From Telmatospirillum siberiense (GTDB taxonomy: Bacteria; Pseudomonadota; Alphaproteobacteria; Rhodospirillales; Magnetospirillaceae): a stretch of DNA of 64,000 nt. The DNA is taken from assembly GCF_002845745.1 (NCBI RefSeq), contig NZ_PIUM01000007.1, positions 1,309 to 65,308 on the forward strand. The letters run 5' to 3'. The notes under the pieces are model-generated. The model saw only the letters and a program-made list of their open reading frames with translations, was not told where the DNA came from and made no database searches. This document shows positions 1 through 64,000 of the stretch, one piece after another (positions within the stretch are counted from its first letter, which is position 1; the number at the start of each line of letters is the position of its first letter). A program made the translations under genes and the position numbers.

Positions 1-1
1 G

Positions 2-112
2 TTCTGGGATTACCTGAACGGTTCGGCCGATTTCGCGGTGCCGCTGCTCGGCCAAAGTTCGACCAAACGCTATGACCCGCGCCTGACCTTCCGGCTGTGG
101 AGCGAGTTCTGA
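2..112 (+). CDS. C-terminal end of a TpsB-like outer-membrane transporter (partial)
   Basis: The window opens inside a gene. The frame starting at base 2 reads 36 residues and stops with TGA at 110-112. The tail alternates polar and hydrophobic residues and ends ...DPRLTFRLWSEF, so the last residue is Phe, the usual signature of an outer-membrane beta-barrel strand recognised by the BAM machinery. Two-partner-secretion transporters (FhaC/ShlB family) commonly end with a similar DPRLxFRLW-like strand. With a TPS-type exoprotein downstream, the simplest reading is that this is its TpsB transporter. That is inference from a short fragment and position. A different barrel protein, for example a TonB-dependent receptor, is possible. 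Confidence 0.5.
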   Translation, partial: FWDYLNGSADFAVPLLGQSSTKRYDPRLTFRLWSEF

Positions 113-140
113 AGGCGGCCAGTAACGACGAGGATCTGAC

Positions 141-2018
141 ATGCGATCGACATCTTTTCTGACGGTATTATTCGGCCTGGCGGCCGGGCTCGCCTCTCTT
201 CCGACGTCGGCGCAGGCCTGGTGGAACGACGACTGGTCCCTGCGCAAGCCGGTGAGCGTCGATACCGGGTCGACGGGGGCCAACATCACCGAGGCGATCG
301 GGCGGACGCCGGTGCTGGTCCGGCTGCATGCCGGCAACTTCAAGTTCGACGCCGGCAAGCAGGACGGCTCGGACCTCCGGGTGATCGCCTCCGACGACAA
401 GACGCCGCTGCCCTTCCAGATCGAGAAATACGATTCGCTGTTGGGCGAGGCCTTCGTCTGGGTGGATGTGGCGGATCTGAAACCCGGGGCGCAGACGAGT
501 TTCTTTGTCTATTACGGCAATGCCAAGGCGCCGGCGCTTCCGTCCGCCTCGGCCTTCGATGCCGACACGGTGCTGGCCTATCACTTCGCCGAGCGCGGGG
601 CGCCGGCGAAGGACGCCACGGCCTACGGCAACAACGCGCAAAGCGCCGGCCAGGCCAGCGACGGCGCGCTGATCGGCCCCGGCCTGCGGCTGGACGGGCA
701 GACGACGGTGACCATCGCCGGCTCGCCGTCGCTGGCCTGGGCGGAGGGGGCGCCGTTCACCTGGTCGGCGTGGCTGAAGCCGGGAACGGCGCAGGCGGCG
801 GGGGTTTTGTTCTCGCGCCGCGAGGGGGCGAACGGCCTGGTGATCGGGCTCGACGCCGGGGTTCCCTATGTCGAGGTGACGCGCGACGGCGTGGCGCAGC
901 GCAGCACGGTGGGGGCGGCGCTGCCGGCGAATTCCTGGCATCACCTGGCGGTGGTGTCGGCGGCCCAGGTGAGCCTGTCGGTGGACGGCAATCCGGTGGG
1001 GGCGGTGGCGGTGGCGGTTCCGCCGCTGTCCGGCCCGATGACGCTGGGCGGCGACCCGCAAGCCGCGGCTCCCGCTCCCGGTCTGGCCGGCGAGCTGGAC
1101 GAGCTTGAGATCTCGAAGGTGGCCCGGCCGGCCGGCTTCATCCGTCTGGCGGCGCTCGAACAGGGCTCCGATGGCGCCAAGGTCCTGAAGCTGGGCGGCG
1201 ACGAGGAGACCTCGTCCTGGTCGGGCGGCTATTTCGGGGTGATCCTGCATTCGGTGACGATGGACGGCTGGGTGGTGATCTCCATCCTGCTGATCATGGC
1301 CTTCATCAGCTGGATCGTGATGGCCGAGAAGGCGATGTATGTCGGGCGCCTGGGCAAGGCCAATCTGCAGTTCCACGACGCCTTCCGCCATGTCGCCGGG
1401 GATCTGACGGTTCTCGACCGTGGTGACGCCAAGGCGGCGCCGACGCTGGGCGGCAAGCTGAGCGAGGCGGAGCTGCGGGTGCTCCGCGACTCCTCGCTCT
1501 ATCGTCTGTACCACATCGCCGTCGAGGAACTGCGCAACCGCGCCAATACGGGCCGGACCGTCCGTGGCCGGGCCTTGTCGGCCGAGGCCCTGGCCTCGAT
1601 CCGGGCCTCGCTCGACAGCGGTCTGGTGCGCGAGACGCAGGCGCTGAACCGGCTGATGGTGCTGCTGACCATCGCCATCTCGGGCGGTCCGTTCCTGGGT
1701 CTTCTGGGCACGGTGGTCGGCGTGATGATCACCTTCGCGGCGATCGCGGCCAGCGGAGACGTCAACGTCAACGCCATCGCGCCGGGCATCGCGGCGGCGC
1801 TGGTGGCCACGGTGGCGGGGCTGTTCGTCGCCATCCCGGCGCTGTTTGGCTACAACTACCTGATCTCGCGGATCAAGGACGCGAGCGCCGACATGCAGGT
1901 GTTCATCGACGTTCTGCTGACCAAGACGGCCGAGGCCTACCGGCACCGGGCCGACCTGGCAGCGCCAGGAGGCGTGACACAAGGGGCGCCCGTTGGCGCC
2001 GCCGGCATCGCGGAGTAA
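141..2018 (+). CDS. DUF2341/LamG-like exported module fused to an ExbB/TolQ/MotA proton channel
   Basis: This 625-residue protein has a signal peptide (residues 1-26, ending AQA), a DUF2341-type region (about 28-135) beginning WWNDDWSLRKPV, and a LamG/concanavalin-like beta-sandwich (about 145-335). A first membrane segment lies near 372-394. A cytoplasmic stretch follows, then the two long ExbB helices (about 502-540 and 546-575) with the conserved GPFLGLLGTVVGVM core. ExbB/TolQ proteins are normally 220-250 residues and form the proton-conducting ring that powers TonB or TolA. Here the channel carries about 350 extra residues outside the cytoplasm that look like a carbohydrate- or protein-binding domain. 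It starts 28 bases after the upstream barrel gene and 5 bases separate it from exbD, so it is part of an energy-transducing operon. The ExbB assignment is firm; the ligand of the LamG region is unknown. Confidence 0.88.
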   Translation: MRSTSFLTVLFGLAAGLASLPTSAQAWWNDDWSLRKPVSVDTGSTGANITEAIGRTPVLVRLHAGNFKFDAGKQDGSDLRVIASDDKTPLPFQIEKYDSLLGEAFVWVDVADLKPGAQTSFFVYYGNAKAPALPSASAFDADTVLAYHFAERGAPAKDATAYGNNAQSAGQASDGALIGPGLRLDGQTTVTIAGSPSLAWAEGAPFTWSAWLKPGTAQAAGVLFSRREGANGLVIGLDAGVPYVEVTRDGVAQRSTVGAALPANSWHHLAVVSAAQVSLSVDGNPVGAVAVAVPPLSGPMTLGGDPQAAAPAPGLAGELDELEISKVARPAGFIRLAALEQGSDGAKVLKLGGDEETSSWSGGYFGVILHSVTMDGWVVISILLIMAFISWIVMAEKAMYVGRLGKANLQFHDAFRHVAGDLTVLDRGDAKAAPTLGGKLSEAELRVLRDSSLYRLYHIAVEELRNRANTGRTVRGRALSAEALASIRASLDSGLVRETQALNRLMVLLTIAISGGPFLGLLGTVVGVMITFAAIAASGDVNVNAIAPGIAAALVATVAGLFVAIPALFGYNYLISRIKDASADMQVFIDVLLTKTAEAYRHRADLAAPGGVTQGAPVGAAGIAE

Positions 2019-2023
2019 GGGCG

Positions 2024-2428
2024 ATGCAGGTCAAGGACGACGCCAAGCCGTACGACGACATCAACATCACGCCGATGCTGGACCTGGCCTATGTGCTGCT
2101 GGTGATCTTCATCATCATGACGACGGCTTCCGTGCAGGGGATGAAGGTGACCCTGCCGAAGGCTTCCGCCGCGCCCAGTCTGGCCAAGCCGCAGACCAAG
2201 GCGATCACGGTGACCAATGAGGGCAGGATCTTCCTCGACACCCTGCCGGTGAGCCTGCCCGAGCTGGAAAGCCGGCTGGCCAGTCAGAAGGCGCTGACGC
2301 CGGATTTTCCGGTGGTGGTCAAGGGCGACGGCCAGACCCCGTACCAGAATGTGATGGATGTGCTGGACCTGCTGGGCCGGCTGTCGATCACCCAGGTGGG
2401 TCTCGCCACCAAGCCGCTGGTGAAGTGA
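2024..2428 (+). CDS. exbD: ExbD/TolR-family biopolymer transport protein
   Basis: This 134-residue protein has one N-terminal membrane helix (about 18-40) holding the family hallmark DINITPMLDLAYVLL, in which the Asp of PMLD is the proton-carrying residue. A periplasmic domain follows. The length is typical of ExbD. Only five bases separate it from the ExbB fusion, so the two should be co-translated and assemble together. With the TonB-like protein downstream it completes a dedicated ExbB-ExbD-TonB unit. Many ExbBD systems of this type carry two ExbD paralogues; only one is present here. Confidence 0.93.
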   Translation: MQVKDDAKPYDDINITPMLDLAYVLLVIFIIMTTASVQGMKVTLPKASAAPSLAKPQTKAITVTNEGRIFLDTLPVSLPELESRLASQKALTPDFPVVVKGDGQTPYQNVMDVLDLLGRLSITQVGLATKPLVK

Positions 2429-2458
2429 TGCGGATGGAACGCGCGGTCCTTTTTTCTC

Positions 2459-2556
2459 CGTCATCCCCGGGCTTGACCCGGGGATCCATACGGCAGGGAC
2501 GGACGGTGTCGTCAGTCTCCGGCCGGTGGATGGCCGGATCAAGTCCGGCCATGACG
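2459..2556. repeat. Inverted intergenic palindromic repeat
   Basis: Two arms, 2459-2488 (CGTCATCCCCGGGCTTGACC...) and 2527-2556 (its near reverse complement, ...TCCGGCCATGACG), flank a 38-base spacer in the gap between exbD and the TonB-like gene. Each arm contains its own short palindrome. This is the common alphaproteobacterial intergenic element with CCCGGGTCAAGCCCGGG-type cores, probably present in many copies in the genome. It separates two genes of one functional set and may modulate mRNA stability. Confidence 0.8.
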
Positions 2557-2590
2557 ATGGGGTGGAGCGACGGCGCCGGGAGCGTGAACG

Positions 2591-3277
2591 ATGCGGCTTG
2601 ACCCGTTCCTCAAAGACCACGGACCGGCCATCGGCGCCGGGGTGGCGGCGGTGGTGGTGATCGGGCTGGCGGCGTTCCTGCTGACCCGGAGCGACGGCCA
2701 GCCGGTGCGGAAGGTTCCCGAGGTGATGATGGTCAAGCTGCAGCCTCTGCCGCCGCCGCCGCCTCCACCACCACCGCCGAAGATCGAACAGCCGAAGATG
2801 GTCGAACAGACGCCGGTGAAGATGGACGAGCCCCGGCCCGACAAGCCGATGGACAAGCCATTGGACAAACCGAAGGCGGACGCGCCGCCGCCCGGTCCCC
2901 TGGCCCTGGACGCCAAGGGCGAGGGGCCGGGCGACGCCTTCAATCTGGGCGGCAAGGAAGGCGGCACCGGCATTCTCGGCGGCGGGGGCGGCGGCTCCCG
3001 CTGGGGCTGGTACGCGGCGATCGTGCAGAACCAGATCGAGGATGCCATGCGCAAGAACAGGAAGACCAGGAACTCCCAGGCGCGGGTCGAACTGCGCGTG
3101 TGGAGCGACGCCCAGGGGCGCATCGAACGGGTGCAGCTGGCCGGTTCGACCAACGACGCCGAGGTCGATCAAGCCATCGAGCGCGAGGTGCTGGAAGGCA
3201 TGACGCTCCGTCAGCCGCCGCCCAAGGACATGCCCATGCCCATCGTCGTGCGGATGACCGCCAGACGGCCGAGCTGA
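2591..3277 (+). CDS. TonB-like energy transducer
   Basis: This 228-residue protein has a single N-terminal membrane anchor (about 12-33), a proline-rich stretch with an uninterrupted run of ten prolines (about 53-63), a Lys/Pro/Asp-rich periplasm-spanning linker (to about 105), a glycine-rich hinge and a C-terminal TonB-type domain (about 138-226). The last includes the WGWYAAIVQNQIEDAM and RVELRVWSDAQGRI segments typical of TonB C-terminal domains. It would transmit the proton-motive force harvested by the upstream ExbB/ExbD to an outer-membrane partner. The obvious candidates are the barrel protein at the left edge and the porin downstream. ATG at 2591 follows a GGGAGCG ribosome-binding site. 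Confidence 0.82.
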   Translation: MRLDPFLKDHGPAIGAGVAAVVVIGLAAFLLTRSDGQPVRKVPEVMMVKLQPLPPPPPPPPPPKIEQPKMVEQTPVKMDEPRPDKPMDKPLDKPKADAPPPGPLALDAKGEGPGDAFNLGGKEGGTGILGGGGGGSRWGWYAAIVQNQIEDAMRKNRKTRNSQARVELRVWSDAQGRIERVQLAGSTNDAEVDQAIEREVLEGMTLRQPPPKDMPMPIVVRMTARRPS

Positions 3278-3314
3278 GTGAAACGACGGATCAAGACGTC
3301 AGGGGATTTATGGA

Positions 3315-5069
3315 ATGATTTACTCACACGTGCATACCCGCCGCCTGAAGCTGCTGGCCGTTTCCATGATGGCCATGGCGGCGGCTTCGCCGCAGGCTCT
3401 GGCGCAGACCCGACAAGCGCAGCCCGCGGCCGAGATTTCCGGCGACGTGGCGCTTTCCATGCTCGACATCATGGTCAAGCGCGGCTTGCTGACCCAGGCT
3501 GAGGCCGACGGCATCGTCAACGAGGCCAAAGCCAAAGCCCTGGCCCGGGCACAGGCGCAGGCGAGCGCACCGGAGGCACCCGCCAAGGACGGCGCGGTGC
3601 ATGTGCAATATGTGCCGCGGATCGTCAGGGATCAGATCAAGGACGAGGTCCGCCAGGAGGTGATGGCGCAAGCCAAGGACGAGGGCTGGGCGGCGCCCAA
3701 CCAGATGCCGGAGTGGATGCAGCGAATCCATATCTCCGGCGACGTGCGGTTCCGCTCCGAGGAGGACATGTTCCCCAAGGGTAACACGCTGAACACGGAC
3801 GATCAGGCCAACTTCAACACACTGAACACGCAGAGCACGCCGGTCGATCTCGCCAGCACGACCTCGCTCAGCCACGTGCCCTACTATAACTGGAACAAGG
3901 ATCGCGAGCGGGAACGGCTGCGCGCCCGTCTGGACGTCGGCGTCGATATCGGCGACGGCCTGTCCACCGAGGTCAGGCTGGCCACCGGCGAGAGCTCGTC
4001 GCCGGTGTCGGAGAACCAGACCCTGGGCGGTTCCGGCGGCAATTTCAGCAAATACGGCCTGTGGCTGGACCGCGGCAATATCCGCTACGACGCCTTCAAT
4101 ATGGAAAACTACGGCTTGTCCGCCGTCGCCGGGCGTTTCGCCAATCCGTTCTTCTCGACCGATCTGGTGTGGAACAACGATCTCAACTTCGACGGGGTGG
4201 CGGTGTCCGGGCGTTATCAGGTGGCCGAGGGTGTGACGCCCTTCGTCACCGTCGGCACGTTCCCGGTCTACGACACCGCCCTCAATTTCTCGACCAATCA
4301 GGACTCGCAGTACCAAGGCGGCGCAAGCCGGGACAAGTGGCTCTACGCGGCGCAGGCCGGTACGGACTGGAAGGTCTCCAGGGACACGGGGATCAAGGTC
4401 GGCGCCGCCTACTATTATTTCCAGAACGTCGAAGGCAGAACGGTCACCTGCAGCGCCGACGACACCTCGTGCGGCCAGAATTACGCGCCCTCCTTCGCGC
4501 AGAAGGGCAACACCTACTTCAAGCTCAGAAACAATTATAACTACGACAGCTCCAGTTCGACCTTGAATCACGAATATCAGTATTTCGGATTGGCCACGCC
4601 CTTCCATGAACTGGCGCTGACCGGCAAGGCCGATTACGACGGGTTGAAGCCGCTGGGAGCCAAGCCGTTCCGTGTCACGCTGGATGGCGATTTCGTCAAG
4701 AATCTGGCTTTCAACAAGAACTCCATTCTGACCAGGGATCCCTGGAACAACGTCGTGAACAGCACCTTCACGGGCGGCGACACCGGCGCCATGCTGCGCC
4801 TGACCGTGGGCAGTCCGGCGTTGAAGGAGCGTTGGGACTGGACCGTCAGTCTCGCCTACAAATACCTGGAATCGGACGCGGTGGTCGACGCCTTCACCGA
4901 CTCCGATTTCGGCATGGGCGGCACCAATCTCCGGGGGTACATCCTCGGCGGCAATCTGGCCTTGTCCAAGAATCTGTGGACCTCCCTGCGCTGGCTTTCC
5001 GCCGACTCGATCGCGGGGGCCGCCTACTCGTCCGACGTCGTCTTCCTCGACATCAACGCGAAGTTCTGA
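3315..5069 (+). CDS. Putative porin (outer-membrane beta-barrel)
   Basis: This 584-residue protein has a signal peptide (about 1-31, ending ALA), a short predicted coiled-coil/SLH-like periplasmic region (about 40-130) and a long aromatic-rich beta-barrel ending ...SSDVVFLDINAKF with terminal Phe. The arrangement, including the IHISGDVRFRSEED entry strand, fits the family annotated as putative porin (Porin_5-like). In comparable loci such a porin accompanies ExbBD/TonB and giant haemagglutinin genes, which suggests it is a structural or export partner of the adhesin rather than a general nutrient channel. That role is inference from gene order only. Confidence 0.75.
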   Translation: MIYSHVHTRRLKLLAVSMMAMAAASPQALAQTRQAQPAAEISGDVALSMLDIMVKRGLLTQAEADGIVNEAKAKALARAQAQASAPEAPAKDGAVHVQYVPRIVRDQIKDEVRQEVMAQAKDEGWAAPNQMPEWMQRIHISGDVRFRSEEDMFPKGNTLNTDDQANFNTLNTQSTPVDLASTTSLSHVPYYNWNKDRERERLRARLDVGVDIGDGLSTEVRLATGESSSPVSENQTLGGSGGNFSKYGLWLDRGNIRYDAFNMENYGLSAVAGRFANPFFSTDLVWNNDLNFDGVAVSGRYQVAEGVTPFVTVGTFPVYDTALNFSTNQDSQYQGGASRDKWLYAAQAGTDWKVSRDTGIKVGAAYYYFQNVEGRTVTCSADDTSCGQNYAPSFAQKGNTYFKLRNNYNYDSSSSTLNHEYQYFGLATPFHELALTGKADYDGLKPLGAKPFRVTLDGDFVKNLAFNKNSILTRDPWNNVVNSTFTGGDTGAMLRLTVGSPALKERWDWTVSLAYKYLESDAVVDAFTDSDFGMGGTNLRGYILGGNLALSKNLWTSLRWLSADSIAGAAYSSDVVFLDINAKF

Positions 5070-5102
5070 TCATGGGCGATCACAAAATGCCTCTCGGGTT
5101 TG

Positions 5103-5192
5103 CCCTCACCCTCCCGGCCTATCGGCCGGGCCCCTCCCTCTCCCGCCAAGCGGGCGAGGGAGGGGCCCGCCGCGCCAGCGGTGGGAGGGTGA
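5103..5192. repeat. GC-rich palindromic repeat overlapping a gene start
   Basis: The segment opens CCCTCACCCTCCCGGCC and closes GGTGGGAGGGTGAG, with two internal stem-loops (GGCCTATCGGCC-like and CTCTCCCGCCAAGCGGGCGAGGG). Related G/C-rich CTCTCCC...GGGAGAGGG elements occur at 5814-5955, 6340-6503 and about 8010-8040. It lies exactly where the next gene begins and can be read through in frame, so it may have been inserted at the gene start. Confidence 0.7.
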
Positions 5193-5800
5193 GAGCCGCC
5201 CTGGCCGCCCTATTGTTCCTCGCCGCCGGCCCGGCCTGGGCCGACGAGGCGACCGAGACGCGGCTCAGGGACGCATTGCGTCAGGCGATCACGCAGCAGC
5301 GGTCCCTGGAAGATTCGAGCGCGCAGCTGCAGGCCAAGGTCTCCGACCAGGACAAGCTGATCGCCGCCTTGAAGGCGCAACTCGACCAGAAGAAACCGGC
5401 GGCGGGTCCGGCGGTGGACCGCGCCGAGGCCGAGCGGATGGCGGCGGAGTTCAACCGCCGCCTGGCCGCCGAGAACGAACAAGCGCGTCAGATGGGCGAA
5501 ACCCTGGAGAAATGGAAGGCCGCCTACAACCAGGCGGCCGAGGTGGCCCGCGCCAGGGAGGCCGAGCGGGCCCGGCTGGCCGGCGCGGTCGAGGGGCTGA
5601 CCAAGCGGGGCGAAACCTGCGAGGCGAAGAATGCCCTGCTGTTCAAGGTCGGCAACGAGATCCTCGACCGCCTGAAGGATGTCGATGTCGCCGAGGCCAT
5701 TGCCGCCCACGAACCCTTCGTCGGCACCAAGCGGGTTGAACTGCAGAGCCTCGCCCAGGATTTCCAGGACAAGCTGCTCGACCAGAGGGCCGGACCATGA
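5189..5800 (+). CDS. Periplasmic coiled-coil protein, function unknown
   Basis: From the GTG at 5189 the product is 203 residues: a signal peptide (VRAALAALLFLAAGPAWA, about 1-18) and then an almost wholly helical protein with heptad-like Leu/Ala/Glu patterning. There is a single cysteine near GETCEAKNALLFKVGNEIL. The frame is also open back to an ATG at 5072, which would add 39 residues translated from the palindromic repeat. Because that longer version would bury the signal peptide, the GTG is preferred, although its GGGAGG box sits unusually close to the start codon. Position between the porin and the prolyl isomerase suggests a periplasmic or envelope helper of the adhesin system. No family was recognised. 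Confidence 0.7.
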   Translation: MRAALAALLFLAAGPAWADEATETRLRDALRQAITQQRSLEDSSAQLQAKVSDQDKLIAALKAQLDQKKPAAGPAVDRAEAERMAAEFNRRLAAENEQARQMGETLEKWKAAYNQAAEVARAREAERARLAGAVEGLTKRGETCEAKNALLFKVGNEILDRLKDVDVAEAIAAHEPFVGTKRVELQSLAQDFQDKLLDQRAGP

Positions 5801-5813
5801 GCCGGCTCCCGCT

Positions 5814-5955
5814 CCCCCTCATCCCAACCCTTCTCCCACGAGGGGAGAAGGGCTTTTCCAGCCCTCGCCCCTTGCGGGTGAGGGGGTGTCTGAGCCGGCG
5901 GGGGGTAGGGATTTCTCTCCTTTCTCCACAGGGGGAGACGGGCCTTTCGGGCATG
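5814..5955. repeat. Intergenic repeat, copy 1 (left of DUF559 gene)
   Basis: This is about 140 bases starting CCCCTCATCCCAACCCTTCT, continuing through a GGGGAGAAGGGC hairpin, a GCCCTCGCCC...GGGTGAGGGGGTGT block, GAGCCGGCGGGG and a closing TCTCC-rich/GGGGGAGACGGG segment. The same modules recur in the same order at 6340-6503. The two copies flank a nuclease-like gene in direct orientation. Confidence 0.75.
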
Positions 5956-5961
5956 CGGAAA

Positions 5962-6303
5962 TCACGGCGAACCGAGTGCCGCCAGAATGGTCGTCAGGAT
6001 CCCTTCCGGATTGGTGAGAATATCGTGATTCCAGAAACGCAGGATGCGAAATCCCTGGCAGGCCAGCCAGGCGTCACGTTTCGCGTCATCGGAACTACCG
6101 GCGTGCTGTCCGCCATCGCATTCGATGACCAGGCGATGGGAAAAGGAAATGAAGTCGACGATATAGGGGCCAAGGGGGCGCTGGCGCCGGAATTTGGCGC
6201 CGGCCAATTGGGATGCCCGCAACATTCGCCACATCGCCATCTCGGCATCGGTGGCGTCCCGGCGCAGCTTACGGGCGAGATCCGTCGACATCCCGACAAT
6301 CAT
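5962..6303 (-). CDS. DUF559 (Vsr-like) endonuclease-fold protein
   Basis: This product of about 113 residues contains the DUF559 core: LARKLRRDATDAEMAMW at the start, then YIVDFISFSHRLVIECDGG followed by QH, then GFRILRFWNHDIL. The pattern VDF...E-x-DGGQH matches the catalytic region of the Vsr/very-short-patch-repair-like nuclease fold. The first Met of the conserved part gives the start used here; a longer reading to 6366 would translate part of the flanking repeat and is less likely. It lies antisense to the surrounding operon and is bracketed by two copies of an intergenic repeat, so it may travel with that repeat. Biochemical function of stand-alone DUF559 proteins is not established. 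Confidence 0.78.
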   Translation of the reverse strand: MIVGMSTDLARKLRRDATDAEMAMWRMLRASQLAGAKFRRQRPLGPYIVDFISFSHRLVIECDGGQHAGSSDDAKRDAWLACQGFRILRFWNHDILTNPEGILTTILAALGSP

Positions 6304-6339
6304 ACCATTTTGAATCGCATCGTCATCACCCCTAACCGC

Positions 6340-6503
6340 CCCCTCATCCCAACCATTCTCCCGCAAGGGGGGAAGGGCTCTCCAAGCCCTCGCCCCTCGT
6401 GGGAGAGGGCGGCGAGCGTCAGCGAGCGGGTGAGGGGGTGTTCGAGCCGGCAGGGAATCGAGATTTTTTCTCCTCTCCCCATGGGGGAAACGGGTTTTTG
6501 GAA
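6340..6503. repeat. Intergenic repeat, copy 2 (right of DUF559 gene)
   Basis: This is a second copy of the module seen at 5814-5955, opening CCCCTCATCCCAACCATTCT. It carries an additional GGCGGCGAGCGTCAGCGAGC insertion before GGGTGAGGGGGTGT and ends with TCTCC...ATGGGGGAAACGGG. It runs up to the ribosome-binding site of the prolyl isomerase gene. Confidence 0.75.
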
Positions 6504-6515
6504 GGCATATCAGCG

Positions 6516-7433
6516 ATGAGAACGATCATGCGTCAGTTTGCACTGTTCCTGGCCGCGGGCCTTCTGCCCGTGGTGCTCTCCTGTCCCGCGGCCGAAGCCG
6601 CCTCGGCCGTCGCCAGCACCAACCCGGCCGAGGTGGTGGCCCGGGTCGGTGGCGCCGATCTGACCACCGACGACGTCCGCGCCTATGTCGAGACCCTGGC
6701 TCCGGCGGAACGGGCGGCCATCGCCGCCGATCCGGCCAGGCTGGGGCAGGCGGTCAGGCTCTATCTCGCCCAGCGTCTGGTGCTGAAGGAGGCGCTGGAC
6801 AAGAAGTTCGATCAGAAGGCCGCGACCAAGGCCCAGCTCGACCGCGTTCGCGATGCCGCCCTGTCCGAGCTTTATCTGGCCTCGGTGGTCAAGGTCCCCG
6901 ACGGCTACCCCTCCGACGCCGAGGTGCAGGCGGCCTATGACGCCAACAAATCGGCCTTCGTGGTCCCCCGGCAATATCGGCTGGCCCAGATCTTCATCGG
7001 CGCGCCCAAGGGCGACAAGGAGGACAAGGGCAAGCTCGACGCGGTGGTGGCCAGGCTGAAGGCCAAGGGCGCCGACTTCGCCGCCATCGCCGGTGAAACC
7101 ACCGACACGCCCGCCGAGGCCGGCAAGGGCGGCGAACTCGGCTGGGTGGCGGAAAGCCAGCTGGTGCCGGAGATCAAGGCTGCCGTCGCGGGGTTGGCCA
7201 AGGACGCCGTTTCCGACCCGATCCGCATGGAGGACGGCTGGCACATCATCAAGCTGCAAGATACCAAGCCGGCCGGCACCGCCCCGCTTGCCGACATCAA
7301 GCCGGCGCTGGTCGAGCGGCTCCGTCAGGCCAAGGCCCAGCAGTTGCGCCAGGCCTATCTCGGCCAGCTCCTCCAGAAGGACCCGCCGGTCCTCAACGAA
7401 CTCGCCCTTGCCAAGATCACGCTGAAGAAGTGA
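6516..7433 (+). CDS. Parvulin-type peptidyl-prolyl cis-trans isomerase
   Basis: This 305-residue protein has a signal peptide (about 1-28), an N-terminal SurA/PpiC-like helical chaperone region containing VVARVGGADLTTDDVRAYV (about 38-56), and a parvulin domain (about 150-260). The parvulin domain has QYRLAQIFIGAP, GGELGWVAESQLVPEI and DPIRMEDGWHIIKL, the usual PpiC signatures. It would act in the periplasm on proline-containing unfolded outer-membrane or secreted proteins. In this operon the natural client is the giant exoprotein downstream or the barrel proteins upstream. ATG 6516 follows GGAAGG at suitable distance; a second ATG at 6528 is possible. Downstream spacing to the next gene is 11 bases. 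Confidence 0.9.
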   Translation: MRTIMRQFALFLAAGLLPVVLSCPAAEAASAVASTNPAEVVARVGGADLTTDDVRAYVETLAPAERAAIAADPARLGQAVRLYLAQRLVLKEALDKKFDQKAATKAQLDRVRDAALSELYLASVVKVPDGYPSDAEVQAAYDANKSAFVVPRQYRLAQIFIGAPKGDKEDKGKLDAVVARLKAKGADFAAIAGETTDTPAEAGKGGELGWVAESQLVPEIKAAVAGLAKDAVSDPIRMEDGWHIIKLQDTKPAGTAPLADIKPALVERLRQAKAQQLRQAYLGQLLQKDPPVLNELALAKITLKK

Positions 7434-7444
7434 AGGACCACGAC

Positions 7445-7963
7445 ATGACCGATACGGATCTCCATCGTTTTCTGACCCCGGCCCTGTTGCGCGAGACGCT
7501 TCAGGCCGCCGGCTACCGGGTGGGCGAGGCCAAGGGCGCCGACGGCGTGCCGGTCCTTAGCTCGGCCACCAATGGGCTGGGCTTCGAGCTGCGCCTGTTC
7601 AATCCCCTGCCGGACGAGGACGACGGCACGCCTCCGGGCGTCGCCCGTTTCGCCGACGCCACCTTCCGCACGGCCTTTCAGGTGAGGGGCGAACTGCCGT
7701 TGGCGCTGGTCAACGGGTGGAACGCCACCCACCGCTTCGCCCGCCTACAACTGGCCGGCGGCAGCGGCGCGCCCGACGGCTGGCTGATCTTCGACATGGA
7801 TGTCGTCGGCCTGGGCGGCGTCACCTCCGGCAACCTGCGCGCCCATGTCGAAATCTGGGACCGCCTGCTCCAGGAACTGCTCGCCTGGCTGCGCGCCGAA
7901 CTGCCCAAGCTGGCCAAGGCCGCGCCCGTCGCCGAACCCGCGGCGGAGGCTTCGGCGGCCTGA
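7445..7963 (+). CDS. YbjN-domain protein (type III secretion chaperone-like fold)
   Basis: This 172-residue protein has a YbjN/T3SS-chaperone-like pattern: an N-terminal FLTPALLRETLQAAGYRV helix, a central FRTAFQVRGELPLALVNGWN segment and the VNxWNxxHRFAR...GGVTSGNL block characteristic of YbjN domains. There is no signal peptide, so it should be cytoplasmic. The ATG at 7445 has GAAGGA eight bases upstream, better than the GTG at 7430. It lies directly before the giant haemagglutinin gene, so it may keep that exoprotein export-competent. This is inference by analogy with secretion chaperones. Confidence 0.7.
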   Translation: MTDTDLHRFLTPALLRETLQAAGYRVGEAKGADGVPVLSSATNGLGFELRLFNPLPDEDDGTPPGVARFADATFRTAFQVRGELPLALVNGWNATHRFARLQLAGGSGAPDGWLIFDMDVVGLGGVTSGNLRAHVEIWDRLLQELLAWLRAELPKLAKAAPVAEPAAEASAA

Positions 7964-8082
7964 ACGACGGTGACCTGACGACATTGAAAGTGCCAAGAGG
8001 TCCGGGCACTCCAGCCCTCTCCCACGGGGGGAGAGGGAGCCCTGCCTCGCCGGTTGCGACACTTACAGCCAAGAGGACCATC

Positions 8083-11000
8083 ATGACGCGCACTTTTCAC
8101 CGGCATCGCTCCCACCGCCGCATGTTGCTGGCCGGCGTCAGTGTCTTCACGCTGTTGATCGCCGCCGGCCCCGCCCGGGCGGGCCATTTCAGCAGCGCGC
8201 TGGCGACGACCCAACGTACCGCGAGCACCACCTCCAGCACGACGACATCCACGACGACCTCGACTGCCCAGGTGACGGCGGATCTGACCAAGGCGGCGAC
8301 CTCGTTCAGGGCGGCGGCGGCCGCGCAAGTGGCGGCCAGGGCGGCGGCGGCGAGCAATACGGTGACGTTGTCCAACGGCACGACGGTGACTGTGACCGAA
8401 GGTCTGTCCAGCAACGGATTGGTGCCCGACTCCGGGCTCGCCGGCACCGGCGTCGCCAATGGAGTCACCTCCTGGACCAATGTCGATACGCCCACCCAGA
8501 CCAGCAACGGCGACGGAACCACCACCGTCACGGTGAAACAGACCGCCGCAAAGGCCATCGCCAACTGGACCACCTTCAACGTCGGCAAGAACACGACGCT
8601 GTACTTCAATCAGAGCGCCGGCACCGCATCCGACGGTTCCAACGACTGGGTCGTCCTCAACCGCATCACCGGTAACGCCATCGCTCCCAGCGTCGTTTTA
8701 GGCACCATCAAGGCCGAGGGCTCGGTCTATGTCGTCAACCAGAACGGCATCGTCTTCGGCGGCTCCTCCCAGGTCAATGTCCATACGCTGATCGCCAGTT
8801 CGCTCTGGCTCAACCAGACCCTCTACGAGGACGGCATCCTCAACAATCCGACAACGAGCGGCGTCTCCCAGCTCGAATATCAGTTGTCGGCCCTGTCCAC
8901 GCTGAACACGGCCGTAAGCTCAAGCGATTCGGCCACCTATAGCGGCAATCCGGGCGACATCGTCGTCGAGGCGGGGGCGCAGATCAACGCCGTGGCCGAT
9001 AGCGCGGGCAATGGCGGCCGCGTCCTCCTGGCCGGCGCCAACGTCACCAACGACGGGATAATCTCGACACCCAAAGGCCAGACGATCCTGGCTGCCGGCT
9101 TGCAAGTTCTGCTGGCCGCCCACGATTCCTCCGATGCCTCGATCCGCGGACTCGACGCCTATGTCGGCGCCGTCAGTTCCACCCTTTATCCGACGCTTTC
9201 CGCCGGTACGGTGATCAACAACGGCATCGTCGCCGCCGACGAGGGCAATATTACGCTGACCGGCGCCAGCGTTTATCAGAACGGCGTTCTCGAAGCGACC
9301 ACATCGGTTTCGCTGAACGGCAGCATTGGCCTCTATGCCCGGTATGGCGCGGTGGAAAGTTCGGTTTCGGGGACGACTTACGCAATTACGTCGCTTAAAT
9401 CCGGCCTGGTGGAGTTCGGGGCGGGCAGCCTGACCACGGTGCTGCCGGAAATCGACAGCACCGCCACTTATGCCGGCTCGTCGCTGGTGCTGAGCTCGCA
9501 GATCGATGTCCTGGGGCATGCCGTTTATCTGGCGGACGATGCGATGCTCCTGGCGCCGGCCGGCAAGGTCACCATCAAGGCCGGCACCTACGCCGGGTCG
9601 GCGATCGTCGGCAAGAGTACGGACGGCCTTCTCTACGCGTCCGACGGCCAGATTTATCTCGACAACGGGGCGATCATCGATGTCGCCGGTCTGGTCGATG
9701 TCGAGGAATCGGTTGCCGACACGGTGATCGCCGTTCAATTGCTGTCCGCGGATCTGGCGGATTCGCCGCTGCAACGCGACGGTATTCTTTATAAGGCGAC
9801 GGTCTATGTCGATCTGCTGAAAAGCGGCACCTATGACGGCACCGCCTGGATCGGCACGCCGGTCGCCGATGTGTCCGGTTACGCCGACCTGGTCAATCAT
9901 ACGGTGGCGCAACTTTCCACCAACGGCGGCACGGTAACTCTTTCCGCCGGCGACGCGGTAATCTTGAAATCCGGTTCGCTGGTGAATGTGTCGGGCGGCT
10001 CGATCGCCTATCAAGGCGGCTATGTCCATGCCGAAACCTATCTCGAGACGTCCGGCGGCGTAAGGGTGGCGATCTCCAATGCGACGCCGGATATCGTCTA
10101 TGACGCGATTTTGGGAAGCAAGACCGTAAGCTCCACCAAGTGGGGAACGTCGGAGACCTTTACGAACCGCTTCCTGCCGGGCGTCGGCACGGTTTACCGG
10201 GCGGGTTTCGTTCAAGGCGGCGACGGCGGTTCCCTGTCGATCACCACGACCTCTCCGGTTCTGGATGGCACGTTGTTGGGCTCGGTCATCACCGGCGAGT
10301 ATCAGACGTCGTCCTCGTCGACCTGGGCGGAGACCGCCATTCCGACGGTATCCACCCTGGCCTTGACGCTGCAGAAATATACCACGGTCTCCGGCGCCTA
10401 TCTTTTGACGGATTTTTACGGCGTCGATATTACGATCGATAAAAATAACGTTTTGTCCGAGGCTGCGGATTTTACCTACAATATTTCCAGCAATAGCTAT
10501 GGAACGCTCGACGACACGCACAAATACAATCTCTATATCAGTTCGGATGTCTTCGGCAGCGACGGCTTCGAAAAAGTCACCATCGTCGATACGCTGGGGT
10601 CGGTCACCGTTCCCGCCGGCGTGACGCTGCAGCCGCAAACCCTGAGCGGCAGCGGGCTGTCGATTACGGCCCATGACATCGATATCGCCGGCGACCTGAT
10701 CTATCACGGCGGTACGGTGACGCTGAACGCATACTCGGCGATCAACGAATATGCGCGTTCCTATTATGGTACGTCCTATCCCGTCGATCCCACCACGGTA
10801 ACGCTGAGCGGTACGATCGACGTCTCCGGCGAGGCCTATGATCTGTTGCGCGACGACTATCGCGGGCCGATGGTCACCAGCGGCGGCACGGTCACGATCT
10901 ACGGCGATCTGACCGATTTGACCGCGACCGGCGCGATCGACGTCTCGGGCGGCGCGAAGGTCAGCGCCAAGGACGTGATAACCTATGGCAATGCCGGATC

Positions 11001-14000
11001 GATCAGCGTCGAAGGGCAATATGGCCTGACGCTGGACGCCACGCTGTCCGGCTATGCCGGAGAGGGCGCCACCGGCGGCAGCCTGACGCTGATCGCGCCC
11101 GGGTTCCAGATCGGCGGCACCACCGCCTATGCCGGGAACGTCATTCTGCTGTCGTCCGCCTTCTTCAGTCAGGGCGGTTTTTCCAGCTTTACCATCGAGG
11201 GCTACGGTCAATGGGAAGATGCCGCCCACAGCTATGGCACCACGGTCATCCCCGGCCTAGTGGTGGCGGACGATACGGTGATCTCGCCCCAGGTGGTGAG
11301 CGAAAGGCTGGAGAAGGATACGGGAACGTTCGCCACCTATCTCGACGAGCAGTCCTTGCGCAGCCCGGTCAACCTGACGCTGAAGGCTTTGGGGAAGAAA
11401 ACCGACGTCGCCTTGACGGGGGAAGTCGATTATCGCGGCGATCTGGTCATCGGCAAAGGGGTGGTCGTCGACATCGCGCCGGGAACATCGGGAAGCACGG
11501 TCAAGGGCGGCTCAGTCAGTCTCGGCGGCGGCACGGTGACCATGCTGGGCGATATCTCCGTGCCCGGCGGCAGCGTCTCGATCACCGGCGGCAATGCCTA
11601 CAAGCTGAATACGCATAACCCGTCCTCCGGCAACGTCTCGGTGACCGTCTATCTCGGCGCCGATTCCGTGATATCGACGGCCGGCGCCACGGTTCTGACG
11701 ACGGACATCGACGGTTTTACCACCGGCACGGTGCTGTCCGGCGGCAGCATCGCGCTTTCGGGCGATATCTATGCCGAAAGCGGGTCGGTGCTGGATGTTT
11801 CGGGCGCCATCGGCACGATCAATGTCGCGGACAGCTCGGGCAGCTCCGCGCGCAGCACCCTGGACGCAAGGTCCGGGGCCGGAAGCTATCTGCGCACCAC
11901 CGTGGAAAGCGGTGGCGGAACCATTACCCTGGCGGGCAATGACCTGTTGCTGGTCAAGTCGACCCTGCTCGGGTCGGCGGGCGGCGATGAGGCTTCCGGC
12001 GGCACGCTCAATGTCAGTTCCGGCGTCTTGCTGACCGGGGATAATGGCCAGGATATAGCATCGTCGTTCACCCCCTCTCTTTACGTGACGCAGGACGACA
12101 CGGTCTATAAGGGGGTCACGCTTGTCGCCGGCAACGGCGTGACGACGGTGGACGGCGTTCTTTCGGGGTTGATCCCCGTCCGTGGCGATATCGCGGAATT
12201 GGGCTATTTCTCCGCCGACCAGTTCAACCGCGGCGGCTTCTCTTCGCTGGTCCTGGGCGGCACGGTGCGGTTTTCCGGCGATGTGGCGATCACGGCGTCC
12301 GGCAGCATCAAGGTCGCCACCGGTTCCACCATCAACTCGGGGACATACACCAGCGTTCTTTATGCCGATGGCAACGTCGTCCTCAACGCGCCCTATGTCG
12401 CGCTCGGCAGCACCTTCGGCAATGCGTTGGCCGTCGGAAAAAATATCACCTTCGCCGGCAGCACCGCATATAGCGACGCGCCGTCCACTCAATATGGCGG
12501 CGGCAGCCTGACGGTCAACGCCACGACGCTGATCGATGTCGGCAATCTTATTCTGGAAGGCGTCTCGACCACCTCTCTTACCGCGACCGGCGGTGACATC
12601 CGCGGCTATGGCACCCTTGACGCCACGGGAACGGTGACGCTGACGGCGAACCAGGTTTACGTTCCGACCAGCAGCATCTTCAAGATCATCGTCAATCCCG
12701 GCGCCACCTCGGTCGGCATGCTGACCATTCTGCCTTCGGGGGTTGGCGCCACGCCGCTGTCGGCCGGCGGCGAAATCGATCTCTATGCCTCGGTCGTCGA
12801 CATCGAAGGCACGCTGCGCGCACCGATCGGCACCATCCAGATCGGCTACGATTCGAGCAATCCCACCGCGGCCGGAACGTCCTCCGCCGGCGACTACGAT
12901 CCGGTGACCGGTCGGCTGGCGCCGAGCGTGACGACGCTGGCGCTGGGCGGCGGCAGCGTGTTGTCGGTCTCGGCGGACGGCAAGACCATTCCCTATGGCG
13001 AGGTCAGCGAAGACGGTGTCTGGAGCAATCCGCTCGGCGTCGACATCACCGCATCCGGGGTCTCCGGCAAGACGGTCAAGCTGTACGGCGCCACGATCGA
13101 CAGCAGGAAAGGCTCGGAAGTCGACATCTCGGGGAGCGGTGATCTTTATGCCTACACCTGGGTCGAAGGCAATGGCGGCACCACCGACGTGCTGGCGGCA
13201 TCCAACCAATACGCCATCATTCCCAACTATGGCTCCGGTTACGCGCCGCTCTCGACGGATTCGAAGTATTCCGACTCGTCGATCGGCGTCGGCACCACGG
13301 TGTATTTAAGCGGCATCGACGGTCTCGCCTCGGGCTATTATACGCTGCTGCCGGCCCGCTACGCCTTGCTTTCCGGCGCCTATCTGGTGTCGGTGTCGAG
13401 CGGGTCCGTGACCCGCGCCAATGCCGATGGTTCGGCGGTCACTTCCGGCTATGTGGTGAACGCTTTTACCGGCAAGGCGGCAAGCTCGACCGCGACGGTG
13501 CTTTTTACCGTCACGCCCAGCGCGGTGGTGCGGACGGAGTCGAAATATACCGATTATTCCGCCAACACGACGCTGGCGGCCGGGGCGACGGCCGCCGGAG
13601 ACAGCGTTCCGCGTCTGCCGAAGGATGGCGGTATCCTGCAAATAACCGCCGGTTCCCTGACGCTGAGCGGATCGGTGCTGTCGTCCGGCGATACCGCGAA
13701 TAGCGGCTACGCCGGTCTTGTCGAGATCAGCGGCAGTGGCGATATCGCCATCGTCGACGGCAGCGTCGACACCTCGTCCTATGCCGCGGGCACGCTGATC
13801 CTCTCCGCCAGCCAGCTCAACGCCTTCGGCGCGGAAACCCTGCTGATCGGCGGTATCAGCAACAGTACGAACGTCGTCACGGTCAAGGTGGCGACGATCA
13901 CCGTCGACGATGCGAACGCCGCGCTGACCGGCCCCGACATCATCCTGGTTTCCGAAGACGATCTGATCTTGAAGGACGGCGCCAGGATCGAGCAGAAAGG

Positions 14001-17000
14001 GACGCTCTCCGGCGCCGCCACCAGCCTGACCATCGGCAGGTCCGGCACCTCGGGCAGCGGCGACGGCGTCGCATTGCGGGTCAGTTCCGATGCCGCCGCT
14101 TCGGTGTCCCGCCTCGGCACCAGCGGTTCGACCTCTCCGATATTGACGATCGGGGCGAACGTCGTTCTGGCCGGTCTCGACAGCGGCGGCAATCTGGCCA
14201 ATGCCGGTTCCGTGATCTTGAATTCCTCGGCGAAGGCGGCGGTGGATTCAAGTCTGGTCATCAAGGCCGATACCGTCGAGCTGGCGGCGGACCGGATTAC
14301 CCTGGTGCTGGACAATGCCGGCACCCTGCCGGCCTATAGCGGCATCACGCTGGCCGGCGACAAGCTGGTGTCGATGATGGCGGCGGCCAAGACCGTGGTG
14401 CTGACCTCTTACGGCAGCATCGACATTTACGGCAGCGGCAGCATCGGCAACGCGTCGTCGGGCATCCTCACGCTGCAGACGCCGGAAATTCGCGGTTACG
14501 ACAATGGCGGCGGGGTCACGTTGAATGCCGAGACGGTTACGCTCGGCAATAGCGCGGCGGCCACCGCTGCGGGAACGGATGCAACCGCAACCGGCGGCCT
14601 GACGATCAATAGCGCGACCCTGACCATCGACAAGGGCGATGTCGCCATCAATCAATTTACCGGTGTTACCCTGGCGGCCAGCAAGGGCCTGCTGTTCGAC
14701 GGCGCCGGCAATCTGACGGTCGGCAGCGATCTGACCATCAGCACGCCCGAGATCACCGCCACGGCGGGATCGAAAGGGACCTTGACCGTCAGCGGCGCTC
14801 TTACGGTGAACACGACCGACGCCGCCACCGCGGCGGTGAGCGGCGGCCTGGCCGCTTATTTGACTTTGACGGCGAATACGATTTCCGTGAGCGGCACCGA
14901 TATCGTGCTGCCCAGCGGCTCGCTGACGCTTGAGGCGACCACAGGCGGCATCTCCATCGCGGACGGTGCCACCTTGAGCGCCGCCGGCGAGGCGGAAATC
15001 TATGACGACTATACCCTCTATAGCAGCGGCGGTTACGTCAAGCTGATCGCCGACAAGGGCTCGGTGGCGCTGAACGGCGGAACATTGTCGGTCACCGCGC
15101 AATCCGGCGGCGGCAGTGCCGGCACTCTGTTGATCAGCGCGCCCAACGGGATCGTATCTTTGAACGGTTCGCTGCTTGGCGCGGCGGGCAGCGCCAGCGG
15201 CACCGGCGGCGGCTTCTATCTCGATGTCGGCAGTCTTGCCAGCACTGCGGCGATCGACGCCCTGCTCAACGGCGGCGGCTTCACCGCCTTGCGCGACTAC
15301 CGGGTACGCACCGGCGACGTGGCCATCGACGGGACGGCGAAGGCGGCCTCTTACACGCTATCGGCGGACGCGGGCGGCATCACCGTCACCGGCACCGGAT
15401 CGATCGACGCCAGTGGCGCCACCGGCGGGGCCATTTACCTCGCGGCGGCGAAGGATGTCGTGCTGCAAAGCGGCGCGAAGCTCGATGTTTCCGGCAGCGC
15501 TTTCGATGACGCAGGGAAAGGCGGCCGCGTCGATCTGGAGACCGAAGGCAAGGGCACGCTGGGCATCGATATCGAGGCGGGGTCCATCATCGATCTGTCG
15601 GTCAATGGCGCGGCCGGCGGCACGCTTTACCTGCGCGCGCCGCGCACCGCCGCCAACACCGATGTGCTGATCGCCCCGGTCAACGGCACCATCAGGAATG
15701 CCTCGGCCATCACCGTCGAGGCCTACAAGATCTACACCGCCACCGATGGCTCGATCGACGCGGTGGAACTTCAGGCCAAATACGATGCCCAGGACTTCCT
15801 CGGCACGCTGTCGGGCGGCGTCCTTTACGATCATAACGGCAATGTGATGTCCGACACCGGCGCCGCGATCAAATCGCGGCTGTTCGGGACCAACAGCGAC
15901 AGTACTCTGAAAAGCGTCGCCAAGATCACCCCCGGCGTCGAAATCGACAGCGCGGCAAGCTCCGGCAGCGTCTCCGTCAGCCTCGCCGCCAGCAGCGGGC
16001 TCAACACCAGCAGCGCCTTCAGGGCGCTTACGACCACGCCGAGTACCACCATCACCGTCACGTTCACCAGCAGCGGCACCTACACCACCGGTTCCGGGAC
16101 CACCAGCTTCGCCGCCGGTGACACGGTCACGCTGCAAGGCGGCACCGCCTATACGATCGTGCTGGCCGCCTCGGGCACCTTGTCGACCTCGTCGGCGCTC
16201 ACCGCGACTGCGGGATCAACAGCAACAAGTATAATCAACAGCACAAATACCGTTAATGGAAGAATTTCCGTCACCACCAGCAGTAAAATTGTAGTTACGT
16301 CGGCGGTAACGTTGGGTGGGACAAATGATAATACGTTGTATTATATCGCCGCCGGTTCGACCACACAGGTTCCTATCGCCTCCCGTGGCAACGGCGGCAC
16401 CTTGGTCCCGGCCGGCGCAACCGTTTACGCTGCGACGAGCGGTTATCTGTACAATAGGAGCGGCAGCACGATAACCGTTTACAGTTTGACCAGTTCGCTG
16501 GCGCTGACGAACAATTCGGCCAGCGTCACCATCCGGGGCGGCACTTCGCTGAACGGCACCGTCACCTACGCCACCGCCAGCGTTCTTTCCGCCGGTACGC
16601 TGAAAGCTTCGGATTCGGGTTATTACTACACCACCGATCCCAGCGTAAAAACCACCTTCAGCGCCAACGCCACCTTTGCCGTGCCGGCCGGCGCCACCAT
16701 GGTGTTCGACAAGGCCGCCACCGTTACCATCACTGCCATCGGCAGCAGCGGCACGGTGCAGTTGTCGGTCAACGATACAGTGCTGAACCTGACGAACGCG
16801 AACATTACCACCACTTCCGCCGGAACCAGTATTGTCCTCGGCACGTCGGTCGGGTCGGGGACATACGCCACCAAATCGGTTGCGCTGCCGGCCGGCACCT
16901 ATACCGTCACCTACGAATCATCGCCGTCCTTCACGGTCGGCAGCGCGGGATATTACATCACGCCCGCCGGAACCAAAGTTAACTTCAACGCCGGCGATAC

Positions 17001-20000
17001 GCTCAGCAATCTTGCGGCGGGCACGACGATTACACTTAACTCCTCGGGAACGGTGACGACCACGGCCATGGGGGTGCTGGTGCTGGCCGTGCCGATCGGG
17101 ACCACCTTGAGCAGCGTGTCGCTGGGTTATGCCGCGACCACCGAAACCACCAGCCTCAGCTACTACAGCAATCCGGCACTTCTGCTCGGCGGCGACCTGA
17201 CGCTCGGCAACGTCTTTACCACCACCGCCGCCGATCTCGACCTTTCGACCTGGCGCTTCGGTACCGACAATGTCGCCGGCACCCTGACCCTGCGCTCGGC
17301 CGGCAATATCCGTTTTTACAATTCGCTGACCGACGGATTCACCGGCACCCTCAGCACCACCGCCGGCACGATGTATTACGGGCTGACGGCGGCGGGTTCG
17401 ACCTCCTGGACCTATCGCATCGTCGCCGGCGCCGATCTTGGCGCCGCCAATTACCGGGACGTGCTGTCCCTGGCGGAACTGGCCTCGGGCAAGGGCTCGG
17501 TGCTGGTCGGCAAGACCGCCGCCGATTACGGCAGTTCCGACACCAACGGCTATTACACCTCGGGCACGAGCGCCGCCACCAGCCGCGATCCCTATTACAA
17601 CTCGGTCAGCTTCTATCAGGTGATCCGCACCGGCACCGGCGACATCGGCATCTATGCCGGGCGCGATGTCGAGCTGCTGAACCCCTTCACCGCGATCTAT
17701 ACCGCCGGCACTCAGGTGGTGCCCGATGCCACCCTGTTCGATACCCCGGTCACCACCTATACCGCTCTTCTCGGCGTCGGTGGGGCCTATCAGACGCTCA
17801 CCCAGACCGCCGCCCAATACAGCCAAGGTGGCGGCAACGTCACCATCGTCGCCCAGAACAACATCGAGCGTCTGACCGATATCGGCGATGGCGTCCTGAT
17901 CGACGATTCGACCCAGGAAATGCCGACCAGTTGGCTCAACCGCCGCTCCTATGTCGATACCTCCGGCAACTTCACCACGATTCCCTGCACCAGCGGGACC
18001 ATTTGCACCTATCAGGGCGATGTCGCCTCGACCACCTGGTGGGTGGATTTCAGCAATTTCTACGAAGGCGTCGGGGCGCTGGGCGGCGGCAATGTGGTGC
18101 TGAAGGCCGGCAACGACATCCGCAATGTCGATGCCGTGGTGCCGACCAACGCCTGGATGACCAAAACCACCACCGTGAACGGGATGGCCACGTCTTCGGC
18201 CGCCAGCCAGATCCTCACCACCTATGGCGGCGGCGATCTGACGGTGGTCGCCGGCGGCGACATCAGCGGCGGCGTCTATTATGTCGAGGACGGCACCGGC
18301 CTCCTGAAGGCCGGTGGCTCCATCACCACCAACGCCTCGCGAACGACGGATGCCGCTGCGCTGCTGGCCTATGAAAAATCCGGCTATATCACGGCGCTCG
18401 CGGCCTACAGCGACCTTTCCGATTCCGATAAATGGCTGCCGACCACGTTGTTCCTCGGCACCGGCAGCTTTACGGTGGAGGCGAACGGCGATGTGCTGAT
18501 CGGTTCGGTGGCGAATGTGTTCGGCCTGCCGCAGAGTGTCCTCAACGGCTACACCAAGCGGACCTATTTCACCACTTATGACGAAAGCGGTAGCGTCACC
18601 ATCGCCTCGCTCGCCGGCGATGTCACGCTGGAAAACGACGGCCTGCTTTATAGCTGGTACCAAACCATCTTGGGCTACAATTCCAGCAATGGCCTGTCTT
18701 CATCGATAGTATCTGGCGAGCGGGCCTGGTTGCGCCTTGATGTCAGAATGACTACGGCCGCTACGACGATGCTCGAATCCTTCATGAATTTGATGCCGTC
18801 GAATCTGACCGTCGAGGCGCTGTCCGGCGACATCGACATCAAGGGCAGCATTTATCTCGCTCCCTCCAGCACCGGCTCGCTGTCCCTGTTCGCCGCCGAC
18901 ACCATCAACGGCAGCTATTATGTCGATAGCGGTTCCAAATATTCCGCTGGCACGGTCAACGAATCCGAGATCGTGATTTCGGACGCCGATCCGGGCCAGC
19001 TCAATTCCATCACCAATCCGGTGAACAATTGCACCACACTGGCCTACTCCTGCGCGGCATCCGCGACCGTGGAGGACGGCACCACCATTACCGGCGCCAC
19101 CAATCAGACGCTGGCCGAAAAGATGCTGAATCATGCCTCTTACGTTCTTCACAAGAACGACAGCGTACCGGTGCGCATCTACGCCAAAAGCGGCGACATC
19201 ACCGGCATCGAGCTGTTCTCGCCCAAGGCAACCCGCATCATCGCCGGCGGCGACATCACCGACATCGCCTTCTATATCCAGAACATCAACGCCTCGGATG
19301 TCAGCCTGATCGCGGCGGGCGGCACCATCGTCGCCTATGACGCGAACGCTACCGGGTTGAAGGAGGCCTTGGCCGACTATTACGCCAGCGCCTATTTCGT
19401 CTCCACGTCGAAAGCCTATACCCTCTCGCCGCAGAGCGGCGACATTCAGGTGGCCGGTCCGGGAACGATCGAGGTTCTGGCGGGCGACGACGTCAACCTC
19501 GGCGTCAGCACCACGGTCGGGGCCAGTTCAAATGGCACGTCGGCCGGCATCGTCACCATCGGCAACGAATCGAACCCGTATCTTTCCGACAAGGGGTCCT
19601 CGATCATCCTTGCCGCGGGCCTGACCGGCGGCACCTCCGGCGGGCTGAGCGACAGCATGGATTTCAGCAGCTTCATCGCCGAGTTCCTCAATCCCTCCAC
19701 GATGACATACGGCACCGTCGACCGGGTGCTGAGCGAACTGGGCAAAGAACTCGGCTTGAGCGACACCTCGTCCTCGGCGGTGTGGAGCGCATTCGGGGGG
19801 CTGAGCGAAACCAAGAAGGAACAATGGGCGTTGGACGCCTTCTTCCTGGTCTTACGCGACGCCGGGCGCGACCATAATGACAGCAGCGCCGCCAACCGCG
19901 GCTATCAGGACGGGTACTCGGCGATAAAGGCTCTCTTTTCCGGAAATTCCTGGAAGGGTGACGTCCGGATGACATCGCGTGAAATCAAAACCTCGCAAGG

Positions 20001-20871
20001 CGGCGACATCTCGATACTGGTTCCCGGCGGCTCACTTTCCGTCGGCTATTCGCGCGACAGCCAGCCGCAGGACCAGGGCATCATCACCGAGGGCGGCGGC
20101 AACATCGACATCTTCACCAGCGGCGACATGATCATCGGGACATCTCGTGTTTTCACGCTGGATGGCGGCGATGTGACGATTTGGTCGACCTATGGCGATA
20201 TCGCCGCCGGCGCCGCGGGGAAATCGGTCAAGGCGGCGCCGCCGAGCCGCGTCAAAATCGATCCCGACACCGGGAGCGTCGAAAGTGACTTGTCGGGTTT
20301 GGTCACTGGCGGAGGCATCGGCGTTCTGGCCGCGCTGCCGGGTGTGACCGCCGGTGACGTCGACCTGATCGCCCCGAACGGCGTGGTAGATGCCGGCGAC
20401 GCCGGCATCCGCTCGACCGGGAATATCTCTATCGCCGCCTTGCAGGTGCTGAACTCGTGGAACATCCAGGCCAGCGGCAGCATTACCGGCGTTCCGGTGG
20501 CGGCGATGCCCAATCTCGGCGGACTCATGTCCGCGTCCAATGCCGCCGGACAGTCCGCCGCCGCCGCTGACGAGGCATCGAAGCAATCGCGACAGACCGG
20601 CCCGCGCGCCACCGATCTGCCATCGATCATCACCATCGAGGTCATCGGCTACGGGGGGGCGGGGGCCGACGACGCCACGCAGGAGCAACTGCGGCGCCAG
20701 GAGGAGCGGCGGCGCAACGACCGCAGCAGTTTCGACGATCGGAGCTATGATCCGTACCGTGCGATCAAACTGGTCGGAAACGGTCACCTGACCGAAGTGC
20801 AGAAGATGGCGCTCACCGAGGAGGAGATAAGCAAGCTTGAACAATTGATCCGCCAGAGCGGTTCTTTCTAA
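8083..20871 (+). CDS. Giant filamentous-haemagglutinin-family exoprotein (TpsA-type adhesin)
   Basis: From ATG 8083 (AGAGGA box) the product is 4262 residues. It has a long cationic signal peptide (about 1-37, ending PARA), a Thr/Ser linker, and a TPS haemagglutination domain (about 90-250) with NWTTFNVG, WVVLNRITGNAI and VNQNGIVFGGSSQVNVHTLI, the hallmarks of two-partner secretion. Thousands of residues of beta-helix-type Gly/Ser/Thr/Ala-rich repeats follow. A C-terminal DUF3739-like region (about 3960-4130) contains DVDLIAPNGVVDAGDAG, and a charged tail follows. Cysteines are almost absent apart from two close pairs (PCTSGTIC and NNCTTLAYSC). It should be secreted and form a fibre used in adhesion or biofilm. 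The presumed TpsB partner is at the left edge. A more AT-rich stretch of different codon use lies near 16200-16330. Confidence 0.93.
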   Translation: MTRTFHRHRSHRRMLLAGVSVFTLLIAAGPARAGHFSSALATTQRTASTTSSTTTSTTTSTAQVTADLTKAATSFRAAAAAQVAARAAAASNTVTLSNGTTVTVTEGLSSNGLVPDSGLAGTGVANGVTSWTNVDTPTQTSNGDGTTTVTVKQTAAKAIANWTTFNVGKNTTLYFNQSAGTASDGSNDWVVLNRITGNAIAPSVVLGTIKAEGSVYVVNQNGIVFGGSSQVNVHTLIASSLWLNQTLYEDGILNNPTTSGVSQLEYQLSALSTLNTAVSSSDSATYSGNPGDIVVEAGAQINAVADSAGNGGRVLLAGANVTNDGIISTPKGQTILAAGLQVLLAAHDSSDASIRGLDAYVGAVSSTLYPTLSAGTVINNGIVAADEGNITLTGASVYQNGVLEATTSVSLNGSIGLYARYGAVESSVSGTTYAITSLKSGLVEFGAGSLTTVLPEIDSTATYAGSSLVLSSQIDVLGHAVYLADDAMLLAPAGKVTIKAGTYAGSAIVGKSTDGLLYASDGQIYLDNGAIIDVAGLVDVEESVADTVIAVQLLSADLADSPLQRDGILYKATVYVDLLKSGTYDGTAWIGTPVADVSGYADLVNHTVAQLSTNGGTVTLSAGDAVILKSGSLVNVSGGSIAYQGGYVHAETYLETSGGVRVAISNATPDIVYDAILGSKTVSSTKWGTSETFTNRFLPGVGTVYRAGFVQGGDGGSLSITTTSPVLDGTLLGSVITGEYQTSSSSTWAETAIPTVSTLALTLQKYTTVSGAYLLTDFYGVDITIDKNNVLSEAADFTYNISSNSYGTLDDTHKYNLYISSDVFGSDGFEKVTIVDTLGSVTVPAGVTLQPQTLSGSGLSITAHDIDIAGDLIYHGGTVTLNAYSAINEYARSYYGTSYPVDPTTVTLSGTIDVSGEAYDLLRDDYRGPMVTSGGTVTIYGDLTDLTATGAIDVSGGAKVSAKDVITYGNAGSISVEGQYGLTLDATLSGYAGEGATGGSLTLIAPGFQIGGTTAYAGNVILLSSAFFSQGGFSSFTIEGYGQWEDAAHSYGTTVIPGLVVADDTVISPQVVSERLEKDTGTFATYLDEQSLRSPVNLTLKALGKKTDVALTGEVDYRGDLVIGKGVVVDIAPGTSGSTVKGGSVSLGGGTVTMLGDISVPGGSVSITGGNAYKLNTHNPSSGNVSVTVYLGADSVISTAGATVLTTDIDGFTTGTVLSGGSIALSGDIYAESGSVLDVSGAIGTINVADSSGSSARSTLDARSGAGSYLRTTVESGGGTITLAGNDLLLVKSTLLGSAGGDEASGGTLNVSSGVLLTGDNGQDIASSFTPSLYVTQDDTVYKGVTLVAGNGVTTVDGVLSGLIPVRGDIAELGYFSADQFNRGGFSSLVLGGTVRFSGDVAITASGSIKVATGSTINSGTYTSVLYADGNVVLNAPYVALGSTFGNALAVGKNITFAGSTAYSDAPSTQYGGGSLTVNATTLIDVGNLILEGVSTTSLTATGGDIRGYGTLDATGTVTLTANQVYVPTSSIFKIIVNPGATSVGMLTILPSGVGATPLSAGGEIDLYASVVDIEGTLRAPIGTIQIGYDSSNPTAAGTSSAGDYDPVTGRLAPSVTTLALGGGSVLSVSADGKTIPYGEVSEDGVWSNPLGVDITASGVSGKTVKLYGATIDSRKGSEVDISGSGDLYAYTWVEGNGGTTDVLAASNQYAIIPNYGSGYAPLSTDSKYSDSSIGVGTTVYLSGIDGLASGYYTLLPARYALLSGAYLVSVSSGSVTRANADGSAVTSGYVVNAFTGKAASSTATVLFTVTPSAVVRTESKYTDYSANTTLAAGATAAGDSVPRLPKDGGILQITAGSLTLSGSVLSSGDTANSGYAGLVEISGSGDIAIVDGSVDTSSYAAGTLILSASQLNAFGAETLLIGGISNSTNVVTVKVATITVDDANAALTGPDIILVSEDDLILKDGARIEQKGTLSGAATSLTIGRSGTSGSGDGVALRVSSDAAASVSRLGTSGSTSPILTIGANVVLAGLDSGGNLANAGSVILNSSAKAAVDSSLVIKADTVELAADRITLVLDNAGTLPAYSGITLAGDKLVSMMAAAKTVVLTSYGSIDIYGSGSIGNASSGILTLQTPEIRGYDNGGGVTLNAETVTLGNSAAATAAGTDATATGGLTINSATLTIDKGDVAINQFTGVTLAASKGLLFDGAGNLTVGSDLTISTPEITATAGSKGTLTVSGALTVNTTDAATAAVSGGLAAYLTLTANTISVSGTDIVLPSGSLTLEATTGGISIADGATLSAAGEAEIYDDYTLYSSGGYVKLIADKGSVALNGGTLSVTAQSGGGSAGTLLISAPNGIVSLNGSLLGAAGSASGTGGGFYLDVGSLASTAAIDALLNGGGFTALRDYRVRTGDVAIDGTAKAASYTLSADAGGITVTGTGSIDASGATGGAIYLAAAKDVVLQSGAKLDVSGSAFDDAGKGGRVDLETEGKGTLGIDIEAGSIIDLSVNGAAGGTLYLRAPRTAANTDVLIAPVNGTIRNASAITVEAYKIYTATDGSIDAVELQAKYDAQDFLGTLSGGVLYDHNGNVMSDTGAAIKSRLFGTNSDSTLKSVAKITPGVEIDSAASSGSVSVSLAASSGLNTSSAFRALTTTPSTTITVTFTSSGTYTTGSGTTSFAAGDTVTLQGGTAYTIVLAASGTLSTSSALTATAGSTATSIINSTNTVNGRISVTTSSKIVVTSAVTLGGTNDNTLYYIAAGSTTQVPIASRGNGGTLVPAGATVYAATSGYLYNRSGSTITVYSLTSSLALTNNSASVTIRGGTSLNGTVTYATASVLSAGTLKASDSGYYYTTDPSVKTTFSANATFAVPAGATMVFDKAATVTITAIGSSGTVQLSVNDTVLNLTNANITTTSAGTSIVLGTSVGSGTYATKSVALPAGTYTVTYESSPSFTVGSAGYYITPAGTKVNFNAGDTLSNLAAGTTITLNSSGTVTTTAMGVLVLAVPIGTTLSSVSLGYAATTETTSLSYYSNPALLLGGDLTLGNVFTTTAADLDLSTWRFGTDNVAGTLTLRSAGNIRFYNSLTDGFTGTLSTTAGTMYYGLTAAGSTSWTYRIVAGADLGAANYRDVLSLAELASGKGSVLVGKTAADYGSSDTNGYYTSGTSAATSRDPYYNSVSFYQVIRTGTGDIGIYAGRDVELLNPFTAIYTAGTQVVPDATLFDTPVTTYTALLGVGGAYQTLTQTAAQYSQGGGNVTIVAQNNIERLTDIGDGVLIDDSTQEMPTSWLNRRSYVDTSGNFTTIPCTSGTICTYQGDVASTTWWVDFSNFYEGVGALGGGNVVLKAGNDIRNVDAVVPTNAWMTKTTTVNGMATSSAASQILTTYGGGDLTVVAGGDISGGVYYVEDGTGLLKAGGSITTNASRTTDAAALLAYEKSGYITALAAYSDLSDSDKWLPTTLFLGTGSFTVEANGDVLIGSVANVFGLPQSVLNGYTKRTYFTTYDESGSVTIASLAGDVTLENDGLLYSWYQTILGYNSSNGLSSSIVSGERAWLRLDVRMTTAATTMLESFMNLMPSNLTVEALSGDIDIKGSIYLAPSSTGSLSLFAADTINGSYYVDSGSKYSAGTVNESEIVISDADPGQLNSITNPVNNCTTLAYSCAASATVEDGTTITGATNQTLAEKMLNHASYVLHKNDSVPVRIYAKSGDITGIELFSPKATRIIAGGDITDIAFYIQNINASDVSLIAAGGTIVAYDANATGLKEALADYYASAYFVSTSKAYTLSPQSGDIQVAGPGTIEVLAGDDVNLGVSTTVGASSNGTSAGIVTIGNESNPYLSDKGSSIILAAGLTGGTSGGLSDSMDFSSFIAEFLNPSTMTYGTVDRVLSELGKELGLSDTSSSAVWSAFGGLSETKKEQWALDAFFLVLRDAGRDHNDSSAANRGYQDGYSAIKALFSGNSWKGDVRMTSREIKTSQGGDISILVPGGSLSVGYSRDSQPQDQGIITEGGGNIDIFTSGDMIIGTSRVFTLDGGDVTIWSTYGDIAAGAAGKSVKAAPPSRVKIDPDTGSVESDLSGLVTGGGIGVLAALPGVTAGDVDLIAPNGVVDAGDAGIRSTGNISIAALQVLNSWNIQASGSITGVPVAAMPNLGGLMSASNAAGQSAAAADEASKQSRQTGPRATDLPSIITIEVIGYGGAGADDATQEQLRRQEERRRNDRSSFDDRSYDPYRAIKLVGNGHLTEVQKMALTEEEISKLEQLIRQSGSF

Positions 20872-20966
20872 TGGTGGGCTTCTTCCAATGGGAACTTCGC
20901 TCTTTTTGGCCTGGATTTTTTGCAGTGCGGGCGAGGTTGCGCTAGCGTGCGCCGGTTCCCAATCTC

Positions 20967-22247
20967 TTGAGCGGTTCTTTCGTGGCGACATCAGACATTT
21001 TGGCCGAGGCGTCGCAAGACGTCGCCGCCGGCCGGTTCGACAAGGCGCTGCGGTTGCTGGCGGAAATGCCGGAAGACACTCCCGGCCGTGCCGTGGTGGC
21101 GGGCGCCGCCTGGCTTGGCCGCAAGCGGGCGCCGGCGGCGCTCGACCATCTGCTCCGGGCGGTCGGCGAGAACGACGATCCGGCGACCCGGATGCTGCTG
21201 GGCCGGGCCTATCTGCTGGCCGCCGATCCCGGGGCCGCGGCGATGGTGTTCGAGGACCTTCACGAGCGAGCCTCCGATCTGCCGGGTCTGACCGAGGCGC
21301 TGGCTTGCGCCTACCGGAGCGACGCCCGTTACGCCGACGCCATCCGTTTGGCCGGAGAGGCGATGGCGCCCGGCAACGACCTGCTTTATGAAAAGGCGAT
21401 GAGCCAGGCCTGCCTGGGCGATGCGGAGGGCAGTCTGGCCAGTTGGGACGCGTTGATCGGCCGCGTGCCCGATCGCGCCGCCGCCTGGTACGGCAGCCAT
21501 GCGCCGGCTCTCGATCTGCTGGGCTGGCCCGAGGCCGAACGCCGGCTGCACCGCGCCGCCGCCTGTCCCAAGGCCAATGGAAAATATCAGGCCATGCTGG
21601 CCGCTTACGATCTGTTGGCCGGCCGGTCGCCCCGCCCATGCAGCCGCAAGCATGCCTATGTGGCGGACTCGGCGGCGGCCTTGCTGCCCCATCTCGATGC
21701 CGGGGTTCGTCTGTTCGGCATGGCGCCGGCTTTGCTCGCCTGGGCGGTGGGCGAGGCGCGACGCCCGGGGCTCGTCCTGGAATTCGGTGTCAGGCGCGGC
21801 ACGTCGCTGACGGCGATCGCCCGGGCGGCGGGGCAGGAGGCGCACGGGTTCGATTCCTTCGAGGGCCTGCCCGAGGCGTGGGGCAGCGCGCCGCGCGGCG
21901 TGTTGTCCACCGGGCGGGAAATGCCGGCCATGCCGCCCTGCGTGACGCTGCATCCGGGTTGGTTCGAAGATACGCTGCCCGTCTTCCTAGCCACGCACGA
22001 CGGTTTCGTGCGCTTCGCCAACATCGACAGCGATATCTATTCCTCGGCGCGCACCGTGTTGACCGCCTTGGCCGGCCGTATCGGGCCGGGAACCGTGCTG
22101 GTCTTCGACGAATTCATCGGCAATCGCACCTGGCGCGACGATGAATTCCGGGCCTTCCACGAATATGCGGAGGCCCGCGGCGTCCGCTGGCGGGTCATCG
22201 CCGTCAACCTTGCCTGCAAGCAGGTGGCGTTGACGATCTGCGAATAG
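20967..22247 (+). CDS. TPR-repeat protein with C-terminal TylF-like methyltransferase domain
   Basis: This product of about 426 residues has an N-terminal half of tetratricopeptide-like helical pairs, for example FDKALRLLAEMPED and DPATRMLLGRAYLLAADPG. The C-terminal half is class I SAM-dependent-methyltransferase-like: LEFGVRRGTSLTAIARAAG for cofactor binding, HGFDSFEGLPEAWG, then FVRFANIDSDIYSSARTVL and VLVFDEFIG. The last motifs are typical of the TylF/MycF macrocin-O-methyltransferase family. The start is uncertain: TTG at 20967 and GTG at 20982 are both in frame and neither has a strong ribosome-binding site. It follows the adhesin gene by 95 bases and could modify a glycan or secreted protein, but the substrate is not visible from sequence. 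Confidence 0.75.
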   Translation: MSGSFVATSDILAEASQDVAAGRFDKALRLLAEMPEDTPGRAVVAGAAWLGRKRAPAALDHLLRAVGENDDPATRMLLGRAYLLAADPGAAAMVFEDLHERASDLPGLTEALACAYRSDARYADAIRLAGEAMAPGNDLLYEKAMSQACLGDAEGSLASWDALIGRVPDRAAAWYGSHAPALDLLGWPEAERRLHRAAACPKANGKYQAMLAAYDLLAGRSPRPCSRKHAYVADSAAALLPHLDAGVRLFGMAPALLAWAVGEARRPGLVLEFGVRRGTSLTAIARAAGQEAHGFDSFEGLPEAWGSAPRGVLSTGREMPAMPPCVTLHPGWFEDTLPVFLATHDGFVRFANIDSDIYSSARTVLTALAGRIGPGTVLVFDEFIGNRTWRDDEFRAFHEYAEARGVRWRVIAVNLACKQVALTICE

Positions 22248-22359
22248 AGCGTGTTGCATTTGGATTGAATCGCGCTCGGTAGCCTGAGCGGGGAAAAAGG
22301 GCGATCTTCATAGCCTTTTCCCTCGCCCTTTCCTCCTGCCGGTAAGATGAAACGCGGCA

Positions 22360-24048
22360 CTATGCGGTGCGGACCTCCGCCAGGAAGTTGGTCACCTCGC
22401 CGCGCAGCTTTTCCGAATTGACGGCAAGCTCGTTCGCCGCAGACAGGACCTGTTCGGAGCCAGCCACCGTCGTCGAGCTGCTTCGATGGATGTCTCCGAT
22501 GCTCGATGAGACGTCCTGGGTTCCCTTGGCGGCCTCTTCGACATTGCGGGCGATTTCACTGGTCGCGGCCCCCTGCTCCTCGACGGCGGAGGCGATACCT
22601 GAGGAAATCCGCCGGACCTGTTCGATGGTTTGGGTGATACCCTGGATAGCCTCGACGGTCTTGCGCGTTTCCTCTTGAACGGCGGCGATCTGTTGGCCGA
22701 TTTCGTCAGTAGCCCGGGCTGTTTGGTTGGCCAGATTTTTTACCTCGCCCGCCACGACGGCGAAGCCTTTGCCCGCATCACCGGCCCGGGCCGCTTCGAT
22801 GGTGGCGTTTAGCGCCAGCAAATTGGTTTGGCTCGCGATATCGTTGATCAGACTCACCACTTCGCTGATTCGGTCAGCGGCATTGGCCAATCCTTGCACC
22901 ATCGTATTGGTCCGTGCCGCCTCTTCCGAGGCATCCGTCGAGATTTTCGCCGATTCCGTTACCTGGCGCGATATTTCCGAAATCGACGAGGATAGCTCCT
23001 CGCTCGCCGATGCCACCGTCTGCACATTTGCCGTCGTCTGTTCCGCGGCGGTGGAGACGGTTAACGACTTGGCGGCGATATGAGTGGCGTTTTCCGACAT
23101 CGACTGTGCCGTCGCCTGCAACTCGGTGGAAGACGACGCCACAACCTTCACGACATCCAATACTTTGGCCTCGAAGTTGTCGGCCAATTGCCTTAGCGCC
23201 TGTTTGCGCTCCTCGGCGGCTCGCTGCTTTTGGGCTTCTTGCTCGATCCGCAGATGCTCAACCTCCCGGGCATTGGTCTTGAAGATCTCGACGGCCATCG
23301 CCATCCTTCCGACCTCGTCTTTTCGCTCACGGTCGGGAATCTCGATATCGAGATTGCCCGACGCGAGCGTCCCCATGACTCCCGTCATGCGCTGGATGGG
23401 CGAGACGAGCGCTTTGAAAAGAACGACGCCAAAGGCGGCGGCAAGAACGAGGCAGAAGCCCACTCCGACCCAAATCGTGAGATCTGCCGCATCCAGTGAG
23501 GCGTAAAGATCTACCCGGCGCTTGGTCAGCAATCCGGCCTCGACCTCCGAAATCTCCACGAGCTTTTTGCGAAAGGCGTCCATCGACACCTTGCCGGCTC
23601 CGTTTGCCTCCATAGCCCGCGCCTTCTCGGCCGTGGTGGCGTTGCCCATCAGAGTGATCTCCAGATCGGCGACGTCGTTCTGCCAAGCGACGGCCAGCTT
23701 TCGCAGGTCGTCAAGGCGGCTTTGCTGCGCCGCATTGTCGGAGGTCAAAGACTTGGTCTTCGTCCATGCCTCGTCGAACTGCTTGCGCCCTTCGTGATAG
23801 GGGGCGAGGAAATTCTTGTCTGACGAGATGAGAAACCCGCGCACGCCGGTTTCCTGATTGATCATTCCGTCGAGCATCGCTCCAGCTTGGGCGAGCACTT
23901 CATACGTATGATCATTCCATTGAGTGGTGGCGCGGACAGTGTGAGACTGTCCGAATATCACGATACCCATAACGGATACGATAATTGTAATGGCCCCAAA
24001 CGACATAATTAACTTTATTTTTGCGCTCACGTTATTAAAGATAGGCAT
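22360..24048 (-). CDS. Methyl-accepting chemotaxis protein with CHASE3-like sensor
   Basis: This 562-residue protein has a first membrane helix (about 10-32), a periplasmic four-helix sensor (about 35-185) containing MINQETGVRGFLISSDKNFL, the CHASE3-type signature, and a second membrane helix (about 188-212). A HAMP domain (SPIQRMTGVMGTLASGNLDIEI) and a long signalling coiled coil follow, with the invariant hairpin tip EVVSLINDIASQTNLLALNA then TIEAARAG. It transmits stimulus to CheA/CheW. No che genes occur in the window. The 570-base AT-rich region upstream probably holds its promoter. Confidence 0.95.
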   Translation of the reverse strand: MPIFNNVSAKIKLIMSFGAITIIVSVMGIVIFGQSHTVRATTQWNDHTYEVLAQAGAMLDGMINQETGVRGFLISSDKNFLAPYHEGRKQFDEAWTKTKSLTSDNAAQQSRLDDLRKLAVAWQNDVADLEITLMGNATTAEKARAMEANGAGKVSMDAFRKKLVEISEVEAGLLTKRRVDLYASLDAADLTIWVGVGFCLVLAAAFGVVLFKALVSPIQRMTGVMGTLASGNLDIEIPDRERKDEVGRMAMAVEIFKTNAREVEHLRIEQEAQKQRAAEERKQALRQLADNFEAKVLDVVKVVASSSTELQATAQSMSENATHIAAKSLTVSTAAEQTTANVQTVASASEELSSSISEISRQVTESAKISTDASEEAARTNTMVQGLANAADRISEVVSLINDIASQTNLLALNATIEAARAGDAGKGFAVVAGEVKNLANQTARATDEIGQQIAAVQEETRKTVEAIQGITQTIEQVRRISSGIASAVEEQGAATSEIARNVEEAAKGTQDVSSSIGDIHRSSSTTVAGSEQVLSAANELAVNSEKLRGEVTNFLAEVRTA

Positions 24049-24625
24049 GAAAATTCTCCGAATTATTTAAAATGGCCCTAATTTATCGATAAATTATATT
24101 TTATATAATTGTTTATGAATATTATTCAACTATATGTCCTGTCAGAATGCGAAATAGTAAAGTATAGGAATAAATTCATGATAATATCACTGTTTGCGAA
24201 ATTATTCATGTCAGCCAGAAAGATGGGCTTAATTTTTAAATTATTATACATCTAAGCTGGGACATTGCTGTGATGGTCGTCACAGATCAATAGAGATCTT
24301 GTTTATGCAACCTTTAATTGCATATTAATTAACGTTCAATATTACAAATTGAGAAAAATTTACTGCGAAACGGCAATTAGTCATTGCCAATGATTGCAAT
24401 CATGATTTCGGAAGTGCCCAGGGGGATGTCGATAAGAAAGGGGCTTGGCGCGAAACCGCCAAACCTCCCTCCAGCAACGGGCTGAAAGGCCACAGGGGGG
24501 AACCCCTGTGGCAAGTGGCGGCTCCCGCGTCCAGATCCCGGCCACGATTTCGCGGGATTTGGCGGCGGCGGTGATCACGGGGCTGGTGCGCCGATGATCC
24601 CGGTTCCTGGGAGCGTATCTCCCTC
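24049..24625. other. AT-rich intergenic region, no gene recognised
   Basis: This gap is markedly AT-rich between about 24055 and 24400, unlike the surrounding DNA, and carries no convincing coding frame. Short frames on the minus strand in 24381-24578 lack family resemblance and ribosome-binding sites. It is expected to hold the promoter of the minus-strand chemotaxis gene at its left end. Confidence 0.6.
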
Positions 24626-25135
24626 TCAGGCCGCTTCGGTCTGGTCCTTTTTCGACAGGCCATGCAGATCGAGAAGGGTGTCCTCCAGATTGCAGGTGCG
24701 TTCATAGAGGGCGAGGCTGTCTTCACACAGATGGAGCATGCGCTCCGGCAGGCCCGGAGCGGATGGCTCTGCGCTCTCCAGGCAATAATCGCGGAACTGC
24801 AGCCGCTGGTGCTGCCCAAAAGCCTCGTTGGTGCTGATCTTTCCGCAAGACCAGGCATGCAGCGAAAGGGTGCGGGTCATCAGGTCCTTGAGGCGGACGG
24901 CGACGCGGTGCGCCTCGCGGCTGGCCAGAAGCTGGTCGTCCGTGGCGTCGCCGATGCGGGGCAGGTCGGCCTCCTCAAGATAGGCCCGGCATTCGCTCAG
25001 CAGGGAAAAGGCCTCGTTGCGGAAGCGTTCGGTCACCAGTTCGAACAGGCTGGCGGCATCGTCATCCGTCGGTGCGCCAGTCTCAAAAGCCAATATTCTT
25101 GCCATCGCCGTCACCCACTGTCTTCGTCTGATCAT
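24626..25135 (-). CDS. Small helical protein, DUF1465/RcdA-like (tentative)
   Basis: This product has up to 169 residues; an internal ATG at 25105 (MARILAFETGAPTDD) is an equally plausible start. It is predicted all-helical with no signal or membrane segment. The pattern FRNEAFSLLSECRAYLEE, then RVAVRLKDLMTRTLSLHAW, then LPERMLHLCEDSLALYERTC resembles the alphaproteobacterial DUF1465 family, whose best-known member RcdA is a ClpXP adaptor for cell-cycle proteolysis in Caulobacter. The resemblance is moderate and was judged by eye. It sits alone between two chemotaxis receptor genes and could instead be a local signalling adaptor. Confidence 0.55.
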   Translation of the reverse strand: MIRRRQWVTAMARILAFETGAPTDDDAASLFELVTERFRNEAFSLLSECRAYLEEADLPRIGDATDDQLLASREAHRVAVRLKDLMTRTLSLHAWSCGKISTNEAFGQHQRLQFRDYCLESAEPSAPGLPERMLHLCEDSLALYERTCNLEDTLLDLHGLSKKDQTEAA

Positions 25136-25210
25136 GGGGTGATTTTTTCAGACGCACGGCCGCCGGCCTATCCCCAAATGGGGACCCCGTTCCGGCATTG
25201 TCCACCGAAA

Positions 25211-26920
25211 TCAGTTGGAGGCGACATCCTTGAGGAAGCCGTCGATGATCCCCTTCAGGCGGGTCGACTGGGCGGCCAGATCGTCCGAGGCGCTCAAGAG
25301 ATCGGCCGCCGCCCGGCTCGACTGGTCGGCCGCCGCCTGGACCCCGGTCACGTTGCCGCTCACCTCGGCCGTGCCCGCCGCCGCCTGCTCGACATTGCGG
25401 GCGATCTCCCGCGTCGCCGACGTCTGCTGTTCCACCCCGGCGGCGATGTTGCCGGCGATGTCGCCCACCTCGATGATGGTCTTCAAGATCCCCTGGATCG
25501 CCGCCACCACCCGTTCGGTCTGGCCCTGCACCGCGGCGATCTGCTCGCCGATCTCGTCGGTGGCCTTCGCCGTCTGATTGGCCAGGTTCTTCACCTCGCC
25601 GGCCACCACCGCGAAGCCCTTCCCGGCCTCCCCGGCCCGCGCCGCCTCGATGGTCGCGTTCAAGGCCAGCAGATTGGTCTGGCTGGCGATGTCGTTGATC
25701 AAAGCCACCACCGCGCCGATCCGCTTCGCCGTCTCGGCAAGCTGGCCCACTTCCGTCTCCGTCTTGCGGGCCTCCTCCACCGCGGCATGGGTGATCTGCG
25801 ACGAATGCCCCACCTGCCGGCTGATCTCGTTGATCGATGACGACAGCTCCTCCGCCGCCGAGGCCACCGTCTGCACGTTCGAGGATGCCTGTTCGGACGC
25901 CGCCGAGACACTGCTCGCCCGTTGGCTCGTCTCGCTCGCCGTGCCGCTCATCGTTGTCGCCGACGCCTGCAACTGCGAGGCCGCCGACGCCAGACCCCGC
26001 ACGATCTGGCTGGCGTCCCGATCGAACGACGCCGTCAGTTCCTCCAGACGCGCCGCCCGCGCCTGCTGCGCCGCGAAACTCGACCGCTGCTGCTCCTCAA
26101 GCTCACGCTGGCGAAGCAGATTGGTCTTGAACACCTGAACCGCCCGGGCCATGTCCCCCGTCTCGTCCCGGTTCTCCAGGCTGGGGACGTCAATCGCCAC
26201 GTCGCCCGTCGCCAGACGCCCCATCACCCCCGTCATCCGGGCCAGGGGCAGGCTCACGATCCGTTCGAAAAGCAGCTTGATCACCACCACCACCGACAGC
26301 GTCACCAAAAACGCCGCAACCGCCATCCCGATGATGATCCGCCGAAGCTCCGCCGTTTCCGCCGCCGTGTTCAGGCTGCTCGAAAACACCCCCATCACGT
26401 CGCCCTTCTTCTCCTCCATCAGGCCGCCGTGACAGGAATGGCAACTGGGCGAATCCGCCCCCGAACTCACCCCGTAAAGAATCGGCATGCTGTAGCGGTA
26501 GGTCTCCCCCACAAAACGGCCGACCGGCTTGCCGCTCCGCAGCGCCTCCTCGTCGATCGCGTCCAGCGGCTTCTTCGGAGCCCGCCCGGGCTCCTCCTCC
26601 GCCATATAGACGACCTCCTTCGGTCCCCACACGCTCCACAGCTTGCCCGGATAATCCGTATTCCGCCGCTCGAACCAGTTCTCAAAAACCGCAACCGAAA
26701 TCTTCGCCTTGTCCTGACGCCGCTGGCTGTGCGCCGCCGCAACCAGCGCATTCAGCGACGTCAGCTCGTTCTCGGAAAAATGCTGGAGCTTCGCTTCCAT
26801 CCGGTTGGTCTCGACGATGGCGACCGCTACCGTCGCCGTCACCGCCATCCCAAGCACCCCGACGCCACTGATCACCATGAATCGCGCCCGCAGCGTCAGG
26901 TTCTTCCACCAACCAAACAT
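25211..26920 (-). CDS. Methyl-accepting chemotaxis protein with haem-binding DUF3365-like sensor
   Basis: This 569-residue protein has a membrane helix near 12-32 and a periplasmic sensor (about 35-190) of the DUF3365/Tll0287-like type containing SCHSCHGGL, a c-type haem attachment site (CxxCH). A second membrane helix (about 195-217), HAMP and the full receptor signalling domain with VVALINDIASQTNLLALNAT follow. DUF3365 sensors with bound haem c are associated with sensing of redox state or diatomic gases. The periplasmic location is required for haem c attachment. Adjacent receptor genes on both sides suggest a chemotaxis-receptor cluster tuned to respiration conditions. Confidence 0.93.
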   Translation of the reverse strand: MFGWWKNLTLRARFMVISGVGVLGMAVTATVAVAIVETNRMEAKLQHFSENELTSLNALVAAAHSQRRQDKAKISVAVFENWFERRNTDYPGKLWSVWGPKEVVYMAEEEPGRAPKKPLDAIDEEALRSGKPVGRFVGETYRYSMPILYGVSSGADSPSCHSCHGGLMEEKKGDVMGVFSSSLNTAAETAELRRIIIGMAVAAFLVTLSVVVVIKLLFERIVSLPLARMTGVMGRLATGDVAIDVPSLENRDETGDMARAVQVFKTNLLRQRELEEQQRSSFAAQQARAARLEELTASFDRDASQIVRGLASAASQLQASATTMSGTASETSQRASSVSAASEQASSNVQTVASAAEELSSSINEISRQVGHSSQITHAAVEEARKTETEVGQLAETAKRIGAVVALINDIASQTNLLALNATIEAARAGEAGKGFAVVAGEVKNLANQTAKATDEIGEQIAAVQGQTERVVAAIQGILKTIIEVGDIAGNIAAGVEQQTSATREIARNVEQAAAGTAEVSGNVTGVQAAADQSSRAAADLLSASDDLAAQSTRLKGIIDGFLKDVASN

Positions 26921-27117
26921 TGTCCATCCTCATCCGAAAAGAAGCGTTCCCTGGCCAGGAAGTTTATTATTTTTATGAATAAATAGTAAATGGTTATTAA
27001 CCGGATGCGAGTGGTTCGCCGTTGGAATAACAACTTTTAGATTATTATCTATTGATAACTCTTGCGGGTGCCCGGTCATCAAATGGTCTGACCGGCATGA
27101 AGCGTGGGTTTCGTTGA

Positions 27118-28821
27118 TCACGCCGAACGGACGCTTGCCAAAAAGCCGCCGACCAGTTCCTTCAATTGAGAGGCTTCCTCGGATAACTCTCGCGCCGATG
27201 TCAGGACCTGTCCGGCATCATTTCCGGTATTGGCCGCGGCCTGAATCATCTCGTCGATATTGGCCGATACGGCTTGCGTTCCCTGGGCCGCCTGTTCCAC
27301 ATGCCTGGAAATCTCGGCGGTGTCCTCCGATTGCTGCCTGATCGACTGGGAGATGGCGGCGGCGATATCGTTGATTTCCCCGATCCGCGCAACGATGCCG
27401 CCGATGGCCGAGACCGCTTCCCGGGTCGACGATTGCACCGCGCCGATCTGGATGCCGATCTCCTCGGTGGCCTTGGCCGTCTGGTTGGCCAGGCTCTTCA
27501 CTTCGTTGGCCACCACGGCGAAGCCCTTCCCGGCCTCGCCGGCCCTGGCCGCCTCGATGGTGGCGTTCAGCGCCAGGAGATTGGTCTGAGACGCGATATC
27601 GTTGATCAATTTGATGACTTCACCAATCCGCGCCGAACTGTCCGCCAGGCCTTTGACCGTGATGTTGGTGCGGTCGGCCTCGTCGGTGGCGGTGCGTGAA
27701 ACACGACTCGATTTTTCGACATGCCCTCCGATTTCATCGATGGTCTTGAAAAGGTGGTTGGCGGCGGCGATGACCGTCTGGACGCTGCCGTAGGCTTCGC
27801 CAGCCGAGCCCGAAGCCTTGGCGGCTTCGCCATTGGTCCGTTCGGCGGCGGCGGCCAGCGCCTCGGCGGTGTTTGTCATGCCGGTCGCGGCGGTGGTGAC
27901 CTTGTCGAGAAGTCCCGACACGTTACGGTCGAAAACGCCCGCCAATTCCTCGATGATCCGGGTGCGTCGGCTCTGATCGGTGCGTTCCCTTTCCTGCTCG
28001 GCGGCCAGATGTGAAATGCGGGCCTGCTGGTCCCGGAAAACATTGAGGACATCGGCGATCTTGCCGAATTCATCGCTTCTTTTGAGCAGGCGCAGCGGCC
28101 GATCGATTTGAGACAGGACCGTTTCCATATCCCACTCCAGTGTTCGGAAGGCGGTCCTTAAAAGCGTCGCGAGATAGACCGCAGCCCCCAATCCGACCGC
28201 GCCGGAAAGACTGAAGGTGACAAGCATCAGCGTCCACAGGGTTTCGTGTTCTTCGCGTAGCTGACGGCCGTCTTCGGTCAATTTTCCGGTCTGGCCGGCA
28301 ACCAGCGCGCGGACATTGTTCGACAGGGACTCGATGGACGTCGTCATCTGGTCGGTAAGCTTGTCGAAGTCGTCCATCAGCACGTTGCCGGCGTCGATTC
28401 CGTCGCTGACGTAAATCCCGACCATTTTGCGGCCAAGTGTATAGAAGGGGGGGAACTGCTTGCCGATTTCCGCCAACGACGTTTCGATTTCCGTCGCCCC
28501 GAGACGGGCGGCCTCTCGTCGCGCCAAGTCCATATCGGTTGAGAATTTTCCGGCGAATCCCTCCGCCTCCTTGTAGCCGTCCTCGTGATGGGTGGCCGAG
28601 ACGTCGGACAGGAATTGCTGGACCTGAACCACGTCATATTTGAGGCTTTCGATCGCCAATAGCAGGGGAATGACTTGTTCCGAGACGCGTCGGGATCCGG
28701 TTTCCATGGCTTGCAGGCGGGGTTTCTGCGCGGACAGCATGCCGAGGGCGAGGATGCCGGCGAGGGTCATGGCGGCCAGGATGGCGACGAACCCAAAGAC
28801 CACCTTCATCTTGATCGTCAT
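27118..28821 (-). CDS. Methyl-accepting chemotaxis protein with helical-bundle sensor
   Basis: This 567-residue protein has a membrane helix at about 6-27 (VVFGFVAILAAMTLAGILAL), a periplasmic helical-bundle domain (about 30-190), a second helix near 193-213 and a short HAMP-like linker. The cytoplasmic signalling hairpin contains IGEVIKLINDIASQTNLLAL followed by NATIEAARAG. The sensor region shows the SLKYDVVQVQQFLSDVSATH motif typical of four-helix-bundle or HBM-type sensors, with no haem motif. The 197-base gap to the neighbouring receptor on the left is AT-rich and likely carries that receptor's promoter. Confidence 0.94.
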   Translation of the reverse strand: MTIKMKVVFGFVAILAAMTLAGILALGMLSAQKPRLQAMETGSRRVSEQVIPLLLAIESLKYDVVQVQQFLSDVSATHHEDGYKEAEGFAGKFSTDMDLARREAARLGATEIETSLAEIGKQFPPFYTLGRKMVGIYVSDGIDAGNVLMDDFDKLTDQMTTSIESLSNNVRALVAGQTGKLTEDGRQLREEHETLWTLMLVTFSLSGAVGLGAAVYLATLLRTAFRTLEWDMETVLSQIDRPLRLLKRSDEFGKIADVLNVFRDQQARISHLAAEQERERTDQSRRTRIIEELAGVFDRNVSGLLDKVTTAATGMTNTAEALAAAAERTNGEAAKASGSAGEAYGSVQTVIAAANHLFKTIDEIGGHVEKSSRVSRTATDEADRTNITVKGLADSSARIGEVIKLINDIASQTNLLALNATIEAARAGEAGKGFAVVANEVKSLANQTAKATEEIGIQIGAVQSSTREAVSAIGGIVARIGEINDIAAAISQSIRQQSEDTAEISRHVEQAAQGTQAVSANIDEMIQAAANTGNDAGQVLTSARELSEEASQLKELVGGFLASVRSA

Positions 28822-29092
28822 GAGGGGGACTCCTCCTTAAGACGGCGGGACCGATGGCGTTCCTTGATCGGCGGTGGCTTTCTCCGGGGTGCCGGACAGG
28901 GAATGAGACGAAACCACAGGATGAATAATTCTTTTTCCTATGTACATTCAAAAGTATCATCTTTTGAGGCAAGATCGATCTCGGCCGAAGAGATGCCCTG
29001 CATCCAGCCGATTCTGTCCCTTGGAAATAAGCGGAGTTTTTTAGAAAGCGGGCGCCGGAGCCTTTGTCGCTTTCATCTGGTTTGAACGGCCT

Positions 29093-30076
29093 TCAGGTCT
29101 TGCGCAGCACCATATAGACCAGCGTCTGATTGAGCAGGCCGTAAGCGATTTCACCGAAGGTGATCGGTCCCATGAAATCGCCGATGCGCTTGCCTTCCAG
29201 ATCGCCGTAGATGAAATTCAGAATGCAGTTCATCGAAAGCGTGGGGTCGGCGCAGATCTTATTGAATTCTCGGGTGAACGCCGCCTGATAGTCCTCCACC
29301 GGCACGGCCAGCCGATAGTCGATATGGGGAAACAGGGGGGCGTAAAAGGCCACGCGTTTTGCAGCCTGGTCTATCGACTTGATGGAGACGTTGACCATCG
29401 CCCCCGAATAATTGGCGACCAGGGGAAGCCTGTGGTCGATGCCTTGGGACAGGAAATATTCGGCCAGATTGACGGAAACGCCGTTGACGTGGGCTTCGCG
29501 GAAACGGAAGCCGGGGCGATCCACGGTGATGGTATCGCCGGCGCCCTGGATGAACGGATTGACGATTCCGACCTCGGCGGCGATGTTCTCGCTCAGGCCG
29601 GCATGCAGGCAGATGGCGTTGTTATCGGACCATCGGCCGGTTTGGCCGTCGACGACCTTGGCTTTTCTTTTGCCGATCTCCTCCAGGGCCACCCCGGCGA
29701 TCCATCCGACCAGGGGGCGGTCGAAGATGCAGGGGTAGCTTTGGACATTTTCGGCGAAGGATTGGTGGGTCCTCGTGAAGGCCGGAATGATGACGAAGCT
29801 GAACCCATGACAAGGTTCATCGGCGACGATTCCCGGTAATTGCGATTCGCTGTAGAAGCGCGTTTCGAAACTCACCACCTCGGGCGGCAGGACGTTGGCG
29901 AAGATCTTGGCCCGCGTCATGACGCCGCCCTTTTCACCGATGAAATAGGGGGTGGTGCCTCCCACCCACTGTCCCCTGGGCAATTGTCTGAGCAGATCCT
30001 CGTCACCAGACAGGAGAAGTCTTTTCCCGGTGTTGAGCAGCGCCTTGACCTCTTCCACCGAAAGCATCGCGCGCAT
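29093..30076 (-). CDS. Unrecognised protein with FIST_C-like C-terminal end
   Basis: This is a 327-residue cytoplasmic-looking protein with no signal peptide or membrane helix. Its C-terminal segment MNCILNFIYGDLEGKRIGDF followed by GPITFGEIAYGLLNQTL resembles the end of FIST_C domains (G-x-x-TFGEIA...NQT), found in FIST small-ligand sensors linked to signal transduction. The rest is unlike anything recognised. It overlaps the stop codon of the 98-residue gene upstream (TAATG), so the pair is translationally coupled. Lying beside chemotaxis receptors, a sensory or signal-processing role is plausible but unproven. Confidence 0.7.
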   Translation of the reverse strand: MRAMLSVEEVKALLNTGKRLLLSGDEDLLRQLPRGQWVGGTTPYFIGEKGGVMTRAKIFANVLPPEVVSFETRFYSESQLPGIVADEPCHGFSFVIIPAFTRTHQSFAENVQSYPCIFDRPLVGWIAGVALEEIGKRKAKVVDGQTGRWSDNNAICLHAGLSENIAAEVGIVNPFIQGAGDTITVDRPGFRFREAHVNGVSVNLAEYFLSQGIDHRLPLVANYSGAMVNVSIKSIDQAAKRVAFYAPLFPHIDYRLAVPVEDYQAAFTREFNKICADPTLSMNCILNFIYGDLEGKRIGDFMGPITFGEIAYGLLNQTLVYMVLRKT

Positions 30077-30372
30077 TACTTCGACTCCTGCCCAAAAATC
30101 GCCTGAATATCCTTTTGTGCCAGCTTCTCGTTTTTTTTGAAGAAGCCATAAGCCTCTTCAATGAGTCGCTCAATATTTTCCGTGGTGGGGTCGATCTTCG
30201 CGCGTCCGGTGACCCTGGTGATGAAGAATTTCGTGGCCAGGAGGGTGAAGGAGACCTTCAGCTTTCCGCATACGAGTTCTTTCCATTTGGGATGGGTCTT
30301 CGGTGGAAGCATCAGGATTGGGTCCTTGGTAAGGGCGCCAATGGGAACGTCCGCTGTATCCACGAGTTTCAA
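30076..30372 (-). CDS. Small conserved-looking hypothetical protein
   Basis: This is a 98-residue protein, Lys-rich and mixed alpha/beta, with WKELVCGKLKVSFTLLATKF in the middle and a predicted helical end (IERLIEEAYGFFKKNEKLAQ). It shares a TAATG overlap with the downstream 327-residue gene, which supports it being real. No family was recognised, and no signal peptide or membrane segment is visible. Confidence 0.65.
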   Translation of the reverse strand: MKLVDTADVPIGALTKDPILMLPPKTHPKWKELVCGKLKVSFTLLATKFFITRVTGRAKIDPTTENIERLIEEAYGFFKKNEKLAQKDIQAIFGQESK

Positions 30373-30471
30373 GCATTTTCAGTGTATCAGCATGACGTCA
30401 CCGCCGCAAAGAAGCTGGAAATGGCCATCCGGTTCCATCCGGCGGCCATTTCCATTGGCGTGGCCGAGGGC

Positions 30472-31386
30472 TCAGAACGGAACCAGGAGGCGTGTCCAGA
30501 ATTCGTCGCCTCCGACATAGTTCTTGGTTTCGAGATTCTGATGATAATAGGCCTGAACGATGACCGGGCCGAAGTTGTAGCCGACGATCGGGCCGATGGC
30601 ATATTTGACCGGTGCGGTGTTGGTCAAATTATGCTTCGTTCCATTTGCCAAGGTCACCTGGTCGTTTTCGACCTGCTTCATGCCGTAACCGCCAACACCG
30701 AAAGTCCATTTGTTGATGGTCTTGGTGATGCTGTATTCGGCGATGAACTGATCGCCGGACTGATAGTCGCGATAAGTGGTCCCCGCTTGGTTGTCGGCGC
30801 TCTTCTGGAAGTTGAAATCGTAAGTGAACAGCACGCTGGCATTCCATCCGTCATGCAGCCAGCTCACGCCCACGCCGGGTTCGACGGCCCAATAACGATT
30901 GGAATTCCGCACATAGATGCTTTTGTTGTTGGTGCCGTCGGGGGCCCAGATGCCCAACTGGGTTGCCACATGGAAGTCTGCCGGCAGCGACCAGGAGAGA
31001 ATCGCCGGGATGAGAAGGCTGTCGTACATCCCGGATCCGCTGCCCGAGTTGACCGCGCCGTTGGTGGTGGAATCGTAATCGAAGGGCAGGGCGACGCCGG
31101 CGGCGTAATCGGCGCCCAGCAATTTGATGCCGGGGACCCATTCTATGATCGGAACATCGACGAAAGCATCGACATGGGTCGATGTGCTCTTACTGTCGGG
31201 GCCGTACCAACGCGTGGGCGAAATGAAGGTCTCATTCACGAAATAGAGACCCGCTGGTGGAAGCGCACCGGACGCCAGGCCCTCCGTCACACCGGGAAGG
31301 CGGGTCGTCCAATTTTCTGCGGAAAGTGCGGGAGAGGTCACAGCGATCGCACCGAGCACGATGGTCGCTTTGAGGATTTCTTTCAT
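30472..31386 (-). CDS. Outer-membrane channel, phenol/MetA-pathway (SphA-like) family
   Basis: From ATG 31386 the product is 304 residues: a signal peptide (about 1-22, ending LSA), then LPPAGLYFVNETFISPTRWY, repeated amphipathic strands with alternating aromatics, and a C-terminal FWTRLLVPF. This layout matches the transporter family annotated as MetA-pathway of phenol degradation or SphA-like, outer-membrane beta-barrels that take up hydrophobic or aromatic molecules. It is transcribed away from the moaA operon from a shared 350-base control region. It carries its own TGTCA-N6-TGACA site, which ties it to the molybdoenzyme and hydrogenase operons. An upstream in-frame extension to 31635 would run through that control region and is rejected. 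Confidence 0.82.
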   Translation of the reverse strand: MKEILKATIVLGAIAVTSPALSAENWTTRLPGVTEGLASGALPPAGLYFVNETFISPTRWYGPDSKSTSTHVDAFVDVPIIEWVPGIKLLGADYAAGVALPFDYDSTTNGAVNSGSGSGMYDSLLIPAILSWSLPADFHVATQLGIWAPDGTNNKSIYVRNSNRYWAVEPGVGVSWLHDGWNASVLFTYDFNFQKSADNQAGTTYRDYQSGDQFIAEYSITKTINKWTFGVGGYGMKQVENDQVTLANGTKHNLTNTAPVKYAIGPIVGYNFGPVIVQAYYHQNLETKNYVGGDEFWTRLLVPF

Positions 31387-31423
31387 GGAGGATCCCCTAG
31401 ATTTATTGATTGTTAGTCTGCAA

Positions 31424-31467
31424 ATACTAGGCGCGCGATCGCCATCCCGTCTGTCAGCTACATGACA
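31424..31467 (-). promoter_or_regulatory. CooA-type operator and -10 box of the outer-membrane channel gene
   Basis: 31452-31467 reads TGTCAGCTACATGACA, a perfect TGTCA-N6-TGACA palindrome. On the minus strand it is followed after 22 bases by TAGTAT (31429-31424), a good -10 hexamer. The palindrome is therefore centred about 42 bases before the inferred start of transcription (near 31417), the class II activator position used by CRP, FNR and CooA. No convincing -35 box is present, as expected for an activator-dependent promoter. Confidence 0.72.
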
Positions 31468-31576
31468 ATTTATCAAACATCTCATTGCCGATCGTGCCGC
31501 CGGGCCGGCCCCGTCGTCGCGGGACATCCGGCGTCGCGGGGGGCTCGGGCTATTCCACCGGGCAACAATGCAAAAC

Positions 31577-31620
31577 TGTCCGGCATCTGACAGACAGCCC
31601 CCTCGGTCGGCCCTCATAAT
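31577..31620 (+). promoter_or_regulatory. CooA-type operator and -10 box of the moaA-mop operon
   Basis: 31577-31592 reads TGTCCGGCATCTGACA (TGTCC-N6-TGACA), followed after 22 bases by CATAAT at 31615-31620. The inferred transcript start is near 31627, placing the palindrome centre at about -42. The surrounding bases (ACTGTCC..ATCTGACAGACAGC) are nearly identical to those in front of cooM at 53479-53501, which argues for one regulator acting on both operons. Confidence 0.75.
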
Positions 31621-31740
31621 GCCGCTCAACCACAACGAAACGACCCGAACGGGCGGCTTTTAAAGACCCGAAGGGAACCCGGAACGGAACGGCCGCGCAA
31701 GGCGCGCCGGGTTTTGGGAACAGGGAAGGCGCCAACAGTC

Positions 31741-32736
31741 ATGATCGACTCCTGCGGCCGCGACATCACCTATCTCCGCCTGTCGGTCACCGACCGCTGC
31801 AATCTCCGCTGCGTCTATTGCATGGGGGATGATCCCCTGCCGCTCGCCCATTCCGAGGTCCTCAGGATCGAGGAACTCGTGCGCATCTCCCGCTGTTTCA
31901 TTCGCCTTGGCATTCGCAAGCTGCGCATCACCGGCGGAGAGCCCCTGGTCCGCAAGGGCATCATGGAGCTGTTCGACCAGTTGGGCGAAGAGGTCGCTCT
32001 CGGCCGTTTGGCCGAACTGACGATGACCACCAACGGCTTGCGGCTGGCCGAGGTTGCCGGGCGGCTGCGGGCCGCGGGCCTGCGCCGGGTGAATGTGTCG
32101 CTCGATACGCTCGATCCCGGCCTGTTTCGCCGCATCACGCGGTGGGGAGAGGTCGAAAGGGTCATCGACGGAATCGCCGCGGCCAAGGACGCCGGTCTGC
32201 AGGTCAAGATAAACGTCGTGCTGCAGAAGGGCGTCAACGAGGATGGACTGGACGCCCTGATCGCCTGGGCGGGTGCCCAGGGCCATGACATGACCCTGAT
32301 CGAGGCGATGCCGCTGGGGTCCCTGGCGGGCTTGCGCGCCGACCAGTTTCTGTCGGTCGAGAAGATGCGCAAGGACCTGGCGAGCCGCTGGACGCTTCTT
32401 CCCTGCGACCACCGCACAGATGGGCCGGCCAGTTTCTACCGCGTGGCGGAGACCGGAGGCCGGCTCGGCTTCATCGCGGCGATCAGCCAATGCTTCTGCG
32501 CCGCGTGCAACCGGGTGCGGATGACCTGCACGGGGGGCGTGTCCTGGTGTCTGGGCCAGGAAAGCAGTCTGGAATTACGGGATTTGATCCGATCCACCGA
32601 AGACGACGGGCCGATGGAGCGCGCGCTGCTGGCGGGTGTCGCCGCGAAACCCGCCGGCCATCGTTTCGCCGTCGGGATCGCCGGGGCGGCCTGTTCCGAC
32701 GGTCAGCGGAGCCGGATGAACCGGATGGGAGGGTGA
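31741..32736 (+). CDS. moaA: GTP 3',8-cyclase MoaA (molybdenum cofactor biosynthesis)
   Basis: This 331-residue radical SAM enzyme makes the first pterin intermediate of molybdenum cofactor from GTP. The N-terminal cluster motif is CNLRCVYC (CxxxCxxC). Also present are LRITGGEPLVRKGI, the SAM-binding TMTTNGLRL, and the C-terminal second [4Fe-4S] motif CAACNRVRMTC...C (C-x2-C-x13-C), which binds GTP. The protein ends in the conserved Gly-Gly (RMGG). ATG 31741 has GGGAAGG upstream; a TTG at 31714 would add nine residues. As the first gene of the molybdoenzyme operon it is probably a dedicated copy that boosts cofactor supply when the operon is induced. Confidence 0.9.
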   Translation: MIDSCGRDITYLRLSVTDRCNLRCVYCMGDDPLPLAHSEVLRIEELVRISRCFIRLGIRKLRITGGEPLVRKGIMELFDQLGEEVALGRLAELTMTTNGLRLAEVAGRLRAAGLRRVNVSLDTLDPGLFRRITRWGEVERVIDGIAAAKDAGLQVKINVVLQKGVNEDGLDALIAWAGAQGHDMTLIEAMPLGSLAGLRADQFLSVEKMRKDLASRWTLLPCDHRTDGPASFYRVAETGGRLGFIAAISQCFCAACNRVRMTCTGGVSWCLGQESSLELRDLIRSTEDDGPMERALLAGVAAKPAGHRFAVGIAGAACSDGQRSRMNRMGG

Positions 32737-32799
32737 CCCCCCACACGGATCCGGGACCTTTTGGGAATGTGAATACTTAGTCGCAGAAATGGAGCCACC

Positions 32800-33639
32800 A
32801 TGGATATTTACGAGGAATTGGTGCGACTGCGTCGCGAGGGGCGAAGAGGCGCCCTGGCCACGATCATCACCACCACCGGCTCGATACCGTCCTACTCCTC
32901 GGCCAAGATGCTGGTCCGCGATGACGGTTCTGTCGTCGGCACCATCGGCGGCGGCTGCGTCGAGGCGGAGGTCATCACCGGCGCCCGCAAGGTCATGGAG
33001 CAGGAAAAGCCCGAGACCTTCGAATTCAACCTCAACAAGAATCCCAGCTTCGACACCGGATTGGTGTGCGGCGGCTCATTGGAGGTTTTCGTGGAACCCA
33101 TCCTGGGCGATCCGACACTTTATATTTTCGGCGCCGGACATGTGGGCCTGAACGTCTACAAGGTCGCGCAGATGGCCGGCTTCCAGGTGGTGGTCATCGA
33201 CGACCGGGTTTCCTTCGCCAATCGGGAGCGCTTCCCCGAGGCGCAGGAGGTCTATGCGGACGACTGGGACAAGGTCATGGCCTCGTTGAACCCACCGGAC
33301 ACCTCTTTCATTCTCGTCGTCACCCGCGGCCATCGCGAGGACATGCATGTCCTGCAATGGGCCGTCGACACCAAGGCGCGCTACATCGGCATGATCGGGT
33401 CGAAGCGCAAGGTCATTACGGTGTGCAAGGAACTGCAGAAGCTGGGCGTGCCCGCTTCCAAGTTCGATCGCGTGCATGCGCCCGTCGGCTTCGACATCGG
33501 CGCCACAACCCCTGAGGAAATCTCCGTCGCCGTGGCGGCGGAGATGATTGCCGTCCGGCGCCACAGCCAATCGGCTCTGCCTTATATGCGCCGCCTCCAG
33601 CTCGTATCGGACGAAGTGCAGGAAAAATCCGCGAGTTGA
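32800..33639 (+). CDS. xdhC: XdhC-family molybdenum cofactor sulfuration/insertion chaperone
   Basis: This 279-residue protein has an N-terminal XdhC/CoxI domain with GALATIITTTGSIPSYSSAK and GTIGGGCVEAEV, and a C-terminal Rossmann domain with LYIFGAGHVGLNVYKVAQMA and FILVVTRGHREDMHVL. XdhC proteins bind the molybdenum cofactor, protect it during exchange of an oxo for a sulfido ligand, and hand it to xanthine dehydrogenase-family enzymes. The sulfur usually comes from a cysteine desulfurase, and one is encoded at the end of this operon. The gene lies 63 bases after moaA and 49 bases before the hydroxylase it should serve. Confidence 0.93.
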   Translation: MDIYEELVRLRREGRRGALATIITTTGSIPSYSSAKMLVRDDGSVVGTIGGGCVEAEVITGARKVMEQEKPETFEFNLNKNPSFDTGLVCGGSLEVFVEPILGDPTLYIFGAGHVGLNVYKVAQMAGFQVVVIDDRVSFANRERFPEAQEVYADDWDKVMASLNPPDTSFILVVTRGHREDMHVLQWAVDTKARYIGMIGSKRKVITVCKELQKLGVPASKFDRVHAPVGFDIGATTPEEISVAVAAEMIAVRRHSQSALPYMRRLQLVSDEVQEKSAS

Positions 33640-33688
33640 CGCCCACAGGAAACGCCACTCGCTTCTAAACTTATGGGAGAGACGAAAA

Positions 33689-36433
33689 ATGCAACGGATA
33701 AGACTGAATATTAATGGGGTCGACAGATTTATCGTCACCGATCCCAAGGCCATGCTTTCGGACGTGTTGCGCAATCAATTGTTGCTGACCGGATGCAAGG
33801 TCTGTTGCGACACCGGACAATGCGGTACCTGCACGGTCATCGTCGACGACAAACCGATAAAGTCTTGCCTGACCCCTGTCAGCAAGATCGGCCCGCTGGC
33901 CAAGATCACCACCATCGAGGGATTGGGTTCGGGCGACGATCTTCATCCCCTGCAGGTCGCCTGGATGGCCCATGGCTCCGCCCAATGCGGCGTCTGCACC
34001 CCCGGTTTCCTGATGTCGGCCAAGGTGCTTCTGGACAAGAACCCCAGTCCGACCCGGGACGAGGTTCGCACCTGGTTCCATCGCAACCGCAATCTTTGCC
34101 GCTGCACCGGCTATAAGCCCCTCACCGATGCCGTGATGGACGCCGCCGCCGTTTTGCGCGGCGAGAAGAAGAAAGAGGATCTGCTGGTTCAGCCGGCGGA
34201 AAACGGCAGTATCCTGGGATCGACCTATCATCGTCCCTCGGCCAGGGCCAAGGTCACCGGCACCTGGGATTTCGGCGCCGACGTCGCCTTGCACATGCCG
34301 CCGGATACGCTGCGGCTGGCGCTGGTCCAGGCCAAGGTGTCGCACGCCAACATCAAGGGCATCGACACCTCCGAGGCCGAGAAGATGCCGGGCGTCGTCA
34401 AGATCGTGACCTGGCATGATATCAAGGGCAAGAACGCCATCACCGGTCTGATCACCTTCCCCACCAACAAGGGCGACGGATGGGATCGTCCGATCCTCTG
34501 CAAGGACAAGATCTTCCAGTTCGGCGACGCCATCGCCATCGTCTGCGCCGACACCGAAGCCCATGCCCGCGCCGCCGCGGACAAGGTCAAGGTCGATCTC
34601 GAAGTGCTGCCGGCCTATATGAGCGGCTTCGCCGCCCTGGCCCCGGACGCCATGGAAATTCACCCCGGCGTGCCGAACGCCTATTACGAGCAGGGCGTCG
34701 TCAAGGGCGAGGACACCAAGCCCCTGATGGAAAAGGCCGCCTACACGGTCGAACTTGAAACCTATTGCAGCCGCCAGCCGCACTTGCATCTCGAGCCGGA
34801 TTGCGGCGAAGCCTTCCTGGACGACCAGGGCGTGCTCACCATCTTGTCGAAGAGCATCGGCCTGCATCTGCATCACGCGATGATTTGTCCGGGTCTCGGC
34901 ATCGAGCCCGAAAAACTTCGCATCATTCAGAACGGTACCGGCGGCACCTTCGGCTATAAGTTCAGCCCGACCATGGAAGCCATCCTCGGCGCCGCCTGCC
35001 TGGCCACCGGCCGTCCCGTGTCGCTGATCTACGACCAGTATCAGAACATCACCTATACCGGCAAACGCTCGCCGGCCAACATCACGGCCAAGTGGGGCGC
35101 CGACAAGGACGGCAAGCTGATCGCGCTCGAATACGACTGGTGGCTCGATCACGGTCCCTATTCCGAATTCGGCGATCTGGTCACCCTGCGCCAGGCCCAA
35201 TTCATGGGCGCCGGTTACGATATCCATAATATCCGGGCCAAGGGCTTCACCGTCGCCACCAACCATGCCTGGGGCTCGGCGTTCCGCGGATATGGCTCGC
35301 CGCAGGCGTTCCTGAACGGTGAAATCGCCATGGACATGCTTGCCGAGAAGATGGGGATCGATCCGCTCGAGCTGCGTATGCGCAACATCTACCGGCCGGG
35401 CGCCACCACGCCGACCGGGCAAGTGCCGGAAGTGTTCTGCCTTGAGGGCCTGCTCGACATGATCAAGCCCTACTGGGAGGAGGCCAAGGTCCGTTGCAAG
35501 AAACTGTCGACCGACAAGATCAAGCGGGGCGTCGGCCTGTCGCTCGGCATCTATGGCTGCGGCCTGGATGGTCCGGACAGTTCCAATGCCGCGGTCGAAC
35601 TGACGCCCACCGGCGTGACCGTGATGAATGCGTGGCAGGACCACGGTCAGGGATCCGAACTCTCCACGCTGACCATCGCCAATGAGATGCTGCTGCCGCT
35701 CAAGCTCAAGATCGAACAGATCGACCTGGTGATGAACGACACCAATCTGCCGAACAGCGGCCCGTCCGGCGGTAGCCGGTCGAACGTGTTCGTCGGCAAC
35801 GCCATCAAGGTCTCCTGCGAGATGCTGCTCAACGCCATGCGCAAGCCGGACGGCAGTTATCGTACCTACAAGGAGATGGTCGCCGAAAACATTCCGCTGC
35901 GCTACGACGGGAAATGGGTGGCCGCGGCCTGCACCGACTGCACGCCCGATACCGCGCAGGGCTCGCCATTCCCGATCTATATGTATGAAGTCTTCATGCC
36001 GGAGGTGGAAGTCGATGTCGAAACCGGCAAGACGACCTGCGTCAAGTTCGTCACCTCGGTCGATGTCGGGACGCTCATCAACAAGGCCACCGTCGACGGC
36101 CAGATCTACGGTGGTATCGCCCAGGGCATCGGCCTGGCGTTGACCGAGGACTTCGACGATCTCGAAAAGCACACCTCGCTCAGGGCCTGCGGCATTCCCT
36201 ATCCGCTGGATATCCCCGACGATTTCGACATCCTCTATCAGGAAACGCCCCGTCCGCTCGGTCCCTTCGGGGCCGCCGGTTGTGGCGAGGCGCCGCTGAC
36301 CGCCGTTCATCCGGCGATCCTCAACGCGATCTACAACGCCGTCGGCGTCCGCATCTTCAAGATTCCGGCCCTGCCGGAAGCCGTGAAGGCGGCCATGGAC
36401 GCCAAGAACGCCAAGGAGTCTGTCCACGCCTAG
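33689..36433 (+). CDS. mop: Single-chain molybdenum hydroxylase, aldehyde oxidoreductase (Mop) type
   Basis: This 914-residue protein is essentially the same length and numbering as Desulfovibrio gigas aldehyde oxidoreductase (907 residues). [2Fe-2S] ligands fall at Cys40, 45, 48 and 60 and at Cys100, 103, 137 and 139. The molybdenum domain follows, with GTGGTFGYKFSPTME, AWGSAFRGYGSPQ, GPSGGSRSN and the catalytic Glu of GAAGCGEAPLTAVHP (about residue 867; Glu869 in D. gigas). There is no FAD domain, so electrons must leave through the iron-sulfur centres to a ferredoxin or flavodoxin-like partner. The family uses molybdopterin cytosine dinucleotide and oxidises aldehydes; the true substrate is unknown. 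It is not a CoxL-type CO dehydrogenase. ATG 33689 follows GGGAGA. Confidence 0.93.
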   Translation: MQRIRLNINGVDRFIVTDPKAMLSDVLRNQLLLTGCKVCCDTGQCGTCTVIVDDKPIKSCLTPVSKIGPLAKITTIEGLGSGDDLHPLQVAWMAHGSAQCGVCTPGFLMSAKVLLDKNPSPTRDEVRTWFHRNRNLCRCTGYKPLTDAVMDAAAVLRGEKKKEDLLVQPAENGSILGSTYHRPSARAKVTGTWDFGADVALHMPPDTLRLALVQAKVSHANIKGIDTSEAEKMPGVVKIVTWHDIKGKNAITGLITFPTNKGDGWDRPILCKDKIFQFGDAIAIVCADTEAHARAAADKVKVDLEVLPAYMSGFAALAPDAMEIHPGVPNAYYEQGVVKGEDTKPLMEKAAYTVELETYCSRQPHLHLEPDCGEAFLDDQGVLTILSKSIGLHLHHAMICPGLGIEPEKLRIIQNGTGGTFGYKFSPTMEAILGAACLATGRPVSLIYDQYQNITYTGKRSPANITAKWGADKDGKLIALEYDWWLDHGPYSEFGDLVTLRQAQFMGAGYDIHNIRAKGFTVATNHAWGSAFRGYGSPQAFLNGEIAMDMLAEKMGIDPLELRMRNIYRPGATTPTGQVPEVFCLEGLLDMIKPYWEEAKVRCKKLSTDKIKRGVGLSLGIYGCGLDGPDSSNAAVELTPTGVTVMNAWQDHGQGSELSTLTIANEMLLPLKLKIEQIDLVMNDTNLPNSGPSGGSRSNVFVGNAIKVSCEMLLNAMRKPDGSYRTYKEMVAENIPLRYDGKWVAAACTDCTPDTAQGSPFPIYMYEVFMPEVEVDVETGKTTCVKFVTSVDVGTLINKATVDGQIYGGIAQGIGLALTEDFDDLEKHTSLRACGIPYPLDIPDDFDILYQETPRPLGPFGAAGCGEAPLTAVHPAILNAIYNAVGVRIFKIPALPEAVKAAMDAKNAKESVHA

Positions 36434-36445
36434 GGGGGCGGAAGA

Positions 36446-36479
36446 CCTCCGGGGTGATCCGCAAGGATCATCCCGGGGG
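36446..36479 (+). terminator. Strong intercistronic hairpin after mop
   Basis: A 15-bp stem with two G-U pairs (CCTCCGGGGTGATCC / GGATCATCCCGGGGG) closes on a GCAA tetraloop, just 12 bases after the mop stop codon. The following bases are CCTTCATTCC, a poor U-tract, so it may act as a partial terminator or as an mRNA 3'-end stabiliser that keeps mop transcript more abundant than the accessory genes. Confidence 0.65.
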
Positions 36480-36529
36480 CCTTCATTCCACGCGAAAACG
36501 ATCAATGAGGCCTGGGAGCGCGGATTTCC

Positions 36530-38872
36530 ATGGAGCGGCTGAGAGTTCAGGAACTGGAAGCGCAATGCATCGAGGAGGCTCCTCCGGCTTGCACGGCGAC
36601 CTGTCCGATCCATCTCGATGCCCGCGGCATGATGGAGTTCGTGCGCAAGGGCGATATCCCCGGCGGATTTGGCATCGTCGCCCGGTTTTTGCCGTTTCCC
36701 TCCATCATCAGCAGAATTTGCGATCATCCTTGCGAATTGCTTTGCAAGCGGGCGGAAGCCGGCGAAGCGGTTCGCATCAACGACATCGAGCGGGCCTGCG
36801 TCGACCATGGATACAAGGCGAGCGCCCTGCCCCGGGCGCAGCGGGCGCAACGGAAAAAGCATGTGGCCGTCGTCGGGGCGGGCCTTTCCGGCCTGACCGC
36901 CGCCGTCGACCTGGCCGTCAAGGGCCACGAGGTGACGGTCTTCGAGGCCAAGTCCAGGACGTTCGACCGCATCCGCGAGTGGAGGCGTCCGCCACTGCCG
37001 GCGAGCCTGATCGAAACCGATCTCGTCCAGTTGGGGACGCTCGGCATCACCGTTCAAACCAATACCGTGGTCGGCGCCGGCGGGATGAGTTTCCGCTCGC
37101 TGGCCGATGGCTTCGATGCCGCCTATCTGGGGTTGGGCTCACGCTCCGTCGCCGATCTCGCCCTCGATCTGGAACTGGACGCGGAAGGCCGTATCGTCAT
37201 CGATCCCCTGACCTTCGCGACCAGCCATCCGCAGATTTTCGCCGGCGGCTGCCACCGCTACGGTCCCGCCGTCTATTCGCCGATCACCTCGGTCCATGAC
37301 GGTCGCTATGCGGCGATGTCCATCGACCGGATGTTTCAAGGCGCCTCCCTGAGCGCCAACCGGGAGACGCAAGGCCCCTATCCGACGCGCCTTTATACCA
37401 AGACCAGCGATTACGCGCCGCTGCCGGCGGTCGTTCCCGCCGACCTGCACGCCGGTTTCACCGCCGCCGAGGCGGTTGCGGAAGCGACGCGATGCTTCCC
37501 CTGCCATTGTCTGGAATGCGTGAAGGTCTGCGACTTCCTGGCCCATCACGGTTCCTATCCGAAACGCTATATCCGCGAGATCTACAACAACGACTGCATC
37601 GTCATGGGCGCCCACAAGGCCAACCGGATGGCGAACACCTGCAGCCTGTGCGGCCTGTGTTCGGCGGTCTGTCCGGAACATCTGCCGATGGGCGACTTCT
37701 GTCTCGAGGCCCGCCAAAGCATGGTGCTGCGGGGCAAGATGCAGCCGTCGTTCCATGACTTCGCCTTGCGCGACATGGCGTTCAGCACCGGCGACGCCTT
37801 CGCGCTGGCCCGTCATCAACCCGGCACGACGTCGAGCGCCGCCCTGTTTTTCCCCGGTTGCCAGTTGAGTGCCTCGTCTTCCGATCACGTCGCCGCCGCC
37901 TATGCCTATCTGCGTCAACGTCTTCCCGGTGGTGTCGGGCTCATGCTGGGCTGTTGCGGCGCTCCGGCGCATTGGGGCGGCGAGGAGGGGCTGTTCCGCT
38001 CCGCCCTGCAATCGCTCGAAGACGAGTGGGAGCGGATGGGGCGCCCGAAGATCATTACCGCCTGTTCGTCCTGCTACCGCGTGTTCAAGGATCATCGGCC
38101 CGATTTTCCGGTCACCTCGCTGTGGACGCTGTTCGAAGAGATCGGCCTGCCGCCGGCGCGCAAGGCCCCGCCGTCGGGTCCGCTCGCCATCCATGATCCC
38201 TGTACGACCCGCGACGAGGCGGATGTGCAGCGGAGCGTCCGCGCACTTCTCGACCGAATCGGGGTGGCGTCGCAGGATATCGGCGATCCGGGGCTGACCT
38301 CCTGCTGCGGTTTCGGCGGGTTGATGTCCTTCGTCAATCCGGACGTGGCCGACAAGACCATCGATCGCCGGGCGCGGGAGAGCGACGCCGATTACGTCAC
38401 CTATTGCGCCATGTGCCGCGACAATTTCGCCAGGCGGGGCAAGCGGGCCCTGCATGTCCTGGACCTCGTGTTCGGTACGGAGGACGATCCCGCCGCCAGG
38501 GAGGATCCCGGTTTTTCCAGCCGCCAGGAAAACCGTGCCCGGCTGAAGGCCCGTCTGCTGCGGGAGGTCTGGGGGGAGATCCCGGCCGACGAAGGGGAAG
38601 GGCCTTCGCCCCTCCCCAGGCTGTTCATCGATCCCGGGGTGCGGGCGTTGGCCGAGAAACGCCTGATCCTGGAGAGCGACATGCGCGGGGTCATTCGTCA
38701 TGCCGAGACCTCGGGGGTGAAGATCCTGAACCGGGAGACCGGACATTTCGTCGCCAGCCATCAGCCGGCGGCGGTGACCTACTGGGTCGAATACTCGCCC
38801 CGGGGCGAGGGCTTCGCCGTTCATAACGTCTATAGCCATCGCATGTCGCTGGGGAAGGAGCCATCGTCATGA
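36530..38872 (+). CDS. Fe-S flavoprotein: GltD-like N-terminus, dicluster ferredoxin and CCG (HdrB-like) domains
   Basis: This is a 780-residue multidomain redox protein. The N-terminus (about 1-95) has GltD-type iron-sulfur ligands in CTATCPIHLDARG and CDHPCELLC. A pyridine-nucleotide-disulfide oxidoreductase fold (about 103-270) starts HVAVVGAGLSGLTAAVDLA. Two ferredoxin-like clusters (about 322-395) use CHCLECVKVC and CSLCGLCSAVC. Two HdrB-like CCG segments (about 440-640) contain FFPGCQLS, LGCCGAPAHWGG and SCCGFGGLMSF. It matches proteins named pyridine nucleotide-disulfide oxidoreductase/dicluster-binding protein in Desulfovibrio molybdoenzyme clusters. It is the best candidate to accept electrons from the hydroxylase, possibly with bifurcation-like CCG chemistry. 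Its stop codon overlaps the next start (ATGA). Confidence 0.85.
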   Translation: MERLRVQELEAQCIEEAPPACTATCPIHLDARGMMEFVRKGDIPGGFGIVARFLPFPSIISRICDHPCELLCKRAEAGEAVRINDIERACVDHGYKASALPRAQRAQRKKHVAVVGAGLSGLTAAVDLAVKGHEVTVFEAKSRTFDRIREWRRPPLPASLIETDLVQLGTLGITVQTNTVVGAGGMSFRSLADGFDAAYLGLGSRSVADLALDLELDAEGRIVIDPLTFATSHPQIFAGGCHRYGPAVYSPITSVHDGRYAAMSIDRMFQGASLSANRETQGPYPTRLYTKTSDYAPLPAVVPADLHAGFTAAEAVAEATRCFPCHCLECVKVCDFLAHHGSYPKRYIREIYNNDCIVMGAHKANRMANTCSLCGLCSAVCPEHLPMGDFCLEARQSMVLRGKMQPSFHDFALRDMAFSTGDAFALARHQPGTTSSAALFFPGCQLSASSSDHVAAAYAYLRQRLPGGVGLMLGCCGAPAHWGGEEGLFRSALQSLEDEWERMGRPKIITACSSCYRVFKDHRPDFPVTSLWTLFEEIGLPPARKAPPSGPLAIHDPCTTRDEADVQRSVRALLDRIGVASQDIGDPGLTSCCGFGGLMSFVNPDVADKTIDRRARESDADYVTYCAMCRDNFARRGKRALHVLDLVFGTEDDPAAREDPGFSSRQENRARLKARLLREVWGEIPADEGEGPSPLPRLFIDPGVRALAEKRLILESDMRGVIRHAETSGVKILNRETGHFVASHQPAAVTYWVEYSPRGEGFAVHNVYSHRMSLGKEPSS

Positions 38873-39075
38873 GCGGCGAGAAAGCCCCTCCGCCCCGGCT
38901 GATCTGCGGGAAGTGCGACCAGGAATTGTCGATGGGCAAGGTCACCCTGGCCTACATGGGCAATTCGTTCGAAGTCGAGTTGTTGCGTTGCCCGCAGTGC
39001 CATCTCGTGTTCGTTCCCGAGGAACTGGCGACGGGAAAGATGCAGCAGGTCGAATTGGCGCTGGAGGAAAAATGA
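38869..39075 (+). CDS. Small CxxC redox or zinc protein (DVU_1557-like family)
   Basis: This is a 68-residue protein with two metal-binding pairs, LICGKCDQEL and LRCPQCHLVF, and a charged C-terminal helix. It fits the small DVU_1557-family redox proteins found in the same order in sulfate reducers. The four cysteines could bind zinc or a rubredoxin-like iron. ATG at 38869 overlaps the preceding stop, and its own stop overlaps the next ATG, so it is translated in a coupled chain. Confidence 0.82.
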   Translation: MSGEKAPPPRLICGKCDQELSMGKVTLAYMGNSFEVELLRCPQCHLVFVPEELATGKMQQVELALEEK

Positions 39076-39827
39076 CACCGGAACCGGTATGCCGCGCCGA
39101 TCCCCTTTATGCGAGCGGCTCCCTGCTCGATGGGGCCGGCGAGCCCCTGCGTCCCGGGGGAGCGCAACTCACCGCTCATGCGGTCGAATGCGGGCGGTGG
39201 CGTCCCGGCGAACGGGTGATCGATATCGGCTGCGGCTGCGGAACCAGCCTCGCCTATCTGCGTCGCCGAGGATTGAACGCCATCGGCGTCGACATTTCCC
39301 CGCATGCCCTTCGCCTGGCGAAGCATCGGGCCGGCGAGAGCCTCGTCGTTCAGGCGAGCGGCGACGCTCTTCCGTTTCCCGATGGCGGAGCCGACGGCGT
39401 GCTTGCCGAATGCAGCCTGTCGCTGATGCCCAGCGCGGCCCGGGCGATGGCCGAATTCCATCGCGTCCTGCGCCCCGGCGGTCGGCTGGTGGTTACCGAC
39501 GTCTACGCGCGCAATCCGGCGGTTCTGAAGGAGGATGCCGCCGGCCTGCCCGGGTGTCTTTCCGGCCTGCTGGAAAAGGAGGACACCATCCGCCGGCTGG
39601 AAAGCGCGGGCTTTGGTCTCGACGCCTGGGAGGACCATTCGGATGTGCTGAAGGCGTTCGTGACCCGCTTCATCTTCGAACATGGTTCGTTGGCGGCGTT
39701 GTGGGGCGGGGCGTCATCGGAAACGGCGCGCCGGCTGCGCCCCGGATATGTCCTTCTCGTCGCGCGAAAGAGCTTGGAACCGCAGCCGCGTTCGGTTGAC
39801 GCGGCAGGGAGGTCTGCCCATGGCTGA
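39072..39827 (+). CDS. SAM-dependent methyltransferase (DVU_1556/TrsM-like)
   Basis: This 251-residue class I methyltransferase has motif I VIDIGCGCGTSLAYL with an unusual pair of cysteines, the acidic loop IGVDISPHALRLA, ASGDALPFPDGGADGVLAEC and FHRVLRPGGRLVVTDVYARN. The N-terminal YASGSLLDGAGEPLRPGG resembles arsenite-methyltransferase-like and DVU_1556-family proteins. It lies in a chain of overlapping genes between the small CxxC protein and the C-GCAxxG-C-C protein. The methyl acceptor is unknown. A modified pterin, thiol or selenol intermediate is conceivable given the molybdenum-enzyme context, but the sequence does not decide this. Confidence 0.82.
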   Translation: MTPEPVCRADPLYASGSLLDGAGEPLRPGGAQLTAHAVECGRWRPGERVIDIGCGCGTSLAYLRRRGLNAIGVDISPHALRLAKHRAGESLVVQASGDALPFPDGGADGVLAECSLSLMPSAARAMAEFHRVLRPGGRLVVTDVYARNPAVLKEDAAGLPGCLSGLLEKEDTIRRLESAGFGLDAWEDHSDVLKAFVTRFIFEHGSLAALWGGASSETARRLRPGYVLLVARKSLEPQPRSVDAAGRSAHG

Positions 39828-40275
39828 CGAGGAATTCCGTATCTTCGAATTGTCGCTGCAGGGGTTCGGATGCAGCCAGGTTCTCGTTCTGATGGCGCTC
39901 GAGGCGCAGGGCAGGGACGACCCCCTCCTCGTCCGCGCCATGTCCGGGCTCCTGGGAGGCATGGGCTGTGGCAGGACTTGCGGCACCCTGGCGGGGGCCT
40001 GTTGCGTGCTGGGCATGTATGCCGGCCGGGGCGGTGTCGAGGAACGCGAAGACGACGCTCTGCCGATCATGCAGGCCGAACTGGTCGATTGGTTCGAGGC
40101 CGAATACGGCGTTCGGTACGGCGGCATCAATTGCGACGACATCATCGAGAAGGATCCGGGACTGCGCCTTTCCAGATGCCCGCCCCTGATCGTGGAAACT
40201 TTCAGGAAGGTGATGGAAATCCTGGCGCGGCACGACTATTCGCCCGATGGCCGGGCGGGCGGGGGGCGGGAATGA
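39820..40275 (+). CDS. C-GCAxxG-C-C family redox protein (DVU_1555-like)
   Basis: This is a 151-residue protein with QGFGCSQVLVLMAL near the start, GGMGCGRTCGTLAGACCVLG in the middle and a last cysteine in LSRCPPLI, the defining pattern of C-GCAxxG-C-C proteins. These are thought to carry redox-active or cluster-binding cysteines and often sit next to selenium, molybdenum or iron-sulfur enzymes. The ATG at 39820 is chosen because it has GGGAGG upstream and overlaps the methyltransferase by only eight bases. The longer frame from 39682 would overlap by about 145 bases. Its stop overlaps the next start. Confidence 0.85.
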   Translation: MADEEFRIFELSLQGFGCSQVLVLMALEAQGRDDPLLVRAMSGLLGGMGCGRTCGTLAGACCVLGMYAGRGGVEEREDDALPIMQAELVDWFEAEYGVRYGGINCDDIIEKDPGLRLSRCPPLIVETFRKVMEILARHDYSPDGRAGGGRE

Positions 40276-42848
40276 ACAAGATGGCGACCGTTCGGGCGGG
40301 GACCGTCGCCGGGCTGGTGCTCGCCGCCGGCTATTCGTCGCGGATGGGTGCTTTCAAGCCGTTGCTTCGTCTGGGCCGCACCTCGACGATCGAACATGTC
40401 GTCGGTCTCTTCCGGCGCAGCGGTATCGCCGCCGTGACCGTGGTGGTGGGCCACCGCGCCGACGAAATGATCCCGATCGTCGAAAGCCTGGGAGCCACGC
40501 CGGTCTTCAACGCCGATTTCGACCAGGGGATGTATTCCTCGATCCGGGCGGGGATCAGCGCTCTGTCCGATGAATGCGGTGGCTGCCTGTTGTTGCCGGT
40601 GGATATTCCCCTGGTCCGGCCCTCGACCATCGAACGTCTGCGCCGCTCTTTCGCCAACCGCCATGCGTCGGTCCTTTATCCCGTATTCCAGGGGCGGCAC
40701 GGGCATCCACCGCTGATTTCCCGGGCTTTGTTTCCTGAAATTCTCGATGGCGACGGCGCGGGGGGATTGTGCACCATCCTGGCCCGCCATGCCGCCGAGG
40801 CCGAAAATGTCGCCGTTTACGACGAAGGCATTCATCGTGACATGGATACGCCGGCCGATTACGCGGCGCTTTGCGCCGCCGCACAGCGGACGGAAATTCC
40901 GGGGCTGGCGGAATGCGAAGCGATTCTCGCCGACATGCAGCCGAACCGCGATGTCATTGCCCATGGGCGCTTGGTCGCGGCGGTTGCCGGACGGCTCGCC
41001 ACCAGCCTGATCGAGGCGGGCCTGCCCCTCAACGCGGATCTCGTTCTCGCCGGAAGCCTGCTCCACGACGTCGCCAAGGGTCAATCCGACCACGCGATCG
41101 CCGGCGCACTGCAAATGGAACGGCTCGGCTATCCAGAAGTCGCCCGGATCGTTGCCTGCCATTCGGATCTCGAATTCTTCGGTGGCGATCCGGACGAGCG
41201 CGCCGTCGTCTTTCTGGCCGACAAACTGGTGCAGGGCGTCTGTGTCGTTTCTCTGGAGGAGCGCTTTCAACGCACCTTCCATCGTCTTGAAGCCAACCCG
41301 GCCGGCCTGAAGGCGGCACGGGGCCGTTTCGACACCGCCCTCAGAATCACCGGGGCGATGGAGAGGCGCATGGGCCGCTCCCTCAGGCGATGCCTCGCCC
41401 CCCTTTCCCCCCAGCCGATGCTTGCGGAAAAGGAAACTCCGGTCCCGGCCGCCGAAACGGCGGTCCTCGGCACCACCGAAAGCGTTTGCCCGGTCTGCCT
41501 GCGGCAGGTTCCTGCCGAGCGGGTCCAGGAGGGCGACGCCATCTATCTTAGGAAGACCTGCCCGGACCATGGCGCGTTCAAGACCGTGACATGGCGTGGC
41601 GCGGATTCCTATCACGCCTGGGGCGGCTCTCTGGCCGCATTCTCGGCACCTGCCTTTCCAGCAACGGAGAAGGCCAGGGGCTGCCCCTACGACTGCGGTC
41701 TGTGCGCCGATCACCGTCAGCAAAGCTGTTGCGTGCTCGTCGAGGTGACGGAGCGGTGCAATCTGTCCTGCCCGGTCTGTTTCGCCGAGGCCGGGGGATC
41801 AACCCCCGACCCCGATCTCGACGAGATCTCGCGTCGGCTGGCCGCGCTGAGAAAAAGCGGACGGCAGGTGAATATCCAGCTTTCCGGCGGTGAGCCCACC
41901 CTTCGGGACGATCTGCCCGAAATCGTCGCCTTGACGCGCCGGATGGGGTTCGATTTCGTTCAGGTCAACACCAACGGGATCCGCCTGGCCCGCGACGACG
42001 CCTATGTCCGGCGGCTGAAGGAGGCTGGTCTCGAATGCGTCTTTCTGCAATTCGACGGCCTTTCCGACGACGTCTACCGGGCGATTCGCGGCGCGGATCT
42101 GCTTGATCTGAAGATGAAGGCCATCGACGCTTGCGCGAAATACCGCATCGGGGTCGTGCTGGTGCCGGTCCTGGTGCCCGGCGTCAATATGACGCAGCTT
42201 GGCGATATCATTCGTTTCGCCGCCGCCCGCTCGCCCCATGTGCGAACGGTTCACTTCCAGCCCATTTCCTATTTCGGCCGTTATCCCGGGCAGCCCGGCG
42301 ACGAGGCGCGCGTCACCATTCCGGAAGTCCTGGCGGCGATCGAGGCGCAGATGGGGCAAGCCATTACGGCCGCCGATTTCCGGCCGGGAACGGCCGAAAA
42401 TCCCTATTGCTCCTTCAACGGCGATTTCATCGTCGGCGCGGACGGCGAATTGACGTCGAGCCTGGCGCCGGCCAAGGCTTCAGGCTGCTGCGGAAGCGGC
42501 GCTGGCGCTCCGGCGGCGGCCGAAGGCGCCACCGCCGACGAGGCGGAGCGGGCCCGGCGGTTCGTCGCCCGGCGGTGGGCGGCGCCGGACCAATGCTGCG
42601 CCTCCCCTTCCGACGGGACCGCCGGCGTGCTGATGAAGGCCGACAGTCTTGACGCCTTTCTGGCCAGCCGGAAACGGACCCTGTGCATTTCCGGCATGGC
42701 TTTCCAGGATGCCTGGACGCTCGATCTCGATCGGCTGCGCCAATGCTATATCCATGTTGCCACGCCGGATCAGCGACTGGTTCCGCTGTGCGCCTTCAAC
42801 CTGTCCGGCATGAATGGCGAGACGATTTATCGGCGGCCCCGCTCATGA
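40272..42848 (+). CDS. Fusion: MocA-like nucleotidyltransferase + HD domain + TrsS-like radical SAM protein
   Basis: This 858-residue three-part protein starts with a nucleotidyltransferase (about 1-205) carrying VLAAGYSSRMGAFKPLL and VDIPLVRPSTIE. It is closest in style to MocA, which adds CMP to the molybdenum cofactor, as Mop-type enzymes require. An HD domain follows (about 225-345; His231, His265-Asp266). The radical SAM unit (about 405-858) has an N-terminal CPVCLRQVP...CPDHG zinc-like motif, CPYDCGLC, the cluster motif CNLSCPVC (Cys496, 500, 503), QLSGGEPTLRDDL and extra C-terminal cysteines (SGCCGSG, DQCCASP). The double N-terminal cysteine motifs recall the MJ0619/tetraether-synthase-like radical SAM group. 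Related genes in sulfate reducers are, as far as I recall, separate. The radical reaction is unknown. Confidence 0.85.
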   Translation: MNKMATVRAGTVAGLVLAAGYSSRMGAFKPLLRLGRTSTIEHVVGLFRRSGIAAVTVVVGHRADEMIPIVESLGATPVFNADFDQGMYSSIRAGISALSDECGGCLLLPVDIPLVRPSTIERLRRSFANRHASVLYPVFQGRHGHPPLISRALFPEILDGDGAGGLCTILARHAAEAENVAVYDEGIHRDMDTPADYAALCAAAQRTEIPGLAECEAILADMQPNRDVIAHGRLVAAVAGRLATSLIEAGLPLNADLVLAGSLLHDVAKGQSDHAIAGALQMERLGYPEVARIVACHSDLEFFGGDPDERAVVFLADKLVQGVCVVSLEERFQRTFHRLEANPAGLKAARGRFDTALRITGAMERRMGRSLRRCLAPLSPQPMLAEKETPVPAAETAVLGTTESVCPVCLRQVPAERVQEGDAIYLRKTCPDHGAFKTVTWRGADSYHAWGGSLAAFSAPAFPATEKARGCPYDCGLCADHRQQSCCVLVEVTERCNLSCPVCFAEAGGSTPDPDLDEISRRLAALRKSGRQVNIQLSGGEPTLRDDLPEIVALTRRMGFDFVQVNTNGIRLARDDAYVRRLKEAGLECVFLQFDGLSDDVYRAIRGADLLDLKMKAIDACAKYRIGVVLVPVLVPGVNMTQLGDIIRFAAARSPHVRTVHFQPISYFGRYPGQPGDEARVTIPEVLAAIEAQMGQAITAADFRPGTAENPYCSFNGDFIVGADGELTSSLAPAKASGCCGSGAGAPAAAEGATADEAERARRFVARRWAAPDQCCASPSDGTAGVLMKADSLDAFLASRKRTLCISGMAFQDAWTLDLDRLRQCYIHVATPDQRLVPLCAFNLSGMNGETIYRRPRS

Positions 42849-44182
42849 TCGCGGCGGTCTTTCCGCTCGACCGATGGATCGCCGGACGACTGGGGTTGGG
42901 CGGGGCGCCGCTTGATCGGGCCGCCATCGAGGCGTGGCAGATGGACTGTTTGCGCCAGACCCTGGATTGGGCGCGCGGCAGAAGCGCTTTCTATCGCCGG
43001 CATCTCTCCTCGCTGGACGGGGCGCCGCCGCGATCGCTTGCCGATTTTGCCGAATATCCCTTTACCACCGCGGCTGATATCCAGGCCGATCCCCTGCAAT
43101 TCCTCTGCCTGTCGCAAGGCGACATCAGTCGCGTCGTGACGCTGGATACCTCGGGCACCACGGGTCTTCCCAAGCGCATATTCTTCACCGGGGAGGATCA
43201 GGAGGTCACCCTGGGCTTCTTCGAACACGGGTTGCGTCAGATGGCGGGGCCGGGCGACAAGGTCATGATCCTTCTTCCCGGCGACAGGCCGGGCGGCGTC
43301 GGCGACCTGTTGTCCCGGGCGATCCGGCGTCTTGACGCCACGCCTGTTCCCGTGGGGATTTCCCAGGACGCCAAGGCGGTTGCCGAACTGGGGGCGCGCA
43401 ACGCGGCCAGCCTGCTCATCGGCATCCCGGTTCAGGTTCTGGCCGTGGCGCGGCATTGGCGGGCGATGGGGCTGCCCCGGGATTGCCTCCGTCGGGTCCT
43501 GCTGTGCTCGGACAATATTTCAGAAGCCGTCTGCGCGGAAATCGCCGCTCTCCTGGACTGCGAGATCTTCCGGGACTGGGGAATGACGGAAATGGGCTAT
43601 GGCGGTGGCGTGGATTGCATTGCCCACGACGGCTATCACTTGCAGGAGGCGGACTTTCTGTTCGAGGTCGTCGACCCGCGGTCAGGCCGTCCGTTACCGC
43701 CGGAGGCGCTGGGCGAGGTCGTCTTCACGACGCTGACCCGGCGCGGCATGCCGCTGATCCGCTACAGGACGGGCGATCTGGCGAGACTTGTCGAGGATCC
43801 TTGCCCCTGCGGATCGGCATTGCGGCGGTTGGACCGCATCGAGACACGCAAGACGGGGCTCGTTTCCTTGAGCGGCGGCGACATTTCCATGGCCGCGCTC
43901 GACGACGCCCTGTTCGAGATACCGGGCATCGCCGATTTTTCCGCCAGCCTCCTGCGGGAGGGGCGGTCCCCGATCCTGCGGATCGAGGTGTTTCAAAGGA
44001 CGCGCGCGGAAGGACGGCCCGGCCTCGACGCCATGGCTCTCCAGTCTGCCGTCATGGAGGCGCTCGATAGCATTCCCGTCATGCGAAGGAGTAGCGATGT
44101 GGCGATCGAGGTCGTGTTGCGTCCGGACATGATGCCGGTCAGCCGGGGGAAGCGGATGATCCGGCTGGAGGAGGGGACATGA
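42845..44182 (+). CDS. AMP-forming CoA ligase, phenylacetate-CoA-ligase type (DVU_1553-like)
   Basis: This 445-residue adenylate-forming enzyme has the P-loop-like TLDTSGTTGLPKRIFFTGED, a central DWGMTEMGYGGGVDCI, FTTLTRRGMPLIRYRTGDLA and DRIETRKTGLVSLSGGDIS, which match the PaaK branch of acyl-CoA synthetases. It would activate a carboxylate, possibly the acid produced by the upstream aldehyde oxidoreductase, to a CoA thioester at the cost of ATP. In the Desulfovibrio clusters a DVU_1553-family CoA ligase holds the same place. Start and stop overlap both neighbours (ATGA), indicating tight coupling. Confidence 0.85.
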   Translation: MIAAVFPLDRWIAGRLGLGGAPLDRAAIEAWQMDCLRQTLDWARGRSAFYRRHLSSLDGAPPRSLADFAEYPFTTAADIQADPLQFLCLSQGDISRVVTLDTSGTTGLPKRIFFTGEDQEVTLGFFEHGLRQMAGPGDKVMILLPGDRPGGVGDLLSRAIRRLDATPVPVGISQDAKAVAELGARNAASLLIGIPVQVLAVARHWRAMGLPRDCLRRVLLCSDNISEAVCAEIAALLDCEIFRDWGMTEMGYGGGVDCIAHDGYHLQEADFLFEVVDPRSGRPLPPEALGEVVFTTLTRRGMPLIRYRTGDLARLVEDPCPCGSALRRLDRIETRKTGLVSLSGGDISMAALDDALFEIPGIADFSASLLREGRSPILRIEVFQRTRAEGRPGLDAMALQSAVMEALDSIPVMRRSSDVAIEVVLRPDMMPVSRGKRMIRLEEGT

Positions 44183-44775
44183 CCCGCTTCATCATCCTGC
44201 TGCGCCACGGCGCGACCGGCGGCGATAACGGCCGCAAATATCTGGGCCGGATCGATCTGCCGCTGGGCGAGGAGGGGGAGCGGCAAAGTCTCCGCCTGCG
44301 TCAGGCGCTTCAGCCCTGGTCGTTCGGCGCCGTTTATTCCAGCGATCTCGCCCGCTGCCGCCGGACGGCGGAGATCGCCATCGGCGGACGGGGTGTCGCG
44401 ATCACCGCCCGGGAGGATCTGCGCGAAGGGGCGATGGGCGAATGGGAGGGGCGCCTCAGAAGCGAGATCGCCGCCGCCTATCCCGAAGAATGCGCGGCGC
44501 GGCGACGCGATATCGAAAATCATCGGGTCAAGGGCGGGGAAAGTTTCAAGGAGTGTCAGGCGCGCGTCGTTCGCGTGCTGGAGGAACTCGCCGCGTCGGG
44601 CGACGATAATGTCCTCCTCGTCGGGCATGGCAGCACCAATCGTCTTTTGCTGTGCCATATGCTGGGAATGCCGATCGCCAACATGTTCCGCCTGGGGCAG
44701 GACCACGGGTGCATGAACATCGTTCAGCAAGACGATTCCGGCTATCGGCTGGTGCTGTTGAATTTCAAGCCCTGA
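44179..44775 (+). CDS. Histidine phosphatase superfamily protein (CobC/PGM-like)
   Basis: This 198-residue protein starts with the catalytic motif IILLRHGATGGD and continues with YLGRIDLPLGEEGERQS, VYSSDLARCRRTAEIAI, REGAMGEWEGRL and VLLVGHGSTNRLLL, the second catalytic histidine. The sequence style is that of alpha-ribazole phosphatase and small phosphoglycerate-mutase-like enzymes. In this operon a nucleotide-type or pterin phosphate is a likelier substrate than a cobalamin precursor, but this is inference. It overlaps the CoA ligase stop by four bases. Confidence 0.85.
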   Translation: MTRFIILLRHGATGGDNGRKYLGRIDLPLGEEGERQSLRLRQALQPWSFGAVYSSDLARCRRTAEIAIGGRGVAITAREDLREGAMGEWEGRLRSEIAAAYPEECAARRRDIENHRVKGGESFKECQARVVRVLEELAASGDDNVLLVGHGSTNRLLLCHMLGMPIANMFRLGQDHGCMNIVQQDDSGYRLVLLNFKP

Positions 44776-44810
44776 GCAGCCCTTGCCGAGATCATTCGAG
44801 GGAGCGAGGA

Positions 44811-45980
44811 ATGCGTATCGCCTATTTCGACAACAACGCGACCACGCCGCCTTTGCCGCAGGTGGTCGATGCCATGGTGAGCCGGCTCACCGATGGTTTC
44901 GGCAATCCGTCGTCCTCCTACCGCCGTGGGCGGGAGGCGCGGGAGGCGGTTGAAACGGCGCGCGGATCGGTTGCGCGTCTTTTCGGCTGCGCTCCGTCGG
45001 AAGTCGTCTTCACCAGCGGCGGCACCGAGGGCGACAATAGCGCCATTCTCGGTCTTTGCGGCGTGGGGGATCATGTCATCACCACCGCTATCGAGCATGA
45101 CGCGGTGCTGAACAGCTGTCGCGCGCTGGAGCGTCTCGGTGGCGAGGTGACACGGCTGCCCGTGGGGCTCTCGGGCCAAGTCGATCCCGACGCCGTGCGT
45201 CGCGCGTTGCGGCCGAACACCAAGCTGATCAGCGTGATGACGGCGAACAACGAAACCGGCGTCCTGCAGCCCGTCGAGGAGATCGGCCGTCTCGCCGCCA
45301 TGGCCGATGTCTGGTTTCACACCGATGCGGTGCAGGCCGCCGGCAAGGTTCCTCTCTCGGTGGAACGGTTCGGCTGCGATCTGCTCTGCATTTCCGCGCA
45401 TAAGATTCACGGGCCCCAGGGCGTGGGCGCTCTGTTCGTCCGCCGCGGCACACCGTTGAAACCGCTCATCCATGGCGGAGGCCAGGAGCGGGGGCATCGC
45501 GCCGGCACCGAGAACCTGCCCGGCATCGTCGGGCTCGGGCTGGCCGCCGAGGCCGCCCTGGCGGGGTTCGAGGATGGAACGGTGGAATGGATCCGGGGCT
45601 GGCGCGATCGCCTGGAGACGGCGGTGCTCCAATCCATCGACGGCGCCACGGTCAATGGGGGCGGAGCGCCACGCGTCGGCAACACGACGAGCCTGTCCTT
45701 CAACAATGTTCTTGCCGAAGCGGTGGTGGCGGCGCTCGATCAGTTGGGGCTTTCCGTCTCGGCGGGATCGGCTTGCGCGGCCGGTTCGCGGGAGCCGTCC
45801 CATGTGCTGATGGCGATGGGGCTGGGGGCGGTGCGGGCACGATCCAGCGTGCGCATCAGCATCGGCAAAGGCAATACGGCGGACGACGTCGATTATCTGT
45901 TGGCCGTTCTCCCCGATGCGATCCGCCATCTTCGGGCATCTTCCCCGCAGCGGCGAGCGCCGGCCCAAGACGCGAAATAA
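44811..45980 (+). CDS. Cysteine desulfurase (NifS/IscS family)
   Basis: This 389-residue PLP enzyme has FDNNATTPPLPQVVDAM at the start, FTSGGTEGDNSAIL, the PLP lysine in CISAHKIHGPQGVGALF, GHRAGTENLPGIVGLG and the catalytic loop SVSAGSACAAGSREPSHVL with the persulfide cysteine. It would mobilise sulfur from cysteine for the XdhC-bound molybdenum cofactor, or selenium if the enzyme is selenylated. It is the last gene of the operon, 35 bases after the phosphatase, with a GGGAGCGAGGA ribosome-binding site. The ATG at 44811 is well supported by the FDNNATT start. Confidence 0.93.
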   Translation: MRIAYFDNNATTPPLPQVVDAMVSRLTDGFGNPSSSYRRGREAREAVETARGSVARLFGCAPSEVVFTSGGTEGDNSAILGLCGVGDHVITTAIEHDAVLNSCRALERLGGEVTRLPVGLSGQVDPDAVRRALRPNTKLISVMTANNETGVLQPVEEIGRLAAMADVWFHTDAVQAAGKVPLSVERFGCDLLCISAHKIHGPQGVGALFVRRGTPLKPLIHGGGQERGHRAGTENLPGIVGLGLAAEAALAGFEDGTVEWIRGWRDRLETAVLQSIDGATVNGGGAPRVGNTTSLSFNNVLAEAVVAALDQLGLSVSAGSACAAGSREPSHVLMAMGLGAVRARSSVRISIGKGNTADDVDYLLAVLPDAIRHLRASSPQRRAPAQDAK

Positions 45981-46367
45981 TACAAAAAAGTCCTGTTGGT
46001 TTCGGTGGTGTGAAATGCAAATTTCGCATTGAAGTGGACGCCCGCCCGGGCGGTTGTTCTTGAAACAAGCGCCAAGTCTATCCACAGAAACCGCAAGATT
46101 GGTTCCCGGCATGCCGCCTTTCAGCAATGGCGCCGGCGGTCTTCGTTGCCTCTTTCAGGGTAAGGAATTCCTCTGGTTCATGCCGGATGCCTGTCGTTCT
46201 CTTAAAGACTATGCATGGGCTGTGCAATATATTGGTTATGTATATTAAATATATAGCGATGGCGAAAGCAGGTGCTGATGTTTGGATTTGGTGGACATCT
46301 TGCTTTTGGTTGATTAATGAGCTTTAATGATGAGGCCATTACTATTCATTATGGGCTGTGCGCCGCG
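45981..46367. other. Intergenic region before the CooA-like gene
   Basis: This region is GC-rich at first, with a CCGCCCGGGCGG palindrome at 46042-46053 shortly after the desulfurase gene. It becomes AT-rich around 46220-46260 (TATTGGTTATGTATATTAAA), where the promoter of the regulator gene is likely. No TGTCA-N6-TGACA site was found here, so the regulator does not obviously control itself. Short open frames do not resemble proteins. Confidence 0.5.
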
Positions 46368-47084
46368 ATGTCTCAGTGCTTCAGCATTTTCGATATTCTT
46401 GAGAATCCCGAGCATGACAGCTTTTTCCAAAGCTTCGCGGTCCGTAAAATCGCCGAGCACGGCATCGTCTGCGATGCCGGAACGACGGAAAACAGTATCT
46501 TCATCGTTCTGTCCGGCGAATTGCGCGTCTATCTCTCGTGCGAGGGGCGGGAATTCACGCTTTTCACCCTTGAGCCGGAAGCCGTGTTCACGACGCACGC
46601 CAAAATGTCGGTGGTCGCCACGAAGCCGTCGGAGATATTGGTCACCAGCCTCAGGAATTTCGAAAACGCGTTGAAGACCATCCCGGGCCTGTCCGTCGCC
46701 ATCATCGGCAGCATGGGGCGCGGCCTTGGAAGCGCCGTCCGGATCATCGAGGGCCTGGTCTTCCGCGACGTCAAACAGCGTCTGATCTATTTTCTTCTCG
46801 ATCTGGCCAATGAGCGCGGATGCAAGGTCCATGGGGGCGTCTCCATCACCATGGACTACAAGATCGAAGAAATCGCCACCCTGATCGGTTCGAGCCGGCA
46901 ATCCACATCCTTGATTCTCAATGAACTTATCAAGAGCGGCTACATCTTGAGAGTCAGCCGCAAACAACTGGTCATTCGCGATCTGCGTCGCCTGAAAAGG
47001 TTGACGGAAAGCGAAGAGCTGTCGGATTGGGAGGAGGAGGTTTGCCCGATCCCGCTCGTCGGCGCGGCGGGGCGGCGGAACTGA
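46368..47084 (+). CDS. cooA: CooA-like CRP/FNR-family haem-type transcription activator
   Basis: From ATG 46368 the 238-residue protein aligns without gaps to R. rubrum CooA (recalled sequence) from residue 1 through the haem region. FSIFDILENPEHDSFF matches FNIANVLLSPDGETFF, and GELRVYLSCEGREFTLF matches GRLRVYLVGEEREISLF. His77, the haem ligand exchanged by CO, is kept (VFTTHAK). Cys75 is Thr and the N-terminal Pro2 is Ser. The DNA-binding helix EEIATLIGSSRQSTSLILNE keeps the SSRQ-T/S-TS core that reads TGTCA half sites. An upstream in-frame ATG at 46317 would add 17 residues and break the N-terminal match. It should activate the moaA-mop, cooM and outer-membrane channel promoters. Whether it binds haem or CO is untested. 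Confidence 0.85.
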   Translation: MSQCFSIFDILENPEHDSFFQSFAVRKIAEHGIVCDAGTTENSIFIVLSGELRVYLSCEGREFTLFTLEPEAVFTTHAKMSVVATKPSEILVTSLRNFENALKTIPGLSVAIIGSMGRGLGSAVRIIEGLVFRDVKQRLIYFLLDLANERGCKVHGGVSITMDYKIEEIATLIGSSRQSTSLILNELIKSGYILRVSRKQLVIRDLRRLKRLTESEELSDWEEEVCPIPLVGAAGRRN

Positions 47085-47286
47085 TCGCCGGAACGGTTTT
47101 CAGGGCCTGTCGATAAATTATCGAATCCAACAGACCTTAAGCCCGAGCGGCGCTTCCCACCCGCCGTAGCGGAGCGCAGGCGTCATATGGGGTCCACAAG
47201 CCCTTGGAGTTTCATCTGGGACATCCGCGTCATGCCCGCGAAGCCTCTTCGGGCAGCCCGGAAGTGCAGGTACGGACGGCGCCCAT

Positions 47287-47317
47287 CCGGGCATGTCGTT
47301 TCAGGTGACATGCCCGG
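47287..47317. terminator. Perfect 11-bp hairpin between converging genes
   Basis: CCGGGCATGTC (47287-47297) pairs perfectly with GACATGCCCGG (47307-47317) around a nine-base loop. It lies 12 bases beyond the end of the minus-strand cytochrome gene and about 200 bases after the plus-strand regulator gene, so it probably terminates the cytochrome transcript, or both. A T-rich tail is weak on either side. Confidence 0.6.
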
Positions 47318-47328
47318 ATAGTCCTCTT

Positions 47329-48036
47329 CTATTTTGCCGCCCCCGGAATGCTCATCTTCCACAGCCGGTGGCAGTCGGCGCAATAGACGACCGATGCCGC
47401 ATGGGCGTGATGGCAGGTGGTGCAGGCGATGTCGTCACCGAGATGCGAGGAATGGGGATTGCGTTTGGGGAACTCCACATTGCGGGTCTTCCCGGCCAGC
47501 TTCTCGATCGGTCCGTGACAGGCTAGGCACCGATCGTTTTCCACCGTCGAATCGGACGTGGGGAGCCCCTTGCCATGGCAACCGGCGCAATCGACCGATG
47601 CCTTGGCATGCAGATGGTCGGTGAAATCGGAGTTGGCCCAGGAAGCGAATTCCTCCTTCAGTAATTTGAGATCGGCGGGCTTCGGCGCACCCCAGGAAAA
47701 CGGCTGCCCGATCAGGCCGAAGCTTTTTCCCGGGACGATGCGGTGGCAGGCCGCGCAGTCGCCTTTGACGGCCGGCGGCACATGGGTGAGATGCAGCCGG
47801 GTCGAGAAACCGTTCGTCTCCGCCTCGCCGGATTGTCCGGTGGCGTGGCAGGGAGTGCAGGAGGCCATTCCATTGCCGCGGACCGCTTTGTGTTTTTGCG
47901 GCAATGTCTTGGAGAGGTCGGGATGGCAGGCTGTACAGGCATCGCCCGGCGGCGCCGCCCGCGCGGGTCCGGCGAGCGGGGCGCCAAGAAGAAGGCACGC
48001 CGCCGCGATGGCGAGGAAATGCGGTTTCAGCATCAT
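47329..48036 (-). CDS. Periplasmic heptahaem c-type cytochrome
   Basis: This 235-residue protein has a signal peptide (about 1-27, ending ARA) and seven CxxCH haem motifs in order: CTACH, CTPCH, CAACH, CAGCH, CLACH, CTTCH and CADCH. The last four, with HSSHLGDDIACTTCHHAH, look like the tetrahaem cytochrome c3 module that feeds fumarate-reductase-type flavocytochromes. The first three add an extra haem segment. It is the electron donor to the flavoprotein encoded just upstream in the same minus-strand operon (61-base gap). Confidence 0.92.
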   Translation of the reverse strand: MMLKPHFLAIAAACLLLGAPLAGPARAAPPGDACTACHPDLSKTLPQKHKAVRGNGMASCTPCHATGQSGEAETNGFSTRLHLTHVPPAVKGDCAACHRIVPGKSFGLIGQPFSWGAPKPADLKLLKEEFASWANSDFTDHLHAKASVDCAGCHGKGLPTSDSTVENDRCLACHGPIEKLAGKTRNVEFPKRNPHSSHLGDDIACTTCHHAHAASVVYCADCHRLWKMSIPGAAK

Positions 48037-48097
48037 CGCTCCGATCAGAAAGGGACGAGGGTCCGTCCCGGCGGACGAACCCTCGTCGACGTCGTCC

Positions 48098-49633
48098 TTA
48101 CGCCTTCAGGGCGTTGCGGCCGGCAATGCGGCCGAACACGATGCAGGTCGGAATGGCGTTGGATCCCAGGCGATTGGAGCCGTGGATGCCTCCGGTAACT
48201 TCGCCGGCGGCAAACAGTTTGGGGATCGGGCTGCCGAAGACGTCGATCACCTGACCGGAGGCGTTGATCCGCAGGCCGCCCATGCAGAAGTGGACGGCCG
48301 GCCATTGCGGAATGGCGTAGAACGGGCCTTTCTCCAGGGTGATCATCGCAGGGGTGATCGGCTTGTTGAATTCCGGATCCTTCCCGTCCTTGTGATACTG
48401 GATGTATTTATTGACCGTATCGACAAGGGCGTCGGTCGGAATGTTGCATTTCCCGGCCAACTCGGTGATGGACTCGGCCTTGATGAAACGGCCGCGCTTC
48501 AAACCCTCCGCGACCTCTTCCGGGTCGCCGCCCATGGGCAGAATCATGGCTTCGTTGAAGATGGACCAGGTCGGCTTGGCGTCCTTGCCGAGATTGATCT
48601 GGGCATAGGCGACCACGTCGCGGCGCTCCAATTCGTTGACGAAGCGTTTGCCTTGCTTGGTTACGTAAAGAATGCCGTAGCCCGGTCCGTTGAACGGATA
48701 GACGGCTTGCGCGTCGAGCAGTCCGGTTTCCGGTTCGGCGTAAGGGTAGAGCTGGATGAAGTTCATCTGCAGCGTGTCGGCCCCGACCGCCTGGGCGAAT
48801 TTATGGATTTCACCGGTCGCCCCCTTGTGGTTGGTGCAATTGTATTCCGCTGTCAGGCGGGGATTGTGGGCCGAACGCATTTCGACATTCTGACTGAAGC
48901 CGCCGCTGGCCAGAATCACCGCCTTGTTGGCCCGCAGGTTGAGAACCTTCTTGCCGCGCTTGATTTCGACACCGAGGACCGCCGATTTCGGGTCCGCGTC
49001 TGCCCGCCAGATCCAGGTGACTTCCGAATTCAAGGTCGGCTTGATGCCGGCCTTGGCGGCGATCTTGCGCAAGGCTTCCGTATATTCGCGGCCGACACCG
49101 CTTTTCGCCGCATGGGTCCTGTAGGCGGTATGGCCGCCGGCCCTCGTCACCGTGGGGCGCAGTTCGGCCCCGCCATCCTCGACCACCCAGTTGAGGGCAT
49201 CGGCAGCGCCGTCGGCGACCTCCTTGGCCAATTCGGGAATGCTGTAATAGTCGCCCCCCTTCAGGATGTCCTGCCAATGCTGGGCCGGGCTGTCGGCGCC
49301 CAGATTGAGCTTTTCACGGTAATGCCATTTGTCGTCCCAGGCGGCGAAGACGCCGCCATTGATGATCGAGTTGCCGCCGTATGTCGGCATTTTTTCCAGA
49401 AGGGTGGTTTTCGCACCGCCGCCGGCCGCCTCGGCGGCGGCGGCCAGGCCGGCGAATCCCGAGCCGATGACGATGACGTCCCAGGTCTCGTCCCATTGGG
49501 TGGGCAGCTTGCGGACCAGGGCTTGCGCCGTGCCGGGAACAGCCATGTTGAGCGCCGTGCCGCCACTGAGGGCGACGGCGCCCAGGGCGACGGATTTCAA
49601 GACGGAACGACGGCTTAGATCTTTATTGGACAT
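48098..49633 (-). CDS. Tat-exported flavocytochrome-c-type reductase (fumarate reductase-like flavoprotein)
   Basis: From ATG 49633 (GGAGGAG box) the product is 511 residues. A twin-arginine signal (DLSRRSVLKSVALGA) precedes the FAD-binding VIVIGSGFAGLAAAAEAAGG and EKMPTYGGNSIINGGVFAAW. The active-site regions are GKRFVNELERRDVVAYAQIN, VHFCMGGLRIN and GGIHGSNRLGSNAI. Arg residues equivalent to the Shewanella Fcc3 proton-donor and substrate-clamp arginines are present. The paired histidine of fumarate reductases (VHHTMGG) is replaced by Phe (VHFCMGG), so the substrate may be another enoate (methacrylate, urocanate and the like) rather than fumarate. The flavoprotein lacks its own haem domain; the heptahaem cytochrome downstream supplies electrons. 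Confidence 0.88.
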   Translation of the reverse strand: MSNKDLSRRSVLKSVALGAVALSGGTALNMAVPGTAQALVRKLPTQWDETWDVIVIGSGFAGLAAAAEAAGGGAKTTLLEKMPTYGGNSIINGGVFAAWDDKWHYREKLNLGADSPAQHWQDILKGGDYYSIPELAKEVADGAADALNWVVEDGGAELRPTVTRAGGHTAYRTHAAKSGVGREYTEALRKIAAKAGIKPTLNSEVTWIWRADADPKSAVLGVEIKRGKKVLNLRANKAVILASGGFSQNVEMRSAHNPRLTAEYNCTNHKGATGEIHKFAQAVGADTLQMNFIQLYPYAEPETGLLDAQAVYPFNGPGYGILYVTKQGKRFVNELERRDVVAYAQINLGKDAKPTWSIFNEAMILPMGGDPEEVAEGLKRGRFIKAESITELAGKCNIPTDALVDTVNKYIQYHKDGKDPEFNKPITPAMITLEKGPFYAIPQWPAVHFCMGGLRINASGQVIDVFGSPIPKLFAAGEVTGGIHGSNRLGSNAIPTCIVFGRIAGRNALKA

Positions 49634-49832
49634 TGTTGTCTCCTCCACAGTCGTGCGGGTCATGTCCCGCGTCGTGCCTGTCGAGCAAGGAGCGCTTCAT
49701 AGGATCTTCGGATTTTTGGGCGAACCCGGAGCTGACGCGTCCTGGGGCGCGTCCGTTTCCGTCTTCACGGTGACGGATGCGGAAGGGATCGGGCCACCCC
49801 GAGGCGGCTTGCTCGAACAGATGAGTGGCCAT
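49623..49832 (-). CDS. Small protein coupled to the flavoprotein gene
   Basis: A 69-residue frame starts at ATG 49832 with an excellent GAGGAGG box six bases upstream. Its stop overlaps the first codons of the flavoprotein by 11 bases, which suggests translational coupling. The sequence is charged and rich in His, Asp and Arg near the end (RHDAGHDPHDCGG) and has no signal peptide. No family was recognised; it could be a leader peptide or a small assembly factor. Confidence 0.5.
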   Translation of the reverse strand: MATHLFEQAASGWPDPFRIRHREDGNGRAPGRVSSGFAQKSEDPMKRSLLDRHDAGHDPHDCGGDNNVQ

Positions 49833-49887
49833 TTCAGGCCTCCTCAGAAAGTCCTCCCCAACCCAAATCAACAATGCGGGTGGCTCA

Positions 49888-50114
49888 ATGGAAAGTCAAG
49901 ATATATCCCACAAAAATAGTATGGAATTAGGCATTGTGCCGACTTTCCCATATGATGAGAAAGTACTTTGTATTCATTATATTTTGCGAGAGTTGGTGGT
50001 AAACGGTGAATGGGGAAAAGTCACTTATCCGAGCGATCCTATCTGCTACTTTTCGGCGGAAATCATTCTGATAAATATACTAAAAGGAGAATTTCGCCGG
50101 TGGCTATGGAGGCC
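49888..50114 (+). pseudogene. AT-rich possible gene remnant
   Basis: An ATG at 49888 opens a frame of AT-rich, protein-like sequence (IVPTFPYDEKVLCIHYILRE, KVTYPSDPICYFSAEIILIN) that then runs without a stop into antisense of the ABC ATPase gene. Base composition drops sharply compared with both neighbours, and an AAAAGGAGAA box near 50086 is not followed by a plausible gene. It may be a truncated gene or merely an AT-rich promoter region. The protein-like look is suggestive only. Confidence 0.3.
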
Positions 50115-50963
50115 TCAGGTGGGGCGCGCCATCAACCGTTCCAGCAGGGACAGCATCTCCTGTGGCCGGCGAGGGCAGGGAGCGTCGGGCGCGAGCAGGC
50201 CCAGCGATTTCGCCTTCAGGCCCATCTCCAGCAAAAAGGGCGCCTGGAGCCGGGCCCCGGCCAGCAGGGTGCCATCCGACAGGATGTCGACCGTGGGGCC
50301 TTGAGCCAGCATGCGTCCGCCGTCGAACAGCGCGACGTCATCGGCGAAGCCATAGGCCAGATCGACGTCGTGGGTGCTGAAGACCAGGGTGGTTCCGGCG
50401 GCGGACAATGCGGCGAGAACCGTCAGCAATCCCTTGGCGCCCGCATGGTCGAGGCCGGCCGTCGGTTCGTCGAGCAGCAGGATTTCCGGCGCCATCGCCA
50501 CGGCGCCGGCGATGGCGACCCGCTTTTTCTGGCCGAAGGACAGCATATGGGTCGGCCGTTCGGCCAGTCCGGTGAGCCCCAGAGCGGCCAGAGCCTCGCC
50601 GACACGAACGCGGGTGGCGGCCTCGTCAAGACCGAGATTGAGCGGCCCGAAGGAAACGTCCTCGGCCACGGAGGCGGCGAACAATTGATCGTCGGCCTCC
50701 TGCAGGACCAGGCCGACCCTCCGCCGCCACGCCGTCAGTTGGGTGCGATCATAGCCGGCCGGCCGGCCATCGAGGAGGATTTGGCCGGATGCCGGGCGCA
50801 GACTGCCGTTCAAATGCAGCAGGAGAGTGGTCTTGCCGGCTCCGTTCGGGCCCAGAATGGCGAGCCGGCGTCCCCGTTTGACGGCGAGATCCAGCCCCGA
50901 CAGGGCCGGGACGCCGCCCGGATAAGCGTAGACGAGGCTGCGGGCTTCCAAAAGCGGTGTCAT
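50115..50963 (-). CDS. cbiO: Cobalt ECF transporter ATPase CbiO
   Basis: This 282-residue ABC ATPase has Walker A LGPNGAGKTTLLLHLNG, the Q-loop LVLQEADDQLFA, signature MLSFGQKKRVAIAGA and Walker B ILLLDEPTAGLD, followed by the switch His in FSTHDVD. The FGQKKRVAIAG form of the signature is typical of the CbiO/NikO group. It overlaps the CbiQ stop by four bases and is the last gene of the four-gene minus-strand operon. It hydrolyses ATP to drive metal uptake through CbiMNQ. Confidence 0.93.
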   Translation of the reverse strand: MTPLLEARSLVYAYPGGVPALSGLDLAVKRGRRLAILGPNGAGKTTLLLHLNGSLRPASGQILLDGRPAGYDRTQLTAWRRRVGLVLQEADDQLFAASVAEDVSFGPLNLGLDEAATRVRVGEALAALGLTGLAERPTHMLSFGQKKRVAIAGAVAMAPEILLLDEPTAGLDHAGAKGLLTVLAALSAAGTTLVFSTHDVDLAYGFADDVALFDGGRMLAQGPTVDILSDGTLLAGARLQAPFLLEMGLKAKSLGLLAPDAPCPRRPQEMLSLLERLMARPT

Positions 50964-51691
50964 TGCACAAGCAATCCTGTGATCAGCATCGCCGTCTCCA
51001 GGATCAGGATACCGGCGAGGGTGGGAATGGACGACGGCGTGCGGCGGGACAGGACGCGCATCTCTCCGTTCCAGCCGCGGGCGGCGAGTCCGACTTCAAG
51101 GCGTCGGGCCCGGTCGAGCGCGCGGGGGAGCAGATTGGCGATGAGCACGCCCAGGCAGCGCAGCCTCCGGCGCAGGCCGATATGGCCGAGACGGGCCGCC
51201 TGGGCGGCGTTCATCGTCGCCGCCGTGTCGGCCAGCAGGAACACGAAGCGATAGGTCAGAAGGGCCATCTCGACGATTTCAGCGGGCAGCCCGAGACGGC
51301 GCAACCCGGTCATCAGATCGCTGGCCGGCGTGGTGAGCGCCAGGAACAGCAGACAAGCGAGCCCCGCCTCCGAACGGGCGGCCAGTCCGGCCGCGGCGGA
51401 GAGCCCCCCCGGGGCGAGGCCGATGCCATGGCCGTCGACCTGCAGCAGCACCGACAGCGTCCCGGCGAGCAGGAACCCCGTCGGACCGGCGACGCAGGCG
51501 AGCCATACCCTGGCCGGAACGCGGGCTCCGACCAGGGTTGCCAACACCATCACCACCGCCACCAGGACCGCTGTCGGCCAGGGCGGCAGACTGATATCGA
51601 GCAGAAGCATGCCGAAGGTCAGCAATGCTTTTTCGCTCAAGGGTCGGAAACGCCAGCGGTTGAGATGGGCGATCCTATCGACGGGTGACAT
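50960..51691 (-). CDS. cbiQ: Cobalt ECF transporter membrane subunit CbiQ
   Basis: This 243-residue membrane protein has about five hydrophobic segments and the transmembrane-coupling motifs near its end (AAQAARLGHIGLRRRLRCLG and RALDRARRLEVGLAARGW), including the AARG-type signature that contacts the ATPase. The start at 51691 overlaps CbiN by 17 bases. Divergent N-terminal region but correct length and context. Confidence 0.9.
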   Translation of the reverse strand: MSPVDRIAHLNRWRFRPLSEKALLTFGMLLLDISLPPWPTAVLVAVVMVLATLVGARVPARVWLACVAGPTGFLLAGTLSVLLQVDGHGIGLAPGGLSAAAGLAARSEAGLACLLFLALTTPASDLMTGLRRLGLPAEIVEMALLTYRFVFLLADTAATMNAAQAARLGHIGLRRRLRCLGVLIANLLPRALDRARRLEVGLAARGWNGEMRVLSRRTPSSIPTLAGILILETAMLITGLLVQ

Positions 51692-51974
51692 CGTCCCGCC
51701 GCGACCCGTGGCGACGGCCGATCAGGTAGCCGATGACCCCCGTCCCCAAGCTGGCCTGCAAGGCGAACAGCATGCTTTCGATCTCGTCGCTGGGCGGTTT
51801 CCACAGTGGTTGGAACCATGGCTGATAGCCAGGATGGGATTCGGTAATGGCGTCGGTCCCGATGTCGTCGGATCCCTTGAAGTCCCCCCCCAAACCGGGA
51901 ACCACCAGGGGGGCCGCGATGATGAGGACGGCGGCGGCGGAGAGCCACACCGAGCGATGCTGGGCGATCATCAT
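51675..51974 (-). CDS. cbiN: Cobalt ECF transporter small subunit CbiN
   Basis: This 99-residue protein has two transmembrane helices (about 9-28 and 68-86) separated by a periplasmic loop containing [13 protein letters not shown] and [20 protein letters not shown], the family signature. It starts inside the last codon of CbiM and assists metal loading of CbiM. Confidence 0.92.
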
Positions 51975-52639
51975 TCGATCTCTCCCGACAGCATGCGGAT
52001 TTCATCGGCTTGTCCGGCCCGCCCGGACAGGGCGTTCATGACGACGACGGTCAGCAATCCCTCGGCGATGGCCAGCGGAATCTGCGTCACGGCATAGATG
52101 CCGCCGAATTTCAGAACGGCTCCGGCAAATCCGGACGAGGGATCGGGATAGGCCAGCGCCAATTGCACCGATGTGGTCGCATAGGTCGCGAGATCGCCCA
52201 GGGCGGCGGCCAAGAAGACGGAAAAGGCGATGGAGGCGCCCAGGCGGCTGGCCAATCGCCATACGGCATAGCTGACCCAGGGCCCCATGATCGCCATCGA
52301 GAATACATTGGCGCCGAGTGTGGTAAGCCCGCCATGCGCCAGCAAAAGCGCCTGAAACAGCAGGACGATGGTTCCCAGGACGGCCATCACCGAAGGGCCG
52401 AAAACCACGGCGCCGAGGCCGGTGCCGGTCGGATGGGAACAGGACCCGGTGACGCTCGGCATTTTGAGGGCCGAAAGGACGAATGTGAAAGCGCCGGCCG
52501 CGGCCAGCGTCATTTTGGCTTGCGGGCGTGCCGCCACGATACGTTTCAGCCTGACCGCCCCGGCCACGACAAAGGGGGCCGAAAGGGCAAACCACCCCGC
52601 CGCATGTGCCGCGGGTAGATAACCTTCCATAATATGCAT
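51971..52639 (-). CDS. cbiM: Cobalt ECF transporter substrate-binding subunit CbiM
   Basis: From ATG 52639, with GAGGTGG upstream, the 222-residue membrane protein begins MHIMEGYLP. Met1 and His2 at the mature N-terminus form the metal site in this family, which fixes the start. Conserved [18 protein letters not shown] provides further metal-binding histidine, and six to seven helices follow. Cobalt rather than nickel is favoured because the operon lies behind a cobalamin riboswitch. The longer frame to 52717 would run into the leader. Confidence 0.94.
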
Positions 52640-52721
52640 CGGATCCACCTCGAGATCTCGGACGCGGTGCGACCATCTCCTTCCCGAGAACACCCCGCCC
52701 GGAATGGCATCACACACGCAA

Positions 52722-52918
52722 CGCTGATGGCAGGTCTCCTGACTCGCGGGTCGCGGGTTCCAGCCTAGCCTTCCCAGCCTGTATGCGGCCCCCGGTGGAC
52801 GTCGGGGCCACGGCCAGTGGCGATCTTGGGTGCCGGAACCTACCCGCTCACAGTTGCGGGGGCAGCCACGGAATCAGCTTTCTTTTCGAAAGCCTCACCG
52901 TGTTCCCTTTTCACTCCG
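52722..52918 (-). ncRNA. Cobalamin riboswitch in front of cbiMNQO
   Basis: Read on the minus strand, the region shows the conserved cobalamin-riboswitch blocks in order: GGAGTGAAAAGGGAACACGG, the GCCCCCGCAACTGTGAGCGG core (B12 box region), GCCACTGG, CTGGGAAGGC and finally GACCCGCGAGTCAGGAGACC followed by TGCCATCAGCG. The regulated cbiM starts about 80 bases downstream. Adenosylcobalamin binding is expected to shut down cobalt import. Confidence 0.93.
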
Positions 52919-53177
52919 AACCGCCAAGAGGGCGGCACGAAGAACCATCGGGGGCAAGTCTATTCACCACGGGGGGCGAGGGTCAAGCGGTTCGCTGCCA
53001 CGGCAACGAATTCAGGTTAACAACCGGTTGGCGCCGCCAATTTCATTTGCCGGCCCACTCCCAGGAGTCGTCATCCCCGTGCCGAACAGTCGCGTGTCGA
53101 GTTCGGCCATGACGCCGGCGTTGATAAAGTCGAAACCCGAGTTCGGAGCCCCGGAGGCTGGGAACGCTTCGATCCCA

Positions 53178-53341
53178 TCTGTGCTCACCTGCGTTCATCG
53201 GCGCTGATCTGCGTTTCCTTATAATCGATTCCGGCGGGTTATTCTGGGGCCAATCGAGCTGCTCCCGAAGACCCGGCCCGGGACCGGGGGCTTGTCAAAA
53301 GGAGCACAGATAAACACCGATGAACTCAGATAGGGGCAGAT
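53178..53341. repeat. Inverted pair of 10-bp tandem repeats (ATCTGCGTTC type)
   Basis: 53178-53217 consists of four consecutive 10-mers: ATCTGTGCTC, ACCTGCGTTC, ATCGGCGCTG, ATCTGCGTTT. 53302-53341, read on the opposite strand, has four more: ATCTGCCCCT, ATCTGAGTTC, ATCGGTGTTT, ATCTGTGCTC. The two arrays face each other across 84 bases and could fold into a long hairpin. The rest of the gap from 52919 to the cooM promoter holds no gene that I can see. Confidence 0.75.
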
Positions 53342-53479
53342 GTGGACTGCTCCCATGCCTGAGACAAGAAACTATGGACAAGGTTGGACTTGAACCGTGC
53401 GGTTCGCTGCCGCCCGAAGGATTGCATCTTCTTCGGCTGGCGAACGACACTTTTTCCTCCTCCGGACAATCGGCAGAAC

Positions 53480-53522
53480 TGTCCGCGATCTGACAGACAG
53501 CGACTCCGCCTGCTTCCATAAT
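53480..53522 (+). promoter_or_regulatory. CooA-type operator and -10 box of the cooM operon
   Basis: 53480-53495 reads TGTCCGCGATCTGACA (TGTCC-N6-TGACA), followed after 21 bases by CATAAT at 53517-53522. The inferred transcript start is near 53529 and the palindrome centre is at about -41.5, the class II activator position. No -35 hexamer is evident. The flanking bases match those of the moaA operator closely. Confidence 0.78.
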
Positions 53523-53682
53523 CCCGACCGTTACCGCTCATCCATCGAATGAGGCCGCTTAACAGTGTTTTCCGACCGCTGAGCATGAAATCGCGCCGTT
53601 TGTCGGATTGGGCCCCACCCAAACCCTCATTCGGCGTAGGTAGTAATCAAAGCCTTACTAAAAATAAGGCAAAGGGGACCCC

Positions 53683-53844
53683 ATGAAAGCTGTGGTGAGA
53701 AGGATGATGGATCTTTCGACATCCCGCGCGCAAAACCGGCAAGAAGCCGGTTGGCGGCCCGAAATTACCGATATTTCAAGCTTCTCCAAAGTGTCGGGAA
53801 ACTCTGCCGAGGGTTTCCGTTGCCGATGGACGCGACTGGTCTGA
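53683..53844 (+). CDS. Possible 53-residue leader ORF upstream of cooM
   Basis: A short frame starts at ATG 53683 with AAAGGGGA four bases upstream and ends at 53844, inside the roughly 390-base untranslated leader of the cooM transcript. The product is basic and Ser-rich with one Cys and two Trp and resembles nothing known. Third-position GC is not raised, so coding is doubtful. It could be a regulatory leader peptide. Confidence 0.3.
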   Translation: MKAVVRRMMDLSTSRAQNRQEAGWRPEITDISSFSKVSGNSAEGFRCRWTRLV

Positions 53845-53917
53845 TCACAGGTGCCGGATATACGCGCCGGGATGTGTTGCTCCCGGGGCGTTGGGATGAG
53901 GGTTGGAAGGGGACGTC

Positions 53918-56900
53918 ATGCTGAGTTCAACAATTCTGGCTTGGGTTGGAGTGCTGCTTCTCTTGGCGGGCGAGATCGCGGCCCTGGCCTCGATGCGCAA
54001 CGTCGTCCGGGCCCTGGTCATCTCCTCCATCGCCGAGTTGGGGTATGTCCTTTTCGGCTTCGGTCTCGGGTCCGTGGCCGGCGAGACCGGCGCCGTCATG
54101 CATCTCGGCTATCAGTTGGTGATGCGTGGTCTGCTGTTCCTGGCGCTGGTGCCGTTGGTCCGCGCCGCGGGATCATCCCGATTGGAGGACATGTCCGGCG
54201 TCGGACAGTCCAACCGGATGGTATCGCTGCTGTTCGGCTTCGCCATGTTCTCGGTGATGGGGCTGTCGCCCTTCAAGGGATCCTTCGCCAAGTTTCTCGT
54301 GCTTTACGGCGCGGTCGAACAGGGGCAATGGGGGCTTGCCTCGTTCGGAACCATCGCCAGCGTCGTTTCGCTGGTCGTCTATATCACCATCATCCAGCGC
54401 ATCTGTTTCGCCCGGAAGGCAAAGGGCGAGCCGCCCGCCAGAACGGTTGCGCCCGGCGCTCTCGCCCTGCCGCTGGGCGTCCTGACGCTGGCCACCATCG
54501 TCATGAGCCTGTTTCCGCAACCCCTGGAGGATGCGGCGCAGCATCTGGTCGGCGCGGTCGGCGGGACCGGATTGCCGGATTATGAAAGCCCCTGGTCCCT
54601 CCTGGTTCTGGTCCCCTATATCGGCGGCTTCGTACTTTACGGCCTTGGCTGCCTGTCGGGACGGCTGCGCGATGTCGCCGCCATCGCCCTGGCCGCCGTG
54701 ACGATGGTCCTGGCCTGGCAGAACGGCTCGGTCGATGCCGTCTCCTGGCTGTTTTCCGTGGTTTTCGCCGGCATCGCCCTGCTGGTGGTGATCTATTCCT
54801 TCTCCTATATCCGCGCCCATGAGGCGGCCAACCGCTATTACTTCTTCCTGTTCCTCGCCATCGGTTCCCTGCTGGGGCTGGTCACCGAGCAGCAGTTCGG
54901 CAATTTTTACGTCTTCTGGGAGCTGATGACCTGGTCCACCTATTTCCTGGTCATTCACGAGCAGAGTGAAAAAGCGCTCGCCGCCGGTCGCAAATATTTC
55001 CTGATGTGCGCTTCCGGCGCCTATGTCATGCATTTCGGCATCCTGCTGCTGCATGCCCAGATCGGCAGTTTCGAGATGGGCGTGATCGCGCAGCATGTCG
55101 GCGAACTGAGTTCCGGGGTGACGACGGTGGTCGTCTTCCTGTTCATGGTCGGATTGGGCGTCAAGGCGGGCGTCTTTCCCTTCCACGGCTGGTTGCCCGA
55201 TGCCCATCCGGTGGCGCCGTCGTCGATTTCGGCGCCGATGTCGGGCATCGTCACCAAGGCCGGCGTCTATGGCCTGATCAAGGTTCTGTTCGTCCTGTTC
55301 GGCGCCGGACTGCTGTCGAAAGCGTCTCCGGCCGGGTCCTTCTCCTCCTTCGGCCTGACCCTTTCCTGTTTGGGTGCCGTAACCGTCGTCTACGCGGAAA
55401 TCAAGGCGCTGCGCGAGCGCGAGTTGAAGCGCATGCTGGCCTATTCGACGCTGGCGCAAGTCGGAGAAATCGTCGCCGTCCTTGGGATCGGCAGCTATCT
55501 GGCGATCGCGGGCGCATCCTTGCATGTGGTCAATCACGCGGCCATGAAGAGCCTGCTGTTCCTTGCCGCCGGCTCCTTCATCTTCCGCCTCGGACGCAAG
55601 CGCCTCGACGAGTTCAAGGGGGTTGGCCGGGCCATGCCCTTGACCGGCCTGTTCTTCGCCATCGGCGCCCTGGCCGTGATGGGGTTGCCGCCGTTCTCCG
55701 GCTTCTTCAGCAAATTCCTGATGATTTATGCCTGCGTGGCGGCGGGGTTGTGGCCGTTGGCGGCGATCATTCTGGCCGGCAGCGTGATCGGCGCCGTCTA
55801 TTACGCCCGCGTTCTCCGCATCCTGTTCTTCGAGCGTTACCAGGGCCCCGCCGTGGCCGAGGCACCGTTCTCCATGCTTCTGGCCACCGGTCTGCTCAGC
55901 GCTTTCGTGATCCTGGGCGGCCTGGTCCCGGATTACGGCGTGCTGCTGGTCCGTCCCGTGGCCGATTTGGCCGCCGCGCGCGGCGGCCAGGCGATCGCGG
56001 ACATCCCCAGCCTGCAGATGATCTGGCCGGCCAGTGCCGTCGCCGTGGCGATCGGGGCCGGACTGACCTTCCTCCTCGGCCGGCGGCATCCCGTGGCGGC
56101 CGGCGTCCTGTCGATCCTGGCCATGCTGGCCGCCGTGGCGAGCATCATTGTGCAAGGCGCCCAATATGATCGCCTGTCCTTCTGGTTCGCCCTGTTGATC
56201 GCCGGTGTCGGCGCTCTCAACCTGTCGCACTCCATCGGCTACATGCGCCACGGCCATGCGCACGGCCGCTACTATTTCCTTTTCCTGGCGATGATCGGCG
56301 GCCTGCTCGGCATGACGGCCAGCACCGATCTGTTCAATTTCTTCGCCTTCTGGGAAATCATGAGCAGTTGGACCCTGTTCTTCCTCATCATCCATGAGGA
56401 GACGCCGGAAGCGCTGCGCGAAGGGTTCAAGTACTTCCTGTTCAACTTCATCGGCGCCAGCATCATGTTCCTGGGCGTGGCCATGCTGGGTGCCCGCTCC
56501 GGCGGCTTCGGCTTCGAGCAGTTGCGCAATGCCGCTCCGGGAATGGACCTTCCCTGGCTGGCCGGGGCGGTGGTGCTGATTCTCGTCGGTTTGGCGATGA
56601 AGGCGGCCATGTTGCCGGTTCGCATCGACTATCAGATGCATCCGGCGACGGCGCCGACGCCGGTTTCCGGCTATATCTCCTCGGTTCTGCTGAAAAGCGG
56701 ACCCTATGGCGTGTTGAAACTGTTCGCCGTGCTGGGCGGCTCCGTGTTGTTCGCCCGCCTGGGCACCGTCATGGATATCAGTCTGCCGCTTTATGTGCTG
56801 GCGGTGGTCGCCGCCGTCACCGTGCTTTATGCCGGGGCCCAGGCGATGATTCAGACCGGCGTCAAGCGGGTGCTGATCTATGCAACGGTTTGCCAGTTGG

Positions 56901-57700
56901 GTTACATCCTGCTCGGCCTATCCCTGGGCTCGGCCCTCGGCGTGGCCGGCGGGCTGATGCATCTGGTCAATCACATGCTGCTGAAGGACACCCTGTTCCT
57001 GGCCGCCGGCTGCATCCTCGCGCAAGCTCATGTCGTCGATCTCGACGATCTGGGCGGGCTGGGGCGGAAGATGCCCTGGACCATGGGATTGTTCCTTTTC
57101 GCCGGTCTGTCGATCGCCGGAATGCCGCCGCTCAACGGGTTCACCTCGAAATGGCTGATCTTCCAAGCCTGTCTGCAATCCGGCCATTATCTGCTGGGAC
57201 TGGCCGCCCTGATGGGAAGCCTGTTCACCCTGGCCGCCATTCTGAAATTCGCCCATGCCGCCTTCATGGGGGAGACCTCGCAGGTTTCCGCCGGAATGGT
57301 CGAGGCGCCCGCCAGCATGCTGGTCCCCATGGGCATCCTCGTCGGAGCCTCCGTCCTGGTCGGTTTGTTCCCCGGTTTGCTGCTGGTGCCGATCGCCGGG
57401 ATCCAGCAGTCGCTGGGACTGGAGGCGGTCGTCGCCTCCTGGGGCGGTCCGCTGCCCGGACCGGGCGGATGGAGCAACGCTCCGATCACCATCCTGCTGC
57501 TGATCATCGCGGCGGCGGGGTGGCTCTATACCCGCATGGGCGGCAGCAGGGTCCGTGTCGGCAACGTCCATCTCTGCGGTAACGACTTCGACCTCCGGCA
57601 GGGCCGGATGGGTCCATCCAACCTCTATGAGTCGCCCGACGGACTGATCCGCACCGTCCTCGCGGCGCATCCCGAGGAAGGGAGTGCCAAGCATGTCTGA
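53918..57700 (+). CDS. cooM: CooM: giant fused proton-pumping antiporter subunit of energy-converting hydrogenase
   Basis: This 1260-residue polytopic protein, matching the unusual size of R. rubrum CooM, starts at ATG 53918 after GGAAGGGG. It contains an N-terminal half-module (about 1-205) like the second half of an Mrp/NuoL antiporter (HLGYQLVMRGLLFLAL). A complete module (about 235-735) follows, with the TM5 Glu in FYVFWELMTWSTYF, the TM7 Lys in VGLGVKAGVFPFHGWLPDAH, and the TM8 Lys in SGIVTKAGVYGLIK. A second complete module (about 740-1225) has FFAFWEIMSSW, GLAMKAAMLPVRIDYQMHP and NHMLLKDTLFLAAG. It should couple ferredoxin-driven proton reduction to ion export across the cytoplasmic membrane. 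Stop overlaps cooK. Confidence 0.93.
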   Translation: MLSSTILAWVGVLLLLAGEIAALASMRNVVRALVISSIAELGYVLFGFGLGSVAGETGAVMHLGYQLVMRGLLFLALVPLVRAAGSSRLEDMSGVGQSNRMVSLLFGFAMFSVMGLSPFKGSFAKFLVLYGAVEQGQWGLASFGTIASVVSLVVYITIIQRICFARKAKGEPPARTVAPGALALPLGVLTLATIVMSLFPQPLEDAAQHLVGAVGGTGLPDYESPWSLLVLVPYIGGFVLYGLGCLSGRLRDVAAIALAAVTMVLAWQNGSVDAVSWLFSVVFAGIALLVVIYSFSYIRAHEAANRYYFFLFLAIGSLLGLVTEQQFGNFYVFWELMTWSTYFLVIHEQSEKALAAGRKYFLMCASGAYVMHFGILLLHAQIGSFEMGVIAQHVGELSSGVTTVVVFLFMVGLGVKAGVFPFHGWLPDAHPVAPSSISAPMSGIVTKAGVYGLIKVLFVLFGAGLLSKASPAGSFSSFGLTLSCLGAVTVVYAEIKALRERELKRMLAYSTLAQVGEIVAVLGIGSYLAIAGASLHVVNHAAMKSLLFLAAGSFIFRLGRKRLDEFKGVGRAMPLTGLFFAIGALAVMGLPPFSGFFSKFLMIYACVAAGLWPLAAIILAGSVIGAVYYARVLRILFFERYQGPAVAEAPFSMLLATGLLSAFVILGGLVPDYGVLLVRPVADLAAARGGQAIADIPSLQMIWPASAVAVAIGAGLTFLLGRRHPVAAGVLSILAMLAAVASIIVQGAQYDRLSFWFALLIAGVGALNLSHSIGYMRHGHAHGRYYFLFLAMIGGLLGMTASTDLFNFFAFWEIMSSWTLFFLIIHEETPEALREGFKYFLFNFIGASIMFLGVAMLGARSGGFGFEQLRNAAPGMDLPWLAGAVVLILVGLAMKAAMLPVRIDYQMHPATAPTPVSGYISSVLLKSGPYGVLKLFAVLGGSVLFARLGTVMDISLPLYVLAVVAAVTVLYAGAQAMIQTGVKRVLIYATVCQLGYILLGLSLGSALGVAGGLMHLVNHMLLKDTLFLAAGCILAQAHVVDLDDLGGLGRKMPWTMGLFLFAGLSIAGMPPLNGFTSKWLIFQACLQSGHYLLGLAALMGSLFTLAAILKFAHAAFMGETSQVSAGMVEAPASMLVPMGILVGASVLVGLFPGLLLVPIAGIQQSLGLEAVVASWGGPLPGPGGWSNAPITILLLIIAAAGWLYTRMGGSRVRVGNVHLCGNDFDLRQGRMGPSNLYESPDGLIRTVLAAHPEEGSAKHV

Positions 57701-58652
57701 TGGTCTGATTCTGCTCTTTTCGGTGCTGGTCTTCCCGGGCGGCCTGTTCGCCCTGGCCCTGGGGCTTCTGATCAAGGGCGTCGATCGGCGCGTGGCCGCC
57801 CGGCTGCAACGCCGCGTCGGGCCGCCGCTGTTGCAGCCGGTTTTCGATCTGATCAAGCTCTCCCGGAAGGAAACCATGATCCCGGCCCAGTCCTCGGCGG
57901 CGATTTTCCGCTGGGCGCCGCTGGCCGGTTTCTCCTGCATGGTGCTGGCCGCGGCGATGATTCCGATCAATGGCGTCTATCGTCCGAGCCCCGAACTGGG
58001 CGATCTCCTGACGCTGTTCTATTTATTGGCGGTGCCGGCGGTGGTTCTCATGCTGGCGGGGTCGGCGTCGGGCTCCCCCTTCGGCGCCATCGGCTTCTCC
58101 CGCGAGATGTCCATCATGCTGGCCTATGAGGGGCCGGTGCTGTTGGCCCTGTTGTCGGTGGCCATCCGCGTCGGCGTCGGCGAGGGGCACCTGATCAGTC
58201 TGTCCTTAACCGAGATCGTCCAATATCAGCGGGTCCACGGGCCCTTTATCCTCGATCCGTGGATGTGGCCGGCCATGCTGACCTTCCTCTGCTTCTTCCC
58301 GGCCAATCTCGGTGTTCTGCCTTTCGATATCCCCGAAGCCGAGACCGAGGTGCTGGAAGGACCGCTGCTCGAATATTCCGGGCCGTCGCTCGGTCTCTTC
58401 AAGATGATGTCGGCGGTCAAATGCGTCGTCGTCCTGGGGCTCGGCATCACCTTGTTTCTGCCCAATGGGCCGGACGGCGTCCTTGGATTGCTCCTCTTCG
58501 CCGTCAAATGCACCGTGCTGGCCGTTTTGGGGGTGACCGTCGTGCGGACCGGCATGGGACGCATGCGGATCGACCAGGCTTTCCGGTTCTTCCTCAAATG
58601 GCCGCTCGCCCTTGGGATCGCCAGTCTCGCCATCATGCTTGCGAGGTCGTGA
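57693..58652 (+). CDS. cooK: CooK: NuoH-like membrane anchor subunit of the hydrogenase
   Basis: This 319-residue membrane protein of the NuoH/HyfC/EchB family has about eight helices. Conserved loops are GVDRRVAARLQRRVGPPLLQ, the quinone-site-like acidic loop FDIPEAETEVLEGPLLEYSG and LFKMMSAVKCVVVLGL. It anchors the hydrophilic hydrogenase module to the CooM antiporter. It begins 8 bases inside the cooM gene end and its stop lies one base before the cooL start. Confidence 0.93.
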   Translation: MSDGLILLFSVLVFPGGLFALALGLLIKGVDRRVAARLQRRVGPPLLQPVFDLIKLSRKETMIPAQSSAAIFRWAPLAGFSCMVLAAAMIPINGVYRPSPELGDLLTLFYLLAVPAVVLMLAGSASGSPFGAIGFSREMSIMLAYEGPVLLALLSVAIRVGVGEGHLISLSLTEIVQYQRVHGPFILDPWMWPAMLTFLCFFPANLGVLPFDIPEAETEVLEGPLLEYSGPSLGLFKMMSAVKCVVVLGLGITLFLPNGPDGVLGLLLFAVKCTVLAVLGVTVVRTGMGRMRIDQAFRFFLKWPLALGIASLAIMLARS

Positions 58653-58653
58653 A

Positions 58654-59097
58654 ATGAACGCGCAGATTCCCTCTTTGCTGTCACGGCTGTCGACGAAGTC
58701 GCCCTGGCTCTACCGGATCAACGCCGGATCCTGCAATGGCTGCGATGTCGAACTGGCCACCACGGCCATCATTCCGCGTTACGATGTCGAACGGCTGGGC
58801 TGTCAATATTGCGGCAGTCCCAAACACGCCGACATCGTCCTGATCACCGGTCCGCTGACGGTGCGGGTGAAGGATAAGGTCCTGCGGCTCTACCAGGAAA
58901 TTCCCGATCCCAAGGTTACGGTGGCGGTCGGCGTCTGTCCGATTTCCGGGGGCGTCTTCCGCGACAGCTACGCGATCGCAGGCCCGCTCGACCAATATAT
59001 TCCGATCGATGTGAATGTTCCGGGGTGTCCGCCGCGTCCGCAGGCGATCATCGAAGGTATCGCCAAGGCGATCGCCGTCTGGCAAACGCGGATTTAG
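58654..59097 (+). CDS. cooL: CooL: small (NuoB-like) subunit of group 4 [NiFe] hydrogenase
   Basis: This 147-residue protein carries the proximal [4Fe-4S] cluster through NAGSCNGCDVEL, VGVCPISGGVF and VPGCPPRPQAI. It lacks the medial and distal clusters and the signal peptide of uptake hydrogenases, as expected for a cytoplasmic group 4 enzyme. It mediates electron transfer between CooX and the active site in CooH. Confidence 0.94.
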   Translation: MNAQIPSLLSRLSTKSPWLYRINAGSCNGCDVELATTAIIPRYDVERLGCQYCGSPKHADIVLITGPLTVRVKDKVLRLYQEIPDPKVTVAVGVCPISGGVFRDSYAIAGPLDQYIPIDVNVPGCPPRPQAIIEGIAKAIAVWQTRI

Positions 59098-59110
59098 GAG
59101 GAAGGCGGTC

Positions 59111-59623
59111 ATGTCGTTTTTTCTGCCCGTCCTGCTGAGAAACCTGCTCAAGGGACCCTCGACCGAGGCCTTTCCCTTCGGCGAGGCGATTACACCGAAG
59201 AAGCTCAGGGCCCGTATCAGCTTCGACCCCGACTCCTGCGCGCTGTGCCGGGTCTGTGCCCGCATCTGTCCGGCCGGCGCCATCCAGTTCGAGAAGAAGC
59301 CCGATGGCCTGGAATTCAATCTTTGGCACAACGCCTGCGTTTTCTGCGGTCTGTGCGCGCTTTACTGCGAATCGGAAGGCCTGCATTCCACCAACGACTG
59401 GCATCTGTCCCATCTTCAGTCGGAAAAATACGATCTGGTCGAACGGGCGACGGTGAAGTTCCAGAAATGCACCAAATGCGGCAAGCAGAAGATGCCGGCG
59501 CCGCTTCCGCTGATGGCCAAGCTGTATCCCGGATTACCCGCCGACGAGATCGAGCGGTTGCGCGCCATGTGTCCGCAATGCCGCAAGGCTGAAACAGCTC
59601 CTGCCGAAGGAGAACCGTCATGA
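59111..59623 (+). CDS. cooX: CooX: polyferredoxin (NuoI-like) subunit
   Basis: This 170-residue protein has two [4Fe-4S] motifs, CALCRVCARICPAGA and CVFCGLCALYCESE; the second has Glu where Pro is usual after the last Cys. An added C-terminal segment has two CxxC pairs (FQKCTKCGKQ and AMCPQCRKAE) that could bind zinc or another iron centre. It receives electrons from a ferredoxin and passes them to CooL. The gene has an AGGAGGA box and its stop overlaps the cooU start. Confidence 0.93.
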   Translation: MSFFLPVLLRNLLKGPSTEAFPFGEAITPKKLRARISFDPDSCALCRVCARICPAGAIQFEKKPDGLEFNLWHNACVFCGLCALYCESEGLHSTNDWHLSHLQSEKYDLVERATVKFQKCTKCGKQKMPAPLPLMAKLYPGLPADEIERLRAMCPQCRKAETAPAEGEPS

Positions 59624-60159
59624 AATATCTGCAGGCCGTCGTCGCCGAAGGGCTGAAGGATGCCGCGCCGGATCGTCACAAGATCGAGTTTCGCACCGAC
59701 GTCAAGGGCGTGACCACGGCCTGGTGCGTCCTGGACGAGAAGGACGATTTGCTGGCGGTGGCCCGGTTCCTTGCCGAAGGATCCGCCCGGTTGTCGACGA
59801 TTACCGCCTATTCCACGGAAAAGGCCAAGCGCACCGGCAATTTCGAGATCGCCTACCATTTCGATCTGGATGGCGACACCTTGACGGTAAGCGTGCATGT
59901 CCCGCCTGACGGCGAGGTCGACAGCATCACCTCGCTCTTCGATAACGCCGATTGGCCGGAACGGGAAATGGCCGAGCTTTACGGCATCAAACTGCGGGGG
60001 CATCCCCATCCCGAACGCCTGTTCATCGATGAATCCCTGGGCGATGCGGTGTTCGACCAGTACATCCCCTATTCAACGATGGTCAACGCGGCCACCACCA
60101 AGGGGCTGTGGGAAAAGGTGATCGCCAAGGGCAAGGGCAAGGGGGAGGGCACGCCATGA
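59620..60159 (+). CDS. cooU: CooU: NuoC-like 30-kDa subunit
   Basis: This 179-residue protein is homologous to the NuoC/HycE-N domain, with ARLSTITAYSTEK, VHVPPDGEVDSITSLFDNAD and the family motif WPEREMAELYGIKLRGHPHP followed by ERLFIDES. It has no redox cofactor and bridges CooH to the rest of the peripheral arm. It overlaps both neighbours by four bases. Confidence 0.93.
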   Translation: MKYLQAVVAEGLKDAAPDRHKIEFRTDVKGVTTAWCVLDEKDDLLAVARFLAEGSARLSTITAYSTEKAKRTGNFEIAYHFDLDGDTLTVSVHVPPDGEVDSITSLFDNADWPEREMAELYGIKLRGHPHPERLFIDESLGDAVFDQYIPYSTMVNAATTKGLWEKVIAKGKGKGEGTP

Positions 60160-61238
60160 GTACTTACAAGATCCCCGTCGGACCTCTGCATGTCGCTCTT
60201 GAAGAGCCGATGTATTTCAAGGTCGAGGTCGAAGGCGAAACCGTGACCGGGCTCGACATTCAGGCCGGTCACGTGCATCGCGGAATCGAATATCTGGTGG
60301 CCAAGCGCAATATCCATCAGAACATCGTGCTGACCGAACGTATCTGTTCCCTGTGTTCGAACAGCCATCCTTTTTCCTACTGCATGGCCCTTGAACGCAT
60401 CGGGGGTATTATCGTGCCGGAGCGGGTGGAATACCTGCGCGTCGTCGCCGATGAAATCAAACGCATCGCCTCCCATTTGTTCAATGTGGCCATCACGGCC
60501 CATTTGGTCGGTTTCGACACGCTTTTCATGCAGGTCATGGAAACGCGCGAAATCATGCAGGACACCAAGGAGACGATCTTCGGAAACCGCATGGATCTGG
60601 GCGCCAATCGGATCGGTGGCGTGCGTTACGATCTGGATGGGGAGGGAAAGGCCTATCTGGCCGCCCAACTCGCCCGGATGAAGGCGCCGCTCGACGAATT
60701 CCGCGACCTTTACGAGACCAACGGTTCCTTTCTGCGCAGAACGAAGGGGGTGGGCGTATTGCCGCGCGCGGACGCCATCCGTCTGGGATTGGTCGGTCCC
60801 GTGGCGCGGGCCAGCGGCGTCGATTACGACGTGCGCCGCAAGGCGCCCTATGTCGTCTATGACCGTCTCGATTTCGACGTCCAGACGCTTGCCGACGGCG
60901 ACGTGTGGTCCCGCACCATGATCCGGTTGCGCGAAGTCAAGGAATCGGTGCGCATTATCGAGCAATGTCTGCGCGACATACCGGAGGGGCCGATCTCCAT
61001 CGACGCCATCCCCGAGATCCCCGCCGGCGAAGCCATTGCGAAAAGCGAAGCGCCGCGGGGCGAGTTGATCTATTACCTGCGTACCGACGGTTCCGACAAG
61101 CCGGCCCGTCTCAAATGGCGGGTGCCCAGCTACAACAATTGGAAAGGTCTCCAGGTGATGATGGCCGGCTGCAAGGTGGCCGATATCGCCCTCATTGTCG
61201 GGAGCATCGATCCCTGCATTTCCTGCACCGAACGTTAA
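60156..61238 (+). CDS. cooH: CooH: catalytic large subunit of CO-induced-type [NiFe] hydrogenase
   Basis: This 360-residue protein carries the nickel-iron ligands Cys64 and Cys67 in ERICSLCSNSH and Cys354 and Cys357 in the terminal DPCISCTER. The NuoD-like motif RVVADEIKRIASHLFN and the NRMDLGANRIGGVRYD segment are also present. It stops directly at CTER with no C-terminal extension, so no maturation protease is needed, as described for R. rubrum CooH. It should evolve H2 from protons using ferredoxin-derived electrons. All four cysteine ligands are intact, so activity is expected. Confidence 0.95.
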   Translation: MSTYKIPVGPLHVALEEPMYFKVEVEGETVTGLDIQAGHVHRGIEYLVAKRNIHQNIVLTERICSLCSNSHPFSYCMALERIGGIIVPERVEYLRVVADEIKRIASHLFNVAITAHLVGFDTLFMQVMETREIMQDTKETIFGNRMDLGANRIGGVRYDLDGEGKAYLAAQLARMKAPLDEFRDLYETNGSFLRRTKGVGVLPRADAIRLGLVGPVARASGVDYDVRRKAPYVVYDRLDFDVQTLADGDVWSRTMIRLREVKESVRIIEQCLRDIPEGPISIDAIPEIPAGEAIAKSEAPRGELIYYLRTDGSDKPARLKWRVPSYNNWKGLQVMMAGCKVADIALIVGSIDPCISCTER

Positions 61239-61260
61239 CGCCCCCCTAGGTGCGGGAATA

Positions 61261-61296
61261 CCGCCGCCGCCTTCGGGCGGCGGCGGGCGAATTTTT
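61261..61296 (+). terminator. Rho-independent terminator between cooH and hypA
   Basis: A perfect 11-bp GC stem (CCGCCGCCGCC / GGCGGCGGCGG) with a TTCG tetraloop at 61261-61286 is followed by GCGAATTTTT. It lies 22 bases after the cooH stop and 18 bases before hypA. It should end most coo transcripts and lower hypAB expression relative to the structural genes. Confidence 0.88.
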
Positions 61297-61314
61297 CCGG
61301 TGGAAACAGATCCG

Positions 61315-61668
61315 ATGCATGAGGCTTCCATCGTCAGCGGTCTGATGCGGATTTTGCTGGATCACGCCGCCAGGCACGGCGTCCGGCGCATTGCCAGCGT
61401 TACCGTCAAGGTGGGCAGGCTGCGGTCGGTGGAGCCGCGTGCGCTGATCGGCTGTTTCGAGGTGTTCGCCGAAGACACCATCGCCGAGGGTGCCGAACTG
61501 CTGGTCGAGTCCGTGCCGATCCGCGGACGCTGTGACGATTGCGGCGCCGAAATGGAAATCGCCGGCTTCGTTTTTCGTTGCGACCGATGTCAGGGGGGGC
61601 GGATCACCGTGACCAGCGGCCAGGAGCTCTATATCGACAGTTTCGAAGCAACGGATGCTTTGTCATGA
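61315..61668 (+). CDS. hypA: HypA: hydrogenase nickel-insertion metallochaperone
   Basis: This 117-residue protein starts MHEASIVSGLM; His2 is the nickel ligand, which fixes the ATG at 61315 rather than longer frames. The structural zinc site is made by CDDCGAEM and CDRCQGGRI. It delivers nickel to the CooH active site together with HypB. Confidence 0.95.
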   Translation: MHEASIVSGLMRILLDHAARHGVRRIASVTVKVGRLRSVEPRALIGCFEVFAEDTIAEGAELLVESVPIRGRCDDCGAEMEIAGFVFRCDRCQGGRITVTSGQELYIDSFEATDALS

Positions 61669-61752
61669 ATCTAAAGACGGGCGCGGGCGATTTCTGGCAT
61701 GATTCGCCCCGCTGCATGCCCCGGTCTGGGGGCGGTGAATCGGGAGTGGCCG

Positions 61753-62451
61753 ATGTGTAAGGAATGCGGTTGCGATACCCATGGGACGGCGCCCAATCTC
61801 TCCAAGCGGATCGAAGTCATTGAAAATCTGCTGAGTGAAAATGATCGCCAGGCGCTGCATAACCGGGAACATTTCGATGCCCTGGGGGTGACGGCGCTCA
61901 ATCTGATGTCCTCGCCGGGCAGCGGAAAGACCAGCCTGCTCGAGGCCACCATCGAGGCGCTGGCGGGAGAAATGAAGATCGCCGTGATCGAGGGCGATCT
62001 GGAAACCGAGAACGACGCCCTGCGGATCAGGCGGCACGGCGTTCCGGCGGTGCAGATCACCACCGGCATGGCCTGCCATCTCGATGCCGCGATGGTGCAT
62101 GACGCGCTGCATGATCTGTCCCTCGAGGGGATCGATTTGCTGTTCATCGAGAACGTCGGGAACCTGGTCTGCCCGGCGGGCTTCGCGCTCGGCCAGCATG
62201 CCGACGTGGTGCTGCTTTCGGTCACCGAGGGCGACGACAAGCCGTCCAAATATCCGGTGATCTTCCGCCAGGCCAGTCGCGTGCTGATCACCAAGGCCGA
62301 TCTGTTGGCCCATCTGGACGATTTCGATCCCCACCGTGCCGAAGACGCCGTTCATCGATTGTCCGCCGATTTGCCGATCGACGTGCTTTCGGCGAAAACG
62401 GGGGCCGGAATGGCCGGTTGGCTCGACTGGCTGCGTGCACTTCGGCGATAG
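61753..62451 (+). CDS. hypB: HypB: hydrogenase nickel-insertion GTPase
   Basis: The 232-residue protein begins MCKECGCDTHG, the high-affinity CxxCGC nickel site, which fixes the start at 61753 (GGGAG box) over an in-frame ATG at 61699. The GTPase core has NLMSSPGSGKTSLLEAT, VIEGDLETENDA, ITTGMACHLDAAM and LLFIENVGNLVCP, with ITKADLL for guanine recognition. It lacks a His-rich nickel storage stretch. hypC, D, E and F are not in the window and must lie elsewhere. Confidence 0.94.
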   Translation: MCKECGCDTHGTAPNLSKRIEVIENLLSENDRQALHNREHFDALGVTALNLMSSPGSGKTSLLEATIEALAGEMKIAVIEGDLETENDALRIRRHGVPAVQITTGMACHLDAAMVHDALHDLSLEGIDLLFIENVGNLVCPAGFALGQHADVVLLSVTEGDDKPSKYPVIFRQASRVLITKADLLAHLDDFDPHRAEDAVHRLSADLPIDVLSAKTGAGMAGWLDWLRALRR

Positions 62452-62523
62452 AAGATTGAGCCTGGCCCTTTGCTGTGCCATGAGTGGCGTCGGCGTCCCC
62501 GCCGGTGATCGCCTGGGCATGGC

Positions 62524-62551
62524 GAAAGACCGGCAGGGGCGCCGGTCTTTC
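62524..62551 (+). terminator. Terminator after hypB
   Basis: GAAAGACCGGC (62524-62534) pairs perfectly with GCCGGTCTTTC (62541-62551) around a six-base loop, 72 bases after hypB. The last stem bases are T-rich. It separates the coo-hyp transcription unit from the sensor kinase gene. Confidence 0.75.
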
Positions 62552-62616
62552 CCGTTTCATGATAGGCCAGGCATGCTATCGCCCTTTTCGTCTCTTGCTG
62601 CGCTTCGGCTGTTTCG

Positions 62617-64000
62617 ATGCTGATCAGCCAATTCAATCTGACTGTGGCGCTTCTGCAGCAGACCTGTGTTTATCTGGTCATCGCCTTCCTGATGAGCCGG
62701 ACGCCGCTGTTCATCCCCTTGATGCACGTCACCATCCGCTTCCCCAACAAGGTGGCCTGTTATCTGGTTTTCTCGCTGTTCTGCGTCCTCGGCACCTATT
62801 TCGGTCTCAGGGTCGACGATTCCATTGCCAATACGCGGGCCATCGGCGCCGGCTTGAGCGGCATCCTGGGCGGGCCGTGGGTGGGAATCGTCGTCGGGCT
62901 GACCGGTGGGCTGCATCGCTATAGCATGGGGGGCATGAGCGCTCTCGCCTGTGCCATTTCGACCGTCTTTTCCGGACTGGTCGGCGGCATGATGCATCGC
63001 TACATGGTCCGCCGCGGCCAGAACGAGCTGCTGTTCGATCCCTTTCGCGTCGCCATCGTCAGCCTGTGTTCGGAAATCGTCCATATGCTGGTCATCCTGG
63101 CGCTGGCCCGGCCTTCCGACGCGGCGGCCAAGCTGGTCGCCGATATCGCCGTGCCGATGCTGATCGCCAATACGCTGGGGGCTGCGCTGTTCATGCGCAT
63201 CCTCTTGGACCGGCGGGTGATGTTCGAACGCCAGTCCGGGCTCTTCTCGGCGATGGCCTTGAAGATCGCCGCCCGCTCGGTCGGCGTGCTGCGCACCGGC
63301 TTCAACCAGGAAAACTCCATGCAGGTGGCCCGCATCATCCATGAGGAAACGGGGGTCGGTGCGGTGGCCATCACCGATCGGGAGAAGCTTCTGGCCTTCA
63401 TCGGCATCGGCGACGACCATCATCTGACGGGCATGCCGATTACACTGCCCCAGACATTGCAAGCCATCGCCAACAACGAAATCCTTTACGCCGACGGCAA
63501 CGAGCAGATTTTTCAATGCACCATCCGCCCCGATTGCCGGCTCGGCGCCACGCTGGTGGTGCCGCTGCACGACGAGCGGGAAAAGGTGATCGGGACCGTC
63601 AATCTCTATGAGCCCAGAACCAAGCTTTTCTCGACCATCAACCGTTCCCTCGGCGAAGGCATCGCACGGCTTTTGTCGACCCAGATCCTGGCGGGGCGCT
63701 ACGAGCAGCAGAAGCAATTGCTGACCCAGTCGGAGATCAAGCTTCTCCAGGCCCAGGTCAATCCCCATTTCCTGTTCAACGCCTTGAACACGCTCTCGGC
63801 GGTCATTCGCCTCGATCCCGAGAAGGCCCGCCACCTCGTGCAGAATCTATCGACGTTTTTCCGCAAGAACCTGAAGCGCTCCAGCGTGGAGGCCAGCCTT
63901 TCCGATGAAATCGAGCATGTGAACGCCTATTTGCAGATCGAACTGGCGCGGTTCTCGCCGCATCTGTCCGTCGATATCGACATGCCCGAGGAACTGCGCG
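62617..64000 (+). CDS. LytS/YehU-type sensor histidine kinase (partial, runs off the right edge)
   Basis: At least 461 residues are visible from ATG 62617. A 5TMR-LYT membrane sensor (about 1-190) contains NTRAIGAGLSGILGGPWVG and GGLHRYSMGGMSALACA. A GAF-like domain (about 225-360) contains GVGAVAITDREKLLAFIG. The kinase segment begins LLQAQVNPHFLFNALNTLSA with the phosphorylated His. The 5TM sensor of this family in enterobacteria (BtsS/YehU) responds to external pyruvate; others respond to cell-wall stress. A LytTR response regulator is expected just beyond the window. Any link to the hydrogenase operon is by position only. Confidence 0.9.
   Translation, partial: MLISQFNLTVALLQQTCVYLVIAFLMSRTPLFIPLMHVTIRFPNKVACYLVFSLFCVLGTYFGLRVDDSIANTRAIGAGLSGILGGPWVGIVVGLTGGLHRYSMGGMSALACAISTVFSGLVGGMMHRYMVRRGQNELLFDPFRVAIVSLCSEIVHMLVILALARPSDAAAKLVADIAVPMLIANTLGAALFMRILLDRRVMFERQSGLFSAMALKIAARSVGVLRTGFNQENSMQVARIIHEETGVGAVAITDREKLLAFIGIGDDHHLTGMPITLPQTLQAIANNEILYADGNEQIFQCTIRPDCRLGATLVVPLHDEREKVIGTVNLYEPRTKLFSTINRSLGEGIARLLSTQILAGRYEQQKQLLTQSEIKLLQAQVNPHFLFNALNTLSAVIRLDPEKARHLVQNLSTFFRKNLKRSSVEASLSDEIEHVNAYLQIELARFSPHLSVDIDMPEELR

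Follow-up and report, generated by a model that had tools for sequence, protein, structure and literature searches.

A CooA-type operator common to three promoters is well supported in the window, by which we mean the whole stretch of 64,000 nucleotides of DNA of the peat bacterium Telmatospirillum siberiense analysed here. The promoters are those of a porin-like outer-membrane channel gene, of an operon for the molybdopterin-dependent aldehyde oxidoreductase Mop and of an energy-converting hydrogenase operon, which the initial annotation had joined in one regulon; conservation of the operators in two other Telmatospirillum genomes supports that proposal. CooA switches and Coo hydrogenases normally serve a carbon monoxide enzyme. 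A profile search of the T. siberiense genome for CooS, the anaerobic CO dehydrogenase, gave at best 24.1 bits against a cut-off of 478, and the regulon therefore differs from the usual one for CO oxidation; the CooA reading held for the operators and the CooA homologue, but not for its CO side. We consider it reasonably probable that a CooA-family regulon here pairs the cooMKLXUH hydrogenase with Mop, in place of CO dehydrogenase, as electron source.

The three sites were all found as originally described when the sequence was checked, as were their gaps to the -10-like hexamers:

31449..31467, minus strand: operator of the porin promoter, CooA-type and extended by GAC; seen in the sequence, same position in G051 and G054
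31424..31429, minus strand: TAGTAT, the -10-like hexamer belonging to the porin promoter, 22 bases from the operator; seen in the sequence
31577..31595, plus strand: operator of the moaA-mop promoter, CooA-type and extended by GAC; same position in G051 and G054, one-mismatch form 5' of moaA in G199 and G200
31615..31620, plus strand: CATAAT, the -10-like hexamer belonging to the moaA promoter, 22 bases from the operator; seen in the sequence
53480..53498, plus strand: operator of the cooM promoter, CooA-type and extended by GAC; 5' of cooM also in G051, G054, G052, G029, G007 and G211, one-mismatch form in G199 and G200
53517..53522, plus strand: CATAAT, the -10-like hexamer belonging to the cooM promoter, 21 bases from the operator; seen in the sequence

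As read from the window, the cores are TGTCAGCTACATGACA (31452-31467, minus strand, porin side), TGTCCGGCATCTGACA (31577-31592, moaA-mop side) and TGTCCGCGATCTGACA (53480-53495, cooM side), so that the TGTC-N8-GACA palindrome by which a CooA operator is recognised stands 5' of the target operons. The half-site pair TGTCA-N6-TGACA proposed earlier is complete at both ends only at the porin site, whereas the moaA and cooM sites read TGTCC...TGACA; the GAC extension is not palindromic. The proposed class II spacing is supported, as the operator-to-hexamer distance fits a putative site centre near -41.5 (judged from the -10-like hexamers) and the same spacing recurs at the orthologous promoters. 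The operators, their spacing and their conservation were observed directly. In the model proposed here, the CooA homologue would bind TGTCN8GACAGAC at all three promoters, with the site centred near -41.5, and would activate each of them in class II fashion.

Chance matches had been named as a danger to this reading, and the answer is divided. When one mismatch was tolerated, the window contained 17 matches to the core motif against 19.2 expected from shuffles, and because there was no excess, we dropped the core motif alone as evidence and used the extension, the spacing and orthology. Genome-wide tests were pattern searches of the 6.2-Mb genome. Exact TGTCN8GACA occurs there at 48 sites, four of them within the window (Poisson P 0.0017); the fourth of these, at 54192, lies inside cooM without the extension and was set aside as a coincidence. 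Allowing up to two mismatches, the extended motif gave 63+81 = 144 matches against 56+55 = 111 for a reversed control, which is little excess, whereas its exact form, TGTCN6CTGACAGAC, is rare: five occurrences in the genome, including all three operators, against 0.16 expected under a mononucleotide model or 0.08 under a dinucleotide model trained on the window. The remaining two lie at FIST-MCP and ArsM-like genes. In a matrix built from the sites of seven relatives, the three operators ranked first, second and fifth among the 48 exact sites; the fourth rank fell to a C26 site, likewise extended and followed by CATAGT after 21 bases, and the two ORFs scanned beside it gave no Pfam match. A YANNNT hexamer at gap 21 or 22 was found for 24 of 26 sites, although the P values of this count are too small, because the pattern was picked after the hexamers had been viewed, the sites were hand-picked and orthologous sites are not independent; the unassigned one-mismatch sites at G200 24626 and G199 26897 were left out of the 26.

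Conservation, which had been suggested as a check, was borne out in G051 and G054, both of the other Telmatospirillum genomes found with Mop, where orthologous operators stand before the same three genes. Across the three genomes, with three promoters each, the operator was present in 9/9 cases, and the flanking sequence had diverged around the retained operators and spacing. We counted these nine sites, the 24 of 26 spacings and the CooA homologue in the locus in favour of the regulon. CooA-type sites also precede the cooMKLXUH-mop gene runs of G199, G200 and G211; in G199 and G200 the operators before moaA and cooM have one core mismatch each, and in G211 no moaA operator was found.

46317..47084, plus strand: CooA homologue (possible start 46368), matching solved CooA in sequence

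The CooA-like regulator claimed between the two operons was confirmed, with matches to CooA of R. rubrum (1ft9, E 2.1e-48) and of C. hydrogenoformans (2fmy, E 1.3e-39). The recognition helix is almost the same as in R. rubrum CooA, and the top four PDB matches of the regulator's predicted structure were CooA chains; this model is of low confidence (pLDDT 61.5), so that Cys4 could not be placed in it. The window protein, like those of G051, G054, G199 and G200, retains the proximal haem ligand His77. These five Mop-linked proteins share a Cys at R. rubrum position 4 and begin (M/V)SxCFS, against MPPRF with its Pro2 ligand in R. rubrum, their starts being unsure; C. hydrogenoformans CooA differs at the N-terminal ligand too. 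The sixth Mop-linked regulator, that of G211, is divergent, has the haem histidine replaced and carries a GAF domain. In a tree from which one truncated row (L155) was dropped, the window regulator falls in a separate CooA clade, and its residues near the haem ligands are changed; CO is therefore only a putative signal, and the protein may no longer respond to it.

The channel gene, the Mop operon and a neighbouring DUF6976 gene are as follows:

29093..30076, minus strand: DUF6976 protein by family match, linked to the locus in five of six Mop genomes; at most a possible member of the regulon
30472..31386, minus strand: outer-membrane channel-like protein, Pfam match PF13557 (Phenol_MetA_deg)
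31714..32736, plus strand: moaA (possible start 31741)
32800..33639, plus strand: xdhC
33689..36433, plus strand: mop, molybdopterin-dependent aldehyde oxidoreductase (NF045668, 1535.1 bits against a cut-off of 1100)
36530..38872, plus strand: flavin / Fe-S / CCG protein (NF045663), candidate electron carrier
38913..39827, plus strand: DVU_1556 family methyltransferase
39870..42848, plus strand: fusion of a DVU_1551 NTP transferase with a TrsS radical SAM protein
42683..44182, plus strand: DVU_1553 family AMP-dependent ligase (start unsure)
44179..44775, plus strand: histidine phosphatase
44652..45980, plus strand: NifS-like cysteine desulfurase (below the NifS cut-off; start unsure)

The mop product is a Mop aldehyde oxidoreductase by family membership, with aldehyde oxidation as its predicted activity. 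Its best PDB matches are 1dgj and 1sij, and CDTGQCGTC, CGVCTPG, CRCTGY and GCGEAPL supply both [2Fe-2S] motifs and the catalytic Glu. A Mo-Cu CO dehydrogenase was considered and set aside, since the active-site loop, AFRGYGSPQ, is not the CoxL motif. The predicted DUF6976 model (pLDDT 54.1) had no fold match at E<=0.001.

The hydrogenase operon, which is of the Coo type (NiFe, group 4) by its cooMKLXUH order and both Ni-binding cysteine motifs, reads:

53903..57700, plus strand: cooM-like antiporter-type membrane subunit
57684..60159, plus strand: cooK, cooL, cooX and cooU homologues
60108..61238, plus strand: cooH, large subunit of the NiFe hydrogenase, containing RICSLC and DPCISC
61195..62451, plus strand: hypA and hypB

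Six of the order's 317 genomes encode Mop, and all six carry a Coo-type hydrogenase and a CooA-type match; in five of them, all listed as at least 98% complete, no CooS exceeded the cut-off. In G199, G200 and G211, three genomes of another family, cooMKLXUH-xdhC-mop form a single gene run. We counted this distribution in favour of the pairing, together with the intact Ni ligand motifs of CooH and the D. gigas chain from aldehyde to H2 rebuilt in vitro, as far as it is described in PMC10223205. Counted against it were CooS with its own CooA in G051, the one-mismatch sites of G199 and G200, the missing moaA site and divergent regulator of G211, and the hydrogenase nearest to that of the window, which belongs to G052, a MAG with CooS and without Mop. 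In a class-wide sample of 385 genomes, Mop occurred in T. siberiense itself only. A plasmid origin was rejected, as plasmid records held no Mop at E 1e-100 and the CooH matches on 20 records at E 1e-60 were all <60% identical.

Could the regulon nevertheless be an ordinary CO-responsive one, whose CooA homologue senses CO, to which Mop and the porin were recruited, and whose hydrogenase is fed by a CO-oxidising enzyme that went unrecognised or fell in an assembly gap? In its favour, the window CooA still has His77, relatives with this hydrogenase include genomes with CooS, and CooS genomes carry the same operator 5' of cooM. The five nearly complete Mop genomes without CooS over the cut-off, the Mop loop (not the CoxL motif) and the changed ligand region of the regulator speak against this explanation, which we regard as unlikely. 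Operators of this kind 5' of cooM in genomes with an ordinary CooA weigh against a different CRP/FNR protein acting at the sites, or a GAC extension that is merely part of a -35 region beside another regulator's palindrome, as do the CooA-type match in every Mop genome, the recognition helix and agreement with the published CooA consensus (PMC545781); the weaker of two matches to the CooA alignment, at C30:34911 (E 4.9e-24), and the asymmetry of the extension favour such an arrangement, which we judge very improbable.

Co-regulation might also exist without electron coupling, with the hydrogenase fed by formate or ferredoxin and Mop removing aldehydes under the same anaerobic signal. Further along, the same contig encodes pyruvate formate-lyase together with its activase, as well as acetate kinase, and CooH also resembles HycE of formate hydrogenlyase; against this, Mop and hydrogenase share one gene run in G199, G200 and G211, and we find the uncoupled arrangement rather improbable.

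On the preferred pairing of Mop with the hydrogenase, gene families and linkage suggest that the porin would let in an aldehyde or its precursor, that Mop would oxidise the aldehyde, that either a ferredoxin or the NF045663 flavin/Fe-S protein would carry the electrons to CooX/CooL/CooH, and that the hydrogenase would form H2 and pump ions. Judged by redox potentials, aldehyde oxidation yields more energy per H2 than CO oxidation. In the D. gigas enzyme, however, the Fe-S centres reportedly do not reach very low potentials, and this speaks against H2 formation at high pressure. We give even chances to the broader proposal of an aldehyde-driven H2-evolving system, in which a CooA/CooMKLXUH module was split from CO dehydrogenase and rebuilt around Mop in two alphaproteobacterial families, its sensor re-tuned from CO (the Cys4 clade; in one lineage, loss of the haem His and gain of a GAF domain). 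If true, CO-type energy-converting hydrogenases would be exchangeable modules able to run on aldehydes, a CooA homologue found together with a Coo hydrogenase need not mean CO metabolism, which changes how surveys read such genes, and the Mop / DVU_1551-1556 gene set would gain a regulator as well as a likely electron sink.

The R. rubrum CooA regulon (cooFSCTJ, cooMKLXUH), as treated in parts of PMC4652020 and PMC6557876, shares a CooA homologue, a CooA-type palindrome 5' of cooM and cooMKLXUH with the window, whereas T. siberiense has no CooS over the cut-off and carries the operator on the Mop operon and porin instead. The predicted Desulfovibrio CooA regulon has a matching operator consensus, TGTCGGCNNGCCGACA, 5' of coo operons, but the regulon table in PMC545781 holds only cooSC and the cooM operon, and Mop is absent from it. 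The known Mop / DVU_1551-DVU_1556 set (NCBIfam NF045663-NF045668) has the same enzyme and accessory families over cut-off; here it is tied to a Coo-type hydrogenase by the common operator, and by one gene run in three genomes. The D. gigas chain likewise passes electrons from a same-family AOR to H2, but through four soluble proteins in vitro, with flavodoxin and cytochrome c3 (the portion of PMC10223205 concerned), whereas here genetic linkage points to a membrane hydrogenase as putative acceptor. Rubrivivax gelatinosus IL144 and R. benzoatilyticus also have a CooA homologue without anaerobic CODH; they differ in having cowN and in that no Coo hydrogenase is reported in the relevant part of PMC4257681. 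A Sulfurovum MAG contig, with a formate hydrogenlyase system known by annotation and no operator described in the corresponding part of PMC7117926, resembles the window in carrying a gene named cooA alongside a group 4 type hydrogenase.

The locus in the Telmatospirillum siberiense genome (G000) comprises the following genes, three of whose promoters (porin, moaA-mop and cooM) carry a CooA-type operator.

Genes of the locus
minus strand: PF13557 outer-membrane protein (porin)
plus strand: moaA, then xdhC
plus strand: mop, molybdopterin-dependent aldehyde oxidoreductase (NF045668, 1535 bits, cut-off 1100)
plus strand, after mop: NF045663 protein with flavin, Fe-S and CCG domains
plus strand, after the NF045663 gene: DVU_1556 methyltransferase
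plus strand: DVU_1551-TrsS fusion, then DVU_1553 ligase
plus strand: histidine phosphatase and NifS-like protein, both slightly under the cut-off of the best model
plus strand, after the NifS-like gene: CooA homologue
plus strand, 6.8 kb past the CooA homologue: cooMKLXUH (energy-converting, CO-linked type hydrogenase), hypA, hypB

Re-reading of the sequence placed all three 16-mers, each with its -10-like hexamer, where the initial annotation, which had proposed one operator common to these promoters, had them. The core palindrome TGTCN8GACA is by itself weak evidence, because with one mismatch allowed it occurs 17 times in the window, against 19.2 expected; pattern search found 48 exact core sites in G000 (6.2 Mb, 81 contigs), 4 of them inside the window. 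A GAC extension follows the core at all three sites. G000 contains five exact matches to TGTCN6CTGACAGAC, at these sites and at C80:20135 and C14:32040, against 0.16 or 0.08 expected by chance under two simple models. Ranked among the 48 core sites by a matrix trained on seven sites, all from relatives, the three came first, second and fifth.

Conservation, raised as a further check, was found within the genus, with sites before porin, moaA and cooM in G000 and in two other Mop-carrying Telmatospirillum genomes, G051 and G054 (9/9). In pairwise comparisons of orthologous promoters, those of G200 included, 13-19 of 19 site bases are identical, against 10-24 of 60 and 19-32 of 77 positions in the ungapped flanks. 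Searching five relatives for TGTCN7YGACAGAC returned 13 sites, against one for the reversed control; the three promoters account for 3/4 of these sites in G051 and 3/5 in G054, and the cooM promoters of the CooS-encoding relatives G052, G029 and G007 likewise carry the motif. In a set of 26 sites, which like the pattern itself was picked after inspection, YANNNT begins 21 or 22 bases past the site in 24 (Telmatospirillum promoters, 9/9), the exceptions being G051 cooS and G052 C382; at other gap pairs the frequency is 3.8%. Among Mop genomes from another family of the order, the sites upstream of moaA and cooM in G199 and G200 each show one core mismatch, and the one upstream of hypA is exact; in G211, cooM is preceded by an exact extended site.

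That a CooA-like regulator is encoded between the operons was borne out by a match to R. rubrum CooA (E 2.1e-48). This protein forms a clade with those of G051, G054, G199 and G200 (support 94/98, just below the starred threshold), all five having Cys at the position of R. rubrum Arg4 and retaining His77. Across 17 comparison CooA loci (L140-L156), 12 with CooS in the fetched stretch, the haem His is present in all and Cys at position 4 in none. Gly117, otherwise kept, is Cys in G199 and G200. The only G211 match at E<=1e-15 is a 652-residue protein (L160 2615-4573 (-), inside the Mop-Coo run) on a long branch outside the clade, with a GAF domain and a CooA-like part whose haem histidine is replaced; its best NCBIfam match is DhaR, far under cut-off. 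Comparison of these sequences suggests that the regulator signal may have changed.

Mop was found in 6 of 317 genomes of the order (G000, G051, G054, G199, G200 and G211). Of 55 family genomes, 6 gave a match to the anaerobic CO dehydrogenase CooS (TIGR01702) above its cut-off. G000 did not, its only match reaching 24 bits against a cut-off of 478, nor did G054 or any of G199, G200 and G211; G051 encodes one on another contig, adjoined by a second CooA. In G199 and G200 one unidirectional run comprises moaA, cooMKLXUH, xdhC, mop, NF045663, methyltransferase, NTP transferase-TrsS, ligase, histidine phosphatase, hypA and hypB. The G211 order is cooMKLXUH, xdhC, mop, NF045663, methyltransferase, NTP transferase-TrsS, ligase, regulator, hypB and hypA, with no match for moaA or histidine phosphatase in the stretches read. 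As cooS lies downstream of cooMKLXUH and hypA in L140 and L154, mop takes a comparable place. The CooH tree needs at least two changes for the Mop label, with 9 of 15 inner branches open, which suggests that both partners have been combined with this hydrogenase; the key genome for this reading is G052, a MAG with a listed contamination of 8%. Window CooH should be a true NiFe hydrogenase, because RICSLC and DPCISC are both kept.

We infer that the CooA homologue, on receiving its signal, would bind the operators and jointly switch on uptake, the oxidation of aldehyde and the release of H2. The NF045663 protein is a plausible electron carrier, given its flavin, Fe-S and CCG domains, and an aldehyde would be the substrate. 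An aldehyde-to-H2 chain has been rebuilt in vitro from D. gigas AOR, flavodoxin, cytochrome c3 and hydrogenase (PMC10223205). Two further papers already describe CooA sites before coo operons (PMC545781) and the presence of cooA in two Rubrivivax genomes that have no CODH (PMC4257681). Open-licence literature on CooA regulons, on CooA or cooMKLXUH with aldehyde oxidoreductase, on CooA with molybdenum, hydrogenase and aldehyde, and on CooA without CODH (for this last topic the first 15 of 54 papers) yielded no paper describing this regulon.

For strain 26-4b1 the genome paper reports [NiFe]-hydrogenases of groups 1c, 1d and 2b and mentions none of group 4 (PMC5786683). In G000, C26:36288-37370 encodes a second group-4-like large subunit (38% identity to CooH).

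A DUF6976 protein (window 29093-30076 (-)), for which fold search gave no match, also adjoins the locus in G051 and G054; its gene is divergent from moaA in G199 and G200 and was not found in two G211 stretches searched. The stretch between the operons (window 47329-52964 (-)) encodes a CxxCH-rich cytochrome and a flavoprotein, both named by eye. It also has cobalt-transport-like genes, relatives of which occur near cooM in G054 and G052; a cobalamin riboswitch (52712-52964) precedes them. Directly past hypB are a LytS-like kinase, its position kept in G051, G052 and G054, and a LytTR regulator (L094 3926-6336 (+)), with pyruvate formate-lyase, its activase and acetate kinase further downstream.

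The extended operator also precedes other genes. On G000 C80 an exact copy (site 5154 (-)) lies about 190 bases before a FIST-domain chemotaxis receptor (L048 2946-4967 (-)), which may be a regulon member. Another precedes an arsenite-methyltransferase-like gene on G000 C14 (L015 347-1390 (-); below model cut-off), and a gene of similar appearance, as judged by eye, has one in G054 (C351, L136 336-1418 (-)). On G054 C367 an operator stands just before or overlaps the start of a gene for a secreted-looking protein (L166 6316-7116 (-)), which we take to resemble GlcG/HbpS.
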